The position numbers were made by a program, and so were the translations under genes. The notes beneath the pieces are model-generated. The model ran no database searches. It was not told where the DNA came from and worked only from the letters and a program-made list of their open reading frames with translations. From Myxococcales bacterium (GTDB lineage: Bacteria > UBA10199 > 2-02-FULL-44-16 > JAAZCA01): a DNA stretch of 64,000 nucleotides. This document shows, in pieces, positions 1 to 64,000 of the stretch (the stretch's first letter is position 1; each line of letters begins with the position of its first letter). The stretch spans positions 181,466 to 245,465 of the forward strand of contig JAAZCA010000029.1 in assembly GCA_012513515.1 (NCBI GenBank), given 5' to 3'.

Positions 1-497
1 TCCACGTAAAAGGTGTCCTGCATATCACGCGCAGGGTGATCGGCTTTGACGTTTAAGGCCTCGAAGTTGTAGTACTCCGTCTCGATCTCGGGACCAGCGT
101 AGATGGAAAAACCCATCCCTGTAAAAACCGTGATGACTTCCCGCATCACACCCATCAGAGGGTGTTCGTGCCCCATCGGTGTACGCCTGCCCGCGAGGGT
201 GATATCGATTTTATCGGAGGCTATCCTGCTATCCCGTAGCTGCTGCTGAAACCCTGAGATAAGAGAAGATATCTTCTCGTCTATTTCCGATTTGAGGATA
301 TTGACCTCCTTGCCGATCGCAGGGCGATCTTCGGATGAAAGCGAACCCATCGATTTGAGAACCGATGTAATAAGCCCCTTCTTGCCGAGATATTTGATTC
401 GGCAAAACTCTGCCGCAGCTGCGTCCTTGACGGCCGACAGCTCGGAGCCAGCCTCCGCCCTTATCTCGCCTATTGTCCGAAGCAATTCTTCTTTCAT
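1..497 (-). CDS. pheS: phenylalanyl-tRNA synthetase alpha subunit, 3' part cut by window edge
   Basis: Charges tRNA-Phe as the alpha half of the cytosolic PheST tetramer. Reading the minus strand from the ATG at 497 gives about 165 residues. They begin MKEELLRTIGEIRAEAGSEL (N-terminal coiled-coil arm) and run into the class II core with GRRTPMGHEHPLM and then FTGMGFSIYAGPEIETEYYN, both typical of PheS. The frame stays open to position 1, so the catalytic C-terminal half lies outside. It follows rplT by 58 nt in the thrS-infC-rpmI-rplT-pheS order seen in many bacteria. The ribosome site before the ATG is weak (GAGAGTCTGGG), so the start is probable rather than proven. Confidence 0.95.
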   Translation of the reverse strand, partial: MKEELLRTIGEIRAEAGSELSAVKDAAAAEFCRIKYLGKKGLITSVLKSMGSLSSEDRPAIGKEVNILKSEIDEKISSLISGFQQQLRDSRIASDKIDITLAGRRTPMGHEHPLMGVMREVITVFTGMGFSIYAGPEIETEYYNFEALNVKADHPARDMQDTFYV

Positions 498-555
498 CCC
501 AGACTCTCTCGCAAACAGGTTAAGGAAGAACCAATAGCGCCTCTGGCAATGAGGT

Positions 556-906
556 CTAGTTCGCCTTCGACCACTCGACCATGGCGGCAAAATCCTGCGG
601 ATAGCGCACAGCTATCTCAGAGAGAACTTTTCTGTCCAGCAGGGAGCTTTTTTTCTTAAGACCACCCATGAACTTGCTGAACGAAGTCCCGTTGGCCTTT
701 GCAGCCGCCGAAATTCTGGTCTGCCACAGCGCCCTGAAATCCCTCTTCTTGAGTTTGCGGCCTACATATGCGTGCTGAAGCGCCTTGTCGACGGCCTCCA
801 TCGCCGTTCTTACAAGACGGTGCCTGGCTGCATAATAGCCCTTCGCCTTTTTAAGCACCTTGTTGCGGCGACGTCTCGCTTTGAAACCTCTTCTTACCCT
901 TGGCAT
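556..906 (-). CDS. rplT: 50S ribosomal protein L20
   Basis: Assembly protein of the large ribosomal subunit; it binds 23S rRNA early in assembly. The 116-residue product has the usual L20 length. It opens MPRVRRGFKARRRRNKVLK and contains the family stretch KKRDFRALWQTRISAAAK. It lies 22 nt after rpmI and before pheS on the minus strand, in one transcription unit with infC. In other bacteria L20 represses this operon by binding its leader or an internal mRNA site. No such site was identified here, so that regulation is only an expectation from family knowledge. Confidence 0.99.
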   Translation of the reverse strand: MPRVRRGFKARRRRNKVLKKAKGYYAARHRLVRTAMEAVDKALQHAYVGRKLKKRDFRALWQTRISAAAKANGTSFSKFMGGLKKKSSLLDRKVLSEIAVRYPQDFAAMVEWSKAN

Positions 907-928
907 ATCAATCCACCTTTCTTGAAGA

Positions 929-1126
929 TCAGCTCGCGCAGAGCAGCTTCCTTATGTTCTTAGTATCCGACTTGGACACATGCGCCTTCGAGCGCAGGCG
1001 GCGCTTCTGTTTTCTCGTCTTGCCTGTCAGAATATGACGGAGCTTAGCACGCTTCCTTTTCACCTTGCCTGACTTTTTAGCTTTGAAGCGCTTCGCTGCG
1101 CCCTTCCTCGTTTTAAGTTTCGGCAT
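929..1126 (-). CDS. rpmI: 50S ribosomal protein L35
   Basis: Small basic protein of the large ribosomal subunit. The 65-residue product ([20 protein letters not shown] at the start, [16 protein letters not shown] in the middle) matches L35 in length and sequence. A purine-rich AAAAGGAG site lies just upstream of its ATG. It sits 51 nt after infC and 22 nt before rplT, as in the standard infC-rpmI-rplT block. Confidence 0.99.
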
Positions 1127-1177
1127 CTTTCACTCCTTTTTACCCCCGGCGAAACGCTTCGCGCGGAGAAGTTTGAT

Positions 1178-1846
1178 TCATTTTGAACCGCCTGAAATTT
1201 TTTCGGTGCCGGTTACCCTGTGGACCTCCACCTCAAGCTCCCTCGAGCGCCTCTCAACCGAAGGTTCGTTCAGCTGATCCGGCTCCTTCTTCTCATCCTG
1301 ACGTTTGGCCGAGGATAGCATGATCATGAGCTGCTTGCCCTCCAACTTTGGATGCGATTCGGCCTCTCCAAGATCCTTAACCTCTTCGATTATCCTCCTC
1401 ATCCGCTCATGACCGAGATCCAAGTGGGCCATCTCCCTTCCCCTGAACCTAATCGTGACCTTCACCTTGTTGCCTTCCTCCAGAAAACGCTTTATGTGTT
1501 TGAGCTTCGTCTGGAAATCATGTTCATCAGTCGAAGGCCTCAGTTTTATCTCCTTTATATGAACGACGACCTGCTTCTTCCGCTGCTCGTGTTTCTTCTT
1601 CGCCTGTTCATATTTGAACTTGCCATAGTCCATTATCTTGCAGACCGGCGGGCGGGCCATCGGGGAAATCTCCACCAGGTCGAGGCCCGCATCCTCGGCC
1701 CTCCTCAGCGCTTCCCTGGTTATGAAAACACCGAGCTGGCCTCCATCCTCATCTATAAGCCTCACCTCCGGCACCCTGATCCTGAAGTTGATGCGATGTT
1801 CATCCTTACGCGGCCTGCGTTCCTCAAACGGCATGACTTTCTTAAT
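1178..1846 (-). CDS. infC: translation initiation factor IF-3, AUU start
   Basis: IF-3 binds the 30S subunit, checks the initiator tRNA-start codon pair and prevents early 50S joining. The reading frame is open back to 1909, but the natural start is an ATT codon at 1846-1844. A full AAGGAGG (1860-1854) stands 7 nt upstream of it, and no ATG in the frame has such a site. From there the protein is 222 residues. The N-domain has FRIRVPEVRLIDEDG, the C-domain has IKEIKLRPSTDEHDFQTK. It ends in a charged tail of about 40 residues not found in the usual 175-185 residue IF-3. IF-3 discriminates against AUU, so an AUU start allows feedback on its own synthesis, as known in Escherichia coli. The stop of thrS lies 34 nt before this start. 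Confidence 0.96.
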   Translation of the reverse strand: MKKVMPFEERRPRKDEHRINFRIRVPEVRLIDEDGGQLGVFITREALRRAEDAGLDLVEISPMARPPVCKIMDYGKFKYEQAKKKHEQRKKQVVVHIKEIKLRPSTDEHDFQTKLKHIKRFLEEGNKVKVTIRFRGREMAHLDLGHERMRRIIEEVKDLGEAESHPKLEGKQLMIMLSSAKRQDEKKEPDQLNEPSVERRSRELEVEVHRVTGTEKISGGSK

Positions 1847-1860
1847 GGCTACACCTCCTT
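1844..1860 (-). promoter_or_regulatory. infC ribosome binding site with ATT start codon
   Basis: On the minus strand AAGGAGG is followed by TGTAGCC and ATT AAG AAA GTC ATG. Spacing is optimal for the ATT and 19 nt for the next ATG, so the rare AUU start is strongly favoured. AUU at infC is a known autoregulatory device based on IF-3 proofreading. Confidence 0.85.
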
Positions 1861-1880
1861 GTAAAAATTGTGGAAAAAAA

Positions 1881-3626
1881 TCACCCGTTCCTGCGATTGG
1901 TGATTTCATTCAGTATCTTCATTTTAAATTCCTCTACCGACATGGTTCCAAGATCCCCTTCCCCCCTCGAGCGCACCGCCACCGTCGAGGAGTCAGACTC
2001 CTTGGCGCCGACGACGAGCATATATGGAACCTTGTTCATCTGGGCATCGCGTATTTTGTAGCCCAGCTTTTCGTTTCTAGAATCGACTTCCACGCGAACT
2101 TCGGCGGCTCTCAGATCGTCGGCGACCGACTGTGAATACTTCACAAAATCATCTCCGACTGGAAGAAGCCTGACCTGCACCGGCGCAAGCCACGTCGGGA
2201 AAGCCCCTGCGTAGTGTTCTATGAGAACCCCGAAAAACCTCTCTATGCTACCGAGCAGCGCCCGGTGCACGACGTAGGGACGATGCTTCGCGCCATCGAC
2301 GCCGATGTAATTCATATCGAAGCGTTCGGGAAGGTTGAAATCAAATTGTATCGTGGTCATTTGCCATTCGCGCCCTATGGCGTCTTTGATCTTCAGATCT
2401 ATCTTGGGACCGTAGAATGCACCGCCCCCTTCATCCATCTCATAGGCGATGTTTTCTTTTTCCACCGCACTCTTGAGAGCTGCAAGCGCCTGATCCCATC
2501 TTTCAGGATCACCAACCGCGTCTGCGGGGCGCGTAGCGAGATAAGCCTTTATATCCTTGAACCCAAAGATATCCCACATAAACAAAGAGAACTTCAAGAC
2601 CTCGGAGATCTCGCTCTCTATCTGTTCGGGAGTGCAGACTATATGCGCATCATCCTGTGTGAAACCCCTCACACGCAAAAGGCCGTGGAGCACCCCGCTC
2701 TTCTCATAGCGATATACAGTGCCGAGTTCGGCCCACCTCATCGGCAGATCCCTGTATGAGCGAACGTGCTTTTTGTAGATCATGATGTGGAAGGGGCAGT
2801 TCATCGGCTTGATGTAGTAATCGAACTCATCGACACTCATCGGGGAATACATCCCCTCTTTATAAAAATCGAGATGCCCCGAAGTTTCCCAAAGAGCAGC
2901 GCGCCCCATGTGCGGCGTATAGAGAATTTCGTAACCGTGTTTATAGTGCTCGGACTTCCAGAAGGCCTCGATCGCGTCGCGTATCCTAGCACCCTTGGGA
3001 TGCCACAGTATCAGCCCCGGACCGTAGTCATCGAGGCTGGAAAAAAGGTCGAGCTCCTTGCCGAGCTTTCTGTGATCGCGCTTGGCGGCCTCTTCCAAAA
3101 GCTTCAGGTATTTTTCAAGTTCTTCCTTGGAAGCAAACGCGGTGCCGTAGATCCTCTGAAGTTGGGCGTTCTTTTCATCCCCACGCCAGTATGCACCCGC
3201 TACTTTGAGAAGTTTGAAGACACGAACCTGACCCGTGTGTTCCACATGAGGGCCTCGGCAGAGATCGACGAAATCTCCATGCCTGTAAGCCGTTATAGTT
3301 TCCTCTTCAGGTAGTTCATCTATTAATTCAATCTTGTATCTATTATCGGCAAAAAGTTTTTTTGCATCCTCGCGCGAAAGCTCTTCGCGAACAAAAGGCC
3401 TCGCCTCGCCGACAATCTTATTCATCACCTTTTCGATCTCTTTGATATCCTCTTCGGTGAATGCATGCTTGAACTCGAAATCGTAATAAAAACCATCCTC
3501 GACTGAAGGGCCGATAGTAGGTTTGGCATCCGGAAAAAGGCGAAGCACCGCGTCGGCCATTATGTGCGCAGCCGAGTGACGAAGCATATCCAGATCTATT
3601 TGGGGCTTCTCCCTCTTGGAAGACAT
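1881..3626 (-). CDS. thrS: threonyl-tRNA synthetase lacking the N-terminal TGS domain
   Basis: Charges tRNA-Thr and edits Ser-tRNA-Thr. The 581-residue protein starts directly in the editing (N2) domain: H17-SAA-H21 and CRGPHVEHTGQV carry the zinc/editing residues. Next come the class II core (YTPHMGRAALWETSGH, PMNCPFHIMIYK, RGFTQDDAHIVC) and the C-terminal anticodon-binding domain (LAPVQVRLLPVGD). The roughly 60-residue TGS (N1) domain of the 640-residue E. coli enzyme is absent. It cannot have been missed upstream, because the tRNA-Val gene ends only 63 nt before the ATG. AAGAGG precedes the start at a good distance. It is the first protein gene of the infC operon and probably shares a transcript with the tRNA. 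Confidence 0.97.
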   Translation of the reverse strand: MSSKREKPQIDLDMLRHSAAHIMADAVLRLFPDAKPTIGPSVEDGFYYDFEFKHAFTEEDIKEIEKVMNKIVGEARPFVREELSREDAKKLFADNRYKIELIDELPEEETITAYRHGDFVDLCRGPHVEHTGQVRVFKLLKVAGAYWRGDEKNAQLQRIYGTAFASKEELEKYLKLLEEAAKRDHRKLGKELDLFSSLDDYGPGLILWHPKGARIRDAIEAFWKSEHYKHGYEILYTPHMGRAALWETSGHLDFYKEGMYSPMSVDEFDYYIKPMNCPFHIMIYKKHVRSYRDLPMRWAELGTVYRYEKSGVLHGLLRVRGFTQDDAHIVCTPEQIESEISEVLKFSLFMWDIFGFKDIKAYLATRPADAVGDPERWDQALAALKSAVEKENIAYEMDEGGGAFYGPKIDLKIKDAIGREWQMTTIQFDFNLPERFDMNYIGVDGAKHRPYVVHRALLGSIERFFGVLIEHYAGAFPTWLAPVQVRLLPVGDDFVKYSQSVADDLRAAEVRVEVDSRNEKLGYKIRDAQMNKVPYMLVVGAKESDSSTVAVRSRGEGDLGTMSVEEFKMKILNEITNRRNG

Positions 3627-3689
3627 CGAAATACCTCTTGAAAAAATCCGCCGTTGCCGGCGGAACAGCGCTAAAATCGAGGATGTCCC

Positions 3690-3766
3690 TGGTGGGCGTA
3701 ACAGGACTCGAACCTGTGACCCCTACCATGTCAAGGTAGTGCTCTAGCCAACTGAGCTATACGCCC
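3690..3766 (-). tRNA. tRNA-Val (anticodon GAC), CCA encoded
   Basis: The minus strand folds as a complete cloverleaf of 77 nt. The acceptor GGGCGTA pairs with TACGCCC. The D arm is GCTC..GAGC, the anticodon stem CTACC/GGTAG with loop TTGACAT (GAC, reading GUC/GUU), and the T arm ACAGG TTCGAGT CCTGT. The discriminator is A and the CCA end is encoded. It lies 63 nt before thrS in the same direction. Confidence 0.97.
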
Positions 3767-3791
3767 ATCAGAAGCACCCTGATTTGTTATT

Positions 3792-3817
3792 CTTTCCGGG
3801 GTCCATCCCCCGGAAAG
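3792..3817 (-). other. perfect 10-bp hairpin before tRNA-Val
   Basis: CTTTCCGGGG (3792-3801) pairs exactly with CCCCGGAAAG (3808-3817) around a 6-nt loop. On the minus strand it is followed by AATAACAAATC rather than a T run, so it is not a clear terminator. It may be a processing or leader structure of the tRNA-thrS transcript. Confidence 0.45.
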
Positions 3818-3858
3818 CCGCGCCTTATTGTCAAAACCCTCAAAAATAATCAAGAATT

Positions 3859-3887
3859 TTGATATTGAAGGGGGCAAAAAAAGTCAA
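3859..3887 (-). promoter_or_regulatory. possible sigma-70 type promoter for tRNA-Val-thrS operon
   Basis: The minus strand shows TTGACT (3887-3882), a 17-nt spacer and TATCAA (3864-3859). It lies about 95 nt before the tRNA, just after the trxA terminator. The -35 box is good and the -10 box has four of six consensus bases. Confidence 0.4.
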
Positions 3888-3903
3888 GGGAATTGATTTT
3901 AAA

Positions 3904-3937
3904 GAAAAAACAATCCACCCCATAAAGGGGTGGATTG
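3904..3937 (-). terminator. intrinsic terminator of trxA
   Basis: CAATCCACCCC (3911-3921) pairs perfectly with GGGGTGGATTG (3927-3937) around the loop ATAAA. On the minus strand the 11-bp stem is followed by TTTTTTC. It lies 34 nt after the trxA stop codon. Confidence 0.9.
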
Positions 3938-3971
3938 ATTAACCCACGTAACCCCATGTTTTAAAAACGAA

Positions 3972-4295
3972 TCAACCCTTTGATACCAGTGCGTCAATAG
4001 CACCCTTCGGAACATTGCCTATTAGCTGCCCTACGTTCTCACCGTTTTTGAATAAAAGCAGAGTCGGGATACTCCTGATGGCATATCTACCGGCTACATT
4101 GGGGCTGCTATCGATGTCTATCTTACAAACCTTGAGCGATCCGATTCTCTCCGAAGCGACCGCCTCGATAGTAGGCGCAAGGGCGCGGCAAGGACCACAC
4201 CATGAAGCCCAGAAATCTACGAGCACGGGCTTGTCAGACTCGATTACCTCCTGTTGAAAATTACCATCTGTAACCTCAATAACGTGTCCGGCCAT
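3972..4295 (-). CDS. trxA: thioredoxin
   Basis: Small cytosolic disulfide reductase, regenerated by thioredoxin reductase. The 107-residue protein has the thioredoxin fold throughout: active site W32-C33-G34-P35-C36, the buried Asp in VDFWASWCGPC, and the cis-proline loop SIPTLLLFKNG. Length is standard. GGGAGG lies 4 nt before the ATG. It stands 99 nt after rodA in the same direction and ends at a strong terminator, so it may close the mre operon transcript or have its own promoter in that gap. Confidence 0.98.
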   Translation of the reverse strand: MAGHVIEVTDGNFQQEVIESDKPVLVDFWASWCGPCRALAPTIEAVASERIGSLKVCKIDIDSSPNVAGRYAIRSIPTLLLFKNGENVGQLIGNVPKGAIDALVSKG

Positions 4296-4394
4296 ATAAC
4301 CTCCCTGTCAGTTGATATCGGCGAAAGGCCTTCGTATAGGATGAAGAAAAAAATGGCAAGAATTTTGGCTATTGATGTTGGCTATTAGCCTCAA

Positions 4395-5495
4395 TCAAAA
4401 CATGAACCTCTTCCTGTTTATGCTCAGAAGAATGCCGATGGATGCAAGGATCGCTATCATCGATGAACCGCCGTAGCTCATGAGGGGAAGGGTAACACCG
4501 GTCAGGGGCATCAACCCCAAGACCCCACCGAGGTTGATCGCCAGTTGCCAAAATAGAAGCGAGACTACCCCGATAGCTGTGAAGGCGCCAAACCTGTCTC
4601 GGGCATGGGCGCCTATATCAACTCCTATCATCAGCAGGGATGCGTAGAGGATCAAAAGCACCAACGAACCGGCGAACCCCCACTCCTCAGCAAAAACTGG
4701 AAAAATGAAATCAGTATGTCTTTCAGGTAGATATCTTAATTTATTAATATTACCCTTTAAATATCCCTTCCCGAATATCTGCCCGGAACCGACCGCTATT
4801 TTTGACTGCATCAGGTGATAGCCGCTCCCCCTCAAATCCGCCTCGGGGTTCATAAAGGTAAAGATCCTGTCGCGCTGATACTCCTTGAGGCCGAAGTTAA
4901 AAACGGCCCAGCCCGCCAATGCAGCTATCAATACGCATATGACGAGGGTTTTAGTTTTCACCTTCGCAAATAGCGCCATGGACACGAATATGCACAGGAT
5001 AAAAATGGAGGAGCCCATATCCCCCTGAAGAACGATTAACGCAACGACGAGGCTCATCATCAAACCCGGCTGCCAGAGCTCGCGCAGATTGTATCCTTCG
5101 GGATTGGGATTGTTCGCAAAAAAGCGGGCAGCTACCAGAATGTAGGCGATCTTTGCAAATTCAGCGGGCTGAATCGAGAAAGATCCTATCTTTATCCATC
5201 CGTGCGTCCCCCTCACCGCATCACCGGTAAAGAGCGAGAGCAAAAGCATCGCACAGGCAACTCCGAAGAAGAGGAAAGCGAATCTATAAAAAAACCGGTA
5301 GTCCATCATCGCGATGAATATCACCGTCGCAATGCCTATGAGCGTCCAGGCAAGCTGCGACCAGAAGAGGGCCATCGAAACCCCTTCTCCCCAGAAGTAG
5401 ATGGCGCTGTAAAGATTGACAATGCCGATCAGGACGATCGCCGAAGAGACCCATATGAGGGGCCAGCTCAATGTGGAGGTCTTTTTATACATCAA
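4395..5495 (-). CDS. rodA: rod shape-determining peptidoglycan polymerase RodA
   Basis: SEDS-family glycosyltransferase that polymerises lateral-wall peptidoglycan from lipid II together with PBP2. The 366-residue product has about ten membrane segments. Typical SEDS sequences are VRGTHGWIKIGSFSIQPAEF, LRYLPERHTDFIFPVFAEEWG and GLMPLTGVTLPLMSYGGSSM near the C-terminus. Its ATG overlaps the mrdA stop by 4 nt (ATGA type), so the two partners are translationally coupled. It is the last gene of mreB-mreC-mreD-mrdA-rodA. Confidence 0.97.
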   Translation of the reverse strand: MMYKKTSTLSWPLIWVSSAIVLIGIVNLYSAIYFWGEGVSMALFWSQLAWTLIGIATVIFIAMMDYRFFYRFAFLFFGVACAMLLLSLFTGDAVRGTHGWIKIGSFSIQPAEFAKIAYILVAARFFANNPNPEGYNLRELWQPGLMMSLVVALIVLQGDMGSSIFILCIFVSMALFAKVKTKTLVICVLIAALAGWAVFNFGLKEYQRDRIFTFMNPEADLRGSGYHLMQSKIAVGSGQIFGKGYLKGNINKLRYLPERHTDFIFPVFAEEWGFAGSLVLLILYASLLMIGVDIGAHARDRFGAFTAIGVVSLLFWQLAINLGGVLGLMPLTGVTLPLMSYGGSSMIAILASIGILLSINRKRFMF

Positions 5496-7411
5496 AAAAC
5501 CTGTCTTTTCTCCGGACTCTTCTCATTTTTCTTATCCGGTTTTTCCTGTCCGCCGTGTTCGATATCGTAGTATCTCTCGAATAGAGCACCCACAATCGGA
5601 GCCGCAGCCGAGGCTCCGAAACCGCCGTGTTCGACGATGACCGCTGCCGCTATCTCCGGTTTGTCAGTCGGAGCGAATCCTATGAACCAACCATGGTCGC
5701 GGCACTTCTCTCCGCTGCATTTAGCGGCAGCTTCCATGCTCATGGTTTGCGCTGTACCGGTCTTTCCGCCTATTGAAATCTTGAGTCTCGAAAGTCGGTG
5801 CCCCGTTCCCCCTTCTGAAACAACTCCTGTCATCGCATCCTTGACTATTTTCAAAATCGACGGATCGACATCCACGCGCTGTTCATCCTTTGGGGCTTCC
5901 CATCTATAGGGCTCTCCCCCCGAGGCGTCGAATGCAGCGTCAACGAGATGAAGTTGGGGAATTTTTCCTCCACCCGCCACTATCGATGTAAAGTAGGCAT
6001 TTTGAATCGGCGTTACTACATCATAACCCTGACCGATGGAGATCGATATGGTCTCACCCTGCTGCCAGGGAATTCCGAATCTCTTCAGTTTCCATTCGGA
6101 AGTTGGAATAAGCCCGGAGGACTCCCCTTCAAGCGGAACTCCGGTCTTTCTGCCAAAGTTGAACATCTTTGCGTATTTCGCAAGGTTGTCGACCCCTGCG
6201 CGGAGCCCGGCCACATAGAAATAGACGTCACAGGATGAAACTATCGCCCTATGGACGCTTATGGGACCGTGCCCCCCCTTCGCCCAGCACTTATAAGGCC
6301 TACCTCCGAAAAGGAAGGCCCCTCTGCATGTTATATTCTCCTCGGGCTTCACGACCTTTTCACTGAGAGCCGCAATAGCCGTTAGAATTTTATAAGTCGA
6401 GGCCGGTGGATATCCGCCTTGTATGGCGCGGTTGAGAAGATATTTATCCGGATGAGAGGATATCTCCTGCCAGTACTGCCCTCCGATGGCAGAAGCCAGT
6501 TTATTGAGGTCATAAGAGGGGGAGCTGTACATGGCGAGGATACCGCCCGTTCTCACATCAATCGCAACAGCTCCACCCTTTCTATCGCCGTACATATCGC
6601 GCAGAACTTCCTGAAGATCCTTGTCTATCGTAAGTCTGAGATTCGTGCCGGGGATGGCAGGGCGCTTCTCGAGCCCCGATGCGATACCCTGATAATCGAC
6701 CTCACGACCGACAGCGTTTACGATCCTCTGTTCGTATCCGTCTTCGCCGCGAAGAAGTAAATCCCACCTCTCCTCTATCCCCCTTATGCCGGCGAGATCC
6801 CCCGACTTGTATTTTTGAGGATGAAGTTTGGAGAGCTTTTCCAACCTGTCCTTATCTATCTCCCTGACATATCCCAGGACGTGAGTTGCAATATTGGAGT
6901 CGGGATAGCTTCTCTGATAACCCACGATGACGTCAACCCCCCTCAAGTCATACGGATCGTCTCCGTCATACCATGGATTCTTTCTTGAGCGTATGAGGGC
7001 GACGTCGTCCGGCGTCGCATCACGCTTAACTACCAATGGCTGATATTTAGGCTGCGAATGGCGTTTCGCCCAGATGTTATCGAGCTCCTCTCGAGGTATA
7101 TTGAGCAACGCACTCAACGACGCGAACATATGCTCCGGATCGGCGACATACTGAGGGATGACGACGACGTCGAATGAGGGCCTGTTATCGACAAGAACCT
7201 GCCCCCGCCTGTCGAATATCATCCCACGTGCAGCCGGAATCGTAATCTCCTTGATACTGTTTTGTGTGGAAAAGAAATGGTAATAGGCCCCTTTTATCAC
7301 TTGGAGATAATAGAGCCGCACGATTACGATAGCTATCAACGCGACTACGAAGATAGTTCCGTATTTGAATCTTCCTTCTATATCTACGGCATATTCCTGG
7401 GTCAGCTTCAT
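5492..7411 (-). CDS. mrdA: penicillin-binding protein 2, elongasome transpeptidase
   Basis: Class B PBP that cross-links peptidoglycan at the side wall; partner of RodA. The 639-residue product has one N-terminal membrane anchor (about residues 18-36). A pedestal domain with ITIPAARGMIFDRRG follows. The transpeptidase domain has the three motifs S338-TYK, SSCD (about 392-395) and K550-TG. The end is a charged tail rich in Lys and Glu. The start overlaps the mreD stop (ATGA) and its own stop overlaps rodA. Length and domain order are normal for MrdA. Confidence 0.97.
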   Translation of the reverse strand: MKLTQEYAVDIEGRFKYGTIFVVALIAIVIVRLYYLQVIKGAYYHFFSTQNSIKEITIPAARGMIFDRRGQVLVDNRPSFDVVVIPQYVADPEHMFASLSALLNIPREELDNIWAKRHSQPKYQPLVVKRDATPDDVALIRSRKNPWYDGDDPYDLRGVDVIVGYQRSYPDSNIATHVLGYVREIDKDRLEKLSKLHPQKYKSGDLAGIRGIEERWDLLLRGEDGYEQRIVNAVGREVDYQGIASGLEKRPAIPGTNLRLTIDKDLQEVLRDMYGDRKGGAVAIDVRTGGILAMYSSPSYDLNKLASAIGGQYWQEISSHPDKYLLNRAIQGGYPPASTYKILTAIAALSEKVVKPEENITCRGAFLFGGRPYKCWAKGGHGPISVHRAIVSSCDVYFYVAGLRAGVDNLAKYAKMFNFGRKTGVPLEGESSGLIPTSEWKLKRFGIPWQQGETISISIGQGYDVVTPIQNAYFTSIVAGGGKIPQLHLVDAAFDASGGEPYRWEAPKDEQRVDVDPSILKIVKDAMTGVVSEGGTGHRLSRLKISIGGKTGTAQTMSMEAAAKCSGEKCRDHGWFIGFAPTDKPEIAAAVIVEHGGFGASAAAPIVGALFERYYDIEHGGQEKPDKKNEKSPEKRQVF

Positions 7412-7929
7412 TTAAGCACCAACCCTTTCGGCTTGGTGATCTTCTCCCAAGAGAGCTCCCAGTACCACCTGAGAAATGGAATCATCACCAAGGCAAGCGC
7501 CGCATCCAAGACGGCCTGCGCCGGCATGGAAGTTATCATCACTGACGGATAATCGGCCGTTCCTGTCAGGGCCATGAGAAGAAGCATGGATACCAACTTA
7601 TCCTCAATGCTTATGATTCCCATCCAAAAAACCAGCGCCATCCCACCCTGAAACGATATCTTGGATATAAGAAGGCGTATTCCCCCGTAAATTACGAGAT
7701 AGGATATCGTCGACACAGCGAATGGGGCTCCACTTACTATGTCCGACATGATGCCAAAAAATATTATGAGTGAAACGGCCCTGAGAGGTTCCTGATAGAA
7801 AGAGAGTGCGGCAACCGCCACCAGGACGAAATCGAATCTGATCGTTTCGACAGGAAGCCCCGCAAGCCAAGTGCTCTCAAGCACGAGAGCCAACAGTCCG
7901 TAGAAGGCCATGAGGATAAAATACGTCAT
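7408..7929 (-). CDS. mreD: rod shape-determining protein MreD
   Basis: Inner-membrane protein of the elongasome that bridges MreC and the PBP2/RodA pair. The 173-residue product is almost wholly hydrophobic with about five membrane segments, and has the MreD-like FDFVLVAVAALSFYQEP and FGIMSDIVSGAPFA. Sequence conservation in this family is low, so position between mreC and mrdA supports the call. GAGG lies 8 nt before the ATG, and its stop overlaps the mrdA start. Confidence 0.9.
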   Translation of the reverse strand: MTYFILMAFYGLLALVLESTWLAGLPVETIRFDFVLVAVAALSFYQEPLRAVSLIIFFGIMSDIVSGAPFAVSTISYLVIYGGIRLLISKISFQGGMALVFWMGIISIEDKLVSMLLLMALTGTADYPSVMITSMPAQAVLDAALALVMIPFLRWYWELSWEKITKPKGLVLK

Positions 7930-7938
7930 CTAAAAACC

Positions 7939-8805
7939 TCACTGAACGGAATCCGGAGAGGAGAGGTTCTGGGTAACGAGCAGAACCAACACTTCCTGAA
8001 GCTCCGCCATATTCTCGAACGGAACGACGTTGGCCTCTAGGAATATTCCATATCTCTCTTTTTTGACGTCGGTGACGCTGCCGACTGGAATTCCCGATGG
8101 GAAAACCCTGTCAAAACCCGACGTGACCACAACATCTCCGTCCGCCACATCGCTTATCCTGCGCAGGTATTCTATCCTAGTCAGGTAGTAGCTCGGGCGA
8201 AGAGCAGTTTTGACAGCCATTCCAACAACGACCCCTCTTGCCCTGGACCTCTGGACAAGGACATCGACTGCGCTGTTAGGATCGGTTACGAGCAGAACGC
8301 GAGAGGCTTTGGATCCAACCGTCGCGACTCTGCCGACAAGCCCTTTGGGACCTACCACCGGCATAAGCGGTCTTACACCATGATCGTGTCCCTTGTTTAT
8401 GGTGATATTCTTGAATTCTGCCCTTGGATCGTTGGCGATGACCTTTGCGGTAAGCGATTTATGGGAAAAGCTCTTCTCATATGAAAGAAGTTCATGAAGC
8501 CTCTCATTCTCTTTCTCAACCTCGGAGAGCTTTATGATCTCCCCCTCCAACAATGCGACCTTCATGCGCAGAGCTTCATTTTCCTTTTCCGCTCCGACGA
8601 GTGCAAAATAATGATTCCATACGGAGGAGATGGCACAGCCTATCGAAGTTAGGATTTTTTGGGGTGGGGTGACTACATTCCAGAGAATCTGCTGATACCA
8701 CGGCGCCCGCCTGTAACCACCCGCCGTGAGGGAAAGAAACGCTATTAGGAGCAGAAACGGGACGAGAAAAGAAAGAAGCCTGGCTTTTCTCCTGAATAAG
8801 GCCAT
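7939..8805 (-). CDS. mreC: rod shape-determining protein MreC
   Basis: Periplasmic scaffold of the elongasome that activates PBP2. The 288-residue product has one N-terminal membrane anchor (about residues 10-29). A coiled coil follows (about 65-115, rich in Glu and Leu). Then comes the beta-sandwich MreC core with TAKVIANDPRAEFKNITINKG and GLVGRVATVGSKASRVLLV. It begins 2 nt after the mreB stop. Length is ordinary for the family. Confidence 0.96.
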   Translation of the reverse strand: MALFRRKARLLSFLVPFLLLIAFLSLTAGGYRRAPWYQQILWNVVTPPQKILTSIGCAISSVWNHYFALVGAEKENEALRMKVALLEGEIIKLSEVEKENERLHELLSYEKSFSHKSLTAKVIANDPRAEFKNITINKGHDHGVRPLMPVVGPKGLVGRVATVGSKASRVLLVTDPNSAVDVLVQRSRARGVVVGMAVKTALRPSYYLTRIEYLRRISDVADGDVVVTSGFDRVFPSGIPVGSVTDVKKERYGIFLEANVVPFENMAELQEVLVLLVTQNLSSPDSVQ

Positions 8806-8807
8806 GG

Positions 8808-9916
<1,109 letters not shown>

Positions 9917-9948
9917 TTATAAGGGGCCATCCGCTAGCTTGCCGCGCC

Positions 9949-10896
9949 ATGCTAGACATAATCAGAAAACATTCGAGGTCCTGGGCGATAAAACTGCCGA
10001 TCATCGCCATAATCATCGTCTTCGCGCTATTTTTCGGCTACAGCGCCATGCGGAACAGCGGGAGATCCGGATCGGACAAACCGGTCGGGACCGTGAACGG
10101 GCGCCCCCTTATGGCCTCCCAGTTCAGATACTTCTCTGAAAGCAACATCGGTCAGATAAAGCAGTCCTTGCAGGGCGGCGAAATCCCCGATTTTCTGATG
10201 GATATGGCAAAACAAAACACCATGCGCCAGCTCGTTTCCCGCGAAGTGGCGCTCTCCGAGGCCGATGCCCTTGGGGTAGTCATCACGGATTCCCAGCTGG
10301 CAAATGAGATAAGGAGCTCTCAAGCTGCTTTTCAAGGCGGAGAATTCGATCCGGCCTTTTATACGGAACGCTTTCTTCCACACTTCAAATCGAGATATGG
10401 CCTCTCCTACGAGGATTTCGTGAGGGATGATATGAGAATCTCCTCCTTCGCAAGCATCTTCAAGGGGGTTGGCGAAAAGATAGAACCAGCCAGGTCGCCA
10501 TCCGACCAGTGGACGTTTTCAGTGGTCGAGCTGCCAGCCGAAGATGGAAATCTCGCATCAGAGCTGCTGGCGCCGTCGGCCAACTGGAAGGATATCCTCT
10601 CCAAGAAGGAGCTCTCTGAAAACAAGGTCGGTCCAATATCGGTCGCCCAGAGGGGGAGGATCGCAGGCGGAAATCTCACCGCAAGCGAATACGGTGAGAT
10701 ATTCTCGCTGGAAAAGAAAAACTCCACGACCGGTAAGAGCTACACCAGCGGGGATAAAACCTATGTGATCCGCCTCGTCGAAAAAAAGGTCGGCAAGGAA
10801 GATGACAAGGCGGATGCCCCTGACAAACTCGACTTTTTTAGGACTTGGATGTCAAAGCTTCTGGCAAGCGCGAAAGTCGAGTCCTATCTGGAATAA
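9949..10896 (+). CDS. membrane-anchored SurA/PpiD-like chaperone without recognisable PPIase domain
   Basis: The 315-residue product resembles the N-terminal half of PpiD, a periplasmic folding factor anchored in the inner membrane. One membrane segment (about 15-30, LPIIAIIIVFALFFGYSAM) precedes VGTVNGRPLMASQFRYFSES. The helical SurA_N-type region LVSREVALSEADALGVVITD and then FDPAFYTERFLPHFKSRYG follow. The parvulin PPIase domain of PpiD (about 100 residues with conserved His) is not seen. The C-terminal 120 residues are divergent, with only short PPIase-like traces such as VGPISVAQRGRIAGG. No good ribosome site stands before the ATG. The call as a PpiD relative is sound; chaperone activity is inferred. 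Confidence 0.75.
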   Translation: MLDIIRKHSRSWAIKLPIIAIIIVFALFFGYSAMRNSGRSGSDKPVGTVNGRPLMASQFRYFSESNIGQIKQSLQGGEIPDFLMDMAKQNTMRQLVSREVALSEADALGVVITDSQLANEIRSSQAAFQGGEFDPAFYTERFLPHFKSRYGLSYEDFVRDDMRISSFASIFKGVGEKIEPARSPSDQWTFSVVELPAEDGNLASELLAPSANWKDILSKKELSENKVGPISVAQRGRIAGGNLTASEYGEIFSLEKKNSTTGKSYTSGDKTYVIRLVEKKVGKEDDKADAPDKLDFFRTWMSKLLASAKVESYLE

Positions 10897-10958
10897 AGCG
10901 AGGAATGATCCTTTCCCGCTTCGCCCTGTGCAATAATCGTTCGAGGTAAAATTTTTCA

Positions 10959-12389
10959 ATGAACTCCAGCCTTTCAATTTGCGTCGAAGCCCTCGCCAAG
11001 GCGGGCGGCGATCTATACGAAGTAGGCGGACCCGTCCGTGATGCGCTCTTGGGGCGCGATGTCAAAGACCATGACCTGCTTTGCCGCAAACTCACAGCTA
11101 GAGAGATTTCCAAAACTCTTTCCAGACTTGGGAAGGTTTCAGCCGTCGGCAAGTCATTCGGCATCGTGAAGTTTTCTGCGCGGGGAAGTGAAAATGAAAT
11201 CATAGACATCGCCCTCCCCAGAAAAGAAATCTCCACCGGGGCAGGACATAGAGATTTTGAAGTCAACTTCGACCCCGATCTTCCTGTCGAAATAGATCTG
11301 GCAAGGCGTGACTTCACTATAAATGCGATGGCCAAGTCTCTATCTGACGGAAAAATAATAGACCCATTCAACGGCAGAGATGACCTTGAAAAACGGTTGA
11401 TACGGATGGTCTTCCCCAGGGCGTTCGAGGAGGATCCCCTTCGGCTGATACGGGCCGTGCAGTTCGCCGCAAGGTTTGGCTTCAAAATAGAGCATGAAAC
11501 ACTCGAGGCGATGAAAAAATCTTCATCGCTGATCGAAACGGTCTCAGGCGAACGAATAAGCATGGAGCTCGTAAAACTCATGAGTGCGGAAAGACCCTCA
11601 TACGGATTCGATCTCATGAATGAATGTGGAATCCTGAAGCACGTGCTCCCGGAACTCTACGCGCTGAAAGGAATCAAGCAGGACAAACAGCCGGGCGACG
11701 ACGTCTACAAACACACCATGCGCGCGCTGGACGCCGCGCGCAGCGATTCCCATATAGAAAATACGGGTTCGCTCGAACTCCTTTTCGCCGCCCTCCTCCA
11801 CGACATCGGAAAAGCAAAAACGGCATCCTTCAACCAAGAGGCAAATCGAGTCGTATTCTTCGGACACCAGATAGTCTCGGCACGCATGGCCAAAAGATGG
11901 ATGAACAGGATGAAGCTGGCAAGCTCGGGAGTTGACGAATCCGCAGTCCTGCGCCTGATCGAACACCACATGTTCGAGACAAAGGCATATTTCACCGACC
12001 GGGCAATACGCAGGTTCATCTCGAAGATCGGTCCTGATTTGATCTTCAGGCTACTGGACATGCGCCTCTCCGACAACCGCGGCGGAAAGCATCCAAACGG
12101 GATCAAAGGGGTCCTCAGGCTTCGCAAGAGGATACGCGAGGAGATGGAAAAAAAGCCCCCGTTCGGACCGCAGGACCTCGCCATCAACGGCCACGACATA
12201 ATGTCGATGGGAATACCTGAAGGAAAGATGGTCGGCACAATTCTCTCCGCGCTGGTGGAAATCGTGCTGGATAACCCCGAAGAAAACACCCGCGACAAGC
12301 TCCTTGCGCTCACGAAAGAAATGGTGGAAAATCCCGAAAAGCTAAACGGGGGGGACGGGCGAGATGAAAGAAAAAAAACTGAATCCTGA
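10959..12389 (+). CDS. cca: tRNA nucleotidyltransferase / poly(A) polymerase family protein with HD domain
   Basis: Adds or repairs the CCA end of tRNAs, or adds A tails; the two class II subfamilies cannot be separated safely by eye. The 476-residue product begins with the nucleotidyltransferase head YEVGGPVRDALLGRDVKDHD (acidic pair in DHD). It continues with RRDFTINAMAKSL and the RNA-binding part EEDPLRLIRAVQFAARFGF. An HD domain follows (LLFAALLHDIGKAKTA, about residue 270), as in long CCA enzymes with phosphohydrolase activity. Its tail overlaps the next gene by 26 nt. tRNA-Val in this window encodes its CCA but tRNA-Leu does not, so a CCA-adding activity is needed. Confidence 0.9.
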   Translation: MNSSLSICVEALAKAGGDLYEVGGPVRDALLGRDVKDHDLLCRKLTAREISKTLSRLGKVSAVGKSFGIVKFSARGSENEIIDIALPRKEISTGAGHRDFEVNFDPDLPVEIDLARRDFTINAMAKSLSDGKIIDPFNGRDDLEKRLIRMVFPRAFEEDPLRLIRAVQFAARFGFKIEHETLEAMKKSSSLIETVSGERISMELVKLMSAERPSYGFDLMNECGILKHVLPELYALKGIKQDKQPGDDVYKHTMRALDAARSDSHIENTGSLELLFAALLHDIGKAKTASFNQEANRVVFFGHQIVSARMAKRWMNRMKLASSGVDESAVLRLIEHHMFETKAYFTDRAIRRFISKIGPDLIFRLLDMRLSDNRGGKHPNGIKGVLRLRKRIREEMEKKPPFGPQDLAINGHDIMSMGIPEGKMVGTILSALVEIVLDNPEENTRDKLLALTKEMVENPEKLNGGDGRDERKKTES

Positions 12390-12843
12390 AAAATCCGCAA
12401 AGCTCGAGGCCAAGGGTGACAAGCTCCTTGCCAAGGGCAAATTCAAAAAGGCGCTAAAAAAATTCAAGGAAGCGATGGAGTTTAACCCCAACCGGGTCGA
12501 ACTCTACGACAAACTGGTCCAAACGCGCGACGGGCTCGATGAAGACTGGAAGATGGACGACTTCGTAGAATCGGTCAACTGGATGATGAAAAAACAGGAG
12601 ATCGAAACCCCTCAGATCAAGCACGTCTATGCACAGCTCTCTCCGGAATGGAATGAGGCGCGCATGGTCGCAATAAGCCTTCTCGAGGCTACTGAAGATG
12701 AGATCCCGAGGATAATTGAAAAGATGGTCTCGCTCGGCGAAATCGGCACGCGCGCCGCAGCGAGCGTACTGACGGATTTTCGAAAGATAGCAAAGTCAAA
12801 CTCCGAAGAAAGCACCGAAGAAAAGCAGCAAACTCCGGAATGA
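12364..12843 (+). CDS. small TPR-like protein of unknown function
   Basis: The 159-residue, highly charged product has one clear TPR-like helical hairpin near its start (residues about 12-45: AKGDKLLAKGKFKKALKKF, then EAMEFNPNRVELYDKL). A helical part (IPRIIEKMVSLGEIGTRAA) and an acidic Gln/Glu-rich tail follow. It overlaps the end of cca by 26 nt, and its stop overlaps the coaE start (ATGA), so all three are coupled in translation. The ribosome site GGGCGAG lies inside cca. No specific function can be assigned; a protein-protein contact role is inferred only from the TPR unit. Confidence 0.75.
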   Translation: MKEKKLNPEKSAKLEAKGDKLLAKGKFKKALKKFKEAMEFNPNRVELYDKLVQTRDGLDEDWKMDDFVESVNWMMKKQEIETPQIKHVYAQLSPEWNEARMVAISLLEATEDEIPRIIEKMVSLGEIGTRAAASVLTDFRKIAKSNSEESTEEKQQTPE

Positions 12844-13445
12844 AAAATGATCGAACAATCGTGGTCGCGATAACCGGGGGAATAGGCTCCGGAAAATCCT
12901 CCGTCCTCTCGATGATGGCGGATCTCGGCGCCAGAGTCATCGATGCGGACAAACTCGCCCGCGAGGCACTTTCGAAAGGGGCGCCAGCATATCTCAAGAT
13001 GGTTGAAAGATATGGGCCATCAATCCTCGATCAAAATAAGGAAATTGATAGATCCGCTTTGGCATCCATCGCATTTGACTCCGATGATGACCGCACCTTC
13101 ATCGAGAAAGCGATTCATCCCTTCGTGAAAAATGAGATAAATCGCCTCGCCTCCGAATTTTCAAAGACGGGCACAAGGGTCGTGGCGGCCGAGATCCCCC
13201 TTCTCTTCGAGGTCGGATGGGAGAAGGAATTCGGCGCGGTCATCACCGTGGTCACGAATGAGGATGAGGGACTACGCAGGTTCTGTAAAAAGAGAAATAT
13301 GCCATTAGAAGAGGCCAAAAAACGGTCAAAAGCTCAGATTCCCATCGAAATTAAGGCAAAAAAATCAAACTTCGTCATAAACAATGATGGAACGCCGGAA
13401 GAAACCCGTTCCCAGCTCGCCTCGATATTCAAAAAATTGGTATAG
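12840..13445 (+). CDS. coaE: dephospho-CoA kinase
   Basis: Last step of coenzyme A synthesis: phosphorylates the 3' hydroxyl of dephospho-CoA. The 201-residue product has the P-loop GGIGSGKS (13-20) and the substrate region DLGARVIDADKLAREAL. It also has VVAAEIPLLFEVGWEKEF and the lid segment FCKKRNMPLEEAKKRSKAQI, all typical of CoaE. Length is standard. It overlaps the preceding gene by 4 nt and is followed by a terminator about 135 nt downstream. Confidence 0.97.
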   Translation: MKNDRTIVVAITGGIGSGKSSVLSMMADLGARVIDADKLAREALSKGAPAYLKMVERYGPSILDQNKEIDRSALASIAFDSDDDRTFIEKAIHPFVKNEINRLASEFSKTGTRVVAAEIPLLFEVGWEKEFGAVITVVTNEDEGLRRFCKKRNMPLEEAKKRSKAQIPIEIKAKKSNFVINNDGTPEETRSQLASIFKKLV

Positions 13446-13574
13446 TTTTTATATATACCCCACCTCCTATTTTCAACTTACATCCCAAGTTCCCACAACT
13501 GTGGAAATCAGGAAAATGATTTCCTGTTTCAAAATCCACCCGAGGATCTGCTCACTATATAAAACATGGCCTAC

Positions 13575-13608
13575 AAAAAAGGCCCCGTCATTTGACGGAG
13601 CCTTTTTG
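13575..13608. terminator. bidirectional terminator between coaE and pnp
   Basis: GGCCCCGTC (13581-13589) pairs with GACGGAGCC (13594-13602), with one G-U pair, around ATTT. The stem is flanked by A6 on the left and T5 on the right. It can end coaE transcription on the plus strand and pnp transcription on the minus strand. Confidence 0.9.
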
Positions 13609-13628
13609 AAAATAATTTCAATTCAGCA

Positions 13629-15737
13629 TCACACCTCTTCAACTTCGCTCTCATGACCGAAGGCATCCTTACGCGAAAGCCTTATCTTGCCGCTTTCGGC
13701 ATCGATCTCGAGAACCTTGACCACGACCTCGTCTCCGACCTTGAGGACATCGGATACCTGTTTGATCCTGGAATTGTCGATCTGGGATATGTGAAGCAGG
13801 CCGTCGACCTTCGGAAAAATTTCGACGAAGGCACCGAAATCGGCTATGCGAACGACCTTACCTCTGTAGTACTTGCCAGCATCGGGGGATGCGGTGGCAC
13901 GCTTGATAAGCTTCAAAGCGAGATTGCCGGATGCCTGGTCCGTCGCACCGACCACGACCGTTCCGTCGTCCTCGATGTCGATCGTGACGCCGGTCTCTTC
14001 GACTATCTTGCGGACGTTCTTTCCGCCAGGGCCGATGAGGTCTCCGATCCTGTCGACCGCTACCTTTATTATCGTAAGCTGAGGCGCATACGGCGAAAGG
14101 GCCTTGCGCGGAAGCGCGAGGGTTTCTTCCATCTTCGAAAGTATGTGCAACCTCGCATCGCGAGCCTGACGAAGCGCCTTATTGAGGATCTCTTTATCGA
14201 TACCGCTTACCTTTATATCCATCTGAATGGCGGTAACTCCCTCGGCGGTTCCAGTGACCTTGAAGTCCATGTCGCCGAGATGATCCTCGTCGCCGAGGAT
14301 ATCCGTGAGTACCGCGGTAGTGTTTCCTTCCTGAATGAGCCCCATCGCAACGCCGGCAACCGGCGCCTTGATAGGAACTCCGGCATCCATCAGCGCAAGC
14401 GTCCCGCCACAGACGGTGGCCATCGAAGATGAACCATTGGACTCAAGGACTTCGGAGACTATTCGTATCGTGTACGGAAACACGCTTTCGTCCGGCAGAA
14501 CCTTCCTAAGCGATCTCTCAGCAAGTGCGCCGTGACCTATCTCTCGCCTGCCCGCACCGCGCAAAAACTTCACTTCGCCAACCGAAAACGGCGGGAAGTT
14601 ATAATGAAGCATGAACTTCTTGTAGTAATCCTCAGTAATATTTTCTATCAGCTGCTGATCCTTTTTTGTTCCAAGGGTTATCGTCGCAAGTGCCTGCGTC
14701 TCACCTCTCGTGAAGATCGCCGAACCGTGAGCCCTTGGCAGATAGCCTACATCGCATGATATCGGACGGACATCGGTCAACCCTCTGCCATCGATCCTCT
14801 TGCCATCCTTCACTATCATATTCCTTACCAAGTCGCGTTTGATCTCGCCGAACATCTCTTTGACTTCGTCCGTGAGCTTTCCATCGTCATCCGGCGGAAC
14901 GAGTTCGGCAACGATCGCGGCCTTTAATTCATCCAACGCCGCGTACCTCTCCTGTTTTGTCGGGATCGTAACTGCTTTGAGCAGCCTATCGCTCAGGGCG
15001 GCCTCGAGCTTTTTTCTGATATCGGACAGATCGGGCAAAACAGGATCCTCCCACTTCTGTTTACCAACCTCTTTTTGAAGATCGAGCTGCACATCGATTG
15101 CAGGCTGCATCTCCGCATGAGCGAAGAGCAGCGCATCAACGAGATCACCTTCGGAGACCACGTTTGCGCCACCTTCAACCATCACGATCGCATCGCGGCT
15201 TCCGGCGACTATCATGTCGATATCGCTCTCCTGCCTCTGCGCGTAGGTCGGATTGATGATGAACTTTCCATCTATTCTTCCAACCCGGACGCCGGCAATC
15301 GGACCTTTGAACGGGTAAGGAGAAAGAGTCAGCGCCGCGGAAGCGCCGATGATGCCGAGGATGTCAGGATCTAGCTCGGGATCGGCGGAGAGCACGGTCG
15401 CTATCACCTGCGTCTCATTATAATATCCTTCCGGGAAAAGCGGCCTGACCGGACGATCTATGAGGCGGCTGATGAGGGTCTCCCTTTCGGTCGGCCTTCC
15501 CTCCCTCTTAAAAAATCCCCCCGGAAATTTGCCCGCCGCGAAGGTCTTCTCGACGTAATCCACCGAGAGCGGAAGGAAGGAGCGATTTTCGGAAGGCTCC
15601 TTTCTAGCCTGCGCGGTGACAAGCACCAAGTTGTCACCATATCTGACGGTTACAGAGCCTTCGGCCTGTTTGGCTATGCGCCCCGTTTCGATAGTCAGGG
15701 CCTTACCGCCCAACTGTATTTCGACTTTCTTAACCAT
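13629..15737 (-). CDS. pnp: polyribonucleotide nucleotidyltransferase (PNPase)
   Basis: Phosphorolytic 3'-5' exoribonuclease of the RNA degradosome, acting as a trimer ring. The 702-residue product has two RNase PH domains: FKREGRPTERETLISRLIDR in the first, RGETQALATITLGTKKDQQ in the active second one. A KH domain (DLIGPGGKNVRKIVEETG) and a C-terminal S1 domain (YRGKVVRIADFGAFVEIFP) follow. Length is normal. AAAGGAG lies 6 nt before the ATG. It follows rpsO after a terminator hairpin and has its own structured leader. Confidence 0.98.
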   Translation of the reverse strand: MVKKVEIQLGGKALTIETGRIAKQAEGSVTVRYGDNLVLVTAQARKEPSENRSFLPLSVDYVEKTFAAGKFPGGFFKREGRPTERETLISRLIDRPVRPLFPEGYYNETQVIATVLSADPELDPDILGIIGASAALTLSPYPFKGPIAGVRVGRIDGKFIINPTYAQRQESDIDMIVAGSRDAIVMVEGGANVVSEGDLVDALLFAHAEMQPAIDVQLDLQKEVGKQKWEDPVLPDLSDIRKKLEAALSDRLLKAVTIPTKQERYAALDELKAAIVAELVPPDDDGKLTDEVKEMFGEIKRDLVRNMIVKDGKRIDGRGLTDVRPISCDVGYLPRAHGSAIFTRGETQALATITLGTKKDQQLIENITEDYYKKFMLHYNFPPFSVGEVKFLRGAGRREIGHGALAERSLRKVLPDESVFPYTIRIVSEVLESNGSSSMATVCGGTLALMDAGVPIKAPVAGVAMGLIQEGNTTAVLTDILGDEDHLGDMDFKVTGTAEGVTAIQMDIKVSGIDKEILNKALRQARDARLHILSKMEETLALPRKALSPYAPQLTIIKVAVDRIGDLIGPGGKNVRKIVEETGVTIDIEDDGTVVVGATDQASGNLALKLIKRATASPDAGKYYRGKVVRIADFGAFVEIFPKVDGLLHISQIDNSRIKQVSDVLKVGDEVVVKVLEIDAESGKIRLSRKDAFGHESEVEEV

Positions 15738-15757
15738 AACTTTCTCCTTTTGAATCG

Positions 15758-15864
15758 CCGATAACAGTTCCCATCAGTTAACATCGCCCTGCGATGCACC
15801 CAGTCCACAAACCGCTGGAATGGAGCTTCGCAAGCCGGTGTTAACAGACGTTAACCGTTATCGG
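15758..15864 (-). promoter_or_regulatory. structured pnp leader, long-range hairpin
   Basis: CCGATAAC (15758-15765) is the reverse complement of GTTATCGG (15857-15864), and the palindrome GTTAAC occurs on both inner sides (15777-15782 and 15850-15855). Inside is a 6-bp hairpin CATCGC/GCGATG (15782-15796). The fold sits 20-130 nt before the pnp start. In E. coli a leader double strand cut by RNase III lets PNPase repress itself; the same role here is inferred. Confidence 0.55.
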
Positions 15865-15939
15865 ATATGTTGATAACAAATCGTAATCTCCGGAAATAAT
15901 CATTCGGCGAGACTCAGGAGGGTGATAACTGATAACTTA

Positions 15940-15970
15940 AAAAAAAGCTCGCCTCTTATCCAGGCGAGCT
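15940..15970 (-). terminator. intrinsic terminator of rpsO
   Basis: AGCTCGCCT (15946-15954) pairs perfectly with AGGCGAGCT (15962-15970), loop of 7. On the minus strand the stem is followed by a run of seven or eight T. It lies about 45 nt after rpsO and may be partly read through into pnp. Confidence 0.88.
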
Positions 15971-16013
15971 GTTGTTAAAATTATCAGCACCCTCCTCGTT
16001 CAAAAGCCGACCC

Positions 16014-16283
16014 TTACTTCCTTATGCCGAGCCTAGCGATGAGATCCCTGTAGCGGCTGTCATCGACCTTCTTGAGATAGCTCAAAAGCTTACGTCGGCG
16101 CCCAACCATCATCAGCAGACCGCGGCGGCTGGCATGATCTTTCTTATGAGCGTCGAAGTGCCCGGCAAGCTTGTCAATCCTCTTCGTGAGGATGGCGACC
16201 TGCACCTCAGGCGAACCGGTGTCACCTTCGTGCGTGCGGTAGCTGTCGATCAACTCTTTTTTCGTCTGTTGCGTCATTGTCAT
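16014..16283 (-). CDS. rpsO: 30S ribosomal protein S15
   Basis: Primary binding protein of the small subunit central domain. The frame is open to 16364, but the ATG at 16283 gives exactly the usual 89 residues and has AGGGGAG 9 nt upstream. The protein contains [20 protein letters not shown] and [20 protein letters not shown], diagnostic for S15. It normally follows truB directly; here a 279-bp repeat element separates them, and an AT-rich stretch (16310-16365) could carry a separate promoter. Confidence 0.98.
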
Positions 16284-16366
16284 AGTGGAGGGCTCCCCTA
16301 TCATGTGCTCTTGGCGCTGTAAAGCTATTTTTAAAGAATTTTTAAAGAAAATGAATAATTTCAAGG

Positions 16367-16645
16367 AACCTCTGAAAAGCTAGCTGTAACAATAACTTCG
16401 ACCATGGAGAATTGAGCATCGACCAAAAGATCAAGAAGCTAGAATCTAGAAGTGAGAAGCGAGATTTCTACAGGCGAGATTTTTCTAGCTTCTAGCCTCT
16501 CGCTTCTAGCTTCTGTTTTTCCCCGGTCACGGCTGTTACTGGATCCCCGATTACACCACTCGGGGATGACAACCTTTTCGCCATTCGGGGATGACAAGCG
16601 CATAGCTTTTAGAGACCCCCTGAATTTGCTGATTTTTCGGAGGTT
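16367..16645. repeat. mosaic intergenic repeat island 1, complete with inverted ends
   Basis: This 279-bp element fills the truB-rpsO gap (370 nt without a gene). Its left end is AACCTCTGAAAAGCTAGC and its right end reads AACCTCCGAAAAATCAGC on the other strand, a terminal inverted repeat of about 12 bp. Inside are the TTCGACCATGG module, CTAGAAG-type heptamers that fold on themselves (16434-16513), and the hairpin ATCCCCGA/TCGGGGAT (16540-16566). The truB stop is 8 nt from its right edge. No open frame of note and no clear target duplication. Confidence 0.85.
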
Positions 16646-16653
16646 ACTCAACA

Positions 16654-17331
16654 TCAAATCGCTATCAGGACCCTTTTCCAAAGCCCCGCATCCAATTTTA
16701 AGTCATCCAATGTAACCGCTTGAGAAATATCAAATTTTCCGCTTTTAAGGCGCCTTATTCTTGAGGCATGGCCGCAGGAGCCAATACGCTCCCCAAGATC
16801 CCTGCAAAGACTCCTGACGTAGGTGCCGGCCATACATTCAAGCTTCATATGAATATCATCGTCACAACTATTTATTATAGATATACTTTTTATTTCAACT
16901 GCGCGAGGCTCCAGCTCTATCTTTTCCCCAGCATATGCGGCATGATATGCACGCTGTCCGGCCACCTGAATCGCAGAGTAAATGGGTGGAACCTGCATTA
17001 TCTTCCCTATAAAATCGGGGATAGAGGCCTTGAGGCGTTCCAACGCATCAGATGAAACCGCCGAGGTGGAAAGCACCTCGCCCTGATCATCATCGGTGGA
17101 GGTCTTGACTCCGAGCTTCAACACGAATTCATATACCCTTTCCCCGCCTGAAAGGCTCGAGGCAAGTTTGGTCGCCCCATTTATCACCAAGGGAAGGACG
17201 CCGGTCGCGGCGGGATCGAGCGTGCCAAGATGTCCTACCTTCCTGGCCCCTGTGATACGCCTCACTATCGCGACTATATCATGCGAAGTAAAACCGGCGG
17301 GTTTATCGACTACCAATACTCCATCGATCAT
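16654..17331 (-). CDS. truB: tRNA pseudouridine-55 synthase, short form
   Basis: Makes pseudouridine at position 55 of the tRNA T loop. The 225-residue product has motif I (VVDKPAGFTSHD) and motif II (KVGHLGTLDPAATGVLP, catalytic Asp in TLDP). It also has VPPIYSAIQVAGQRAYHAA and TYVRSLCRDLGERIG. It stops soon after the catalytic domain, so the C-terminal PUA-like part of the 314-residue E. coli protein is missing. Such short forms exist in other bacteria, so truncation by the repeat element 8 nt downstream is possible but not needed. It begins 9 nt after nrnA. Confidence 0.95.
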   Translation of the reverse strand: MIDGVLVVDKPAGFTSHDIVAIVRRITGARKVGHLGTLDPAATGVLPLVINGATKLASSLSGGERVYEFVLKLGVKTSTDDDQGEVLSTSAVSSDALERLKASIPDFIGKIMQVPPIYSAIQVAGQRAYHAAYAGEKIELEPRAVEIKSISIINSCDDDIHMKLECMAGTYVRSLCRDLGERIGSCGHASRIRRLKSGKFDISQAVTLDDLKLDAGLWKRVLIAI

Positions 17332-17340
17332 GGCTAAAAC

Positions 17341-18315
17341 CTATTCTCCAAGCTCTTTCTTTACGATCTCCTCGAGCGAACGCTTGGCCTCGCCAAGTGG
17401 AAGCTTTATCCTGGCGCCCGCCGCCCTGGCATGACCGCCACCTCCGAAAAATCTGGCGACCTTCGCCACATCGACGATATCCTTGGATCTCAAACTCACC
17501 TTAGTCAGCTCAGGTTCCACCTCACGGAAGAGCGCGGAAACTTCAACTCCCGCGATTGAACGCGGGTAGGTCGCGAACTCCTCCGAATGTTCCATCGATG
17601 CCCCGCTATCTAACAGCATCTTCTGCGAAATTTCCATGCTGCAGTATTTCCCGTTCATCCCTACGGAGATCGTCGAAAGCGACAGCGCAAGAAGGCGAAT
17701 TGTTTCGATCGGGCGGGACTCTTCGAGATTTTTCGCTGAAGCCCAGGGATCGGCGCCGAGTTTCACCAGCCTGGAAGCCATCTCGAGCGAATGGGCCGAA
17801 GTATTGGAATATTTGAAAAAACCGGTATCAACTACGAGAGTCGTGTATATACACTGCGCTATATCCGGCGTAATCTCGAATCCTGCCTCCTCGAGAAGGT
17901 GCATGACGACCTCGCCCGTCGAGGCAGCCGCCTTGTCGATGAGCAGCAGATCGGCCTCGGCCTTCTCGAGCAGATGGTGGTCTATGCAGATGAAGATGTC
18001 AGCATCCTTCAAGGCCGCAAACTCTTCAGATATCCGGCTGCGCTGGGCACAATCGAGCATTATCGCCATATCGAAGTGACGGTCCGCAGGAAATTCCCTC
18101 CGAATCTTTTCGGCTTCCGGTAAAAAGACAAGGTTGAAGGGAACTCCGTCCTTGCTGTACATAAGGACGTCCTTCCCCATCCTGCGGAGCGCTATACCCA
18201 GAGCGAGGATGGACCCTATTCCGTCACCGTCCGGATTGAGATGGGAAGCTATGATGAACGAACGGGCTTTTTTTATCTCATTCGCCAGCGCTCCATAACC
18301 TAGATCCTTTGACAT
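17341..18315 (-). CDS. nrnA: DHH-family phosphoesterase, NrnA-like oligoribonuclease / pAp phosphatase
   Basis: Breaks down short RNA fragments and 3'-phosphoadenosine 5'-phosphate in NrnA relatives. From the ATG at 18315 it has 324 residues, with GGAGG 8 nt upstream and 1 nt after the rbfA stop. An in-frame ATG at 18339 would overlap rbfA. The DHH domain shows SHLNPDGDGIGSILALG, MLDCAQRSR and CIDHHLLEKAEADLLLID. The C-terminal DHHA1 domain has RFFGGGGHARAAGARI. Location between rbfA and truB is the usual one for this gene in many bacteria. Confidence 0.92.
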   Translation of the reverse strand: MSKDLGYGALANEIKKARSFIIASHLNPDGDGIGSILALGIALRRMGKDVLMYSKDGVPFNLVFLPEAEKIRREFPADRHFDMAIMLDCAQRSRISEEFAALKDADIFICIDHHLLEKAEADLLLIDKAAASTGEVVMHLLEEAGFEITPDIAQCIYTTLVVDTGFFKYSNTSAHSLEMASRLVKLGADPWASAKNLEESRPIETIRLLALSLSTISVGMNGKYCSMEISQKMLLDSGASMEHSEEFATYPRSIAGVEVSALFREVEPELTKVSLRSKDIVDVAKVARFFGGGGHARAAGARIKLPLGEAKRSLEEIVKKELGE

Positions 18316-18316
18316 T

Positions 18317-18667
18317 TCAGCGCCCTCCGGAAAGCGCATCTATTTTTTCGCAAAGCTCGATGGATTCATCGAAGAAGAATTTCAGATCGGGAACGAACTT
18401 CAAGGCAAGCGCACTGCCGATTTCCCTCTTTAAAAATCCCTTTGCGCTCTCGAGGCCGGAAGCTGCGCTCAACTTCAATTCGTCGTTCGTGTCGTACATA
18501 TGGAAATAGACGTAAGCAATTCGCAGGTCCTTGGTCATCCTGACCCTGGTGATGCGCACATTCACAAGCCTCGGGTCGGCAATACGCATGACGAGGGACT
18601 CATTGATCATCATGTATATCTCATCGGCTATTCTGTCGCCTCTGCTATACGGTAAATTCTTTGACAT
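18317..18667 (-). CDS. rbfA: 30S ribosome-binding factor A
   Basis: Late-stage maturation factor of the 30S subunit, bound near the 5' end of 16S rRNA. The 116-residue product has the KH-like RbfA fold: RIADEIYMMINESLVMRIAD, then RITRVRMTKDLRIAYVYFHM and LKFVPDLKFFFDESIELCEK. Length is normal. It lies 61 nt after infB and 1 nt before nrnA in the nusA-infB operon. Confidence 0.96.
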   Translation of the reverse strand: MSKNLPYSRGDRIADEIYMMINESLVMRIADPRLVNVRITRVRMTKDLRIAYVYFHMYDTNDELKLSAASGLESAKGFLKREIGSALALKFVPDLKFFFDESIELCEKIDALSGGR

Positions 18668-18728
18668 CGCTTTAAACCTCTACCTCCCACAAGCGCCTGA
18701 AAAAAAACCTCACTGCAAAATAGTATTT

Positions 18729-21176
18729 TTACAGAACGGCTGCGGTTTTTTCTATGATATAGGCCTCGATCACATCGCCTATCTTTATGTCGTTGAAGTT
18801 TTCGAGTCCGATTCCACATTCGTAACCTTCGGCAACCTCTTTTGCATCATCCTTGAACCTCTTCAGAGATGAAAGCTTACCTTCGAATACGACGACCTGG
18901 TCGCGAACCAGCCTGCCGAAAGCATTACGCTGTATTTTACCCTGAATGACATAACATCCGGCGATAGCGCCGACCTTGGATATCCTGAATACGTTTCTGA
19001 CCTCGGCAGCGCCGATTTCGACCACCTTCTCGTCAGGAGAAAGAAGGCCTGCCATGGCCTTTTTTACATCATCGATCATCTCATAGATTATTCTGTAGGT
19101 CCTTATCTCGACGCCGTCGGCAGCAGCTGCAGACCTGGCTTTTCCGTCCGGCTGAACGTTGAAACCAAGTATGACAGCCTCGGAAGCCGCAGCGAGCATG
19201 ACATCGCTCTCTACAATTCCACCAACTGCGGAATGCAGGACTTTTAATTTCACTTTGTCGGTGGAGAGTTTTTCCAGAGCGTCCTTAACCGCCTCAGCGG
19301 AACCATGGACATCCGACTTGATTATCACTCCAAGTTCCTTGCTCTCGCCCTCGGAAAGTCGCGCCGACAGATCTTCCAAAGAGATATGTATGTCGCTAGA
19401 TAGACCCCTCTTGCGCATCTTCTCCCTTCTCTGGTCCACCACCATTTTTGCGCTGCGATCGTCGGCAACGCCTACCATATCATCGCCCGCGGTGGGAGTG
19501 CCGGAAAGACCCAGGATCTCTACCGGCTGCGAGATATGTGCCTCCTTGACCGGCTTGCCTTCATGGTCGAACATAGCCCTGACTTTTCCATCTACGCTTC
19601 CGCAAACGATATAGGATCCGACCTTGAGCGTACCTTCCTGGATAAGTACGGTAGCCACAGGCCCCCTGCCCTTATCAAGTCTGGCTTCTATGACGACTCC
19701 CTTGGCGCGGATGGTGGGATCGGCTTTGAGGTCGAGCATCTCCGCCTGAAGAAGGACCATCTCCAAAAGCCTGTCGATCCCTTCGCCGGTTTTTGCGGAG
19801 GTATGTACGCATATGACATCCCCGCCCCACTCTTCAGGGACAAGTCCGTGTTCCGTAAGCGCTTGGCGAATCCTGTCGGGCTGAGCCTCATGCTTGTCCA
19901 TCTTGTTGATCGCCACGATGATCGGAACACCGGCCGCCTTGGAGTGATCTATAGCCTCGATTGTCTGAGGCATTATTCCATCGTCGGCAGCGATCACCAG
20001 AATAACTATATCCGTCAATTGGGCGCCGCGGGCTCGCATCATCGTGAAAGCTTCATGGCCAGGGGTGTCCAAAAATGTAATATTCCCCTTACTGTGTTTC
20101 ACCTCGTATGCGCCTATGTGCTGGGTGATTCCGCCAGCCTCACGATCTGCTACGCTGCTCTTCCTTATGTAGTCCAACACTGAGGTTTTGCCATGATCGA
20201 CGTGACCCATGACAGTAACTACAGGCGCCCTCGGTACAAAATTTCCTGCCGAAGCGCGAGCTTCGGGTTCGGCGAGTATTTCCTCTTCCCTGAACGCGGT
20301 GTTTTCAACCGTGAACCCGTTTTCCTCTGCGATCAGCTGTGCCGTATCAACATCTATGTGCTGGTTGATCGTAGCCATGACTCCAAGGGAGATCAGCCTT
20401 TTGATGATATCCGCAGCTTTCACGCCAAGGGTCTGGGATAACGCCGAGACGCTTATCTCGCCCTCTATCCGAATGATCTTCTTGATCGCCTTTCTTTCAG
20501 TGATCTGAGTTTTCTTGAAATCCTTGCGTACGGTTTTTTTCTTTCGCCCGGAGATAGCTGGTTGAAAAACCCTATCCCCCACAGCGGCAGCCGAAGGCTC
20601 CATGTCATCTTCGGTATATTTTTTGAGACCTCCCGCGCGCTGTATGGCCTCCATCTCCAGCTCGTCACGGCTTTTCTTTCTGCGAGTCCTTTTGAATTTA
20701 TCACGCCAATCTTCCTTGAGGCTGATGATCTCGACCGTCCCATCGGCAGCGACTGTCGTTTGCTGAGGAGTCGGAGCCGGGCGCTCCAGAACTATGTGTC
20801 CCACAACGCCTATCTTCTTTTCGGCCTCGCTCGGGGCTTTCAGTTTTAAACCTTCATCTGCAGCAACGGATTCACCACCTTCATCTCTTGGCTCTGCTTT
20901 TTCGGAGGGAATTTCCTGTGGAGTTGCCTCCTGAACTATCTGTTCCGGCTTCGGCTCGGCAGCCGGCTGCTTTTCGGCAGTCTCTTGCGGTGCAGCTTCG
21001 GGTTGAAGGACTTGTTGAGTTGCGGACTCGACCGCAGATTCCTCCTGTGCAGGCTGCACAGGGACTTCCGGCTCGACGACCTTCTTGGCCCTTCGCCTGA
21101 TTATCGTCGTGGTAACCCTTTTCTCAACGACTTTCGTTGCCGATTCACTATTCTCGTTTTTAAGCTCTTCAGACAT
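18729..21176 (-). CDS. infB: translation initiation factor IF-2
   Basis: GTPase that brings initiator tRNA to the 30S subunit and promotes 50S joining. The 815-residue product has a low-complexity N-terminal region (about 1-220, rich in Glu, Ala, Pro and Gln). An IF2-N domain follows ([20 protein letters not shown]). The G domain has G1 GHVDHGKT, G3 DTPGHEAF and G4 NKMDK (about 320-490). The barrel and C-terminal tRNA-binding domains ([19 protein letters not shown]) come last. AAGGA stands 7 nt before the ATG. It follows nusA by 46 nt. Confidence 0.98.
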
Positions 21177-21222
21177 GCCTGGTTCCTTCTTTTACTCTGG
21201 TTGTTTTAATCTCTCTAAAAAA

Positions 21223-22650
21223 TCAGCTCGCCGAATCTTCCCCTTCGGAGGCCGACTCGGAAGAATCAGCAATATCCTCAGCTGCTGCTGCGGCCATGGC
21301 GGCTTCCTCCGCCAACCTGGCTTCCTCCTCAGCGGCCTTGCGAGCCTTCTCCTCTGCCTCCTCCACCTTCAGCATTTCGGATATCATGGCCTCGGTGCTC
21401 TTTCCCTCCGCCAAAGCAACTCGCGCCATCTCATGCAGACGTTTCGCGTTATCCTCGCTGATACCGGGAACCTGTTTGAACTCCTCGAAGTCGGAATTGC
21501 CTATGTCTTCAAAGCTCCTGAAGGTATGCGAATAGAGGAGCATGGCCATGCTCGCATCGATGTCCAGGACGTCGCACAGAACCTTGCGCGCACGTTCGGC
21601 GACCTTCTCGATCTTGGTCTCGCTGAAGACATCGATATTCCATCCGGTCAGCTGGGCAGCAAGGCGCACGTTCTGACCCCGCCTGCCTATAGCCAGCGAA
21701 AGCTGGTCATCCGGAACGACGACTTCCATAACATGCTCGCGTTCTCTGATGATTACCTTCACAACCTCTGCGGGAGCAAGGGCGTTGCAGACAAAGCGCG
21801 CAGGATCATTTTCCCATTCGACGATATCTATCTTTTCACCTTTCAGCTCGCTGACGACGTTCTGGACTCTCGCCCCCTTGATCCCTACGCATGCGCCGAC
21901 GGGATCGACATCCTGATCCTTCGAGTAGACTGCTATTTTGGAACGAACGCCGGGCTCTCTCGCCGCACAACGTATCTCGACTATTCCTTCAGCTATTTCC
22001 GGAACCTCCATCGTAAAAAGCCCGGTCAAAAGCCCCAAGTGCTTTCTGGAAAGGACTACCGCCGGGCCGCGCCCTTCCCTGTCGATCCTCAGGAAGTACC
22101 CCTGCAGGCGCTCTCCGGCACGATAGCTCTCGCTCGGGACCTGTTCGACCTTTGGCAGTACAGCCTCGGTGCGCCCGAGGTCTATGACGATATCGCCTTT
22201 TTCAAAGCGGCGTACTACTCCGGTGATGAGCTCGCCGAGCCTGTCCTTGAATTCATCATAGACAACTTGGCGCTCAGCGTCGCGAACCTTCTGGATGACA
22301 ACCTGCTTGGCGGTCTGCGCGGCAATCCTTCCGAAGACGGAGGGGTCCATCTTGACGCCTATGCTGTCTCCGATCTCGGCCTCCGGATCTAGCTCCCTCG
22401 CCTTTGAAAGATCCATCTCGACGTTCTCATCGGCGACCGTTTCAACGGCCGTCTTGAACTGAAAGAGCTCTATTTCGCCGAAATCTTCGTTGAAGTGGGC
22501 CTCGAGGTCCCCGAGGTAGCCCCACTTTTTTCGGGCTGCGCTGAGAAACGCCTCCTCAATGGCCGTTATGAGCATCTCGCGCGGTATGCCCTTGTCTTTA
22601 CTTACCTGATCGAGCACCTTACCTAGATTCTGAAACATTCCCGAACTCAT
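21223..22650 (-). CDS. nusA: transcription termination/antitermination factor NusA
   Basis: Binds RNA polymerase and nascent RNA to control pausing, termination and antitermination. The frame opens at 22713, but the ATG at 22650 has GGAGG 5 nt upstream and follows the rimP stop by 1 nt, giving 475 residues. Order: N-terminal polymerase-binding domain, S1 domain (ITGVVRRFEKGDIVIDLG), two KH domains (VDPVGACVGIKGARVQNVV, SLAIGRRGQNVRLAAQLTGW), then one helix-hairpin-helix-like region (FKQVPGISEDNAKRLHEMA). The end is an Ala/Glu-rich acidic tail instead of full acidic repeats. Confidence 0.97.
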   Translation of the reverse strand: MSSGMFQNLGKVLDQVSKDKGIPREMLITAIEEAFLSAARKKWGYLGDLEAHFNEDFGEIELFQFKTAVETVADENVEMDLSKARELDPEAEIGDSIGVKMDPSVFGRIAAQTAKQVVIQKVRDAERQVVYDEFKDRLGELITGVVRRFEKGDIVIDLGRTEAVLPKVEQVPSESYRAGERLQGYFLRIDREGRGPAVVLSRKHLGLLTGLFTMEVPEIAEGIVEIRCAAREPGVRSKIAVYSKDQDVDPVGACVGIKGARVQNVVSELKGEKIDIVEWENDPARFVCNALAPAEVVKVIIREREHVMEVVVPDDQLSLAIGRRGQNVRLAAQLTGWNIDVFSETKIEKVAERARKVLCDVLDIDASMAMLLYSHTFRSFEDIGNSDFEEFKQVPGISEDNAKRLHEMARVALAEGKSTEAMISEMLKVEEAEEKARKAAEEEARLAEEAAMAAAAAEDIADSSESASEGEDSAS

Positions 22651-22651
22651 A

Positions 22652-23161
22652 CTATCCTCCGGCATTGCATTTCCATTTTGTTCCCTTCTTTTGTGATTTA
22701 AAGGGGTCCTCATCTATCCGGGCCTTGCCAAGCTCGGCGATGGGTACATTATAATTTTTCCCGTCTATCGTCACCACGACGTCATCACCGCTGAGACCGA
22801 CGAGTTCTCCTTTGAAATTGCTCCTGCCACCTACTGGATTCCTGGTCTTCATCCTAACGATCGAACCGGCATATCTTTCGAAATCCTCTCGCTTCCTCAA
22901 GGGACGGTTTATTCCGGGGGAAGAGATTTCCAGGACATATTTTTCGGGTATAAGCTCTTCTACCTCTATCAGATCCTCGACGGCATGTGAGGCTGCCGAA
23001 CAATCGTCAATCGTAACTCCCCCCGGCCTATCTATATAGATGCGCAGAATCCTCCGCCCCCCCTCCACAGCAAACTCCCTATCCACCAGCTCATATCCGA
23101 GATTTGCCAGTACGGGGGAGACCAGGTCCTCGATCTTAGTGAGTATTACGGCACTATCCAT
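22652..23161 (-). CDS. rimP: ribosome maturation factor RimP
   Basis: Helps assemble the 30S subunit. The 169-residue product has VSPVLANLGYELVDREFAVE, LRIYIDRPGGVTIDDCSAAS and YVLEISSPGINRPLRKREDF, the RimP signature regions, followed by the SH3-like C-terminal domain. It is the first gene of rimP-nusA-infB-rbfA-nrnA-truB. The operon promoter should lie in 23220-23290, where AT-rich sequence is present but no clear box pair was found. Confidence 0.96.
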   Translation of the reverse strand: MDSAVILTKIEDLVSPVLANLGYELVDREFAVEGGRRILRIYIDRPGGVTIDDCSAASHAVEDLIEVEELIPEKYVLEISSPGINRPLRKREDFERYAGSIVRMKTRNPVGGRSNFKGELVGLSGDDVVVTIDGKNYNVPIAELGKARIDEDPFKSQKKGTKWKCNAGG

Positions 23162-23190
23162 TCCCTTAGCGTCTCTTTTCCGTGTTAGAC

Positions 23191-23218
23191 CAAAAAAAAT
23201 GGGCTCCCGCAGGGCCCA
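23191..23218 (-). terminator. intrinsic terminator after the lamin-tail lipoprotein gene
   Basis: On the minus strand TGGGCCC..GGGAGCCCA folds into a stem of about seven pairs with one G-U, followed by eight T. It lies about 140 nt after the stop of the upstream gene and about 30 nt before rimP. Confidence 0.7.
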
Positions 23219-23357
23219 AAGAAGAAAACTCGATGAGGTTTGATACGGGCGGGACTATATATACAAAGCTGAAAGAGGCGCAAGGAAAAAGTTAATTATT
23301 TTCATAGGGAAAGCTTCGGAGAGAAGGTCTCGAATATGATGAAACTCCTGTAAAAAA

Positions 23358-24437
23358 TCACAAAATGCCGGGGGTCGGCATGGGAAGCGTCACAAAATCC
23401 GAAAGGTTATCATCGCTGTCAGCCCCGCCTACCCGGGAAAGGCTGGAACCAGCCGGAACCCTCGGGGCAGGTTCTCCCTCGAGACAGGGAAGCCCGCTAT
23501 CAACGAACCGGGAGGTTACATCACCGTAGCCGAGCGCATCCACAACCCTTCCCGAAGCATCGACGAGTATCGCGCAGTCCGGACCATTTTGTGGGTCGAA
23601 ATTCTCCACATGATTCGCCCCCTCCACAAAGCTCTCCCTGCTCGATCCGGTCTTCGCGTCGGCGATCAGAAAAATCCCGTCATCGGGGATGATGGATTTA
23701 GCGGGAAGCCTGATGGTATCCTTTACGGCGCCATCGTCCCCATTTGCAAGGTAGATGGCATATCCGGATATCTCTTTGTTGGGCTCGCCAAACAGCTCTA
23801 TGAAGACATTTCCATTTGTATCGACCCCTGGCACATCGTACAAAATCTCATTTATCACCAGATATGATGGCCTCTCCGGCGGGGCGGGCTTGTAGCTTCC
23901 ACCCCCGCTGGGACTCGTTTCTCCGGGGTAGTGCGACCCATCCCAACCTTCCCCTCCCTCCGAAACGATAAATCTGCTCACGAATGGAGAGTGTATGCGC
24001 ACGGGGTTCTGGGAAAGCGGCACAAGCTTCTCGCTGAAGACGAGCCTTGTAACCACGATCGCATATTCACCGGGATGGTAAGGGTCGAGACTTTCGAACG
24101 ACACCACCTTGCCGTCATCGCTGACATGGAAACGCCCAGCCCTGCCTATCAAATCCCCCTCTATCGCACTTTCAGATATATCCTCATCGGATTCTTCCCC
24201 CTGCGCCTCGACCACCACGACAGATTTGGAGTCTATGCTGTCCGGATACACAGGCTCGGAAAATTCGATCTCTATCCTCTCATAGGGCGACGCAAAGGAC
24301 ATCCGTTCCGGAAAAACTGAGACGACCCTGGGCTGCGAATCGGAGAGCATGGAGATATCGGGAACCGAAACGCCGCCGCATCCTGAAAATAAAAATATCA
24401 AAAGTATGACAGCTCCAGTATAGATTGATCTTTTCAT
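23358..24437 (-). CDS. lipoprotein with Ig-like (Big_5-type) and C-terminal lamin-tail domains
   Basis: The 359-residue product has a lipoprotein signal peptide (IFLFSGC, modified Cys at residue 20). A domain like the bacterial Ig-like Big_5 type follows (RVVSVFPERMSFASPYERIE through YHPGEYAIVVTRLVFSEKL). A Gly/Pro/Ser-rich linker (about 160-190) leads to a lamin-tail-like domain (YLVINEILYDVPGVDTNGNV, FIELFGEPNKEISGYAIYLA, ALGYGDVTSRF). It should sit in the periplasm or outer membrane. GGGAGAAGG precedes the ATG. It lies 33 nt after the TolC-like gene in the same direction. Bacterial lamin-tail domains often accompany extracytoplasmic hydrolases, including MBL-fold ones, and an MBL lipoprotein is encoded divergently nearby. 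Binding role is inferred. Confidence 0.8.
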   Translation of the reverse strand: MKRSIYTGAVILLIFLFSGCGGVSVPDISMLSDSQPRVVSVFPERMSFASPYERIEIEFSEPVYPDSIDSKSVVVVEAQGEESDEDISESAIEGDLIGRAGRFHVSDDGKVVSFESLDPYHPGEYAIVVTRLVFSEKLVPLSQNPVRIHSPFVSRFIVSEGGEGWDGSHYPGETSPSGGGSYKPAPPERPSYLVINEILYDVPGVDTNGNVFIELFGEPNKEISGYAIYLANGDDGAVKDTIRLPAKSIIPDDGIFLIADAKTGSSRESFVEGANHVENFDPQNGPDCAILVDASGRVVDALGYGDVTSRFVDSGLPCLEGEPAPRVPAGSSLSRVGGADSDDNLSDFVTLPMPTPGIL

Positions 24438-24470
24438 ACCTTCTCCCTTCCCGATTTAAACCCTCGATAT

Positions 24471-25139
24471 TCAATCGATCTGTTTTCCGAACCAGCCGCC
24501 CGTCATCGCATCGAGCGCCGCCGTAGCCTCCCGCATAGCCACCTCCTTCATGAAAAGCTCCCGTTTCAGCGTCCCCCTGTCGGCATTTTCGGAACGGAGT
24601 TCTTTCTTTATGAAGTCTATTTCACCAGCAAAGCGCTCGCGGTCGTAGTAGCTTTTACTCACCTCTGAGAGAAGGGTCTGTCTCTCCCTCGCGAGATTTC
24701 TTGCCTCCGCCGAGATCGCTAATGAATCGCGGCTGAAGAGAGCCTCCCCCAAATGCCAGGTAGCCCTGACCTCCACGTTCTGACCCAGATCGTTGTTGTA
24801 GCCGTATTTGCCCTCGTCGGGGCCGACCATAACGCCGGCGCTTCCGACATAAACATTATCATTGACGTCGACGGCGACTACGTCCCTCGCGCGGCGCTGA
24901 TACCCGACCTCCAGCTTCGGAAGCAGCGCCTGAAGCTTCACCCTCTTGCGCCATGAGGATATCTCCTCAGGCTCGAGGCGGGCGTGCGCGATCGCCCTCG
25001 CCTGCACCTCGGATATGGAGGGAATTGGGGGTTCGCCCGTTGTACTTTCGTACGTGGATTTGGCTGGCGCAATGGCAAGAATGAGGAGGGCGATCGCACA
25101 AATTTTCATAACCGAAGGACAAAGCAATCGCTGTGCCAT
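24471..25139 (-). CDS. exported protein resembling part of a TolC-type outer membrane factor
   Basis: The 222-residue product has a signal peptide (KICAIALLILAIAPAKS). An alternative ATG at 25109 would start just before that segment. The sequence ARAIAHARLEPEEISSWRKR, LLPKLEVGYQRRARD and then a long helical part with SKSYYDRERFAGEIDFIKKE resembles one repeat of a TolC-like protein. Full TolC protomers have about 430 residues and two repeats, so this is half size. It could be a stand-alone periplasmic helical protein or a shortened relative. No good ribosome site precedes either ATG. It begins the two-gene unit with the lamin-tail lipoprotein. Confidence 0.65.
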   Translation of the reverse strand: MAQRLLCPSVMKICAIALLILAIAPAKSTYESTTGEPPIPSISEVQARAIAHARLEPEEISSWRKRVKLQALLPKLEVGYQRRARDVVAVDVNDNVYVGSAGVMVGPDEGKYGYNNDLGQNVEVRATWHLGEALFSRDSLAISAEARNLARERQTLLSEVSKSYYDRERFAGEIDFIKKELRSENADRGTLKRELFMKEVAMREATAALDAMTGGWFGKQID

Positions 25140-25318
25140 AAAAACTTTTTATTTTTCGCCGCCCAGCATGAATGAAGGTGCAGCAAAATCATCCAACCTG
25201 CTCGTTATCAGTCAGGAGGTCATGCGCCTCCACTCCGGGCATCAGCTGGCAAAGCCCTTCTGATCGCAATCCGAAGGGGATTCAAAACGGGCCTGGATAT
25301 TGCAAAGCCACGCGCACG

Positions 25319-26305
25319 ATGAAGAGAATAGCAGCAATATTCGCATCATTTATTTTTTCAGCTGCCGCATGCGGGCCGGCGCTGGGGCCCGAGGATTTCT
25401 TCGAAGACCGGAACAAAAGGGACGAGTCAGAGGAATCACACCACGAAAGCAGAATGGAGATAATCTTTTTCGACGTCGGACAGGGGGAGGCCGCACTGAT
25501 AAAAACTCCGTCCGGCAGGGGGATATTGATAGACGCAGGCCCAGCGGGCGCAGGAAAGGATAAAATACTCCCCTACCTTATATCTTCGGGGCCGAGAAGG
25601 ATAGAACACATATTCATCTCACACTATCACGCCGACCATATTGGATCTCTTTCAGAATTGTTAGGACAAGGCTCGATACATCTTGCGGGAAAAATCATGG
25701 ATCGCGGAAACTACCCATTGGATGACGACCTGGAGGAATTCGCACCATATTGCGAGGCCTTCGATCAGCTTAGAAGCAGCACCTCGGCCGGAGAAAAATT
25801 CTCGATAGACGAAGTGGAAATTGAGGTGGCGGCATCCGGCGGAATGCTTTCGGATGGCAGGATAATCGAAACGGGAAATCCGCCGGACGAAAACGCGCTA
25901 AGTCTCGCTTTAATCGTTCGTTTCGGGGAATTTTCAGCCTACTTCGGCGGAGACCTTACCGCTGGCGGAGGAGATCCCCCGAACAGATCCCCCGACGTGG
26001 AAGGTCCACTCGCCGAGGTAATCGGCGAGATCGATCTGATCAAGGTATCGCATCACGGCAGCAAAAGCAGCACCTCAGCAAAATTTCTAGACGCCACATC
26101 CCCGTCCGCAGCCATAATATCGGTCGGCGACGGGAACGGATTCGGACATCCGGACCAATCCGTCATAAGCGCGATGCTGGACCGCGGGATCGAGGTTCAT
26201 CAAACCGAGCGCGGCGCAACGCTGGATCCCGGGGTAAATATCTCCAACGGCGACATCCTGATAACGGCATCCAAGGATGGCAGCTTCGAAATCTTCCATT
26301 TCTGA
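25319..26305 (+). CDS. ComEC-type metallo-beta-lactamase-fold hydrolase, probable lipoprotein
   Basis: The frame is open from 25172, but the ATG at 25319 starts a signal peptide (MKRIAAIFASFIFSAAACGP) with a lipobox-like AAAC, giving 328 residues. The MBL fold follows: FFDVGQGEAALIKTPSG, the metal site HYHADHIGSLSELL, YFGGDLTAGGG and LIKVSHHGSKSSTSAKFLDA. This is the pattern of the C-terminal domain of the DNA-uptake protein ComEC and of free-standing relatives. Membrane channel parts of ComEC are absent. It is divergent from the TolC-like and lamin-tail genes and upstream of tdk. An extracytoplasmic nuclease or phosphoesterase role is inferred. Confidence 0.8.
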   Translation: MKRIAAIFASFIFSAAACGPALGPEDFFEDRNKRDESEESHHESRMEIIFFDVGQGEAALIKTPSGRGILIDAGPAGAGKDKILPYLISSGPRRIEHIFISHYHADHIGSLSELLGQGSIHLAGKIMDRGNYPLDDDLEEFAPYCEAFDQLRSSTSAGEKFSIDEVEIEVAASGGMLSDGRIIETGNPPDENALSLALIVRFGEFSAYFGGDLTAGGGDPPNRSPDVEGPLAEVIGEIDLIKVSHHGSKSSTSAKFLDATSPSAAIISVGDGNGFGHPDQSVISAMLDRGIEVHQTERGATLDPGVNISNGDILITASKDGSFEIFHF

Positions 26306-26396
26306 AGGAAATTCGTTTTTTATCAAAAAATTCTTGAGATGAGATCAAAGCTAACCTATGACTTTTATGCCGCACACAAAAACCGGAGGAACTCAT

Positions 26397-27032
26397 ATGT
26401 TCATCAATCAAGGACGCCACTCAGGCTGGATCGAGGTAATATGCGGCCCGATGTTCTCGGGGAAGACAGAGGAACTGATAAGACGGCTCAAACTCTCCAT
26501 GATCGCCAAACAGAAAGTTCAGATATTCAAACCGACGACCGATGACAGATATAGCGAAGAGCATATAGTTTCCCACAACGAACAGAAATTTCTTTGCACC
26601 CCTGTTACCTCCCCCGAAATGATACTCGACAGGGTGCGAGAGCATACGCACGTCGTAGGAATAGACGAAGCACAGTTCTTCGACATCGGAATCGTCGAAC
26701 TCTGCCAGACGCTGGCCAACAGGGGGAGAAGAGTTATCATAGCAGGTCTCGACCAGGATTATCTCGGCGTCCCCTTCGGGCCGATGCCGGAGCTGATGGC
26801 GATCGCCGAATCGGTGCTGAAGCTCAAGTCGATATGCATGGTCTGCGGCGGACTCGCCTCAAGAACTCAGCGCCTGGTACAAAATTCGAATCAGGTTCTA
26901 GTCGGGGCAAAGGAACACTACGAGGCCAGATGCAGGGCCTGCTTCGACCCTGAGCTCGCCTCCGCAGAGGACGCCCCAAAAACCGCGGTTTCAAACACCG
27001 CGAATTCCACTCCAAGTCACACCTCAGGTTAA
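26397..27032 (+). CDS. tdk: thymidine kinase
   Basis: Salvage enzyme that phosphorylates thymidine. The ATG at 26397 has GGAGG 7 nt upstream and gives 211 residues; an in-frame ATG at 26358 lacks a site. The P-loop GPMFSGKTEELIRRLK is followed by the Asp-Glu pair in VVGIDEAQFFD. The lasso loop has zinc ligands in CMVCGGLASRTQR and CRACFD, as in the type II family. It precedes a purine permease gene by 27 nt. Confidence 0.97.
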   Translation: MFINQGRHSGWIEVICGPMFSGKTEELIRRLKLSMIAKQKVQIFKPTTDDRYSEEHIVSHNEQKFLCTPVTSPEMILDRVREHTHVVGIDEAQFFDIGIVELCQTLANRGRRVIIAGLDQDYLGVPFGPMPELMAIAESVLKLKSICMVCGGLASRTQRLVQNSNQVLVGAKEHYEARCRACFDPELASAEDAPKTAVSNTANSTPSHTSG

Positions 27033-27059
27033 TTCTCATCCTTCAACGACGGGGGAAAG

Positions 27060-28388
27060 ATGAAAAATTGGTTAAGGGGAATATTCGATCTTGAAAGCAA
27101 CCAGACCGACTTGAGGACTGAGCTGATAGCCGGACTCACTACATTTCTCACGATGGCTTACATCTGCTTCGTCAACCCGAACATACTCAAAGCGGCGGGG
27201 ATGCCATTTGGCGCGGTCATGACTGCGACCTGCCTCTCAGCAGCCGTCGGCTCCATACTGATGGGGATATATGCAAATCTTCCGATAGCCCTGGCACCGG
27301 CTATGGGAACGAATGCCTACTTCGCATTCTATGTATGCGGAGTGATGGGAATAAACTGGCAGACGGCCTTGGGCGCCGTATTTCTCTCCGGCGTTGGCTT
27401 TTTACTCCTTACGCTGACAAATCTTCGGGTCAAGATAATGGATGCGATACCGGATTCCATGAAACATGCGGTAGCCGCCGGCATAGGAATATTCATAGCC
27501 TTCGTCGGACTCCAGCAGGCCGGAGTGATAGTCAAGAATGAACAGGTGCTGGTCGGCCTCGGCAACGTTTCCAGCAAGGAAGTCCTGGTGACGCTGGCCG
27601 GGTTTATCATCACCGGTTTTTTTCTCGCTCGAAAAATAAAAGGTGCACTGATGTGGGGAATCCTTACAACTACTGCACTGGCGATAGCGGTCGGGGTGTC
27701 GAAAATGCCGGAGGCGATTCTGTCGATGCCGCCATCGATGTCGGAGACATTCGGAGCGATGGATATAAAAGCGGCATTCAAAATAGGACTTTTTCAGATA
27801 ATCTTCGCCTTCCTGTTCGTGGATCTCTTCGACACGCTGGCGACGCTGATCGCGGTCTCTGATCAGGGCGGCCTGATGAAAACCGGAAGCGATGGCCGTC
27901 TCCATCTCCCGCGCGTCGGCAGAGCTCTTACATCCGATGCCATAGCGACGATAGCAGGAGCGGTCTTTGGAACCTCCACAACGACGAGCTACATCGAAAG
28001 CACTGCAGGAATAGCGGCCGGAGGAAAAACCGGTCTCACTTCCGTCGTAGTGGGGGTCTTATTTCTTCTCATGTTATTCATATCCCCAGTAATCGGGATC
28101 GTGCCGGCACAGGCCACGACTCCGGCTCTCGTCATAGTATGCATCTTCATGATGAAAAGCCTGTCCAAGATCGACTGGAACGATTACACTGAAGCGATAC
28201 CCGCCGTAGTTACCTGCCTCGCGATTCCGCTGACATTTTCCATATCCAACGGGCTCGCCTTGGGATTCCTGCTCTACCCAGTCCTCAAGCTCATCACCGG
28301 CAGGTGGAGGGAAGTAAACTGGATGGTCTATCTGCTTGGCGCACTATTCATGTTCAAATTCATATTTCTCGGAAGCTCGGGAGAATAG
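27060..28388 (+). CDS. NCS2-type (AzgA subfamily) purine base permease
   Basis: Inner-membrane proton symporter for purine bases (guanine, hypoxanthine or adenine in studied relatives). The 442-residue product has about 12-13 membrane segments. It opens with the AzgA-type start RTELIAGLTTFLTMAYICFV and continues with LAPAMGTNAYFAF. It also has FVDLFDTLATLIAVSDQGGL and FGTSTTTSYIESTAGIAAGG. Substrate cannot be chosen by eye. Neighbouring tdk and the more distant hpt fit nucleobase salvage. The stop is followed by a 510-nt gene-free region holding repeat island 2. Confidence 0.9.
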   Translation: MKNWLRGIFDLESNQTDLRTELIAGLTTFLTMAYICFVNPNILKAAGMPFGAVMTATCLSAAVGSILMGIYANLPIALAPAMGTNAYFAFYVCGVMGINWQTALGAVFLSGVGFLLLTLTNLRVKIMDAIPDSMKHAVAAGIGIFIAFVGLQQAGVIVKNEQVLVGLGNVSSKEVLVTLAGFIITGFFLARKIKGALMWGILTTTALAIAVGVSKMPEAILSMPPSMSETFGAMDIKAAFKIGLFQIIFAFLFVDLFDTLATLIAVSDQGGLMKTGSDGRLHLPRVGRALTSDAIATIAGAVFGTSTTTSYIESTAGIAAGGKTGLTSVVVGVLFLLMLFISPVIGIVPAQATTPALVIVCIFMMKSLSKIDWNDYTEAIPAVVTCLAIPLTFSISNGLALGFLLYPVLKLITGRWREVNWMVYLLGALFMFKFIFLGSSGE

Positions 28389-28394
28389 CTTACG

Positions 28395-28825
28395 AAACTT
28401 TTTAGAAATTAGCGAATTTGCCATCCCCGAGCGACGAAAAGGTCGTCATCTTAATCTTAATCCTAATCTTAACCTTAATAACGATATTTTCGAATATAAG
28501 CTAATCTTACAAAATGCTGATCAAAGATCAGCGATCAGGATTCGACCCCCTCCCGCAACGACCGTGACTTGTGACTCGTAACTGGTGAACGGTCGGAACG
28601 GGATTCCCGTCTGCCCCGCGCGGTAGCGGTGGTTTGCCCCGCGTTAGCGGCGGCTTACAGCATGCGGGAATGACGGCGTGATTGTCATCCCCGAGTGCTT
28701 TAATCGGGGATCCCGTAACAGCCGTGACTGGGAAAAACAGAAGCTAGAAGCGAAAGGCTAGAAGCTAGAAAAACCTCGCCTGTAAAAATCTCGCTTCTCA
28801 CTTCTAGATTCTAGTTTCTTGATTT
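28395..28825. repeat. mosaic intergenic repeat island 2
   Basis: The region between the purine permease and the symporter (28389-28898) holds no gene. It starts with a decayed element end (GAAACTTTTTAGAAATTAGC). Then come CTTAAT-type hexamers (28449-28482), a TTTTCGAATAT segment, GATCA repeats (28517-28538) and the GTGACTTGTGACTCG and GGTGAACGGTCGG modules. The TTCCCG/CGGGAA hairpin, the CCCCGA/TCGGGG hairpin and finally CTAGAAG heptamers (28740-28821) follow. It is the largest island after number 3 and carries nearly every module. Confidence 0.8.
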
Positions 28826-28898
28826 TTCCGCTTTCCGATTAGATATCTTTGCAAGTCATAAATACTGTGTTAATTTGCGGCTTCGAAAAGGGGAAACG

Positions 28899-30371
28899 AT
28901 GAACGTCTATCTTCTCGCAGTAATAGCATATCTGGCTTTGATGATCGCGATAAGTGCCTACAAGAGCAGATCTATCAAGGGTCAGGATGATTTCATGGTT
29001 AGTAACAGGAACGTCTCGACATTCATGCTGGTAACGACGCTCATCGCAACATGGACCGGGGCCGGCAGCCTGATAGGAGGCGCAGGGCTCGCCTACAGAC
29101 AGGGGTTTTCCGAGCTCTGGATGTCAGTAGGGGCGTGGTTCGGCATACTGCTGGTATATTGGTTCGCAGGGAGGGTAAGGCACATATCACAGTTCACCCT
29201 CCCCGACATACTTGAAAAGAGATATAACGGATTCGCCAGGGCAATCGGATCCCTCGCCATTATTATCGCCTACCTAACCATAGTGGGCTATCAGTTAAAG
29301 GGCGGTGCCTTCGTACTGGAGCTCACCACCGGAATACCGTGGCAAAGCGGGGTCACCGTAATAGCGGTCTTTGTAATACTTCTTACGGCGCTGGCCGGAA
29401 TGAAATCCATCGTCACTATAGATCTCATAAACGGCATACTTATAATAGCCGCAATAGTCGTGGCGGTTCCCATACTCTTCTTCGACCTCGGAGGATTCGA
29501 GGCAGTCGTAGCCGCCCTTCCGCCAGAACACTTCTCCATCATGGGCGGGCATAACATCATCTGGGCGATGGCTGTATTTTTTCCGGTATTTCTGCTGCTG
29601 ATAGGCGAACCCTCGATGTACCAGAAGTTCGCCTCAGCAAAAGATGAAAAAAGCGCACGCAGATCGGTAATAGGATGGATCATCGGAATCATTATCGTCG
29701 ATACCCTCATCTGCACGCTCGCAATCCTGGGACGTGTAAAATTCCCTCACCTGGGAGCAGACGGCAACGCTGAAAGGGTGATACTCGATATCGCCCGATT
29801 CGGCCTACCGACGTGGGCGGGATTCCTGCTCCTGGCTGGCGCCCTCGCCATAGTCTTTTCGACAGCTAATTCCTTCCTGATGGCACCGGCGACAAACGCG
29901 ACACGCGACATAATACAGAGGTTCATCGCTAAAGGAATGAGCGAAAAAACGGTCGTCATCGTAAACAGGATAGTGCTCATAGTTTTCGGCCTTCTCTCCT
30001 ACCTTCTCATAACCAGATTCAGCAATGTTCTCACCATGGCGCTAACGGCCTACACAATGATAGGGGCGGCAATAACTCCGGCGGTATTCGCCGCATTCTT
30101 CTGGAAGAGGGTCACCACCGCCGGAGGAGTATCGGCGATAGTCGGCGGAATGACGGGAACGATAGCGGCAAAAATCCTCTCGGATAAACCGTCGGTACAA
30201 GCTTACTTTGAAGGTGCATTCGGCATCCCTGGCGGAGAGCTCGGAGAATACATAATGATTCCAGCCTTCGCAATTTCAGTCACGCTGCTCATCGCCGTTT
30301 CGCTTCTGGGCAAGAAACCTCCAGAGGAAAAATGGGCGGTTTTCTTTGAAAAAAATAACGGAGGGAAATAG
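28899..30371 (+). CDS. sodium:solute symporter family transporter
   Basis: The ATG at 28899 has AAGGGG 5 nt upstream; the frame opens 24 nt earlier. The 490-residue product has about 13 membrane segments in the LeuT-like SSS arrangement. It shows TTLIATWTGAGSLIGGAGLA in the first core helix, YTIVGYQLKGGAF-like sequence in helix 4, and FSTANSFLMAPATNATRDI in the Na2-site helix region. Substrate (amino acid, pantothenate, sugar or other) is not deducible. It ends 2 nt before the PilZ gene, so the two are surely cotranscribed. Confidence 0.88.
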   Translation: MNVYLLAVIAYLALMIAISAYKSRSIKGQDDFMVSNRNVSTFMLVTTLIATWTGAGSLIGGAGLAYRQGFSELWMSVGAWFGILLVYWFAGRVRHISQFTLPDILEKRYNGFARAIGSLAIIIAYLTIVGYQLKGGAFVLELTTGIPWQSGVTVIAVFVILLTALAGMKSIVTIDLINGILIIAAIVVAVPILFFDLGGFEAVVAALPPEHFSIMGGHNIIWAMAVFFPVFLLLIGEPSMYQKFASAKDEKSARRSVIGWIIGIIIVDTLICTLAILGRVKFPHLGADGNAERVILDIARFGLPTWAGFLLLAGALAIVFSTANSFLMAPATNATRDIIQRFIAKGMSEKTVVIVNRIVLIVFGLLSYLLITRFSNVLTMALTAYTMIGAAITPAVFAAFFWKRVTTAGGVSAIVGGMTGTIAAKILSDKPSVQAYFEGAFGIPGGELGEYIMIPAFAISVTLLIAVSLLGKKPPEEKWAVFFEKNNGGK

Positions 30372-30373
30372 AC

Positions 30374-31051
30374 ATGGCTGCGAAGAATAAGGACTTGAGG
30401 TCCGCACTGACAGATGCCCACGCCTACTTCTACATACTGAAAGGCGACGAAATCGAGCGCCTCAAGATGTGGGACATAACCGAAGACTCCATAGTCATCG
30501 ACCTCCCCCTGAACTCGCCCCTGCGCAAGACGGTGCTCGGCTTCATCCCAACCCTTATGGGCACAGCTATCTACGAAGTTGAGGGAGAGGTCTCGATGGA
30601 ACCACTCCCCGACCAGATGGAAAAAACGGTCCGGGTGATCGTCAAACCCAGCGACGTCAAAAAAATCAATCGCCGCCTCTTCCCAAGATACAACTTCACT
30701 CCGCCCATAGGGATAATCGTAAGCTCTGAACAGGAAATTGACGGAACGGAGGGGAAGATAGTCAACATAAGCGCCGGCGGAGCCAGAATAGAGATGCCAG
30801 AACAGCTTAGGCCGGAGATGGACTACATCTTCGAATTCGATATCGAGCTTGACGATGAGATGCATTCATTCATCATATCAGGGAAAATAGTATACGAGAT
30901 CCCGATGGCTTCGGGATACTCCTACGGAGTGCGATTCGGGGCATCGGAAGATGACAGATGCAGCCCAACCGACGAAGTCCCAATAAGATCTATAGACAGA
31001 ACCGTCGATCTGATGGCTCTGGTAAACAAGCTGACTGTTCGAGGAAACTAG
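30374..31051 (+). CDS. PilZ domain protein, probable c-di-GMP receptor
   Basis: The 225-residue product has an N-terminal YcgR-like beta domain (about 1-100). The PilZ domain follows: RRLFPRYNF gives the RxxxR motif and NISAGGARIEMP the D/NxSxxG motif, both needed for cyclic di-GMP binding. No membrane segment. It starts 2 nt after the symporter gene. YcgR-type proteins link c-di-GMP to motility or envelope output; the tight link with a transporter is unusual, and any control of the transporter is only inferred. A strong terminator follows at 31088-31115. Confidence 0.85.
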   Translation: MAAKNKDLRSALTDAHAYFYILKGDEIERLKMWDITEDSIVIDLPLNSPLRKTVLGFIPTLMGTAIYEVEGEVSMEPLPDQMEKTVRVIVKPSDVKKINRRLFPRYNFTPPIGIIVSSEQEIDGTEGKIVNISAGGARIEMPEQLRPEMDYIFEFDIELDDEMHSFIISGKIVYEIPMASGYSYGVRFGASEDDRCSPTDEVPIRSIDRTVDLMALVNKLTVRGN

Positions 31052-31087
31052 CGAACACGCGAAGCTGAAAGTGAGGCATTAAAAACA

Positions 31088-31115
31088 AAAGGCCCCGTAT
31101 CCCTACGGGGCCTTT
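31088..31115. terminator. bidirectional terminator between pilZ-like gene and SWIB-like gene
   Basis: AAAGGCCCCGTA (31088-31099) pairs perfectly with TACGGGGCCTTT (31104-31115), loop TCCC. T-rich tracts follow on both strands (TCTCTTTTCC on plus, TGTTTTTAATG on minus), so it serves both convergent genes. Confidence 0.92.
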
Positions 31116-31139
31116 CTCTTTTCCTTTTTACCGCGCCAA

Positions 31140-31355
31140 CTATTTGTTGGAGAGGTTGTACTTCTTCACATACGCCCAAAGTTTCTTCGTCATGAGTGAC
31201 GGAGCGATCGGGGTCGTGCCAAATACGTTCTCAAGCGTGTGCTCTGAGCCCTTGAAGCAGATGCTGTAGCCGCCGAACGCGCCCTTCTTGGATGCGCTCT
31301 TCGTGCTCTTTTTCGTCGTTCTCTTCGGGGCCTTCTTCGTGTTCTTGCTTACCAT
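31140..31355 (-). CDS. small lysine-rich protein with SWIB-like C-terminus
   Basis: The 71-residue product has a Lys/Ser/Thr-rich basic tail (residues 3-25). The rest (ICFKGSEHTLENVFGTTPIA, SLMTKKLWAYVKKYNLSNK) resembles the core of a SWIB/MDM2 domain, where KKLWxYIKxxNL is the signature. Only the C-terminal half of that fold is present. The layout is reminiscent of histone-H1-like or SWIB proteins of chlamydiae and some proteobacteria, so DNA binding is plausible but inferred. AAGGAGG precedes the ATG at 31355, and an extended -10 box lies 44 nt upstream. It looks well expressed and has its own terminator. Confidence 0.65.
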   Translation of the reverse strand: MVSKNTKKAPKRTTKKSTKSASKKGAFGGYSICFKGSEHTLENVFGTTPIAPSLMTKKLWAYVKKYNLSNK

Positions 31356-31398
31356 ATTTCCTCCTTAAGGAATGTTGTGGATTGCAGACTTGCGGCAT

Positions 31399-31407
31399 TC
31401 TATACCA
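31399..31407 (-). promoter_or_regulatory. extended -10 promoter of the SWIB-like gene
   Basis: The minus strand reads TATGGTATAGAATGC, a TGn-TATAGA extended -10 element. No convincing -35 box lies 17 nt upstream. The gene start is 44 nt downstream. Confidence 0.4.
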
Positions 31408-31499
31408 TAAGCACATTCGGGAAAGAAGCAAAAAGTGCAGATTCTCACTTTTTTCCCCTCGTAAAAACAGACTTTTTACAATGCAAATTTGACTTATGT

Positions 31500-31876
31500 A
31501 ACCTCTGAAAAATCAGCAAATTCAGGGTACCCTCTAAAAACTATGCGCTTGTCATCCCCGAGTGACAAGAAGGTCGTCATCCCCGAATGGTTCTATCGGG
31601 GATCCCGCAAGAACCGTGACTGGTGACTGGTGAACGGTCGGAACCCCGCGGTAGCGGCGGCTTACAGCGTGCGGGAATGACATTCATGGTGTCATCCCCG
31701 AATCTTCGTCTTAACCTTAATAACGATATTTTCGAATATAATCCAGCCTTACAAAGGGCGGATCAAAGATCAGCGACAATGGACCATTGACCATTGAACA
31801 GCTGCGATCGGTGGTTTTGGTCGATGGTCAATCGTCCATGGTCGAAGTTATTGTTACAGCTAGCTTTTCAGAGGTT
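31500..31876. repeat. mosaic intergenic repeat island 3, complete with inverted ends
   Basis: This 377-bp element fills most of the 523-nt gap before the end of hpt. Its left end AACCTCTGAAAAATCAGC and right end TTTTCAGAGGTT are inverted repeats, and it lies in the opposite orientation to island 1. Inside are CCCCGA/TCGGGG hairpin units, GTGACTGGTGACTGGTGAAC, the CGGTAGCGG module, TTTTCGAATAT, and TTGACCA heptamers (31775-31850). The right edge lies 2 nt from the hpt stop codon. Confidence 0.87.
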
Positions 31877-31878
31877 CC

Positions 31879-32397
31879 TTATTTGAATGCTCCGACATAA
31901 GGAAGAGATCTGTAGAGCCCCTCGGAATCCAGGCCGTATCCGATGACATATCTGTTGGGAACCTCGAAACCGATGTAGCTGACCACATCCTTCAGACCAG
32001 CCCCGGTTTCCTTGTAGAGCAGAGAGGCGATTTTAAGCTTGGCTACCCTCTTACTTTCCATATGGGCAATCAGGTGTCTCAGCGTTCTTCCGGTATCGAC
32101 TATATCCTCAACCAAAAGCACCGATTTGCCGAAGACGGGCTGCGTCATGTCGAACTCCATACGCACGGCACCCGTGCTCACATCCCCAGAATAGCTCGAC
32201 ACCCTTAGAAAGTCGCAGGTAAGAGGCATCCTAATCCTCCTTACCAGATCGGCCATGAAGATAAAGGAGCCCTTTAGGACGCCAACCACTACGAGGTCAT
32301 CGCCGGCGAAATCCCGGTCCACAGCAGCAGCGATCTCCCCTATGCGACGCTTTATCTCTTCCTCCGAAACGAGGATATCCACTTTTCGTTCTTGCAT
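31879..32397 (-). CDS. hpt: hypoxanthine phosphoribosyltransferase
   Basis: Purine salvage: hypoxanthine or guanine plus PRPP to IMP or GMP. The ATG at 32397 has GGAGG 5 nt upstream and gives 172 residues; the open frame reaches 32463 into pyrF. The PRPP loop is VLLVEDIVDTGRTLRHLI, with VVGVLKGSFIFMADLVRRI and the C-terminal VGYGLDSEGLYRSLPYVG-like end (VIGYGLDSEGLYR). It follows pyrF by 13 nt. Its stop lies 2 nt from repeat island 3. Confidence 0.96.
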   Translation of the reverse strand: MQERKVDILVSEEEIKRRIGEIAAAVDRDFAGDDLVVVGVLKGSFIFMADLVRRIRMPLTCDFLRVSSYSGDVSTGAVRMEFDMTQPVFGKSVLLVEDIVDTGRTLRHLIAHMESKRVAKLKIASLLYKETGAGLKDVVSYIGFEVPNRYVIGYGLDSEGLYRSLPYVGAFK

Positions 32398-32410
32398 CCA
32401 AGCCTCCAGA

Positions 32411-33109
32411 TCATCCCAGGTATGAACAGACCTCTTTCGCCGCCTCATGCATATCAGGCGCATCGTAGATAGCCCTCCCCACTATGGCGTGGAAATGCTC
32501 CCCGGCGGCCTCGATGGCGGCGTCCACCCTGCCACCTTGGGTCAGAAATCCCGGCGAATAGAAGACGGGGTTGGAACGCTCCCTGATCAACATCTCGCGT
32601 ATCTTACGTATCGACTCCGGATTGTTCCCGGGAACTACATAGTCGTTGATACCCAGGTTTGCAGCACACTCGTACATCTCGACTATCGCATCATCGGCGA
32701 TATATCCGCCCTCGCTGCGCAGGTATTTCTTGTGCGTCATCAAACCACCGACGATAACCTCCAGCTCCTCATTTCTCGCAAAATCTATCCAGGCGCGCTC
32801 CGTCTCAGGGCCAGCCTGAGGGAAAAGAATGACAGCGTCTATTCCAGCCCGCTTGCAGACCTTGGCGAACGAACTCCCGGTATGAGGGATATCGGTCGCT
32901 GCCTTCTGATGATCGTAGATGATCGGCTTGTCGGTATATTTCCTCGCGATTTCGACGGCCTTCGGCAGCCCGATGGAGAGGGCCAGAACGAAGCCCAGCT
33001 TGTAGGCACCTATCTCCTTCAGACCTGCGGTCGCCTTCAAAAGCTCTTCGTATTTTTCGACCCCTACATCGCACGCCGGAATTATGCTATGCTTCTCATG
33101 GATCAACAT
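32411..33109 (-). CDS. pyrF: orotidine 5'-phosphate decarboxylase, divergent type
   Basis: Final step of UMP synthesis. The 232-residue TIM-barrel protein has IIPACDVGVEKYEELLKATA at the start, the Lys/Asp catalytic region as IIYDHQKAATDIPHTGSSFA, and the phosphate loop VFYSPGFLTQGGRVDAAIEA. The usual D-x-K-x-x-D box appears with altered spacing (D-H-Q-K-A-A-T-D), a form recalled from archaeal members. Neighbouring pyrE supports the assignment. It starts 47 nt after the pyrE stop and precedes hpt. Confidence 0.85.
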   Translation of the reverse strand: MLIHEKHSIIPACDVGVEKYEELLKATAGLKEIGAYKLGFVLALSIGLPKAVEIARKYTDKPIIYDHQKAATDIPHTGSSFAKVCKRAGIDAVILFPQAGPETERAWIDFARNEELEVIVGGLMTHKKYLRSEGGYIADDAIVEMYECAANLGINDYVVPGNNPESIRKIREMLIRERSNPVFYSPGFLTQGGRVDAAIEAAGEHFHAIVGRAIYDAPDMHEAAKEVCSYLG

Positions 33110-33156
33110 TGCAGCCTCCTCTTTATTTAGATTTTTGGTGCAGCCCTCATCAAACT

Positions 33157-33843
33157 TTACAACAGCCTGACCGGCGCCACCCCGTATTCACGAAATTCAG
33201 ATTCTATAGCATGCGCAATCTCTTCCCCCGGCTTCAGCGCCTCGTACGCCTGCGGAAGAAAACTCGTGGCCTCGCTGAGACAGAGATATCTCACTCCCAT
33301 ATCGGCTATCGCCTGCTCGACGCTCTTGCCGTCGTCGGTCTTCTCCATCCTGTTGGTGAGGCTTATCGCCGCGACTACTTCTATCTTCGCCTCGGCAAGC
33401 CCCTCGAGGGAAGCGATGAGGGAACCACCCGTAGTCGTGACATCCTCCAAGACTACCGTCCTGCCCCTGGGGGCTCCGACGAAAAAACGATCTTCGGGAA
33501 CACCGTGTTCCTTAGGCTTTGCCCTTCCCATCGGAAGGGGGAAACGGCCAGGCTTGAAATCTGACGACCCCTTCGCCCAGATGTAACTGGCAAGAACACC
33601 CAGCTTGGTTGCACCCTCGGGAACCCCGTAAAAGGAGTCGGGAGAAAGCCCGGCATCCCTCACGAAGGATATGAGATAAGAAATGAGCTGATCCATCAGG
33701 AAAGCATCCGATGAAATCGTCCTCCAGTTTACATACCAATGCGATTTGCGCCCTGATTTGAGAGTGACTGCCTTCTCGAAGAAACCGACCACCTTGTTTT
33801 GTATTATGAACCTGTTGAACTCGTCGCGGTTGAAGCTTCCCAT
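33157..33843 (-). CDS. pyrE: orotate phosphoribosyltransferase
   Basis: Penultimate step of UMP synthesis: orotate plus PRPP to OMP. The 228-residue product has the PRPP motif VVLEDVTTTGGSLIASLEGL, KSGRKSHWYVNWRTI near the N-terminus and GVPEGATKLGVLASYIW. It stands before pyrF in the same direction, like the two halves of eukaryotic UMP synthase. The start at 33843 lies about 48 nt after the 3' end of tRNA-Leu, so tRNA-Leu, pyrE, pyrF and hpt may share a transcript. Confidence 0.93.
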   Translation of the reverse strand: MGSFNRDEFNRFIIQNKVVGFFEKAVTLKSGRKSHWYVNWRTISSDAFLMDQLISYLISFVRDAGLSPDSFYGVPEGATKLGVLASYIWAKGSSDFKPGRFPLPMGRAKPKEHGVPEDRFFVGAPRGRTVVLEDVTTTGGSLIASLEGLAEAKIEVVAAISLTNRMEKTDDGKSVEQAIADMGVRYLCLSEATSFLPQAYEALKPGEEIAHAIESEFREYGVAPVRLL

Positions 33844-33891
33844 ATAACTCCCGATGAGAGGTTAGTAAAATTTTCACTCCCCTGACCTTTG

Positions 33892-33977
33892 TGCCCGGGA
33901 CCGGAATCGAACCGGTACAGGGATCGCTCCCCGAGGGATTTTAAGTCCCTTGCGTCTGCCAGTTCCGCCACCCGGGC
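33892..33977 (-). tRNA. tRNA-Leu (anticodon TAA), CCA not encoded
   Basis: The minus strand gives 86 nt. The acceptor GCCCGGG pairs with CCCGGGC. The anticodon arm is AGGGA CTTAAAA TCCCT (TAA, reading UUA/UUG), a long class II variable arm follows, and the T arm is ACCGG TTCGATT CCGGT. The discriminator A is followed by CAAAG, so CCA must be added by the enzyme encoded at 10959-12389. Confidence 0.96.
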
Positions 33978-34114
33978 TTCGGCCCAAAAGGGGGCCTGAA
34001 AACCATCACGGAATTTGAGGGATTTATTGCATAGCGGATCCTTTTGCAACGCATATGTTGAAAATGGCTTTCCCAGGATAGATTCATTTGCTAATTATCC
34101 CTAACGAGCGACCG

Positions 34115-37100
34115 ATGAGAACGCCGGAAAAAGAGAGCTTCGCGGGATATACAGTCACGAAGCGGGATATAGCCCGTGGCTGCTCCAGTATGATCCACGA
34201 GGGGCTCTCTCACGACGGGAAAATAAGGGTCGCGATAAAAATACTGCGCCCTTCTAAAATTTCAAAAAACAGAATAGAGCGGTTCAAGGCCGAGTATAAA
34301 ACTCTCACAAAACTGAACCATCCGAACATAGCCAAAGTCCTTGAAGCGGGATTCAAGGAGGGCACCCCCTTCATAATTTCAGAGTTTATTGAGGGAAAGC
34401 AGATCCTCTCCGCGCTGGCCGGATATGAGATCGGCCGAATGATTCCGATATTTATAGAGCTGCTAAAGGGGCTGGATTTCATCCATCGAAGCGGAATGCT
34501 CCATCTGGATATCAAATCGCAGAACGTATTTGTAAACGCCAACGCAAAGGGAAATAGGTTAAAGATACTGGATTTCGGCCTGGCGATGCCGGAAAAAGAA
34601 TATCGTGGAGAATTCGTCGGAAGCCCTTCGACGATGGCCCCCGAAATAGCCTTGGGGCTGTCGGAAAAAGTCGGAAAGCGCTCGGACCTGTATTCCGCGG
34701 CAGTACTCATGTACCAGTGTTTGTCCAAGGGGAGGCATCCCTTCGACAGAACTCTTCAAAAATCGCGAGCTGAACTCATGAAGATGGTGGAAGCGGAAAA
34801 GGAAAAGCTCCCCGCGCCGCTGGATAGAGAGATCCCGGGATGGCTGGAGCTGCTCCTTTCCAGGATGCTCATCTTCGAACCTGAGGAACGGTTCTATGAA
34901 AACGCCGCCGGAGTCATACACGCCATCTCTTCAGGAAGGACGTCGGAAGCATCGCGCACATCAAGGGGTTCGCCCGAGTATCTAGTACCCGATCCGACGA
35001 AACTGGTAGGGCTTTCAGAAATTTCAAAAATCCTGACCTCCGAAATCGAAAAGAGCACAAGCGGAGATCTGCCGGAAAAGCCGCTGCATATCATATCCGG
35101 CGGCCACGGGATGGGAAAAAGCCACATAGTACATTTTCTCAAAACATTCGGAGACACGATCTCCGACAGAATATCGATCCACCGAATCTCCTTCCCCTCA
35201 GACGATGAGACGCTCAGCGAAAAGATTGCTGAGCTGCGCATATCGATATCGGACAATAAGTCCCCAATTCTCTTGCTCATCGACAACCTGGATGCTGCCG
35301 AAGGCAAAACACCGATAGAAGCTGAGGTCGAAAGGTTGATCTCCGGAATTTTTGCCTTCGCTGCAGCGCGTACCGAAAATCCGGAAATATATTCAGAAAT
35401 AATCCCCACGATCGTGGCAGCGACAGTTACGGAAATACAGAAGGTCGGATTTCTGAAAGAGATATTGGCTTCAGCGCTAAAACTCCACGAGCTAAAACCA
35501 TTCACAGCCTCTGATATAACGGAATACCTGGCGGCGACCCCGGCATTTTTCAGGCGACAGATCCCATCCGAAGCGACGCAGCACATACTTAAAATAACGG
35601 GCGGCATTCCGCTCGAGGTTAAAGAGCTTCTCTCCAAAAACTTTGAAGGCTTGTTCTCTTTCGATGCCGCAGGAGAAATAATCCTCGATCCCAAGATAAT
35701 CGCCCCATCCACCTTTAGGCATGGGGCATCTACCGCCTTTGAAAGGCTCTTGCATAAGATCAAAATTCTGGACCGCGACGAAATCAAGTTGCTTGAGTCG
35801 ATAGCCTGCTGCACGGCCGCACCGTATCTCGAGGCTCCAAAATTCCCGCTTTTAAAAAGGGTGACCGGATTGAAAGATATCGAAGAAATTTCTGAAAGGC
35901 TGATGCGCGCCGGCATACTGGAGATGGATCGAAAGGATAGGATTAAATTCTGTGACGAACATATGCCGGGGATGATCCTGATGAGGATGAACCCTGCGGA
36001 TAGAAAAAAACTACACTCCGAGCTGGTCAAACATGTCAGCTTAAGGTGGAAAAATTTTCACACGGCTCACGGCGAGGATGATAAAAAAGCGATCAAAGCC
36101 GCAATCACCCTCGGCAAAAAAATGTTGAAGAACCACGGCGACTGCTCCGCAGCCATCAAGCTTTACACATCAGCTTTGAAAAGAGGATCGGAGGCTCATT
36201 GGAAACTCCGCTCGTACATTTCATCCCTAATTGCGGCTGCGGCACTAAACACCGGAGACCTGACAAGAGCTGGCGAAGCCATTTATTCCGGCAGCAGAAT
36301 GATACCGGAGGGTGAATATCCTGCATACCGAAGGAGGTTCGCGCTCCTCGATATCGCCATGGCCCTGAGAGCCGGCACCCTCAATCACGCGCAGCGCCTC
36401 ATAGAATCATCTCGCCTTATTGCGGCAAAATCCCGCCTGGAGGACTACGACCTGGCTTTGAAAAATTACAATGGAAATCTTCTCTATGAGATGGCAATCA
36501 GAGATCCGTCCAAAGATGCGAAAAAACTGCTTGAGGCCAGAAAGATATTTGAAGGTTCGAAGTCCATGGAATTCCGACTAGCCCCCCATTCAAGAAAAAA
36601 AGTCATGAACAACCTCTTATATTCCGTGCTGACTGCGCAGGGCTTGTACGAAGAGGCCGCTCGAACTCTTGAATTTGAGATTTCCGGAAATAAACCCGAC
36701 ATATTTCATCTGATACCCGCGTATATGGCAATAGCAGAGGGGTTGCGAATCTCAGGAAAAACCGGACGCGCCCTTCTTTGGGCCAAAAGGGCGTTGAAGC
36801 TGGCCGGCAACGGGAATTCCGGACCGATGCTGGCCTATTCGCATGCAGTTCTTGCCAACATATTTTATGACATGGACGATTTTCAAAGATGTCTCGCCCA
36901 CTGCTCCAGCGAACTTGCATCGATAGCATGCCGGTCGGCGCACACGACACCAAACTCCATGGCCAGGATATGGTCGATGATGGGACGCTGTCATGGCGAA
37001 AGCGGAAATCACAGGAAGGCGATAGTCTATTTCGAGGCGGCCCTGGCATCAGCATCGGAGGGATATTTCGCGATGTCGGCATATCTGGGAATGGGCGAAG

Positions 37101-37249
37101 CCTACCTGTCGCTGGGAAAAAAGAAAACTGCGATGGAATACATAGGTTGCGCCGAAGCGATGCTAAAGACAATGCCCGTCGATGAGATTTCCAAATCGCA
37201 CCGGAAACGGGCGAAGCAGGTCAAAAAACTCATCAGGGATCAAATGTGA
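34115..37249 (+). CDS. Ser/Thr protein kinase - NTPase - TPR-like signalling protein, paralogue 1
   Basis: A 1044-residue soluble protein. Residues about 10-270 form a eukaryotic-type kinase: Lys in VAIKIL (42), HLDIKSQN (130-137, Arg of HRD replaced by Leu), DFG (153-155) and APE. The glycine loop is weak (RGCSSMIHEG). A STAND/AAA_16-like NTPase follows with Walker A GGHGMGKS (329-336) and Walker B PILLLIDNLD (384-393). The C-terminal 450 residues are helical repeats of TPR type (GRALLWAKRALKLAGNGNSG, ARIWSMMGRCHGESGNHRKA). A TTG at 34088 is an alternative start; the ATG at 34115 is chosen because it lines up with the start of the paralogue at 38772. The 3' end overlaps the convergent histidine kinase gene by 17 nt. 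Relatives in myxobacteria and cyanobacteria act in signalling; the target here is unknown. Confidence 0.85.
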   Translation: MRTPEKESFAGYTVTKRDIARGCSSMIHEGLSHDGKIRVAIKILRPSKISKNRIERFKAEYKTLTKLNHPNIAKVLEAGFKEGTPFIISEFIEGKQILSALAGYEIGRMIPIFIELLKGLDFIHRSGMLHLDIKSQNVFVNANAKGNRLKILDFGLAMPEKEYRGEFVGSPSTMAPEIALGLSEKVGKRSDLYSAAVLMYQCLSKGRHPFDRTLQKSRAELMKMVEAEKEKLPAPLDREIPGWLELLLSRMLIFEPEERFYENAAGVIHAISSGRTSEASRTSRGSPEYLVPDPTKLVGLSEISKILTSEIEKSTSGDLPEKPLHIISGGHGMGKSHIVHFLKTFGDTISDRISIHRISFPSDDETLSEKIAELRISISDNKSPILLLIDNLDAAEGKTPIEAEVERLISGIFAFAAARTENPEIYSEIIPTIVAATVTEIQKVGFLKEILASALKLHELKPFTASDITEYLAATPAFFRRQIPSEATQHILKITGGIPLEVKELLSKNFEGLFSFDAAGEIILDPKIIAPSTFRHGASTAFERLLHKIKILDRDEIKLLESIACCTAAPYLEAPKFPLLKRVTGLKDIEEISERLMRAGILEMDRKDRIKFCDEHMPGMILMRMNPADRKKLHSELVKHVSLRWKNFHTAHGEDDKKAIKAAITLGKKMLKNHGDCSAAIKLYTSALKRGSEAHWKLRSYISSLIAAAALNTGDLTRAGEAIYSGSRMIPEGEYPAYRRRFALLDIAMALRAGTLNHAQRLIESSRLIAAKSRLEDYDLALKNYNGNLLYEMAIRDPSKDAKKLLEARKIFEGSKSMEFRLAPHSRKKVMNNLLYSVLTAQGLYEEAARTLEFEISGNKPDIFHLIPAYMAIAEGLRISGKTGRALLWAKRALKLAGNGNSGPMLAYSHAVLANIFYDMDDFQRCLAHCSSELASIACRSAHTTPNSMARIWSMMGRCHGESGNHRKAIVYFEAALASASEGYFAMSAYLGMGEAYLSLGKKKTAMEYIGCAEAMLKTMPVDEISKSHRKRAKQVKKLIRDQM

Positions 37250-38117
37250 TTTCCCTCAGCATGGGCCACATTTCGAAGGCCGATGTCAGGCGGGATTTGA
37301 TGCGCGACATGTTGACCGAAGAACAGTCTCTCGCGATGGCGGCCACAAAGCTCGTCCTCTCTCCATCGGCACAGTCGAGCCAAAGATCGCCCATGTGCTT
37401 CCTGGCCGTTTCCTTCGCCGATGAAAGACCAAACCCGCTGCCACACTTCTTCCCCGAGCTGAATCCCCTCTCGAAAATTCGCTCGCGAATCTCATCGGAG
37501 ATTCCAACTCCGTCATCCGAAACCGAAAATCTGATTTCATCAGCACAGGAAGATGCGCAGATTTCCACCAGCCCTCCCCCTTCCGCAGCGGCCTCGATCG
37601 CATTTGTAACGAGATTATAAATCAGCGCCGAAATTTCCCCTCGGCGCAGAATTGCAAAAATGGAATCGGGGCCTATATAGTTAAGATGAACCTTTCTCCT
37701 CTCCGCGACAGGAGAAAGTTCCTGAATCACCTCGGAAACTATACCGGCAAAGTCGCAGCGAACCGGAACTTCATCCTGATCGAAAACTATACAGTTTCTT
37801 ATCTTGAGAAGGATATCCTCTATCTTCGAATAGGCGCGCTGCGCTATCGCTCCTATGTCCTCATCCGGAAGAATCTCAGCGCAGCGGTCAGGACCGACGG
37901 CGATGTATTCCCTTATGAAGGAAAGCGGGCCTGAGGCATCATGGGCGAACTGCCGCATCTTCGCCAAGATATCGTTAAGCGCTCCGCCGGACTCGCAGCT
38001 CCAGGCCGAAAGTGAAGAATCGAAGGTTTTACTCACTGCATCGCGAAAACTTCCCGCCTTGATTTTCAGCTTCAGGCCGGTATCCCTGTGCCTAATTTCA
38101 TAGATTCTCTGCTTCAT
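37233..38117 (-). CDS. orphan soluble histidine kinase
   Basis: The ATG at 38117 (weak GGAG 10 nt upstream) gives 294 residues; the frame opens at 38180. No membrane segment and no known sensory domain are seen in the first 65 residues. The dimerisation box is MRQFAHDASGPLSFIREYI with the likely phospho-acceptor His. The ATPase domain has the N box LVTNAIEAA, G1 DDGVGIS and G2 KKCGSGFGLSSAKETARKH. No response regulator gene lies in the window. It sits between the two kinase paralogues, tail to tail with the first (17-nt overlap) and divergent from the second. In some cyanobacterial proteins the same Ser/Thr kinase-NTPase arrangement is fused to a histidine kinase, so a functional link is plausible. 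Confidence 0.85.
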   Translation of the reverse strand: MKQRIYEIRHRDTGLKLKIKAGSFRDAVSKTFDSSLSAWSCESGGALNDILAKMRQFAHDASGPLSFIREYIAVGPDRCAEILPDEDIGAIAQRAYSKIEDILLKIRNCIVFDQDEVPVRCDFAGIVSEVIQELSPVAERRKVHLNYIGPDSIFAILRRGEISALIYNLVTNAIEAAAEGGGLVEICASSCADEIRFSVSDDGVGISDEIRERIFERGFSSGKKCGSGFGLSSAKETARKHMGDLWLDCADGERTSFVAAIARDCSSVNMSRIKSRLTSAFEMWPMLREITFDP

Positions 38118-38341
38118 AACTTGTACGCTCCCGACCGTCGCCATCCCCATTGGAAAGGACAAACCGGGGAGGAAGTGCAACCATCATGCCACATGCTGTG
38201 TAAGTATAAGTAATTGAAAAATCTAGCTAATTTGAAGAGAGAAAAAGGCGCGGCGGATTCGCATGGGAACTCTCCTCCCCCCTTTTCGGACAAAAAAGGG
38301 AAGAAGGGGTTTGAGATCGTAATCCTTATGCGGCCGCGCTG

Positions 38342-38608
38342 CCGTTCCAACAATAACTTCGACCATGGACAATTGACCATCGACTGACATCTCTAGCTTC
38401 TGTTTTTCCGCCAGTCACCAGTCACGGCTGTTACGGGATCCCCGATTAAAGCACTCGGGGATGACGACCACACTGTCATTCCCGCATGCTGTAAGCCGCC
38501 GCTACCGCGGGGTTCCGACCGTTCACCAGTAACGAGTCACGGTCGTTGCGGGGATGACAAGCGTATAGCTTTTAGAGGTGCCCTGAATTTGCTTATTTTT
38601 CAGAGGTT
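38342..38608. repeat. mosaic intergenic repeat island 4 in a 654-nt divergent gap
   Basis: The gap 38118-38771 separates the histidine kinase from kinase paralogue 2. Its right half is a repeat island. In order it holds the TTCGACCATGG and TTGACCA modules, CTAGCTTCTG, CACCAGTCACGG, the CCCCGA/TCGGGG hairpin and TTCCCGCATGCTG with CCGCTACCGCGGGG. GTTCACCAGTAACGAGTCAC and the right end TTTTTCAGAGGTT (to 38608) follow. The left inverted end is lost. The rest (38118-38341) is unassigned; the promoters of both flanking genes should be here, but no clear boxes were found. Confidence 0.82.
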
Positions 38609-38771
38609 GCTTAAATGAAATAATTGATAAGAGAGGTTTCAAAAGTCCAAAATAAATGTTAGATTTCACCCTCGAAAAAGCGGCATGGCCATCTTTGGGT
38701 CAGCGCCAAGGCAGGATCGAAAACGCAGTTGTCGTTGCAAGAGTGGAATGAAGGACGGGAGAATCCTCGCC

Positions 38772-41700
38772 ATGTCTGAAGCGAACGCGTTTGGCGGTTA
38801 CATAGTAACCCGGCCTGAGATTGCGCACGGGGGATCGGGACTCGTTCATGAAGGATCCGCCCCCGATGGCAAACGCCGAGTCGCAATCAAGGTCCTGGAC
38901 AAGGAACTCATAGAAAGAAATATACAGCGCGCATTAGCGCGAAAGCATCCTTCACTCGGAAATCGCCCTCTGGAGATAACTCAAGAGACCAGGCGGGCAT
39001 ACGAGATCAACGTAGAACGTTTCAAGATAGAATACAGAACGCTTCTCCAACTCGAGCATCCCAATATAGCGAGGGTCTTTGAAATAGGATTCAAGGAGGG
39101 CCACTTTTTCATAGTCTCGGAATTCGTCGACGGAAAACCACTCGCGCAGTACGTAAAGGGGTGGGAACCCTCCGAGATGATTCCACTGTTCGTGCAATTC
39201 CTAGAAGGACTCGACTTCATACACAGAAGCGGGCTCATACATCTCGATATCAAATCCGACAACATTCTCGTCGAAGAGGTGGAAGGATCCCCGAGGGTGA
39301 AGATAATCGACTTCGGCCTCGCTATGACCCCTTCCGAATATAGAGGAAGCTTCATAGGAACCATTTCTACGATGGCGCCGGAGGTGGCTCTCGGCCTACG
39401 CGAAAAGGTGAACTCCAAGTCAGACCTGTATTCGGCAGGGGTGGTCATGTACAACTGCATCACCTGGGGAGCTCATCCGTTCGAAAGGAGCGCAAGGGGA
39501 TCGCGCGACGCCATACGGAAAATGATCGACGGCGAGGAGTACATATCGCCGGATCCTCCATCGGCGGCACACAAGCAAAAAGGAAGATTCGTCCCTGACT
39601 TTCTGGACAAGATAATCCTGAAGCTTCTTTCATTCGAGCCTGAAAATAGGTTCTATCCAAACGCGCGTGCGGTAATAAACGCACTTCGGACTCATATGCC
39701 TGAAGCCTTCGGTGCGAAGGGTTCCTCAGAGGCCTCATATCTCCGCCCACCCGGACTTTCTCGCATAGGCCGCGAAAAGATATGTGACGAAATAGAACCC
39801 GATATCGATAGGGTGATTTCATCGGAGATCCCTAAGAATTCGCTCTATCACCTGACCGGCCCGGACGGGATCGGCAAATCACATCTCATCTCCTGTCTCA
39901 AAAGCACAGCGGAGATGGACGTCGAGAGAATAGCGCTGCATTCAATGACATTTCCGATGTCTGATGATCACATGCTCGAGTCGATAGCTCGCCTCGAGCG
40001 AGACATGGCGGAAAATTCCAAGCCTATCATCCTCTTCATGGATGATCTCCATGAACTCATACAAGGATCGGAAGCGGCCGACAGAGCTCTTAAAACGTTA
40101 AAGGGATTGGCATCGCTGTTTGTGGAACGCAGAAAAAATCAGAAACTCTATTCCGATCTAGCTCCCGTTCTGATGGTCGCGACATCAAAATCCGGCAGTG
40201 CGGTCGCGGATGGTTTGATGCCGGAACAGCTTGAATCGGTAAAATTCGAGATCCCGCCATTTAAAGCCGCCGATCTGAAGAGATATCTCAAGGCCACGCC
40301 GGCGCTCTCCGAAAGGGAAATCTCCTCTGCAACAATAGATCTCCTGATAGAACAGACTGCGGGAATACCGCAGGAGATAGTCGAGAGGCTGGAGGAGCTC
40401 GACAGCAAAAGTGCGCTTTTCGACGCATGCGGGGAGGTTGTTATTACCTCGCAGGAAATATCGCTCCGTCCGGAAAAACCCGCCAGCGGGTCAACGCGGG
40501 AGAGACTGCTTGCAAAATTTCACTCCCTCGAACCGGCTGAACGCGAAGCGGCGGAGATTGCCGCCTGTCTGGCATTCAAGCCCTTTCTTCCCCCTCCATC
40601 CGCCTCACTTATCATGAAGCTCTTAGACAGGACCACCTCCGCACAGACCATAAGGATGCTTTGCGACAAGGGAATACTGAGGCCTGCCAAGTCGAAAGCG
40701 GGAAGCGTTAAAGATCCTTACACCTTTGTCGATGAAGCCTACATGCCGGGGCTCATCCATTCTGAAATGGAAACCAAACGCCGCGAGATGCTCCACGACG
40801 CGATATTTCTTGAACTCGAGAAGCGCGGGAAAAAAAGCGAAGAATTCCAAAATGAACTCCTCCTTCATCTTGCCTTTTCCAGCGACACCCGGAGGGCGGC
40901 ATCTTCGGCGATCAAGCTCGGCAGGCGGATGCTAAACCACGAGGGCAAAGCCGCACTTGCGGTTGAACTCTTAGAGCTCGCGCTCCAAAAGATAGATGCG
41001 GAAAACTGGAAATTCCGATCGTATGTTCTGTCCCTCATATCGGGGGCTCATCTGAATCAGGATAGGTACACTGAGGCGGAACTCACAATAAGAGAGGCGC
41101 AGAAAATCACGCGAGAAAAATGCGGTTTTTGGCACGACCAAGTGACGTCCCTCGCGATAATAAAAACTCTGCGTGGCGGCGACCTCACTTCCGCAGGCAA
41201 GCTCATCGAAAAAGAAAAGAATTCATGTTCCGAATGCGACACGCTCTTTCGCAAGGCCTTCTTCATGAATTTCGAGGGACAGCTTTTCTACCACAGGGCA
41301 TATCGCGAACCACAACGTTCGAGGGAGTTGCTCGAAGAGTCAAAAAAACTTTTTGAAAAGAGCGCTGAGCTCGAGCAGCTCCTCCCTAAAAACCGCGTCG
41401 AGCTAATATCGAACAATCTGTTATACTCGGTTCTGATGTCGCTCGGAAATTATCGGGCGGCTGCTGCTAATCTTGAAAAACAGATCGAAGAAAAAAAGCT
41501 CGGCATATATTCGCTAAACTCGGCATACGTTACGCTCGCTGAAATATACAGGCTCTCCGGAAACTTCGATAAGGCTCTTCTCTGGGCGAGAAAGGCCCTG
41601 AGGCTCGCTGAAAGCAAGCTCGCCGGCTTTCCGCTGCTGCAGGTTCATGCGACGCTGGCCAACATATTCTATGATCAGGGCGACTACCCGCGCTGCATGG

Positions 41701-42170
41701 AGGAATGCAACAAACAGATATCGGCCAGCGCATGCCTGGGCGGTGAAAACTACGCCCTCTTTGCGGCACGCGTATGGTCACTGATGGGAAGATGCTGCAA
41801 CGAGATGGGGGACTACAATAAGGCGATACTATATTTTGAAGCGGCGCTCGCCGGCGACCGCCGCGACTTCTTCACCATGTCGGCCATGGAAGGGCTTGGC
41901 GAAGCCCACTTCGGCAATGGAAATTTCGAAGAGATGGAAAAATGCTTCGAGGAGGCCGATCGCATGCTTTCTGGAATGCCGGAGGACGTCTCATCGAATT
42001 CGCACCGCTATCGAATCCTGCTTCTGCGCGCGCGCGCAAAACTCTCATCGGGGGAGACAGACGATCTCGAATCCCTCCTCTCCGGCCTCAAGAAATACTC
42101 TCACGGCGACAAGGCGCATGAAGAGGAAATTTCCGAGATCGAAGAACGCATGGCAGAAATACTACGGTAA
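38772..42170 (+). CDS. Ser/Thr protein kinase - NTPase - TPR-like signalling protein, paralogue 2
   Basis: A 1132-residue soluble protein with the same plan as the product of 34115-37249. The kinase domain has a proper glycine loop (HGGSGLVHEG), VAIK (Lys40), HLDIKSDN (157-164), DFG (180-182) and APE. About 35 extra residues (45-80) lie between the Lys strand and helix C. Walker A is GPDGIGKS (363-370), Walker B PIILFMDDL. The C-terminal half is TPR-like (GNFDKALLWARKALRLAESK, LMGRCCNEMGDYNKAILYFE). Upstream in-frame ATGs exist at 38748 and 38685; GGGAG precedes the chosen one by 10 nt. The stop is followed directly by GTGAACGGTGAACGG of island 5. Duplication from paralogue 1 or the reverse is clear; specific targets are unknown. 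Confidence 0.86.
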   Translation: MSEANAFGGYIVTRPEIAHGGSGLVHEGSAPDGKRRVAIKVLDKELIERNIQRALARKHPSLGNRPLEITQETRRAYEINVERFKIEYRTLLQLEHPNIARVFEIGFKEGHFFIVSEFVDGKPLAQYVKGWEPSEMIPLFVQFLEGLDFIHRSGLIHLDIKSDNILVEEVEGSPRVKIIDFGLAMTPSEYRGSFIGTISTMAPEVALGLREKVNSKSDLYSAGVVMYNCITWGAHPFERSARGSRDAIRKMIDGEEYISPDPPSAAHKQKGRFVPDFLDKIILKLLSFEPENRFYPNARAVINALRTHMPEAFGAKGSSEASYLRPPGLSRIGREKICDEIEPDIDRVISSEIPKNSLYHLTGPDGIGKSHLISCLKSTAEMDVERIALHSMTFPMSDDHMLESIARLERDMAENSKPIILFMDDLHELIQGSEAADRALKTLKGLASLFVERRKNQKLYSDLAPVLMVATSKSGSAVADGLMPEQLESVKFEIPPFKAADLKRYLKATPALSEREISSATIDLLIEQTAGIPQEIVERLEELDSKSALFDACGEVVITSQEISLRPEKPASGSTRERLLAKFHSLEPAEREAAEIAACLAFKPFLPPPSASLIMKLLDRTTSAQTIRMLCDKGILRPAKSKAGSVKDPYTFVDEAYMPGLIHSEMETKRREMLHDAIFLELEKRGKKSEEFQNELLLHLAFSSDTRRAASSAIKLGRRMLNHEGKAALAVELLELALQKIDAENWKFRSYVLSLISGAHLNQDRYTEAELTIREAQKITREKCGFWHDQVTSLAIIKTLRGGDLTSAGKLIEKEKNSCSECDTLFRKAFFMNFEGQLFYHRAYREPQRSRELLEESKKLFEKSAELEQLLPKNRVELISNNLLYSVLMSLGNYRAAAANLEKQIEEKKLGIYSLNSAYVTLAEIYRLSGNFDKALLWARKALRLAESKLAGFPLLQVHATLANIFYDQGDYPRCMEECNKQISASACLGGENYALFAARVWSLMGRCCNEMGDYNKAILYFEAALAGDRRDFFTMSAMEGLGEAHFGNGNFEEMEKCFEEADRMLSGMPEDVSSNSHRYRILLLRARAKLSSGETDDLESLLSGLKKYSHGDKAHEEEISEIEERMAEILR

Positions 42171-42267
42171 ATAGTGAACGGTGAACGGAAACCCACATCT
42201 TCATTGCGAGCGTCAAGCGAAGCAATCCCGTTCCAACCGTTCACCAGTCACGAGTCACCAGTCACGG
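42171..42267. repeat. mosaic intergenic repeat island 5 between convergent genes
   Basis: It begins at the plus-strand kinase stop with GTGAACGGTGAACGG. It passes CATTGCGAGCG/CGAAGCAATCCC (a hairpin type found in many bacterial genomes) and ends with GTTCACCAGTCACGAGTCAC and CAGTCACGG. The last unit supplies the TGA stop of the minus-strand TPR lipoprotein gene. Heptamer modules thus point inward from both convergent stop codons. Confidence 0.8.
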
Positions 42268-43065
42268 CAGTTCCTTACTTTTTCGCGCCCTGTTCATATA
42301 GTCATCGGCCTCTGCGTCGCGACCGAGGGCTCGGTTCACCCGCGCGAGGGCATCCAAATCTTTGGAGATCCCCGCAGAATATTCGACCAGCTTGTCTTCA
42401 GCAAGAGCACGATCATACCCTTGCAGGGCGGCCTCAAAATCCCCCTCTTTTTCAGCGAGCCTCCCCAGCGAATAGTGAGATGTCGCGGAAAGGCGGTGAA
42501 GTTTTTTAGGAATCGATATCGCCAGCGATTGGGAGAGTTTGTCGCGAGCAGAGGCAAGCTCTCCCGATTCGATATCGATAAGGGCCTCGTTACTTAGAAC
42601 GGTCGCGACCCCCTCGCCGTCCTTAGCGTCGCGATATCTCTTCATCGCTTCTAAAAATGAGCTACGAGCAGATACTAAATCATCTTTTGCCATCTGCGCA
42701 CTGCCGATATTATTCAAGTTCGCCCCTGCCCCCTTCAAATTTCCTATCCTGTCGTTGATCTCCAATGCCTCGCGAAATTTCGTGCAGGCATCGTCGTAAC
42801 TGCCTGCGACAAGATACAGCTGGCCAAGATTGTTCAGGCTTTCGGCGACCCCTTCCTCATGATCTATCCTCTCGGATATCGAGAGAGCGCGACCGTAGAA
42901 CCTGGCGGCATCATCGTAGCGCCCCTGATAGTAAAACTCGTTTCCGCGAAGGTTGAGGCGCTTAACATCGACCTTTATCGTATCGACCGTGGAAGCTCTC
43001 TTTCCGCCGCCACACCCTGCCATTGCTATCGTCAGCAGCGCAGCAATTATCATTATCAGCTTCAC
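42262..43065 (-). CDS. TPR-repeat lipoprotein
   Basis: The natural start is probably the GTG at 43065, 4 nt after AAGGAGG; the frame is open to 43110. The 267-residue product has a lipoprotein signal (MIIAALLTIAMAGC). Five or six TPR units follow (GNEFYYQGRYDDAARFYGRA, LNNLGQLYLVAGSYDDACTK, LGRLAEKEGDFEAALQGYDR). It should be anchored in a membrane facing the periplasm and act as a protein scaffold. It is the last gene after mlaE-mlaF-mlaD, separated from mlaD by repeat island 6, so a part in the same lipid transport system is possible. The final Pro codon and TGA stop are formed by the repeat unit CCGTGACTGG. Confidence 0.85.
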   Translation of the reverse strand: MKLIMIIAALLTIAMAGCGGGKRASTVDTIKVDVKRLNLRGNEFYYQGRYDDAARFYGRALSISERIDHEEGVAESLNNLGQLYLVAGSYDDACTKFREALEINDRIGNLKGAGANLNNIGSAQMAKDDLVSARSSFLEAMKRYRDAKDGEGVATVLSNEALIDIESGELASARDKLSQSLAISIPKKLHRLSATSHYSLGRLAEKEGDFEAALQGYDRALAEDKLVEYSAGISKDLDALARVNRALGRDAEADDYMNRARKSKELP

Positions 43066-43080
43066 ATAACCTCCTTTTTT

Positions 43081-43097
43081 TCCGGGAACGCGTACCG
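43081..43097 (-). repeat. 5' leader motif, copy A (before TPR lipoprotein)
   Basis: TCCGGGAACGCGTACCG lies 16 nt before the GTG start of the lipoprotein gene. An almost identical 17-nt motif stands before mlaD at 44154-44170. ACGCGT is palindromic. It could be an operator or a second edge type of the repeat islands. Confidence 0.5.
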
Positions 43098-43120
43098 TTT
43101 GTCTCCCCAATTGGATAAGG

Positions 43121-43337
43121 TTGAGGTTACAGAAGCTAGAGTCTAGAAGTCAGAAGCGAGATTTCTAATCTCCGCTTTTTCTAGCTTCTAGCCTCTGTTT
43201 TTCCCAGTCACGGCTGTTGCGGGATCCCCGATTACAGCACTCGGGGATGACACCATGAACGTCATTCCCGCGGTCTTAAGCCGCCGCTACCGCGGGGTTC
43301 CAACCGCTCACCAGTCACGAGTCACAAGTCACGGCTT
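43121..43337. repeat. mosaic intergenic repeat island 6
   Basis: It fills the space between the mlaD stop and the leader of the TPR lipoprotein. On the minus strand it reads AAAGCCGTGACTTGTGACTC right from the mlaD TAA stop. GGTGAGCGGTTGG, the CGCGGTAGCGGCGG and CGGGAATGAC hairpin, the CCCCGAGTG/ATCGGGGATCC hairpin and CTAGAAG heptamers follow, ending in AACCTCAACC. Confidence 0.85.
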
Positions 43338-44141
43338 TTACGGCCGGGCTTCAAACTTGAGCGTCGAGTCCTGTTTTATCTGCTGCTTGATATTTCCGCG
43401 CAGCAGAAAACTTTTCTGCAGGGCCAGCGTTACCTTGTTAACCTCTTCAAGCCCGCGACGCGCCTCGACTATCGCGTCCCTGATCTCAGGACTCGCTTTA
43501 TCGACCTCGCCAAGAATATGATTCAGATGCCCCATCGCCGAACTCAATTTATCGTAAAGATCGCGGCGCTCGAGGAGAAGTTTCATGCTGGAGTCATTTT
43601 TCGTCATCGCATCAACTATTCCCTTCGTGGCCGTGCTTACGTTGGCAAGGGAAAGCATGAGATCCCCTTTGGGATCGCCGAGGGCCGCTATCAGCGAAGT
43701 CGCCTGTTCTATCAGGTCATCAAGGCCTGCTGCCTCCGCCCCTTCGGTCGGAATAAGACTGCCGGGCGCAAGTGCTGGAGCGGCTGGATCGCCGGGGATC
43801 AGAGCCATCACAGCAGAGCCTACGATTGGACGCAGAACTCTGACACTACTACCTTCCCTGACTCTGTCGGCATACTGATCGAAAAGCTGAATCTGCATCT
43901 CTACACGATTATTCGAATCTAGCACAACGCGCCCTATCCGACCGGCCTCCAGATCGTTGATGACGACGAGCGAGCCTGGCTTCAAACCAGAAGCGCTTTG
44001 AAGATTTGCCGTGTAACGAACATACCCCTGAAACCAGCGCTGCCCGCGTGCGACGAGCATCAGGAGCACGACTACCATCAGTGCGGCGATGATGACGAAA
44101 AGGCCGACTATCTTTTGAAGATGTTTGAATTTAAAAATCAT
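43338..44141 (-). CDS. mlaD: MCE-domain lipid transport protein, MlaD-like
   Basis: Periplasmic substrate-binding component of an Mla-type lipid transporter. The 267-residue product has one N-terminal membrane anchor (about 11-30). An MCE domain follows (FQGYVRYTANLQSASGLKPG, VVINDLEAGRIGRVVLDSNN, SSVRVLRPIVGSAVMALIPG). A helical C-terminal region (about 150-260) may form a needle or coiled coil. The stop codon is joined directly to repeat island 6. It is separated from mlaF by island 7, although the three genes normally form one tight operon. Confidence 0.88.
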   Translation of the reverse strand: MIFKFKHLQKIVGLFVIIAALMVVVLLMLVARGQRWFQGYVRYTANLQSASGLKPGSLVVINDLEAGRIGRVVLDSNNRVEMQIQLFDQYADRVREGSSVRVLRPIVGSAVMALIPGDPAAPALAPGSLIPTEGAEAAGLDDLIEQATSLIAALGDPKGDLMLSLANVSTATKGIVDAMTKNDSSMKLLLERRDLYDKLSSAMGHLNHILGEVDKASPEIRDAIVEARRGLEEVNKVTLALQKSFLLRGNIKQQIKQDSTLKFEARP

Positions 44142-44153
44142 AATTTCTCCTCA

Positions 44154-44170
44154 TTCCGGGGACGCGTACC
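44154..44170 (-). repeat. 5' leader motif, copy B (before mlaD)
   Basis: TTCCGGGGACGCGTACC, 13 nt before the mlaD ATG, matches the motif before the TPR lipoprotein gene (43081-43097) in all but two positions. Both are in the same orientation relative to their gene. Confidence 0.5.
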
Positions 44171-44172
44171 CG

Positions 44173-44322
44173 CTTCGCGTGAACATACCCCCGCTGATAG
44201 TCACGGCAGCTAGTGGATCCCCGTCAACATCATGCGGGGACGACAATCACAGCGCCATTCCCGCAGTTGTAGGCGGGAATCCCGTTCCGACCGTTCACCA
44301 GTTACGAGTCACAAGTCACGGT
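44173..44322. repeat. mosaic intergenic repeat island 7
   Basis: It fills the mlaF-mlaD gap. On the minus strand it starts inside the mlaF stop (AAACCGTGACTTGTGACTCG). GGTGAACGGTCGG, GGATTCCCGCCTAC/GCGGGAATGGC, ATGATGTTGACGGGGATCC and GCTGCCGTGACT follow. The CTAGAAG module is missing in this short copy. Confidence 0.83.
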
Positions 44323-44957
44323 TTTATCTCCACCACCCTATCCACCAGCGGTTCAAGAAAAGTGAGATCGCCCGAAGCGATGAGACATAGCGCTCCGGCA
44401 TCCCTCTTTTTTCTCAAAATCTCGGAAAAAAGTTTTTTGTAGCGCCCGTCCGAGACCTGATTCGGCTCGTCGCAGAAAAATGCGCCCTTGGCGCAAATTT
44501 CGGCGCGAAGCAGTGAGACGCGGCGCTTTATGCCATATGAGAGGGCCGCAGGAATCATCATCGAATACTCGCCGAGCCCGCCTCGCACGATGGCATCAGC
44601 TGCAAACTTGGCAGCGGCAGATTTATCTCCCATGGAATATTCCACCGGCAGCTGTAAATTCCGCTCGACGCTCATATTTGAAATTAAAGCTGCATCCTGA
44701 AAATCGAAGCCTGTCTTTCCCCTTAGAGAGTTCATCTCACGGTTGCCCAGCGACCAAAAATCATCCCCATCGACCCGAATTACACCGCAAATAGGCCGTA
44801 GAAGGAGTGAAATAATTTTCAGGAGAGTGCTTTTCCCGCATCCTGAAGATCCCACGATGCCAACGATCTCTCCCGACTGAAAGCGGTCGGAAAAATCCTC
44901 TATCAGAAGACGCCCGCCATCGTACCTAAATGAAACATTTTCAAGGGAAATCTCCAA
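44316..44957 (-). CDS. mlaF: ABC transporter ATPase, MlaF-like, with altered motifs
   Basis: Cytoplasmic ATPase expected to drive the MlaE permease. The 213-residue product has Walker A GSSGCGKSTLL, a Q-loop region (FDFQDAALISNMSVERNL) and Walker B AFFCDEP. Two motifs are unusual. The signature reads LSYGIKRRVSL instead of LSGGxxxR. The H-loop reads LIASGDLTF, so the switch His of the usual SHD is Gly. Length is below the roughly 250 residues of common MlaF proteins. Context (13 nt after mlaE, before mlaD) supports the assignment. The final Lys-Pro-stop is encoded by the repeat unit AAACCGTGACT. ATP turnover may be slow or need a partner; that is inference. Confidence 0.82.
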   Translation of the reverse strand: MEISLENVSFRYDGGRLLIEDFSDRFQSGEIVGIVGSSGCGKSTLLKIISLLLRPICGVIRVDGDDFWSLGNREMNSLRGKTGFDFQDAALISNMSVERNLQLPVEYSMGDKSAAAKFAADAIVRGGLGEYSMMIPAALSYGIKRRVSLLRAEICAKGAFFCDEPNQVSDGRYKKLFSEILRKKRDAGALCLIASGDLTFLEPLVDRVVEIKP

Positions 44958-44969
44958 ATCAAGACTCCT

Positions 44970-45755
44970 TCAGATGTAGAAAAAAAGTGTTATCAATATA
45001 TTGGACAAAAAGCAGAGGTATATCGATGTAACTACGGCCTTGGTAGTCACCTGCGGAATCTCGGTAAAGGAATATCTGACTGTGAAACCAGCGTAACAAC
45101 ATATCGTGGCTACGATCACGCCAAAGACTGCGCATTTGACTCCGCTGACGGCGACGTCCCAGAATCCTATGGCCGCGGAGAGATTGGCGATATAAGTCCC
45201 AAAAGGTATATCGACCATGAACCTAGCGAAAAAGTATCCTCCGAAAAGTGCAATTGTGTTGAAATAAAAGGATAGCGCAGCGATAGCGACCGCAACCCCT
45301 ATAATCCTAGGAAGAGCGATGAAACGCAGCGGGTTTATTCCCATAGATTCTATCGCTTCGACCTCGTGATTTACCGTCATATAACCTATTTCAGTTGAAA
45401 TTGCGGTGCCGGATCGTCCGATGACGATAAAGGCTGTAAGCAGCGGACCGAGCTCCCGGACAACGACTATAACCAGGATAGTGCCAATCGCCGACTCCCC
45501 CCCCAATCCGGGAAGTATGGAAAAAGTTTCAAGGATGACGACTCCACCGATTATAAGAGCTATGGCAGTGATTATTTTCAAAGCCTCCACACCGGTAAAG
45601 AGAATCTGCCGCATGATGATGTCTAAAACCATCGCGGGTGCAACTCTCCTCTCGCACCATGCGCTTTTTAGGATTAATACAAAAAAAGCCCCTAGCTCCG
45701 AAATTTTGGAGAGAGTGGCGATTGATACAGCGCCTGTTCTGTCGAGAAAAGACAT
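44970..45755 (-). CDS. mlaE: MlaE-type ABC transporter permease
   Basis: Inner-membrane permease for phospholipid or sterol-like substrates between the membranes. The 261-residue product has an interfacial N-terminal helix and about five membrane segments. It has the MlaE landmarks VVRELGPLLTAFIVIGRSGT and GYMTVNHEVEAIESMGINPL, with AISTEI between them. Length is standard. No Shine-Dalgarno site precedes the ATG, and a promoter with its -10 box only 6 nt upstream suggests a leaderless message. It is the first gene of the mla group. Confidence 0.93.
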   Translation of the reverse strand: MSFLDRTGAVSIATLSKISELGAFFVLILKSAWCERRVAPAMVLDIIMRQILFTGVEALKIITAIALIIGGVVILETFSILPGLGGESAIGTILVIVVVRELGPLLTAFIVIGRSGTAISTEIGYMTVNHEVEAIESMGINPLRFIALPRIIGVAVAIAALSFYFNTIALFGGYFFARFMVDIPFGTYIANLSAAIGFWDVAVSGVKCAVFGVIVATICCYAGFTVRYSFTEIPQVTTKAVVTSIYLCFLSNILITLFFYI

Positions 45756-45761
45756 GCGCCG

Positions 45762-45789
45762 CTTATATCATAGAAGCGAGAAAGTGCAA
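45762..45789 (-). promoter_or_regulatory. mlaE promoter, likely leaderless transcript
   Basis: The minus strand has TTGCAC (45789-45784), a 16-nt spacer, TATAAG (45767-45762), then six bases and the ATG at 45755. Transcription starting 7 nt after the -10 box would begin at the A of the start codon. There is no ribosome site, in keeping with a leaderless mRNA. Confidence 0.55.
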
Positions 45790-45794
45790 TAAGG

Positions 45795-45990
45795 AGTAAG
45801 GTTGAGGTCAACGGTTAAAGGTGAAAGGTCAAAGGAAATCAGGCGTAGGGCGTAAGGCTCAAGGCGTGAGGGAAAAGCAGAAGTGAGAAGTCAGAAGCGA
45901 GGAGCTAGATTTATGCGGGCGAGGTTTTTCTAGCTTCTAGCATCTCACCTCTAGCTTCTGTTTTTACGCCCGTCACCGGTCACGAGTCAT
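45795..45990. repeat. mosaic intergenic repeat island 8
   Basis: It lies between the yitT stop and the mlaE promoter. On the minus strand it runs from CATGACTCGTGACCGGTGAC through CTAGAAG heptamers (45880-45960) to GGCGTAA-type units (45838-45870, seen as GGCGTAGGGCGTAAGG on plus). It ends with TTGACCTTTCACC-type units next to TTGAGG. The hairpin modules are absent, so it is almost pure heptamer sequence. Confidence 0.82.
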
Positions 45991-45995
45991 GGAAG

Positions 45996-46871
45996 TTAAA
46001 TCGGCATCGCTTTGAAGCCCTTCCCCATGACCTCGCTGACCTCCGCTATGGTCATAAACGCATGGGGGTCGGCGGATTGGACATAGAACTTCACCCGGGC
46101 GAGCTGACGAATTGAGACGATACAGTAGATGACCTTCTGCTTTCTACCCATATACGCACCCTCGCCATCGAGGAAGGTCACGCCGCGATTCAGCTTCTTC
46201 ATGATTAGATCGGCGATCCTGTGAGGCTCATCGCTTATTATAAATACCGCCCTTCTTCTATCGAAGCCGAGCATGATTTTATCGAGTGCCATCGAGGAGC
46301 AAAATTGAACGACAACCGAATAGAGCGCAACGTGCAGACCATAAATCAGTCCAAGCGAAAGCAAAACAATGGCGTTAAAAACAAAGGCTATCGTGCCTAT
46401 GCTCATCGACCATCGTTTTCTGATTACCGCCGCTACGATATCGATTCCGCCATGAGAGCTATTGGTCCTAAAGACCAGTCCGGTGCCACCTCCGGATAGC
46501 GCCCCCCCTATCACTGCCGACAGAAGGGGCTCCGGCGCCCATCCCATCTTGCTCATCCACACCGTGGAATAAAGACCCAGTGAAAGGGTTATCGTTCCGA
46601 AAAGACTTCCTATTATGAAAGAACGGCTGAGGTAGATTATCCCGAAAATAAAGACGGGGATGTTCAGAACAAGAACATAAGTTCCCACTTCATACCCTGT
46701 GAGATATGATGCAAACTGTGAAAGCCCGCTGACGCCACCGGAAAGAAATTTGTGCGGTATCAAAAAAACGCTAACCCCTACGGAGGTAATCGCCGAACCA
46801 ATGATGATGATCAGAATATTTTTAAGGATTCCAACAAATCCTATCTTATCTGCCCCGAATATTTTTTTCAT
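45996..46871 (-). CDS. YitT family membrane protein (DUF161/DUF2179)
   Basis: Function unknown; a common inner-membrane family. The ATG at 46871 with AAGGAG 6 nt upstream gives 291 residues. There are five or six membrane segments with repeated YitT motifs (SVFLIPHKFLSGGVSGLSQF, GTGLVFRTNSSHGGIDIVA). A cytosolic C-terminal DUF2179-type domain follows (RGVTFLDGEGAYMGRKQKVI, VYSIVSIRQLAR-like segment). The spacer to the upstream RND gene holds the short island 9, and its own stop is followed by island 8. Confidence 0.9.
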   Translation of the reverse strand: MKKIFGADKIGFVGILKNILIIIIGSAITSVGVSVFLIPHKFLSGGVSGLSQFASYLTGYEVGTYVLVLNIPVFIFGIIYLSRSFIIGSLFGTITLSLGLYSTVWMSKMGWAPEPLLSAVIGGALSGGGTGLVFRTNSSHGGIDIVAAVIRKRWSMSIGTIAFVFNAIVLLSLGLIYGLHVALYSVVVQFCSSMALDKIMLGFDRRRAVFIISDEPHRIADLIMKKLNRGVTFLDGEGAYMGRKQKVIYCIVSIRQLARVKFYVQSADPHAFMTIAEVSEVMGKGFKAMPI

Positions 46872-46884
46872 CGCGAGCTCCTTT

Positions 46885-46918
46885 TCACCAGTCACCAGTC
46901 ACCAGCCACCAGTTACAC
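46885..46918. repeat. short heptamer island 9
   Basis: TCACCAGTCACCAGTCACC followed by AGCCACCAGTTAC is about four tandem copies of the 7-mer CACCAGT. It joins the RND gene stop directly to the ribosome site of yitT. It is the purest tandem heptamer copy in the window. Confidence 0.85.
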
Positions 46919-46922
46919 CTCC

Positions 46923-49589
46923 CTACCTGCTTCTATTCCCGTAATTGAATGCCTTGGCTATCGACGGAAGAACTATCATAGTCGCAGCAAGACACGCAGC
47001 TGATGCTATCGCCATTATCTTCCCGAGACTCGCAATGCCGCGATGCGATGCGATCACCATCGCTCCGAAACCTATTGCATTCGTAAGAGCTGTAAGAACC
47101 ACCGCCTTGGCAGTCGAACTAGTCATGGCGGAAAGAGATTTCTCCAATCTCAGCCTGTGCACCATATGCACACCGAAATCGACGCCTATTCCGATCAAAA
47201 TCGGAATCGCAAAAAAGTTTGCCATGTTGAATGGTATGCCGAAAAATCCCATTCCGCCGAGAAGCCACAGCAACCCTATCGCAAGAGGAGATACTGCCAT
47301 GACAGCGGATTTTACGGACCTGAAATCTATAAGGACCAGAACGAATATCACGACAAAAGCGAGTATTGCAGAACGCAAAAATGTTTCGCGCATCATCTTG
47401 GCAGATTCATAAACACTTATCGGGGTTCCAAAAACCTCCGGATGCACACTCCTTATATCAGAAACAAAATGTTCCAAAGCGACGGGGTCCCAGATATCCT
47501 CCTTAGGATAGATAAACATGGAATACCTTCCCTTGGGGCTGACAAAGCGCCTTAGGATATCCGCCGGAAGATCCTTCTCCGATATAGTAGTAGGATCCAT
47601 ACCACTGGCAAGGATCTCTATGCTGTTGTGCAAATCCTTGAAGAAATTTTCCTGAAGCGCAGCAACTCTTTTGACTTCTTCCGACGAGGCGGATGATATT
47701 GCGGCGGCGAGGTCAGAAGCCTTCGCACCGAATTTGTCCAACTCCTCGACAGCATCGGCCCTGCCTGCCTTAAAGGCCTCATTCTGTAGAAGCATCAGGT
47801 TATCTGAAAGATCAGTCAGCGACGACGAAAGAGCTGCCGCATCGAGTTCGCCGGAAAGCGGACTGAAAAGCAGATTTGCAAAGGCCGGGGCTATACCTTC
47901 AATTATCTGAATTTTTGCAAGCTGGTGTTCAGGGACTATCCGCTCAACATCATCAACCTTTCTCACGCTTGGCCGCATCTCGAATTCTTTTGCCAGCTCG
48001 TGCGACTTCTGAGCGCTCTCCGTCACCGCCCTGGCAAACCAGGTTGTCTCCGAAGACTTCTCCATTATGATATGTTCATACTTTACTGATTCCAGACCAT
48101 CTGCCTGTAAGTTAAGCAGGTTGTTATCGAATCCGGTCTTAGGCGCAAAAACGACCGCTACCACGCTGAGGATGAGAGCCGCAATCCCAAGCACCCATGT
48201 TTTGCGATAAGCAAAAGAAAGATATGGCATCGCGAATGGTTTCACCTTCTTGAGATCCATCGGCGCGCGTCTTCTGTCGCGTATAATGATCATGGCCGGC
48301 AGAACGATCAACATACTGGTGAGGCAGAGCAGTATTCCGCTTGCGGCTATGAATCCTAGCTGGGCGAGCGCAGTGAAATCCGTCCACATGATGGTTAAAA
48401 ATGCCGCGGATGTGGTAAGAGCGCTGGTAAGATCTGCCCTTCCTGAAGTCGCAAGCGCTTTAGCGATGGAGGAATCTATCTCCCCGCTTTCGGACAGATA
48501 CTCCTGATATCTGGCAACTATATGTATCGCATATTCGATCGAGGCGCCAATCAGGATAAGAGTGAAGACTATCGATAGAATATTGAGCGTTCCATAGACG
48601 ACCGATACAAGGCCGAAGGTCCAGGATATCCCCATTATAAGCGATGTCATCGCAAGCATGGGCCTGCTGAAGCTTCCGAAGAAGAGGACGAAGAGCATTC
48701 CCACAAGTACAATGGCAAGAAGTGTGGCACGCGTCGTATCGCGGTCGGATGTTTGCATCTCGTCGGCTGAAAGCACCGGCCTTCCAGTAAGCCCAGCACT
48801 GATGTCGGCAAAATCCGACTCGCTCTTCGTCTGTTTTATCGCGGCACGAATATCGGCCAGCGGCTTTTCTATCACTGACATCGTCGTAAAATCTTTGTCA
48901 GGCATGATCATGATGAGATACAGATCGCCATTTCTGTAATAGCCGTCGGAATCGAAGGTCTCATCCCCTCCGAAAAAAACCGATTCGAGCCCTGCTCCAG
49001 AAGTTTTACCGCCGGCAAGCGCAGCGGAAATATTATCCAGCATGCTGTCGATAAAAGTGAAGCCCTGTGAGAGTTTTCCCTCGTCATCTTTTGAAACAGG
49101 TTCTCTTACTTTCGAGGTGAGGGCGCTTATGAGTTCAGCAAAACTATGCCAGCTGGCTATATTTTTTGCGGAAAAGGCCCCCTCCGTGAGCATCCCCTTG
49201 AGAGTCGTAAGCTGGTCGGTAGTCAGATACAGGAGAAAATTCTTTTCGAGCACAGGGTTTTCTATCTTCCATATCACCTGGCTGAGTCCATCGATCCCAT
49301 GAAGCCGCCCCGCAAGCGAGGAAATGAAACGCTTTGCCCTTTCAGGATTTCCCTCCGATTCGACCACCACATAGAGATATTCCTCGTCCCCGAACTCATC
49401 AAGAAAATCGAGATAGCGCCTGCTGTAATCGAGGTCGCGAGAGACGAGATCATCCTGGTTGGCGTTCAGCTTCAGGGTCAATGACGCATATACTGCGGAA
49501 AAAACCGTCAAAAGGAGCGCGGCTACGACTATCTTCCATGGATGCGCCGACACAAATCCGGCAATCGATTTAAAACATCTGGTTTTCAT
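46923..49589 (-). CDS. RND/MMPL superfamily exporter, HpnN-like
   Basis: The 888-residue product has the plan of the hydrophobe exporter (HAE-3/MMPL) group: an N-terminal membrane segment, a large periplasmic domain, a sterol-sensing-like bundle (FTLILIGASIEYAIHIVARY), a second periplasmic domain and a second bundle (FFAIPILIGIGVDFGVHMVH). The two bundle motifs repeat each other, as expected. Length is close to HpnN, which moves hopanoids to the outer membrane. The adjacent isoprenoid gene dxs and the nearby mla genes agree with a lipid role. No hopanoid synthesis gene (for example shc) lies in the window, so the substrate is inferred. Confidence 0.85.
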   Translation of the reverse strand: MKTRCFKSIAGFVSAHPWKIVVAALLLTVFSAVYASLTLKLNANQDDLVSRDLDYSRRYLDFLDEFGDEEYLYVVVESEGNPERAKRFISSLAGRLHGIDGLSQVIWKIENPVLEKNFLLYLTTDQLTTLKGMLTEGAFSAKNIASWHSFAELISALTSKVREPVSKDDEGKLSQGFTFIDSMLDNISAALAGGKTSGAGLESVFFGGDETFDSDGYYRNGDLYLIMIMPDKDFTTMSVIEKPLADIRAAIKQTKSESDFADISAGLTGRPVLSADEMQTSDRDTTRATLLAIVLVGMLFVLFFGSFSRPMLAMTSLIMGISWTFGLVSVVYGTLNILSIVFTLILIGASIEYAIHIVARYQEYLSESGEIDSSIAKALATSGRADLTSALTTSAAFLTIMWTDFTALAQLGFIAASGILLCLTSMLIVLPAMIIIRDRRRAPMDLKKVKPFAMPYLSFAYRKTWVLGIAALILSVVAVVFAPKTGFDNNLLNLQADGLESVKYEHIIMEKSSETTWFARAVTESAQKSHELAKEFEMRPSVRKVDDVERIVPEHQLAKIQIIEGIAPAFANLLFSPLSGELDAAALSSSLTDLSDNLMLLQNEAFKAGRADAVEELDKFGAKASDLAAAISSASSEEVKRVAALQENFFKDLHNSIEILASGMDPTTISEKDLPADILRRFVSPKGRYSMFIYPKEDIWDPVALEHFVSDIRSVHPEVFGTPISVYESAKMMRETFLRSAILAFVVIFVLVLIDFRSVKSAVMAVSPLAIGLLWLLGGMGFFGIPFNMANFFAIPILIGIGVDFGVHMVHRLRLEKSLSAMTSSTAKAVVLTALTNAIGFGAMVIASHRGIASLGKIMAIASAACLAATMIVLPSIAKAFNYGNRSR

Positions 49590-49607
49590 TGAAGCCTCCG
49601 GAAGAAA

Positions 49608-51506
49608 CTATCTACGGGGAGAAGATATATGAAGAACGGAATCAGAAGATCTCTCCGCGTTTTCGGAAATAACCGCACTGACTATGGCATCGGCGTAGAG
49701 GTCGTGCATTCTATGCAACTCAGGAATGGCCCCCTGCTCAACGAAGATATCGTCATATCCAAATCTAAGGACCGATATTTCTTCGAACCCTCTGTCGCTT
49801 AGAAGTTCGAGCACCGCCGATCCAAAGCCGCCCGCCTTCATACCATCCTCTATGGTGATAAAACGGCGGCATCTCTTGGCCATCCTTAGAATGCAGGACT
49901 CATCCAGCGGCTTGACAAATCTCGCATCAACCACGGCAGCATCTATACCCCGAAGCTTGAGCGATGACGCGGCGTCCACCGCTACCTTGAGCATATTCCC
50001 AGCTGAAAAAATAACACAGTCCGGTTTTTCCGGATCCCCTATCGTCACCGATTTTCCAAATGGAATAGGCTCTGGACTGGCGGAAACAGCAACGCCGGTC
50101 CCTTTCCCTCTGGGATATCTTATCGCCACAGGCCCTTTATACGTCATGGCCGAAAACAGCATCCTCGAAAGCTCCTCCTCATCGGATGGCGCCATGATAG
50201 TCATATTCGGAATAGATCTCAAAAAACTTAGATCGAAAACTCCATGATGCGTAGGGCCGTCATCACCTACGACTCCCGCTCTGTCGATCGCGAAGATGAC
50301 AGGCAAATTCTGGAGAGCGACATCGTGTATCACTTGGTCGAATGAGCGTTGCAGAAAACTGGAATAAACAGCAAAGACCGGGCGAAAACCACGTGTCGCA
50401 AGACCTGCTGCGAATACCGTGGCATGCTGCTCAGCTATTCCAACATCGTAATATCTACCTGGAAATCTATCGCGCACCTTGTCAAGTCCGGTACCGCTGG
50501 GCATAGCGGCGGTTATAGCGATCACGCGGCTATCCTGTTGCATCAACCTGCAGAGCGAATCGCTAAACGCGGCGGTATATGTAGGACGAGGATCATTGGG
50601 ATCGGAAAGCGGATCGCCTGTGTTTATGTCAAATTTGGATATCCCATGATATTTCGAAGGGTCTTTTTCGGCCGGGGCGTACCCCTTCCCCTTCTTCGTT
50701 ATAACATGAAGCAGAACGGGCTGCGACTTATCGGGGCTCTTGTCGATATCATCGGATATATTTTTCAGTGTTTCTACAAGCGATTTGTAGTCGTGGCCAT
50801 CTATCGGACCGATGTATCTGAAACCGAAGGCCTCGAACAGACTCCCTGCCAGAAAAAAATCCTTCACTACGAGCGCCGCCCTTCTGGTCAAATCCACAAG
50901 ATTGAGCTCTTTGGTCGAAACTATGTTGAGCAGGGTCTTCACATCGCGCTTGATACGGTTGTAGGTCGGATTGGTGAGGCCGCGATTCATGAATCGGGCT
51001 ATGGCGCCGACGTTCTTGTCGATCGACATCTGATTGTCGTTTAGCACCACTATCAGGTTTTTGTTCTGAATGTGTCCTGCGTTATTCATCCCTTCGAATG
51101 CAAGACCTCCAGTCAACGAACCATCCCCTATCACGGCGATGGTCTTGCTCTTATCGCCGGAAAGGCGTTTTGCCTCGGCGATTCCCAGCGCTGCGGAAAT
51201 GGAGGTCGAGCTGTGCCCTGTGCCAAACGGATCATGCTCGCTCTCCTCGCGCTTCGGAAAACCTGAAAGGCCGCCGCGCATCCTTATCGTGTGAAAGCGA
51301 TCGCCGCGGCCTGTAAGTATCTTGTGGGCATAGGCCTGATGTCCGACATCCCATATGATGGAATCTTCGGGGCTTTTAAAAACCTCGTGCAGTGCTGTAG
51401 AGAGTTCAACAACACCGAGGCTCGGCGCAAGATGCCCGCCGTTTTTAGATGAGATCTCTATGATCCGATTTCTTAAATTTTCCAGATCTTCATTTGTATA
51501 TGCCAT
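49608..51506 (-). CDS. dxs: 1-deoxy-D-xylulose-5-phosphate synthase
   Basis: First step of the MEP isoprenoid pathway, thiamine diphosphate dependent. The ATG at 51506 has GAGGA 7 nt upstream and gives 632 residues. The open frame to 51572 only adds repeat-derived codons. Landmarks: KNGGHLAPSLGVVELSTALH, TGHSSTSISAALGIAEAK, IGDGSLTGGLAFEGMNNAG (cofactor motif), DVGIAEQHATVFAAGLATRG and FAIDRAGVVGDDGPTHHGVF. The N-terminus is about 30 residues shorter than many Dxs but retains the catalytic core. The RND gene follows after 18 nt, implying one transcript. Confidence 0.96.
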   Translation of the reverse strand: MAYTNEDLENLRNRIIEISSKNGGHLAPSLGVVELSTALHEVFKSPEDSIIWDVGHQAYAHKILTGRGDRFHTIRMRGGLSGFPKREESEHDPFGTGHSSTSISAALGIAEAKRLSGDKSKTIAVIGDGSLTGGLAFEGMNNAGHIQNKNLIVVLNDNQMSIDKNVGAIARFMNRGLTNPTYNRIKRDVKTLLNIVSTKELNLVDLTRRAALVVKDFFLAGSLFEAFGFRYIGPIDGHDYKSLVETLKNISDDIDKSPDKSQPVLLHVITKKGKGYAPAEKDPSKYHGISKFDINTGDPLSDPNDPRPTYTAAFSDSLCRLMQQDSRVIAITAAMPSGTGLDKVRDRFPGRYYDVGIAEQHATVFAAGLATRGFRPVFAVYSSFLQRSFDQVIHDVALQNLPVIFAIDRAGVVGDDGPTHHGVFDLSFLRSIPNMTIMAPSDEEELSRMLFSAMTYKGPVAIRYPRGKGTGVAVSASPEPIPFGKSVTIGDPEKPDCVIFSAGNMLKVAVDAASSLKLRGIDAAVVDARFVKPLDESCILRMAKRCRRFITIEDGMKAGGFGSAVLELLSDRGFEEISVLRFGYDDIFVEQGAIPELHRMHDLYADAIVSAVISENAERSSDSVLHISSPRR

Positions 51507-51542
51507 GTTTATATCCTCAAGTGAAGCTAGGCCGAAAATACC

Positions 51543-51734
51543 GACCATGAACAATTGACCATCGACCGACATCTCTAGCTTCTGTTTTTCCGCCAGTCAC
51601 CAGTTACGGTTGTTACGGGATCCCCGATTAAAGCACTCGGGGATGACGACCATACTGTCATTCCCGCATGATTTAAGCCGCCGCTACCGCGGGGTTCCGA
51701 CCGTTCACCAGTTACGAGTCACCAGTCACGGCTT
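51543..51734. repeat. mosaic intergenic repeat island 10
   Basis: On the minus strand it starts at the wecA-like stop with AAAGCCGTGACTGGTGACTC. GGTGAACGGTCGG, CGCGGTAGCGGCGG with CGGGAATGAC, ATCCCCGAGTG/ATCGGGGATCC, CGTAACTGGTGACTGG and CAGAAGCTAGAG follow. It ends in GGTCAATTGTTCATGGTCGG about 37 nt before the dxs start. Confidence 0.87.
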
Positions 51735-53180
51735 TTACACCCCGCCCATCTTTTTCAAATATCCGTACCTTTTATCCACCGCGGTGATAACCATCTTAAC
51801 GAAGGACTCGATCTCGGCCTTGATATAATCATCGAAATCCTGCCTTATGTAATACTCGAACCGAGTCCCGGAATTCACCAATTTTTCCGACTTGATCTGC
51901 AAGGATGGGACCGAGAACTCCCCTATTTTGCGCTCACTGTTGCCATTGCCAAACCAGCTTATCGCCGGAAGCGAAAATTCCACAGCCATCCCCGACATCA
52001 TCGACCAGAGGTCGTCCTTCGATTCAGCATGGCGAACCTTTATCAGAAGAAAATTTTTATACGCATGAAGCGCCTTAAACCTCGAACGATTCTGCAGATA
52101 TCTGTTCAACAAGACGGGCTTGAAATAACCCGTGTATATGAAGAATGCGGTAAGCCCCGCCAGAATAAGAAGTAAAAGTAAAAGCCCTGGTATAAAGAGG
52201 TGAAAGATGAAGAGAAGCGCTGCAATCAGCATGATCCCAGTGAAAAACATTATGATTTTCACGCATCCATCATGCCCAAATCCATTACGCATCAGGAAAT
52301 GATGCAGGTGCGCATTGTCCGCGCTCATCATCGGTTTGCCCTTTATCACCCTGCGCACGATCGCAAACGCCAGATCGAGAAGAGGATAAAATAAAACCAG
52401 AAATGGGGCCGCCCCCTGTGAAAATTTACCGGAGGCCTGCACGTTCTGGATCATTATCACTGAGAGGATAAAACTTATCAGCAAACTTCCACCATCGCCC
52501 AGAAACATCCCTGCCGGATACCAGTTGAACTTCAAAAATGCAGCGAGGCAGAAGATGAAGATAAACGCGAGCAACGCCACGAAATAAAGTTCCAGATAAA
52601 GCGCCATCGCCAGATTTGCAAAGGAAGCGATTAGGACTATTCCGGCAGCAAGCCCGTCCAGGCCATCTATTATATTTACTGCATTCATCACAATCACTAT
52701 GACAAAGACGGTAATCAAATACGAGATCTGTCCGAACTCCACCAAGCCGAGGATCGGAAGATTTATATGATCAAGCTGGACTCCGCCCAGGAAGACGAGG
52801 CTCGCGATGAATAGCTGCGAGAAAAGTTTTTTTACCGGGCTTATATCGTAGATATCATCGAGCGTGCCTATGGAAAGGATAAAAAATGCACCAACTATAA
52901 ATGAGAGAAACCAGCTAGGATATTCCATCGAGGAATTTAAGCGATGAAAAAAGACGTAGTTGACTATCACGCTGAATAAAAATCCTAGATAGATCGCCAC
53001 ACCGCCGAAGTACGGGACCGGTTCCTTATGGACTTTCCTGACCGACCTGGCAGGATCATCGACCCACCCGCGAGAAATGGCGAAGCGCCGCACAAAGGGG
53101 ACCAGAAAAGAGGCGGTGACCGAATACGATATCGCCCCCAAGAGCAGCAAGCTAAGCACCAGTGCGGATGTATGGTTCAT
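51735..53180 (-). CDS. WecA/TagO-like undecaprenyl-phosphate sugar-1-phosphate transferase with long C-terminal extension
   Basis: Starts polysaccharide chains by moving a HexNAc-1-phosphate onto undecaprenyl phosphate. The first 340 residues are the MraY/WecA membrane domain with about 11 segments. They have RKVHKEPVPYFGGVAIYLGF, NAVNIIDGLDGLAAGI, FLGDGGSLLISFIL and DNAHLHHFLMRNGFGHDG. About 130 further soluble residues (RSRFKALHAYKNFLLIKVRH to the end) are not part of the usual enzyme and were not recognised. Context with wzz and wza-like genes fits a surface polysaccharide. Islands 10 and 11 flank it. Confidence 0.88.
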   Translation of the reverse strand: MNHTSALVLSLLLLGAISYSVTASFLVPFVRRFAISRGWVDDPARSVRKVHKEPVPYFGGVAIYLGFLFSVIVNYVFFHRLNSSMEYPSWFLSFIVGAFFILSIGTLDDIYDISPVKKLFSQLFIASLVFLGGVQLDHINLPILGLVEFGQISYLITVFVIVIVMNAVNIIDGLDGLAAGIVLIASFANLAMALYLELYFVALLAFIFIFCLAAFLKFNWYPAGMFLGDGGSLLISFILSVIMIQNVQASGKFSQGAAPFLVLFYPLLDLAFAIVRRVIKGKPMMSADNAHLHHFLMRNGFGHDGCVKIIMFFTGIMLIAALLFIFHLFIPGLLLLLLILAGLTAFFIYTGYFKPVLLNRYLQNRSRFKALHAYKNFLLIKVRHAESKDDLWSMMSGMAVEFSLPAISWFGNGNSERKIGEFSVPSLQIKSEKLVNSGTRFEYYIRQDFDDYIKAEIESFVKMVITAVDKRYGYLKKMGGV

Positions 53181-53206
53181 AATGTTTTACCGACCATCGA
53201 GTGAGG

Positions 53207-53547
53207 CTAAGGTTGCAGAAGCCAGAATCTAGAAACGAGAAGCTAGATTTCCGCGGCCGAGGTTTTTCTAGCTTCTAGCATCTCACATCCAGCCTCTGTT
53301 TTGTCGCCAGTCACCAGTTACGAGTCACGGTTTTTACTGGATCCCCGATTAAATCGTTCGGGGATGACAACCTTTCAGCGCGCTGTCATTCCCGCGGTAC
53401 TAAGCCGCTGCTACCGCGGGGCAAACGGGAATCCTGTTCCGACCGCAACTTCAACCATGGACAATTGACCATCGACCAAAACCACCGATCGCAGCTGGTC
53501 TATGGTCCATTGTCAATAATCACGGGTTTTCCTGTCCCCGTTGCCAG
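53207..53547. repeat. mosaic intergenic repeat island 11
   Basis: This 341-nt copy fills the wzz-wecA gap (367 nt without a gene). From the wzz stop on the minus strand: CTGGCAACGGGGAC, TTGACAATGGACCATAGACC heptamers pairing with GGTCGATGGTCAATTGTCC, and GGATTCCCG/CGGGAATGAC enclosing CGCGGTAGCAGCGG. CCCCGAACG/ATCGGGGATCC, CGTGACTCGTAACTGGTGAC, CTAGAAG heptamers and a final AACCTTAGCCTC follow. It has almost every module but no AACCTCTGAAAA ends. Confidence 0.86.
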
Positions 53548-54693
53548 TTACACTTTTCTTTTCCTCATCTCCGCCTTGAAGTTGTTTATATATTCAAGCG
53601 CGAAAGTAGCGAAGATCGCAAGAAAGAGACTAGCCATGAAGGTAACGACGCAGATCAACTTTCTCTTTGGCTTATATCTCTGTATAGGAACAACCGCATC
53701 ATCTATCACCTGAAAGTTTATATCTTCCTTCGATTCCTCGATCATCGCCATCTCGTACTGCGTAGAGAGCAGCGCATTTATCTTGGCTATAACCTCGCGG
53801 CGCATCTCCAGGTACTGAAGATACACCTGCTGCGGGACGTTTTTAACCCGCATCTCCTTGAGCTTATTCTCTATCTCCGCGCGACGCTTATTCAGTTCAT
53901 CCAAGTCCAGATCCAAGGCGCGCGCTCCCTCCTTCAGGCGCTCAATTTCAATATCCACATCGATGTTAGCATCTACGCTCGAAACCTTGTTCCTTCCGTA
54001 GAAATCGGCAATCGCCTTGCCAGCCTCCAGAAAGTCGCGCTTGTTTTTGCGAAGAAGCCCCTCGATAAAAATTCTATTTTTCTTCGAAACCGAAAAAGCC
54101 TTCTGATTTATTATCTCCTGCAATTCGGCAACTACGGCATTGGCCACCCTGGCGGAAAGCTCCGGATCTTTGAAGTCAGCGTTGATAGATATCGTAGAAA
54201 TCTCTTTATTCTGCTCATAGATCACACTATCTCTGAATGCATCAACAGCACGCTCCATAGTGGGAATCTCTTCAGGATCCTCGCTTTTCCAGCTCTTTTT
54301 GTCCGCATCCCACTCATCCTCAAAGAATATCTGCATCAGCCCCTGCTTATTTATAACCGCATCGGCGAGGCTCCTGCTTTGAAGAATCGCCATCAGCTTC
54401 GCCTCAGGGCCGGCATTCATTCCGCCGATTCCGGCAAGAGCCGCAAGACCACCCAGGTCGCCGCCGAGGGCAGACATCATCCCGGATTTTTGCTGAAGCG
54501 GCATGATGACAGCCTGCGATCTAAAGATTTCAGGTAGAAGGAGGCTCACTATCACCGCCAGGACGCAGGCAACGCCGACTATTATGGCTATCATCTTCCG
54601 CCTCTTTTTCAGGACGATAAAAAGATCGACCAAGTCTATCTCATCGTCGTTGCCTCCGCGACCCATGGATTGATTTATATTCGATCCCATCAT
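53548..54693 (-). CDS. polysaccharide chain-length determinant (Wzz/GNVR family)
   Basis: Inner-membrane co-polymerase that sets the length of exported polysaccharide. The ATG at 54693 has AAGGAG 6 nt upstream and gives 381 residues. Membrane segments lie near the N-terminus (IAIIVGVACVLAVIVSLLL) and C-terminus (KRKLICVVTFMASLFLAIFA). Between them is a long periplasmic helical part with LARVANAVVAELQ-like and EEIDLVDLFIVLKKRRK-like Wzz sequence. The final Pro-rich VVPIQRYKPKRK is typical. No cytosolic tyrosine kinase domain is attached, so this is a Wzz rather than Wzc type. Confidence 0.92.
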   Translation of the reverse strand: MMGSNINQSMGRGGNDDEIDLVDLFIVLKKRRKMIAIIVGVACVLAVIVSLLLPEIFRSQAVIMPLQQKSGMMSALGGDLGGLAALAGIGGMNAGPEAKLMAILQSRSLADAVINKQGLMQIFFEDEWDADKKSWKSEDPEEIPTMERAVDAFRDSVIYEQNKEISTISINADFKDPELSARVANAVVAELQEIINQKAFSVSKKNRIFIEGLLRKNKRDFLEAGKAIADFYGRNKVSSVDANIDVDIEIERLKEGARALDLDLDELNKRRAEIENKLKEMRVKNVPQQVYLQYLEMRREVIAKINALLSTQYEMAMIEESKEDINFQVIDDAVVPIQRYKPKRKLICVVTFMASLFLAIFATFALEYINNFKAEMRKRKV

Positions 54694-54712
54694 CTGCAAC
54701 TCCTTTTTCCCC

Positions 54713-54909
54713 TTCTAGCTTCTGCTTTGCCGCCAGTCGCGGTTGTTGCTGGATCCCCGATAAAGTCATTCGAGGATGACGACCATCTCGTCACTCGGGG
54801 ATGACACCATGAATGTCATTCCCGCATGATTTAAGCCGCCGCTACCGCGGGGCAGACGGGAATCCTGTTCCGACCGTTCACCGGTAACGAGTCACCAGTC
54901 ACGGTTTTT
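54713..54909. repeat. mosaic intergenic repeat island 12
   Basis: It joins the wza-like stop to the wzz ribosome site. Minus-strand order: AAAACCGTGACTGGTGACTC, GGTGAACGGTCGG, GGATTCCCG/CGGGAATGAC enclosing CGCGGTAGCGGCGG. Two CCCCGA/TCGGGG units, CAACCGCGACTGG and CAGAAGCTAGAAGGGG follow, and the last runs straight into AAAAAGGAG of wzz. Confidence 0.87.
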
Positions 54910-56040
54910 CTACTTCCTCTGCAATGCAAGTATCGTAGCCGAGGCGGAGAGGCCGAAGCTCGCGATACTGACCATAAATGTAATCCATCCCGTCGGGCTC
55001 AGCCAGCGCTCCTTTACGGATATGCTGTCACCCGGATTTACAACCATCCCATCGACCCCTTTTCTAACCTTTCCATCGGGGGCAATGATCTTGATCTTAC
55101 TGACCTTGCCTCTCTCCGAGACACCGCCTGCGAGGGAGAGGTACTGCGAAAGGTTATAGTGTGGGCTGAATGGATACGCCCCAGGAAATTTAACCCCGCC
55201 AAGAACGAAGACCCTATCTTCATATGATGGATAAAAAGGCTGCTCGCCGGGGAGACTCTCCACATTAAAATCGAATTCGTTTTGTGCCGTAATCACATTA
55301 GGAACAAATACCACATCGCCATTCAGGATATCGAAGGAGGAAAGGCTGACCGAATCGTTATTCACATCGATAACGTCCTTACTGCCATTCTTAAACCTTA
55401 CGACCTTTATGGGGAGGGACATATCAACGCCAGCGGTGAAATCGCCAGCGAGCTCTATAAGCGCCTTCAGATTCCTCTCATTTTTAAGCTCATATATATT
55501 CGGTCTTCTAACCGATCCGGCGATCTGGACCACATCCTTCCTAAGCGGAATAAAGATAACGTCATTTTCCATCAGATAGGGGTTATTTTCGAGATTTCCG
55601 TAAAGCTCATATGAAAGAAGATCGATCGGAATAGATCGCCCATCCCGTTTGAGCTGTATGTGGCGAAGCGAACCGACAAAGGTGACATCCCCGGCCTGTT
55701 TGACGGCATCTGATAGCCTGGTGGATGCCGAGACCTGATATGTACCGGGCTCACCAACCTCACCAAGGACATGGATCTGATAGGCGGACATGCTCATGAC
55801 GCCGCCAATCCCGGACCTCGAATAATCGGTCAAACCCTGTTGCGAAAGGCCGGATCTATCCCCCCCAAACCCGCCAGACTGGGAGGGGTCAGCTCCATCA
55901 GCCTGATAAGTTCGAAAGCTGGGCTTGGTAGCCGCACCCTGTTTAGCTCTGGTAGGAACCTGCGCATAGGCCGTTAAAGAGGTGAAAAATATAAAATTAA
56001 GAGCCATAAAGGCGCTGACGGATCTGAGATGTTTTCTCAT
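54910..56040 (-). CDS. SLBB-domain polysaccharide export protein, Wza-like
   Basis: Periplasmic/outer-membrane export component for surface polysaccharide. The ATG at 56040 (AGGGGG 4 nt upstream) gives 376 residues with a cleavable signal peptide ending TSLTAYA-Q. SLBB beta-grasp repeats follow (IHVLGEVGEPGTYQVSASTR, VQIAGSVRRPNIYELKNERN, VFVLGGVKFPGAYPFSPHYN). No lipobox Cys is present, unlike E. coli Wza. The C-terminus is a hydrophobic helix (GWITFMVSIASFGLSASATI) that could cross a membrane. The N-terminal Poly_export motif is not clear. Gene order wza-wzz-wecA is consistent with a capsule or O-antigen type system. Confidence 0.85.
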   Translation of the reverse strand: MRKHLRSVSAFMALNFIFFTSLTAYAQVPTRAKQGAATKPSFRTYQADGADPSQSGGFGGDRSGLSQQGLTDYSRSGIGGVMSMSAYQIHVLGEVGEPGTYQVSASTRLSDAVKQAGDVTFVGSLRHIQLKRDGRSIPIDLLSYELYGNLENNPYLMENDVIFIPLRKDVVQIAGSVRRPNIYELKNERNLKALIELAGDFTAGVDMSLPIKVVRFKNGSKDVIDVNNDSVSLSSFDILNGDVVFVPNVITAQNEFDFNVESLPGEQPFYPSYEDRVFVLGGVKFPGAYPFSPHYNLSQYLSLAGGVSERGKVSKIKIIAPDGKVRKGVDGMVVNPGDSISVKERWLSPTGWITFMVSIASFGLSASATILALQRK

Positions 56041-56147
56041 ATAACCCCCTGGAAACAAAGAATTTTTGCTGGTATACATGAGGAAATCTTCAAGTCAAGC
56101 AATTATATGTGATTGAAATTGAAGGGGAAATATCGAGACGAAGGCTG

Positions 56148-56203
56148 AGGTTGGGATTGAGGTTACAGAAGCCAGAATCTAAAGGCCAGCCATGAGTCAC
56201 GGC
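56148..56203. repeat. fragmentary repeat island 13
   Basis: A short copy after the ugd stop: GAGCCGTGACTCATGGCTGG, then TTAGATTCTGGCTTCTG and AACCTCAATCCCAACC on the minus strand. Only the GTGACT and CTAGATTCTGG modules remain. Confidence 0.65.
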
Positions 56204-56205
56204 TC

Positions 56206-57528
56206 TCACACTCCAACCCCGCAATATACAAACCCCCTCTCCTCCATCTCGGATCTCCGATATATGTTCCTGAAATCGAAGAAGTGATTTCCTTTCATGG
56301 ATTTCTTTACGCGATCCAGGTCGAGGCTGCGAAACTGGTTCCATTCGGTAAGTATCATCACCGCATCGGCACCCTCGATCGCCGCATATTCATCCGAACA
56401 ATAGGTGATATGTTCCTTCATATTTTCAAGGCGCCATTTCGCCTCGCCGATCGCCTTGGGATCGTAGGCGGAAAAATGCGCCCCGCGCGCCGCCAGATCG
56501 TTCATGATCGTGATGGCCGGACTCTCGCGCATATCGTCGGTATTAGGCTTGAAGGCCAAGCCCAAGACGGCGATCCTCTTTCCCTTAAGATCGCCCATCG
56601 TCGCGGCAACCTTTTCGGCCATGAGGCGCTTCTGTTTCTCGTTACTCTCGATGCTCTGCTCTACCAGATAGAGCCTTGCCTCGAGCTTCTTTCCGATATC
56701 TGCCAGCGCCTTCGTATCCTTCGGAAAGCAGCTCCCGCCGTATCCTGGGCCGGCATGGAGAAACTTCGGACTGATTCTGCCATCTTTCCCCATCGCCCTG
56801 GCGACATCCTGAACGTTTGCCCCCACCTTCTCGCAGAGATTGGCGATCTCATTTATAAATGTGATCTTCATCGCCAGAAAGGCGTTCGATGCGTATTTGA
56901 TCATCTCAGCAGTTTCCAGATTCGTTTCAACGAATGGGGTTTCATTCAGATAGAGCACCCTGTACACATCCTTCATCATCGAGATCGCCCTCTCACTTTC
57001 AGCCCCCACAACCACGCGATCCGGATGCGTGAAGTCCTGCACCGCCGACCCCTCGCGCAGAAATTCCGGGTTACTAACGACATCGAACGGATGATCTACA
57101 TTCCTGTTTTTCAACTCCTCGGAGATCCAGCCCTTCACCTTTTGCCCAGTCCCGATCGGCACCGTGCTCTTGTCGACTACGACCTTATAGCCGTTCATCG
57201 CGCGCGCGATCTCACGGGCAGCATCCTCGACATGTTTAAGATCCGCGCTTCCATCCTCGGCCGGAGGAGTTCCAACGGCTATAAAAACGATGTCACAGTT
57301 TTTAACCGCCTCGCGCGTATCGGTAGTAAACTTTATCCTTCCGTAATAGCGATTGCGTTCCACGATCGGAAGAAGCCCCGGCTCATAGATGGGAGTCTCA
57401 CCGTTATTCAGCTTCTCGATCTTCTTTGGATCACTGTCAACACACACGACGTGATGCCCGAAGTCTGAAAGACAGACTCCAGTGACAAGGCCTACATACC
57501 CGGTTCCGATTACAGCGATGTTGGACAT
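56206..57528 (-). CDS. ugd: UDP-glucose 6-dehydrogenase
   Basis: Oxidises UDP-glucose to UDP-glucuronate for polysaccharide synthesis, with 2 NAD. The 440-residue product has the NAD-binding start VIGTGYVGLVTGVCLSDFGH, the linker STVPIGTGQKVKGWI, and the catalytic Cys in GYGGSCFPKDTKALADIGK. The C-terminal domain has LGLAFKPNTDDMRESPAITI. Length is standard. It is preceded by a 254-nt gap, and its stop is followed by a remnant repeat. Confidence 0.95.
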   Translation of the reverse strand: MSNIAVIGTGYVGLVTGVCLSDFGHHVVCVDSDPKKIEKLNNGETPIYEPGLLPIVERNRYYGRIKFTTDTREAVKNCDIVFIAVGTPPAEDGSADLKHVEDAAREIARAMNGYKVVVDKSTVPIGTGQKVKGWISEELKNRNVDHPFDVVSNPEFLREGSAVQDFTHPDRVVVGAESERAISMMKDVYRVLYLNETPFVETNLETAEMIKYASNAFLAMKITFINEIANLCEKVGANVQDVARAMGKDGRISPKFLHAGPGYGGSCFPKDTKALADIGKKLEARLYLVEQSIESNEKQKRLMAEKVAATMGDLKGKRIAVLGLAFKPNTDDMRESPAITIMNDLAARGAHFSAYDPKAIGEAKWRLENMKEHITYCSDEYAAIEGADAVMILTEWNQFRSLDLDRVKKSMKGNHFFDFRNIYRRSEMEERGFVYCGVGV

Positions 57529-57782
57529 ATTGAGCTCCTATGATAAATAAGTTAAACCAAACTTAGGGGAAATCGGCGTAAGGCGTAGGGCGTAAGGAAA
57601 AACAGCTGCCCTTCTAATTTAGTCTCTTAAACCAAAGTCTTTTGCAAAAAGACCCTCGTTTATTTTATGATAAATAAAAACGGCCAAGTCCTTTGAGCGT
57701 TGTCACACTTTCAATTCCTGATATTTACCCATAAAAACACCCTATCAAAATCTTGCCACTACCCTAAAAAGCCTTACGCCTT
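57529..57782. other. 254-nt spacer with heptamer fragment 14
   Basis: Near 57567-57600 the plus strand reads CGGCGTAAGGCGTAGGGCGT, about four GGCGTAA heptamers, followed by AAGGAAAAACAG. The remainder is AT-rich. The ugd promoter is probably here, but no clear box pair was chosen. The last bases before the next stop (GCCTTACGCCTTTCAC) again look like the heptamer. Confidence 0.6.
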
Positions 57783-59051
57783 TCACAGCCTTCCATCCAC
57801 AACATCTCTCGGCAAAAAGCCTCTTACATCGAAGACATAAGCGGAGTCGCTCTTAAACGATGAGATGTCGTATTTTTTAAATTCTGAATGTCCCACGGCT
57901 AGGACGATTGCATCGTATTTTGTATCTGGAAGTTTACTGGTAAGCTCTATGCCATATTCGCGATACACATCTTTTGCATCCACCAACGGGTCATGAACAT
58001 CGACAGTACATCCAAAATCCTTCAACCCATTGATCACATCTACCACCTTTGAATTTCTAATGTCAGGACAGTTTTCCTTAAATGTAATACCTAGAACAAG
58101 AATTCGCGATGAAGGGACTTTATGTCCTTTGTGGATCATTCCCTTCACAACCTGTTCTGCCACATGAGCGCCCATGTTGTCGTTAAGGCGTCGCCCCGCT
58201 AGGATGATTTCAGGATTATGCCCAAGCTCCTGCGCCTTATGTGTAAGATAGTAAGGATCAACACCTATGCAGTGACCTCCCACAAGCCCAGGCCGGAAAT
58301 TTAAGAAATTCCATTTGCTCCCAGCTGCGTCTAAAACCTCGTGCGTGTCTATTCCGACCTTTCTGAATATCTGAGAAAGTTCATTCACAAACGCTATATT
58401 TATATCGCGCTGCGTATTTTCTATAACCTTGGCAGCCTCGGCAACCTTTATAGATGATGCCTTAAAAGTGCCAGCGACGATGATTGAGCGATACAACTCA
58501 TCGACAATATCAGCGGTCTCCGCAGTGCTTCCGCTGGTCACTTTTTTAATTTTTGTGACAGTATGTTCCTTGTCGCCTGGGTTTATCCTCTCCGGGCTAT
58601 AACCGCAGAAAAAATCCTTATTGAACTTGAGACCGCTCTCTCTTTCCAAAACGGGAACGCATTCCTCTTCTGTACATCCGGGATAGACGGTTGACTCATA
58701 TACTACAATATCACCAGATTTCAGATATTTTCCAACCGTGCGCGTAGCGCTTATTATCGGGGTGAGATCAGGCCTGTTGTGTTTGTCGACGGGAGTTGGA
58801 ACCGTAATGATGTAAAAATTTCCATCCTTTATGCCATCGGCCTCGCAGGTAAGTTTCAGTCTCGTTGCAGACTTCAACTGATCCGCAGTTGTCTCCCTAG
58901 TACTATCGTGAAATCTGGAGAGCTCATCCACCCTGTTTTTTGAGATATCAAAACCTATGGTTTTATATTTTTTCCCAAATTCAACGGCCAAAGGAAGCCC
59001 GACATAACCGAGGCCTATTACAACGATTGTTTTGTTTGAAAGATCAGACAT
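57783..59051 (-). CDS. UDP-N-acetylhexosamine dehydrogenase (WbpA/TviB/WecC-type)
   Basis: Oxidises a UDP-HexNAc to the uronic acid for surface glycans. The 422-residue product has VIGLGYVGLPLAVEFGKKYK, ITVPTPVDKHNRPDLTPI, YESTVYPGCTEEECVPVLE and the catalytic Cys in GLVGGHCIGVDPYYLTHKA. The C-terminal LGITFKENCPDIRNSKVVDV is also typical. The sequence type resembles TviB/WbpA (UDP-GlcNAc or GalNAc) more than Ugd. Stop and start spacing (8 nt) ties it to the glycosyltransferase upstream, so the unit at 57.8-64 kb is one operon. Confidence 0.92.
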   Translation of the reverse strand: MSDLSNKTIVVIGLGYVGLPLAVEFGKKYKTIGFDISKNRVDELSRFHDSTRETTADQLKSATRLKLTCEADGIKDGNFYIITVPTPVDKHNRPDLTPIISATRTVGKYLKSGDIVVYESTVYPGCTEEECVPVLERESGLKFNKDFFCGYSPERINPGDKEHTVTKIKKVTSGSTAETADIVDELYRSIIVAGTFKASSIKVAEAAKVIENTQRDINIAFVNELSQIFRKVGIDTHEVLDAAGSKWNFLNFRPGLVGGHCIGVDPYYLTHKAQELGHNPEIILAGRRLNDNMGAHVAEQVVKGMIHKGHKVPSSRILVLGITFKENCPDIRNSKVVDVINGLKDFGCTVDVHDPLVDAKDVYREYGIELTSKLPDTKYDAIVLAVGHSEFKKYDISSFKSDSAYVFDVRGFLPRDVVDGRL

Positions 59052-59059
59052 TTTAACCG

Positions 59060-59806
59060 TTATTTTCTATATTTAATAAAACCATAATACGCATAGTGAA
59101 TAAAATAATAAATTGATTTGACAAGTGAAATGTGTTCAACGTCCCTATAAGTTCGCCACTGATAGATTGATGCTTTTACTTTATTTCTAGAAACAGATTG
59201 TTTTCTTATTCTATAGATAGCAAGAGGTTTCTTTATCCCATAAGCAAAAACAGTTTGTTTCAGTATTTTAAGCCATAATCCATAATCTTGTCTCTTAATA
59301 ATATTCGGCATTAACAATTTACCTATTCGACTAGTGTCATACACCGCAGTTAAACAGGAAATTGGATTGGTTTTAAGAATATCCTTATAAGAAACTTTTT
59401 CAGGAACAATAAAATCTGAAAGTAATGGGTTCAGATTTTCATCGCACCTATGATAAGATGCAAAGCAAAACTCTATATTTTTCTCTAACATTAAATCTAA
59501 TGAGGTTATAAGAAACTCTGGCTTCCATAAGTCGTCGCTATCCAAAAAGGAAATAAAACGACCATTTGCTTTTTCAATTGCAAAATTTCTAGCAACAGCT
59601 GGGCCCGAATTTTTATCCAACTTATAAACTTTAATTCTTGAATCATTCTTTGCATATTCTAAAGCTAGCTCACAGGAACCATCGGTTGAACAATCGTCTA
59701 CGATAATGAGTTGCCAATTTTTATAAGACTGGCCTAAAACTGATTGGATAGACTCAGCTAAATAACGGAAGGAATTATACACTGGCATTATTATAGAAAC
59801 CAACAT
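59060..59806 (-). CDS. family 2 glycosyltransferase
   Basis: Adds a sugar to the growing polysaccharide repeat unit at the inner face of the membrane. The ATG at 59806, 2 nt after the preceding stop, gives 248 residues; an upstream in-frame ATG overlaps that gene. The GT-A fold shows VSIIMPVYNSFRYLAESI, VDDCSTDGSCELALEYAKN, the metal-binding SFLDSDDLWKPEF and later RQDYGLWLKIL. Length is typical. Donor and acceptor are unknown. Base composition is clearly AT-rich. Confidence 0.92.
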   Translation of the reverse strand: MLVSIIMPVYNSFRYLAESIQSVLGQSYKNWQLIIVDDCSTDGSCELALEYAKNDSRIKVYKLDKNSGPAVARNFAIEKANGRFISFLDSDDLWKPEFLITSLDLMLEKNIEFCFASYHRCDENLNPLLSDFIVPEKVSYKDILKTNPISCLTAVYDTSRIGKLLMPNIIKRQDYGLWLKILKQTVFAYGIKKPLAIYRIRKQSVSRNKVKASIYQWRTYRDVEHISLVKSIYYFIHYAYYGFIKYRK

Positions 59807-59808
59807 AA

Positions 59809-61005
59809 TTAATTCACACCCTTCAAACGTGTCCACTCATTAAGATATGATGCCATATTCATATTCACATCGAAATATCGTGTTACGTAATCTCTGGCAT
59901 TCGAAATAATTTTATACATAACCTCTGGATCATGCATTAATAGATCAAGTTTATTGACAGCTAAATTTATGTCGGCCTTAGGACAAAGAATCCCAGTAAA
60001 GTTATCTATAACTAATTCGTCATTGCCAGGTATATCGGTTGCAATACATAAACAACCGCAAGCCATTGCTTCTTTCAAAACATTAGGCAACCTGTCGGAC
60101 TCATATCTTGAAAATAAAGCAAAGAATTGTGATTCTGACATTAGATTAAGCAAATCATTATGTGGGATATGCCCTAAAAAGAAGACTCTTGAATCAACCC
60201 CTAAATCCTTAGCAATCCTTTCTAATCTTGACCTGTCAGGACCATCCCCTGCAATACTCAGTCTAGCATTCCTATTTCTAGAACAAAATTTACTAAAAAA
60301 AACTATAAGGTCGTCGAACCCTTTTTCTTTAATCAACCTTCCGGCACTCAGAAATGAGTCTGGTCTTTTTTGTTTATAAAAATCAATCAAATCAAAGTTG
60401 ATGCCTCTATAAATTACTTTAATATTTTTGTTCGGTTCGGCTATTCTGTTTACTTCAGCTAAGTTACATTTTGTATGAGTAAAAACAACTGAGGCATTTT
60501 TGGCAACATACTTACTTATACCCATTTTTCTGTTAAGATCATAAGCGCCCAAAAAAATTGAAACAATAGGTTTATAATGAAGCTGATTTAAGGCAAACCA
60601 ACCAACAAGAGAAGGCATATGTCCCCAAAACAAGTGAACCACATCAGGTTTCTTTTTTTCAAGTTCCTTCCAAATAACAAAAACTCTAGGAGAAAGAAAA
60701 AATGCCTTTATTAAATTTGATGGTCTAGAAGACTCACAACGGATTAACCACACAATATATTTAATAAAGACAGAGGAATTGCATAAAATCAATAAAATAC
60801 CTAATAGAAAGTTGGAATATGAATAGTGTGAGATTTTAATCGTTGATATTCCTCGTTGTGAGATTAGCTTATCATATAGACGATGCTTTCCTCTTAAAGC
60901 ATATACGCTAACATCGGAATTCTGTCTGAGCAAGGCTTTAACATCCTCGCACGCAAAAGTTTCACTTGGAGCCGGAAATTGCATCAAGATATAGGAAACG
61001 TTCAA
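59809..61005 (-). CDS. family 4 glycosyltransferase (GT-B)
   Basis: The 398-residue product has an N-terminal acceptor domain beginning SYILMQFPAPSETFACEDV, a form seen in transferases of exopolysaccharide clusters. The C-terminal donor domain has SAGRLIKEKGFDDLI, IAGDGPDRSRLERIAKDLGV and EAMACGCLCIATDIPGNDEL. It overlaps the Wzy-like gene by 4 nt. Substrate is unknown. AT-rich codon use matches its neighbours. Confidence 0.92.
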   Translation of the reverse strand: MNVSYILMQFPAPSETFACEDVKALLRQNSDVSVYALRGKHRLYDKLISQRGISTIKISHYSYSNFLLGILLILCNSSVFIKYIVWLIRCESSRPSNLIKAFFLSPRVFVIWKELEKKKPDVVHLFWGHMPSLVGWFALNQLHYKPIVSIFLGAYDLNRKMGISKYVAKNASVVFTHTKCNLAEVNRIAEPNKNIKVIYRGINFDLIDFYKQKRPDSFLSAGRLIKEKGFDDLIVFFSKFCSRNRNARLSIAGDGPDRSRLERIAKDLGVDSRVFFLGHIPHNDLLNLMSESQFFALFSRYESDRLPNVLKEAMACGCLCIATDIPGNDELVIDNFTGILCPKADINLAVNKLDLLMHDPEVMYKIISNARDYVTRYFDVNMNMASYLNEWTRLKGVN

Positions 61006-62270
61006 GACATATCTCCTTTTGAAATCAACACTTCGGATTTAAGGCTTAAACCCACCATCATATAATAAAAAAATGAAAGTCTAATTTGTTCTGTAAAATT
61101 ATTACCTATTGATGAAAAAGGTATTGTTATAAACCAAATAAATAAAGCCGAGAAAAAAGGAAAATATTCACTGCTAACGGAAACTTTACATATTATTTTA
61201 TAACAAGCTCGAATAACTAAAAATAATGGCAACAAAAAAACTGTTATAAAACCTACAACGCCATATCTAAAAAAATAGTAAGTATAAACAGATTCAACAA
61301 ATTCCATCACATCCTTTGCCGGACCGTTTCCAAACAATAAGATCATTGGATTATTAACAGCATATTTAACAGCTAACATAAATTGCTCTTTTCTAATCGA
61401 ACCAGATCTAATTTCTTCACCAGCCAAAAACCGCTCATACGCCAAGACCAAATAGGAGAAATTGTCCCGAATAAGCATATATAACAGATAGATAAGTATA
61501 ATTGACAACAAGGAACAGAATGTTAACCAAGGTAAGGATTTATGAAGTTTAAAGTTACGTAGCAAACGTAGATTCACAAAAAAAGAAAATAATGGAGCAA
61601 CTATAATTAAACCAACAGCAAAACCAGCAAAAACCGACCTCGATTGAGAAGCTAATATGAGCAAAAAAGGAATAATAAAAAACAATAAATATCTCCTCTT
61701 GACATACAAACCTTTCATTAAAAAATAGAAGGCATAAAATGTAGAAATAAAGGCAAAGTCATAAGGGTTAACAAAGGGAGCAGCAATTCTCTTAGATTCT
61801 AAATTAGCCGATTTTGTATAAAGACCTAATATGGTTGTATCAAGTTTAAAAAAACCAAAAATTGCAAAAACTATCAAACAAATAAGCACACCCCACAAAA
61901 ACTTATCTAATTTATTTAACTGTGATATATCTTGCAAAGCATCATAGGAAACCAAAAATACACAAGCATATAAAACCGGCCGATGAATTTCGAAAAAATC
62001 TCTGAAAATAATATTTACACCGGAAAAAAAAGAACCCATGACGGTAGATAATAAAATTAACACTGCATATGAAAATAGTATAAAAACAACAATTTGTGCA
62101 CACCTACTCAATTCATATTTAATTTTTCCTTGAATAACTATAAATGAAACAAGGAAAAAAATAAGCAATCCATTGAGTAATATAGCACCCTTTGAGTCAA
62201 AAATACTGTGAAACGTCGGAAAAAATAACGCAAAAATAAGCAGGTATAATATAAAGTCAAAGTTTTGCAT
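61002..62270 (-). CDS. O-antigen polymerase/ligase-like membrane protein
   Basis: The ATG at 62270 (1 nt after the preceding stop) gives 422 residues with about ten to twelve membrane segments. A large loop carries YERFLAGEEIRSGSIRKEQF and NPMILLFGNGPAKDVMEF, the region where Wzy and WaaL proteins keep conserved Arg and Gly residues. Such proteins join repeat units (Wzy) or attach the chain to lipid A core (WaaL). The presence of Wzz and a WecA-like gene favours Wzy. Sequence conservation is low, so the call rests on topology and context. Confidence 0.8.
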   Translation of the reverse strand: MQNFDFILYLLIFALFFPTFHSIFDSKGAILLNGLLIFFLVSFIVIQGKIKYELSRCAQIVVFILFSYAVLILLSTVMGSFFSGVNIIFRDFFEIHRPVLYACVFLVSYDALQDISQLNKLDKFLWGVLICLIVFAIFGFFKLDTTILGLYTKSANLESKRIAAPFVNPYDFAFISTFYAFYFLMKGLYVKRRYLLFFIIPFLLILASQSRSVFAGFAVGLIIVAPLFSFFVNLRLLRNFKLHKSLPWLTFCSLLSIILIYLLYMLIRDNFSYLVLAYERFLAGEEIRSGSIRKEQFMLAVKYAVNNPMILLFGNGPAKDVMEFVESVYTYYFFRYGVVGFITVFLLPLFLVIRACYKIICKVSVSSEYFPFFSALFIWFITIPFSSIGNNFTEQIRLSFFYYMMVGLSLKSEVLISKGDMS

Positions 62271-62271
62271 T

Positions 62272-63363
62272 TTAACTAACATTACTAATAAGTTCCTCAT
62301 ATGCAGACACAACATTTTGCAAAGAGAACCTTATAGCAGTATCAATAATACTACCACGTTCCCATTTTCTATCTAATGTTAGCCTTATTTTATATAACAA
62401 GTCACCAGCATCCTCATACTTGACTAAATAACCGTTCACGGTATTTTGAATTATCTCCCTAGGACCATAATCACAATCAAAGGCTACCACCGGAGTACCC
62501 AATGCTATGGAGTCCAGTATAGTGTTAGGGAAACCTTCATGCAAAGAAGTAAGTAACGTCATTCTCGCATCAACATAATATTTAAAAGGCTTTTCTCGAA
62601 AACCTTCGAAATCTACACGTTCAAAAACACCAAGCTTCTGTGCAAGTTTTTTCAGTTCACTTTCCAAACTACCAGTGCCCAAAATTTTCAATCTGACCTC
62701 TGGATAAATTTTAATAAGACAGGGCATCATTTCTATAGCATAATGGAATGCTTTAACCGGCTCGAGGCGTCCAACGCATAAAATATAATTTTTTCTGGCA
62801 CAAGATAACATATTATCCTTTAGATATTCCGATATTTCTGGATTAATTGGATTATTTATTATTTTAATCCTATCAGCTGGCATCGCATAATATATCTTCA
62901 AGTCATCTGCCATACCCTTGCACTGGGCTATTATTTTATCGACCTTGCTATAGAAAAATCTAACTAACATATCAATCAAGTATTTATGATAAATTGATTT
63001 TTGGTGCTTTCTTTTCTGGCTCAAAATTCCTATATTTCTTGCAAATATCTTGAATCTATACGTTGAAAATATCCTAACAATCACCAACATAACCGCGAGT
63101 CTGTGGTCAAACACAAGAACCGACTGAGGCTTTTTAACTCTAATATAGTTCCATAACTTAAAAAAAGATTTTCTGGTATGACCAACATTTAAATTAATTA
63201 ACCTGACTTTTGTATCCAACGAAGTTTGCCAAACAGAATCTTTAAGTGATAGCACAACAACGTCAATATTCCATCCTAGGCTAACAAATTTATTAGCCAA
63301 GATAACACAGTTTCCTTCTGCACCTCCTCCTCTTAGAGAGTCGATAATTATCGCAAGTTTCAT
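62272..63363 (-). CDS. family 4 glycosyltransferase (GT-B)
   Basis: The ATG at 63363 overlaps the preceding stop (ATGA) and gives 363 residues. It has the start IIDSLRGGGAEGNCVILANK. The donor domain has CVGRLEPVKAFHYAIEMMPC, ILGTGSLESELKKLAQKLG and the LHEGFPNTILDSIALGTPVV segment with GPREII. This pattern is common in WbpH/PglH-type enzymes of glycan clusters. Donor sugar unknown. Confidence 0.92.
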   Translation of the reverse strand: MKLAIIIDSLRGGGAEGNCVILANKFVSLGWNIDVVVLSLKDSVWQTSLDTKVRLINLNVGHTRKSFFKLWNYIRVKKPQSVLVFDHRLAVMLVIVRIFSTYRFKIFARNIGILSQKRKHQKSIYHKYLIDMLVRFFYSKVDKIIAQCKGMADDLKIYYAMPADRIKIINNPINPEISEYLKDNMLSCARKNYILCVGRLEPVKAFHYAIEMMPCLIKIYPEVRLKILGTGSLESELKKLAQKLGVFERVDFEGFREKPFKYYVDARMTLLTSLHEGFPNTILDSIALGTPVVAFDCDYGPREIIQNTVNGYLVKYEDAGDLLYKIRLTLDRKWERGSIIDTAIRFSLQNVVSAYEELISNVS

Positions 63364-64000
63364 CTTAAAGAATCCTCTATTATCCATTCTTGCGGAATAA
63401 ATTTACCTTCATGAAAAACAAGATTGTTATCCCAGTAACCAACACATTGATAGTATCCATCTTGGACAAAACCATAACTTATTTCAACTATTAATGGTTT
63501 ACCTTGAAAATCATATACAAAATCAAACGCAACACATTGGGATTTAATCTTCTCAGCAGTTTCAAAAGCTAATTTTATTGTTTCATTCGAAAAATTCTCT
63601 TTTTCATATAAAATATCTCCGCTACCGGATGCCCTAAAATCATTTGGACGAACCATTCGTTTTATAGCAAAAGCCCTTTTCCCGATTACAACCACCCTAA
63701 TATCAAACTTGTTGTTCGGAATATAATCCTGAAAATAAACATAACCGCATTCTCTAGGAAACTTTGCTAAAGATTTTGGATAGATAAAGAGTCTCGCTAT
63801 CCCTTTTATCACTCCCAAAAAATCATCCTTCCCAGCCCTATATTTTCTAACTCTTTCTTTTAAATTCCCTACTCTATTAAATATAGGTATTCCCCTACCA
63901 AAAGCCCTTTTTATGACATGCCGCGCATGATTAACATCATTGATAAGCCAAACATTCCCCCCCCCGCACCCCTTCTTAACTTAAAAACCTTTGGAAAATC
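63360..64000 (-). CDS. ATP-grasp protein, cut by window edge and frame-broken at a G9 tract
   Basis: On the minus strand the frame ending at 63360 reads back through VEISYGFVQDGYYQCVGYW, FDIRVVVIGKRAFAIKRMVR, and GIARLFIYPKSLAKF to VWLINDVNHARHVIKRAF. It then meets nine G (63965-63957) and a TAA beyond. The frame one base off continues upstream as FPKVFKLRRGAGG, the ATP-grasp phosphate-loop region that should precede VWLIND. One extra G would restore a single protein. So this is an ATP-grasp ligase of the RimK-like kind interrupted by the G tract: phase-variable, mutated, or a sequencing error. Its place before the glycosyltransferases (4-nt overlap) suggests glycan or wall modification. Substrate unknown. 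Confidence 0.75.
63957..63965 (-). repeat. homopolymer G9 tract inside the ATP-grasp gene
   Basis: Nine C on the plus strand (nine G on the coding strand), in a region of otherwise AT-rich sequence. The coding frames on the two sides match one ATP-grasp protein only if the tract has ten (or seven) G. G tracts of this size are known to slip and switch surface glycan genes. Confidence 0.7.

Follow-up and report, generated by a model that had tools for sequence, protein, structure and literature searches.

Genome-wide composite repeats on a MITE frame, with a nested interior of REP hairpins and heptamers, in an uncultured bacterium

Background

The closest described counterparts of the repeats reported here are the MITEs of the IS5 family, the neisserial NIMEs, the BrickBuilt MITE of Porphyromonas gingivalis (PMC4596501), the CGTC superfamily of REP sequences (PMC3733652) and several tandem heptamers, namely the STRR sequences of cyanobacteria, GGGAATC of Xanthomonas (PMC4692102) and TAACTGA of Beggiatoaceae (PMC4679880). 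The CGTC REPs are found in five phyla, and how they move was left open in the survey by which they were defined (PMC3733652). One of them, CGTC-1, is the dRS3 of the NIMEs, which combine dRS3 with RS (PMC3733652, PMC3898611). Heptamers were generally not found inside MITEs in the study of Xanthomonas and Nostoc (PMC4692102).

The genome considered here is that of an uncultured bacterium (1.79 Mb in 42 contigs, 99.3% complete), whose IF-2 protein is closest, among named records, to that of "Deltaproteobacteria bacterium co234_bin13" (68% identity). We refer to the whole 64,000-nucleotide stretch analysed, C29:181466-245465, as the window; coordinates are those of the window unless a contig is named. 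The comparison set comprised three genomes of the same family, from the sister genera G001, G002 and G003, and ~42 further genomes of the class; G005 belongs to another family.

The islands of this genome resemble IS5-family MITEs in being short and gene-free, in their many intergenic copies and short A/T-rich duplications, and in having ends in common with a remnant of a DDE_Tnp_1 IS, but their interior combines REP hairpins with heptamers as a mosaic and is not a deleted IS, and no partner IS was found in the genome. With the NIMEs they share organisation only, that is, mosaic intergenic arrays that include CGTC-type REPs, from which they differ by an outer transposon frame, heptamer arrays and a fixed order, with no dRS3-targeting phage known. 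BrickBuilt likewise places tandem repeats in an intergenic, MITE-like frame, but in the parts of its description drawn on here the single unit is one of 23 nt, and neither REP hairpins nor heptamers appear (PMC4596501). The heptamers themselves are degenerate 7-base tandem arrays, intergenic and close to genes, as is characteristic of repeats of the STRR type, although the units differ and are here also carried in MITEs. The composite is real, genome-wide, nested and MITE-based, and illustrates the way in which a MITE may acquire an interior in layers. Its novelty lies in the combination and not in a new class, since both the heptamers and the REP hairpins also occur outside islands in relatives.

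Islands of the window

The ends of the islands, A and B, bear terminal inverted repeats (TIRs). Between them, module T consists of TTGACCA heptamers, D of AAGATTAAG/AATATCGTTATTAAG, S of GTGACTG heptamers, and H of CTAGAAG-type heptamers in the inverted arms of a ~90-nt hairpin; P1 and P2 are a head-to-head pair of CGTC-type REPs, one arm of P2 being interrupted by a second hairpin, P3 is part of an inner inverted-repeat pair, and T2 and N are further named modules. By our count the gene-free spacers between 16,363 and 57,785 contain 14 islands, in keeping with a preliminary description, made from the window's sequence, that had placed about 14 such spacers between 16 and 57.6 kb and none in the first 16 kb; module clusters are absent from those first 16 kb and also from the last 6 kb. 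All of the modules that it listed are present, although D, T2, the TIRs and the inverted orientation of two islands had escaped it. Long repeat families span the modules of the window, for example one of 74 nt in seven copies and 98-nt pairs at 95%.

A complete MITE of the structure A-T-H-P1-P3-B occupies 16365..16647 on the + strand (module hits 16367-16645), with TIRs at 16367-16378 and 16634-16645, the sequence GG...AC lying between two copies of TCAA, and module H at 16434..16518 (+). Another, A-T-T2-D-P2-N-S-P1-P3-B at 31498..31878 on the - strand (module hits 31500-31876; TIRs 31500-31511 and 31865-31876), reads GT...CC between two copies of TTAT. This element and the TIR-less island H-P1-P2-N-S-D at 28456..28827 (-, module hits 28456-28820) are inverted relative to all others in the window. 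On the - strand at ~31100-31360 a small lysine-rich protein is predicted, with a weak, below-cut-off match to SWIB (16.7 bits, cut-off 25). An island with only the B-side TIR (38597-38608), T-H-S-P1-P2-N-S-P3-B, lies at 38344..38608 (+, module hits 38352-38608), and a TIR-less one, H-S-P1-P2-T-T2, at 53207..53530 (+, module hits 53217-53514). Heptamer-only tracts on the + strand, an AGAAGCC... remnant at 56155..56195 (tract about 56,155-56,190) and (GGCGTAA)n at 57575..57605 (tract about 57,575-57,595), complete the series beyond the gene-end islands considered below.

A genome-wide family of fixed order

The similarity extends beyond the window: a single island used as query gave 58 matches across the genome, and 67 islands, ~13.9 kb in all, were mapped in the stretches around repeats that were read. 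Among the 65 islands with at least two modules, the majority strand carries 351 of 355 modules, and for the order A-T-(T2-D)-H-P1-P2-N-P3-B the module pairs are concordant in 619 cases and discordant in 50 (619/669), compared with a mean of 50% and a maximum of ~60% concordance when module order is shuffled. The nearly constant order noticed earlier thus holds across the genome, as a consistency between islands and not as an independent prediction, because the order was read off the same islands. Module D is involved in 31 of the 50 discordant pairs, and S may precede or follow the REP pair.

Both ends are present in 20 of these 65 islands, B alone in 14, A alone in 8 and neither in 23; some of the one-ended islands are cut by contig ends. 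Contigs C3, C5, C7, C13, C21, C22, C25, C39 and C40 end inside composites, and with so many contigs breaking in this way, short-read assemblies are expected to undercount recent copies. A longer IS, first suggested by the contig ends in islands, was rejected, the ends being the same composites breaking the assembly. The exact composite pattern was found in no genome of another species and had no plasmid match, and in Rfam only tRNAs were matched. The earlier view of the islands as a distinct family holds for a composite of fixed order; it had missed the transposon frame, and the hairpins resemble the described CGTC REP superfamily.

The transposon frame

Ends A and B both carry AACCTCTGAAAA as 12-bp TIRs, with the extended form GK-AACCTCTGAAAA, and the genome has 95 sites for AACCTCTGAAAA at no more than one mismatch, compared with 13 for a reversed control. 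Complete elements, 129-385 bp long with inverted ends, make up about a third of the islands, and 23 pairs of ends were compared. The 4-mers flanking these pairs (outside GK...MC) are exact duplicates in 10 of the 23, against 4.2 in shuffled pairings, and the 3-mers in 14 of the 23, against 5.35; none of 1000 shuffles was as high, for the best of several lengths and offsets tried. As to the 4-bp YTAR-type duplication of IS5-family MITEs, TTAA, TTAT, TTAG, TCAA and TTTA were seen, but a length of 3 bp fits equally well. The duplications partly reflect a preference for TTAA-like targets.

An order framed by 12-bp TIRs and short target duplications makes many of the islands MITEs: they have TIRs at both ends, are multi-copy and flanked by target duplications, are too short for a gene, and share their ends with a related, though decayed, DDE_Tnp_1 IS in the genome G033. 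Two composites of 231 bp, one at C18:13818 and the other at C22:17349, have different flanks but 95.6% identity across 226 bp, from which it follows that cargo and frame moved together.

We consider it probable that the islands descend from a MITE whose interior consists of nested repeats and on which a transposase of IS5-like (DDE_Tnp_1) type acted in trans. The ancestor would have been non-autonomous, about 130-385 bp long and bounded by the inverted ends GK-AACCTCTGAAAA; smaller repeats would have accumulated in it, nested, in the fixed order T, D, H, S, P1/P2, N, P3, and complete copies would have spread as units by means of a transposase now missing from the genome. The TIR-less islands might be derivatives that lost their ends, or older heptamer and REP tracts at gene ends that fed the assembly of the MITE interior. 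Counting against a MITE origin are the 23 multi-module islands with neither end and the restriction of exact duplications to 10 of the 23 pairs; a search for an empty site of a complete copy found none.

A candidate mover and relatives that share the ends

The decayed IS of G033 is a 779-bp element with the same ends, between which a broken transposase survives as two pieces of reading frame. Its C-terminal piece matches DDE_Tnp_1 (IS4/IS5-type) at 39.5 bits (cut-off 23), and plasmid relatives of the remnant are annotated as IS5 family. The intact IS5 relatives that were checked have different outer ends; those of ISKpn26, of the IS5 group, are GGAAGGTGCGAACAAG, which shares 10 of 16 positions with the ends of the G033 element. 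Against a mover of IS5 type count these differing ends and the fact that the decayed IS belongs to another family of the class and not to this genome. Searches of this genome with DDE_Tnp_1, DDE_Tnp_4, DUF772 and the G033 remnant gave no match. The partner might accordingly have been lost, have remained unassembled or be of another type, and the copies are probably stranded.

In 7 of 60 genomes, all within the class, the ends form exact pairs with a spacing of 119-149 bp; the 14 genomes outside it and the reversed control gave none. Six further genomes of the class thus have short elements with these ends around different interiors, which are palindromes of GGCCCATCTGC or of TTCGTCCTGAGC/TTCGACAAGCTC, or else CGTC REP pairs where the ends are imperfect. 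The ends shared with relatives could be the arms of palindromes instead of IS ends, because the 120-bp elements are near-perfect palindromes. Such ~120-bp palindromes, AACCTCTSAAAAAGGCCCATCTGC..., are present in several copies per genome in G038, G009, G024, G012 and G019, and matched no Rfam family and no plasmid.

Gene ends and the mla operon

A gene end lies within 13 nt in 10 of the 14 S-ended islands, an adjacency that simple decay of a MITE does not predict, and in four genes (at 42262, 44316, C17:49792 and C5:24545) the stop codon, a TGA of the array, is supplied by a heptamer. In the window, tracts lie along the operon MMPL-yitT-mlaE-mlaF-mlaD-TPR, all of them on the + strand. The TGA of the TPR gene (42262-42264) is inside the GTGACTG array of N-S heptamers at 42165..42274 (module hits 42230-42272); the TIR-less island H-P1-P2-N-S at 43131..43337 (module hits 43131-43334) has its S end 3 nt past the mlaD-like stop; and the mlaF-like stop is inside an S heptamer of 44194..44322, a degenerate P1/P2 pair with N-S (module hits 44284-44322). 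Between the yitT-like and mlaE-like genes, 45780..45990 contains GGTCAAA/GGCGTAA heptamers, module H and GTGAC heptamers (module hits 45879-45965), and a (GTGACTG)n array at 46885..46919 (module hits 46888-46909) fills the MMPL/yitT junction. Outside the operon, also on the + strand, the TIR-less island T-H'-S-P1-P2-N-S at 51526..51734 (module hits 51542-51731) has its S end 3 nt past the stop of the 51735 gene, and P1-(P1')-P2-N-S at 54720..54909 (TIR-less, module hits 54751-54905) adjoins the stop of the 54910 gene. At 51542-51572, module T contains the start predicted for the DXS gene (49608-51572); the true start is probably downstream, the other possibility being a start codon supplied by the island. 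Measurements of how far heptamer arrays lie from start codons were discarded, since false starts arise from the GTG in the heptamer.

The operon is syntenic in the sister genus G003, where four successive junctions (G003:C96) bear (GGAACCC)n, (GGGTCCC)n, (GATCACT)n and (GTGAACT)n, and also in G005, where it lacks yitT and the junctions lack arrays. It was used in place of the 51735 gene, for which an empty-site test found no syntenic relatives. Within the family the position of the arrays is kept and their sequence is not. The same operon junctions with different heptamers across genera offer a test case for the bias of bacterial intergenic tandem repeats towards 7-base units.

These observations, together with a predicted RNA folding of islands that is better than that of shuffles (z -5.0 and -3.1), are what might be expected if the islands were tracts maintained by the host at gene ends, for mRNA ends, supercoiling or translation termination, and had received MITE ends late and only in some cases. 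We hold this explanation to be unlikely. Good folding is expected in any case because hairpin repeats must fold, and the adjacency to stop codons may be partly trivial, since the spacers are short and open frames end on entering arrays that contain stops. Moreover, sequences at the same site differ between genera, the G005 junctions are array-free, and the complete TIR copies, oriented 7:5 in tandem contexts, have no preference. In 42-58 kb terminator-like sites are not in excess (12 vs 15.8 expected), on which ground a terminator function was rejected, and neither are promoter-like sites. The analysis found no evidence of a host function. A role of the heptamers as stop codons in all frames was likewise rejected, GGAACCC and GGGTCCC of G003 containing no stop.

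The descent from a MITE might also be joined, tentatively, to a process of the host. The conservation of array position and replacement of array sequence between genera of the family would fit a host process that lays down 7-base arrays at stop codons, which the MITE, on this doubtful extension, would then capture together with CGTC REPs and spread. If that were true, the CGTC REPs, which are without a known transposase, would gain a route by which to move.

The nested interior

The cargo of the frame was read from the sequences as follows. P1 and P2 form head-to-head dimers with a CGTC or TGTC head and a stem of 8-9 bp beginning with AT, and agree with the CGTC superfamily in the GTC head, the 8-bp stem ATCCCCGA or ATTCCCGC and the head-to-head pairing. 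They differ from it in the inserted second hairpin, in a tail that is often CCCG here (in relatives it is the CCA of the superfamily) and in a loop of 9 nt, here and in relatives, instead of the 4-5 nt of the CGTC definition, although exceptions in loop length are noted in the survey (PMC3733652). P2 exists in an empty form of 29-30 bp, a filled form of 50-51 bp and a shortened form of 41-42 bp, the filled form containing a ~21-bp insert with CCGCTACCGCGG, that is, a hairpin inside a hairpin. That CGTC REPs here ride inside transposon ends is testable.

P1-like repeats free of the transposon frame occur in G003, G005, G026 and G030, and heptamer tracts in the sister genera, as GTGACTC in G003, AGAAGTC in G001 and GTGATCG in G002; no heptamer tracts were found in G005 or in shuffled controls. 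The likening of the heptamers to STRR in the preliminary description was apt, as period 7 (with its multiple 14) is the top tandem period in the window and also in G003, and in G001 it ranks with the commonest periods.

The strict order and strand, and copies truncated at both ends, could be accounted for by a single long ancestral element each copy of which decayed by deletion, without any nesting. This appears improbable in view of the variable placement of D, which precedes P2 in some islands but follows it elsewhere, the duplication or shifting of P1, the coexistence of filled and empty P2 hairpins and the frameless existence of REP hairpins and heptamers in relatives. That the islands are REPIN-type elements mobilised by RAYT transposases is very improbable, for although the genome has two intact Y1_Tnp (RAYT-like) genes (C19:40794-41120 and C29:25451-25783, in contig coordinates), the repeats near them are CTCCGTCTGACGGTG and not island modules, and the survey reports no association of CGTC REPs with a transposase (PMC3733652). 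At least the second of these genes, C29:25451-25783, has arrays of CTCCGTCTGACGGTG-type repeats on its flanks, which constitute a separate REP system.

Follow-up and report, generated by a model that had tools for sequence, protein, structure and literature searches.

The window analysed here, a 64-kb stretch of contig C29 from a draft genome of 1.79 Mb, contains two large genes on the forward strand, P0001 and P0002, with a histidine kinase (HK) gene between them on the opposite strand (Table 1). The two giant proteins, of 1044 and 1132 residues, are paralogues (38% identity, E 1.9e-199), and a chance finding was dismissed because of this paralogy and the homologues present in seven other genomes. 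The HK gene converges on P0001, with the stops overlapping by 17 nt, and diverges from P0002 across a spacer of ~650 nt. A hydrophobic-segment check gave no membrane segment in either giant or in the HK. The first-pass annotation had described such a pair of paralogues, each with a non-RD Ser/Thr kinase, a STAND/AAA_16-like NTPase and TPR-like repeats, placed around a membrane-free HK that has no response regulator; this anatomy is borne out by the results given below.

Table 1. Features of the P0001-HK-P0002 locus (window positions) and loci beside giants or near their modules in other genomes (L-prefixed positions)
Feature	Position	Strand	Basis
P0001, giant 1: kinase-STAND NTPase-TPR, fast-evolving duplicate	34115..37249	+	ORF, Pfam, model, tree
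P0001 kinase domain, ~residues 10-275	34142..34939	+	Pfam, conserved motifs
P0001 predicted NOD (NBD, helical domain, winged helix), ~residues 289-640	34979..36034	+	Motifs, AlphaFold
P0001 Walker A, GGHGMGKSH	35099..35125	+	Alignment
P0001 GxP motif, GIP (STAND hallmark)	35603..35611	+	G497, P499 invariant
P0001 predicted arm and TPR superhelix	36035..37246	+	Pfam, AlphaFold, Foldseek
Soluble HK, 294 aa from ATG 38117	37233..38117	-	Pfam, alignment, boxes
HK C-terminal tail TFDP, family motif T-L/F-D	37236..37247	-	Tail comparison
Spacer between HK and P0002, with dispersed intergenic repeat 38360-38540	38118..38771		Repeat search
P0002, giant 2: kinase-STAND NTPase-TPR, slower-evolving, orthologue-like	38772..42170	+	ORF, Pfam, tree
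P0002 kinase domain, ~residues 8-310, family insert between beta3 and alphaC	38793..39701	+	Pfam, alignment
P0002 predicted NOD (NBD, helical domain, winged helix)	39747..40841	+	Motifs, AlphaFold, Foldseek
P0002 Walker A, GPDGIGKSH	39858..39884	+	Alignment
P0002 putative arm and TPR sensor region	40842..42167	+	Pfam
Subtilase/FG-GAP and beta-helix loci	L032:7839-12541, L031:4628-9468, L037:6329-10778, L040:12199-16952		
YD-shell/RHS-like fragments	L031:3018-4184, L032:12779-13696, L138:4677-5357, L037:3-623		

The repeat in the spacer has a 96% copy at 51542-51722. Dispersed intergenic repeats of this kind, ~30-180 nt long and on both strands, also follow P0002, and shorter copies lie near 16.4-16.6, 28.6-28.7, 31.5-31.9, 42.2, 43.2, 44.3, 45.9, 53.2-53.5 and 54.8 kb; those flanking P0002 could have aided local rearrangement. 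Past the end of P0002, the minus strand (42262-45755) encodes a TPR protein with a lipoprotein-like N-terminus and then an MlaD-domain protein, accompanied by ATPase- and permease-like ORFs in an Mla/Mce-type cluster. Towards its right-hand edge (56001-64000) the window becomes poorer in G+C, 0.44 and further on 0.33, compared with ~0.51 over the rest.

The N-terminal domains of both giants are Pfam Pkinase domains (E 9.6e-36 for P0001 and 9.8e-33 for P0002) with the Hanks-type fold and the catalytic Lys, Asp and Asn residues; the VAIK, HLDIK..N, DFG and APE motifs are intact in both proteins. The nucleotide-binding Gly-loop is degenerate in P0001 alone, its second glycine having been lost (GCSS). 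HLD replaces HRD in both giants and in all nine aligned family members, so that the non-RD state is a family trait.

The NTPase region is recognised less readily by family profiles. AAA_16 falls below the Pfam cut-off of 32.6 bits in both giants (14.7 in P0001, 28.4 in P0002), which counts against our preferred reading. A profile search was the check that the first-pass annotation had proposed for this domain, and PF00004 AAA does exceed its cut-off in P0002 (30.4 versus 21.2). Walker A (GxxGxGK(S/T)H) and Walker B (hhhhD(D/N)) motifs are present in all nine giant-family homologues, the GxP motif is invariant in all nine as T-x-G-x-P, and TPR families score above the Pfam cut-offs in P0001 and P0002. 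AlphaFold models (pLDDT 78 for full-length P0001, 81 for the P0002 NOD) predict an NBD, a helical domain, a winged helix and a long helical superhelix. Foldseek matched the full P0001 model best to PH0952 (6mfv; E 2.6e-13 over 769 columns), a STAND protein that has a TPR sensor, and the P0002 NOD alone matched RuvB, ORC1 and CED-4, all NBD-lid-winged-helix proteins, with Z 16 against ORC in a structure comparison. Kinases dominated a VIA-align comparison of the full P0001 model, which barely probed the region past the kinase. With a P-loop NBD, a GxP motif, an arm and TPRs following the NOD, and a winged helix taken from the predicted fold, the giants have the characters by which STAND proteins are defined (PMC6468293), as judged from their sequences and models.

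The HK has a HATPase_c domain (E 2e-19, Pfam) and complete H, N, G1, F and G2 boxes (H-box AHDASGPL). Its likely start is the ATG given in Table 1, although the open frame runs for 315 aa from a TTG at 38180, in which numbering the candidate phospho-accepting residue is His80. Pfam searches gave no receiver domain among the neighbouring window proteins searched, and neither a receiver nor a phosphotransfer domain in the giants. A 45-residue N-terminal module is common to the window HK and the HKs of genome G026, whose Cys-rich insert is missing from the window HK.

True orthologues of the giants occur in eight of 46 genomes, namely the window genome and seven others. These 46 represent the window phylum and all belong to one class; phylum-wide and class searches return the same set. 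Against a profile built from nine giants, full-length members scored at least 1355 bits and three pieces cut by contig ends 343-832, versus at most 407 for other kinase-AAA-TPR proteins. Besides the window pair, the family includes two giants in G001, one each in G006, G026, G036 and G038, one whole and one partial in G033, and fragments in G007. A scan of 85k genomes with P0001 as a single sequence found no relative, and an alignment scan returned mainly generic kinases among the matches listed; the distribution given here applies within the phylum. P0001 and P0002 are sisters in the tree (100/98), beside the G001 giants, with branch lengths of 0.97 and 0.20, respectively; their position and branch lengths point to a duplication in or near the window lineage, followed by fast change of P0001.

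Comparison of these genomes brought out two further partners. A family of kinase-like proteins of ~310-330 aa is encoded in all seven other giant genomes and in none of the 38 giant-free genomes, and its gene immediately precedes a giant gene, in the same orientation, in G001 (twice), G006, G007, G033, G036 and G038. Loss of the catalytic Lys and replacement of the catalytic Asp by Asn in nine of nine members mark these proteins as pseudokinases. Since giants and pseudokinases form sister groups in the tree (96/92), the pseudokinase probably stems from an older duplication of the kinase domain. The second partner is a PP2C phosphatase, whose gene adjoins the pseudokinase in G001 (twice), G006, G007 and contig C121 of G033, and adjoins the HK gene in G026. 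No pseudokinase of this family was found in the window genome (draft, 99.3% complete), which encodes five Ser/Thr kinases; its one PP2C gene is on another contig, and the product shares 38-39% identity with the module PP2Cs of G006 and G001. The window copy of the module is a derived one, marked by duplication of the giant, rapid divergence of one duplicate, loss of the pseudokinase and a sole PP2C gene outside the locus.

Two other neighbours of giants were considered as parts of the module and rejected. An FHA protein with a sigma-54 activator domain is encoded beside the G006 module PP2C (L033:7855-9492) and might be a phospho-Thr reader, but it is not kept at other modules, its homologues being confined to G006 and G014 among the 46 genomes, so it was dropped as a conserved output. 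In G036, G038 and (twice) G001, giants have as neighbours a subtilase with FG-GAP repeats and a beta-helix protein; many giant-free genomes have the subtilase too, however, and the window-genome homologue is alone on a 3.1-kb contig (C41). Fragments resembling teneurin YD-shell or RHS proteins lie near the G001 kinase module, and similar-looking ones were seen by eye in G007 and G036.

The HK family to which the window protein belongs (A2) is sharply delimited by score (at least 288 bits; next best 196), with moderate clade support (89/77), a point we count against our preferred reading. Its eight members are found in the window genome, G001 (two), G007, G026 (two), G033 and G038. The family is thus present in five of the seven other giant genomes and in none of the 38 giant-free ones (Fisher 1.7e-5); because the A2 profile was seeded partly from giant genomes, genomes were also ranked by the window HK alone (rank test p 2.8e-5), and both values are optimistic, since the genomes are related. 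In G038 the HK gene is divergent to a pseudokinase-giant operon; G026 has a PP2C-HK pair in divergent arrangement with a pseudokinase gene, and a second HK-PP2C pair elsewhere. The first-pass annotation had tied the HK to the giants, a link that homologues never found together would have undone; in relatives they do occur together, and the HK adjoins the pseudokinase in the two cases just named. Several observations nevertheless count against the preferred reading. The window HK is on the strand opposite to both giants, each of the two G001 giant clusters has one HK at a distance of 10-12 kb, HK and giant are on different contigs in G033, and a profile search found no A2-family HK in G006 and G036, which have a giant.

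HK and PP2C are unrelated proteins, yet their C-terminal tails are often alike. T-[LF]-D occurs within the last 20 residues of seven of the eight A2-family HKs versus none of 32 other HKs. The looser pattern [DE].?T[LIF], sought in the last 12 residues, is found in six of eight HKs and five of eight PP2Cs versus eight of 319 other ORFs; those eight include some module proteins, among them a ninth PP2C, a partial one, with SEETIP as its end. Examples from module PP2Cs are EDTLDFE, EDTLNFE, DDTLI, SEETIR and EITIE. Eight of 11 pseudokinase tails have T[LIF] but not the acidic part. The motif is missing from the window PP2C and from the C-terminal end of the G038 HK, and we count this against the preferred reading as well. 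Since it was spotted by eye before being counted, in sequences that are related, the motif is a lead rather than proof; it suggests that the acidic-Thr-hydrophobic tail is a common phospho-acceptor or docking peptide. A 165-aa ORF adjoining the pseudokinase and PP2C genes in G033 (L257:4998-5495) also has an acidic-Thr ending (AMEDTI).

On balance, and with modest confidence, the giants appear to be soluble STAND Ser/Thr kinase switches that belong to a conserved module coupled to the HK. By analogy with MalT, PH0952 and PknK, the resting giant would be an ADP-bound, autoinhibited monomer. An inducer would bind the TPR/arm region, whereupon the NOD would exchange ADP for ATP and oligomerise, bringing the N-terminal kinase domains together so that trans-phosphorylation could switch them on. 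The pseudokinase may serve as an allosteric partner or scaffold, and the PP2C as an off-switch. The giant probably phosphorylates the Thr in the short acidic C-terminal tail of HK and PP2C, and Ser/Thr phosphorylation may in turn set the activity of the HK towards a response regulator encoded elsewhere; conservation of the HK tail is our reason for favouring this direction over one from HK to giant. In the window lineage, the diverging giant copy perhaps assumes the role of the lost pseudokinase. That STAND kinase, dead kinase, PP2C and soluble HK form one switch in all these respects, with the giant phosphorylating or docking on the common tail and a duplicate giant replacing the pseudokinase, is a tentative proposal that we think possible rather than probable.

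Signalling might instead run the other way, with the HK as an input that phosphorylates, binds or competes for the giants, so that a sensor drives the kinase pair without a response regulator. The co-occurrence of the A2 family with giants would fit this, as would the lack of a receiver domain in the neighbouring proteins tested, and the HK could sense through the short N-terminal module that the G026 HKs also have. The giants, however, have no Pfam receiver or phosphotransfer domain, and the conserved tail of the HK is more suggestive of a target or docking peptide, which makes this arrangement rather unlikely. We assign a similarly low likelihood to the view that the giants are ordinary PknK-like STAND kinases and the HK a functionally unrelated orphan, the clustering reflecting only co-inheritance in a genomic island. 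The opposite strands and the repeat-filled spacer, the genomes with a giant and no HK or with the HK on another contig, and the patchy distribution of the whole set all agree with that view, but the HK is again a neighbour of the module, in other gene orders, in G038 and G026, both G001 copies have an HK nearby, and a tail motif is common to HK and PP2C.

Two suggestions of the first-pass annotation fared less well. One was that the locus resembles a split version of the Ser/Thr kinase-ATPase-HK fusions of cyanobacteria and myxobacteria, compared here as the HstK type, which includes GAF. Such fusions exist (PMC2176072) and the same catalytic activities are gathered here at one locus, in three separate genes; no GAF domain was found by Pfam in any of the three proteins. 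Long fused proteins of the phylum have GAF and a sigma-54 activator instead of an HK and are not matched by the HK profile; in a tree whose fused members all come from the phylum, their kinase domains form a separate group, so that we regard a split origin as highly improbable. Examples of these fused proteins, with Ser/Thr kinase, AAA, TPR, GAF and sigma-54 activator in one chain of ~1670-1690 aa, are encoded at L234:1350-6371 and L232:2217-7280, and kinase-holding open frames of similar length are found in many genomes of the phylum. The other suggestion, a defence role, taken here as an anti-phage or other conflict system with STAND recognition and a kinase effector, gained no support and seems very unlikely. 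STAND and kinase parts do occur in defence, the distribution is patchy, YD-shell fragments lie near some copies and PADLOC kinase models match; those matches are limited to the generic kinase domain (systems compared: PD-T4-6, MADS and Mokosh), the window neighbours are housekeeping or transport genes with no defence partner among those searched, and no toxin or nuclease effector was seen.

Among bacterial STANDs, transcription activators and serine-threonine kinases predominate (PMC6468293), and PknK is a named example of the latter (PMC4381067). PknK of M. tuberculosis resembles the giants in being soluble and in carrying a Ser/Thr kinase at the N-terminus ahead of a MalT-like STAND NTPase region (PMC4381067, PMC4601284). 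No module of pseudokinase, PP2C and soluble HK is described for it, however, and the window giants differ from it in forming a duplicated pair, in their diverged NOD and in the family insert of their kinase domain. PH0952 and MalT share the NBD-HD-WHD-arm-TPR order (PMC6468293); PH0952 lacks an N-terminal kinase effector and the effector of MalT is DNA-binding, whereas that of the giants is a kinase. HstK-type cyanobacterial dual kinases likewise have Ser/Thr and histidine kinases in one system (PMC2176072), as one polypeptide with GAF rather than as separate proteins with a TPR sensor. The L234 and L232 activators have the kinase-AAA-TPR half in common with the giants, but their output is the fused sigma-54 activator and their kinase belongs to the other group. 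The kinase-STAND-TPR architecture and each component are therefore of known kind; the module context is new. No description of a module with a pseudokinase and a common tail was found in the open-access papers searched; as the relatives show, the module is an undescribed and patchily inherited one in which a dead kinase and a phosphatase are normally included too.

Although STAND Ser/Thr kinases, PknK among them, occur widely, what induces them and which proteins they act with directly is known for few. The recurrent, compact module seen here, which brings together pseudokinase, phosphatase and a soluble HK with a matching tail, yields concrete predictions of partners and sites for such kinases. 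If the broader proposal is true, Ser/Thr and His phosphorylation would be coupled between separate proteins. The module also offers a case in which to examine how Ser/Thr and histidine kinases influence one another and how pseudokinases control bacterial kinases.
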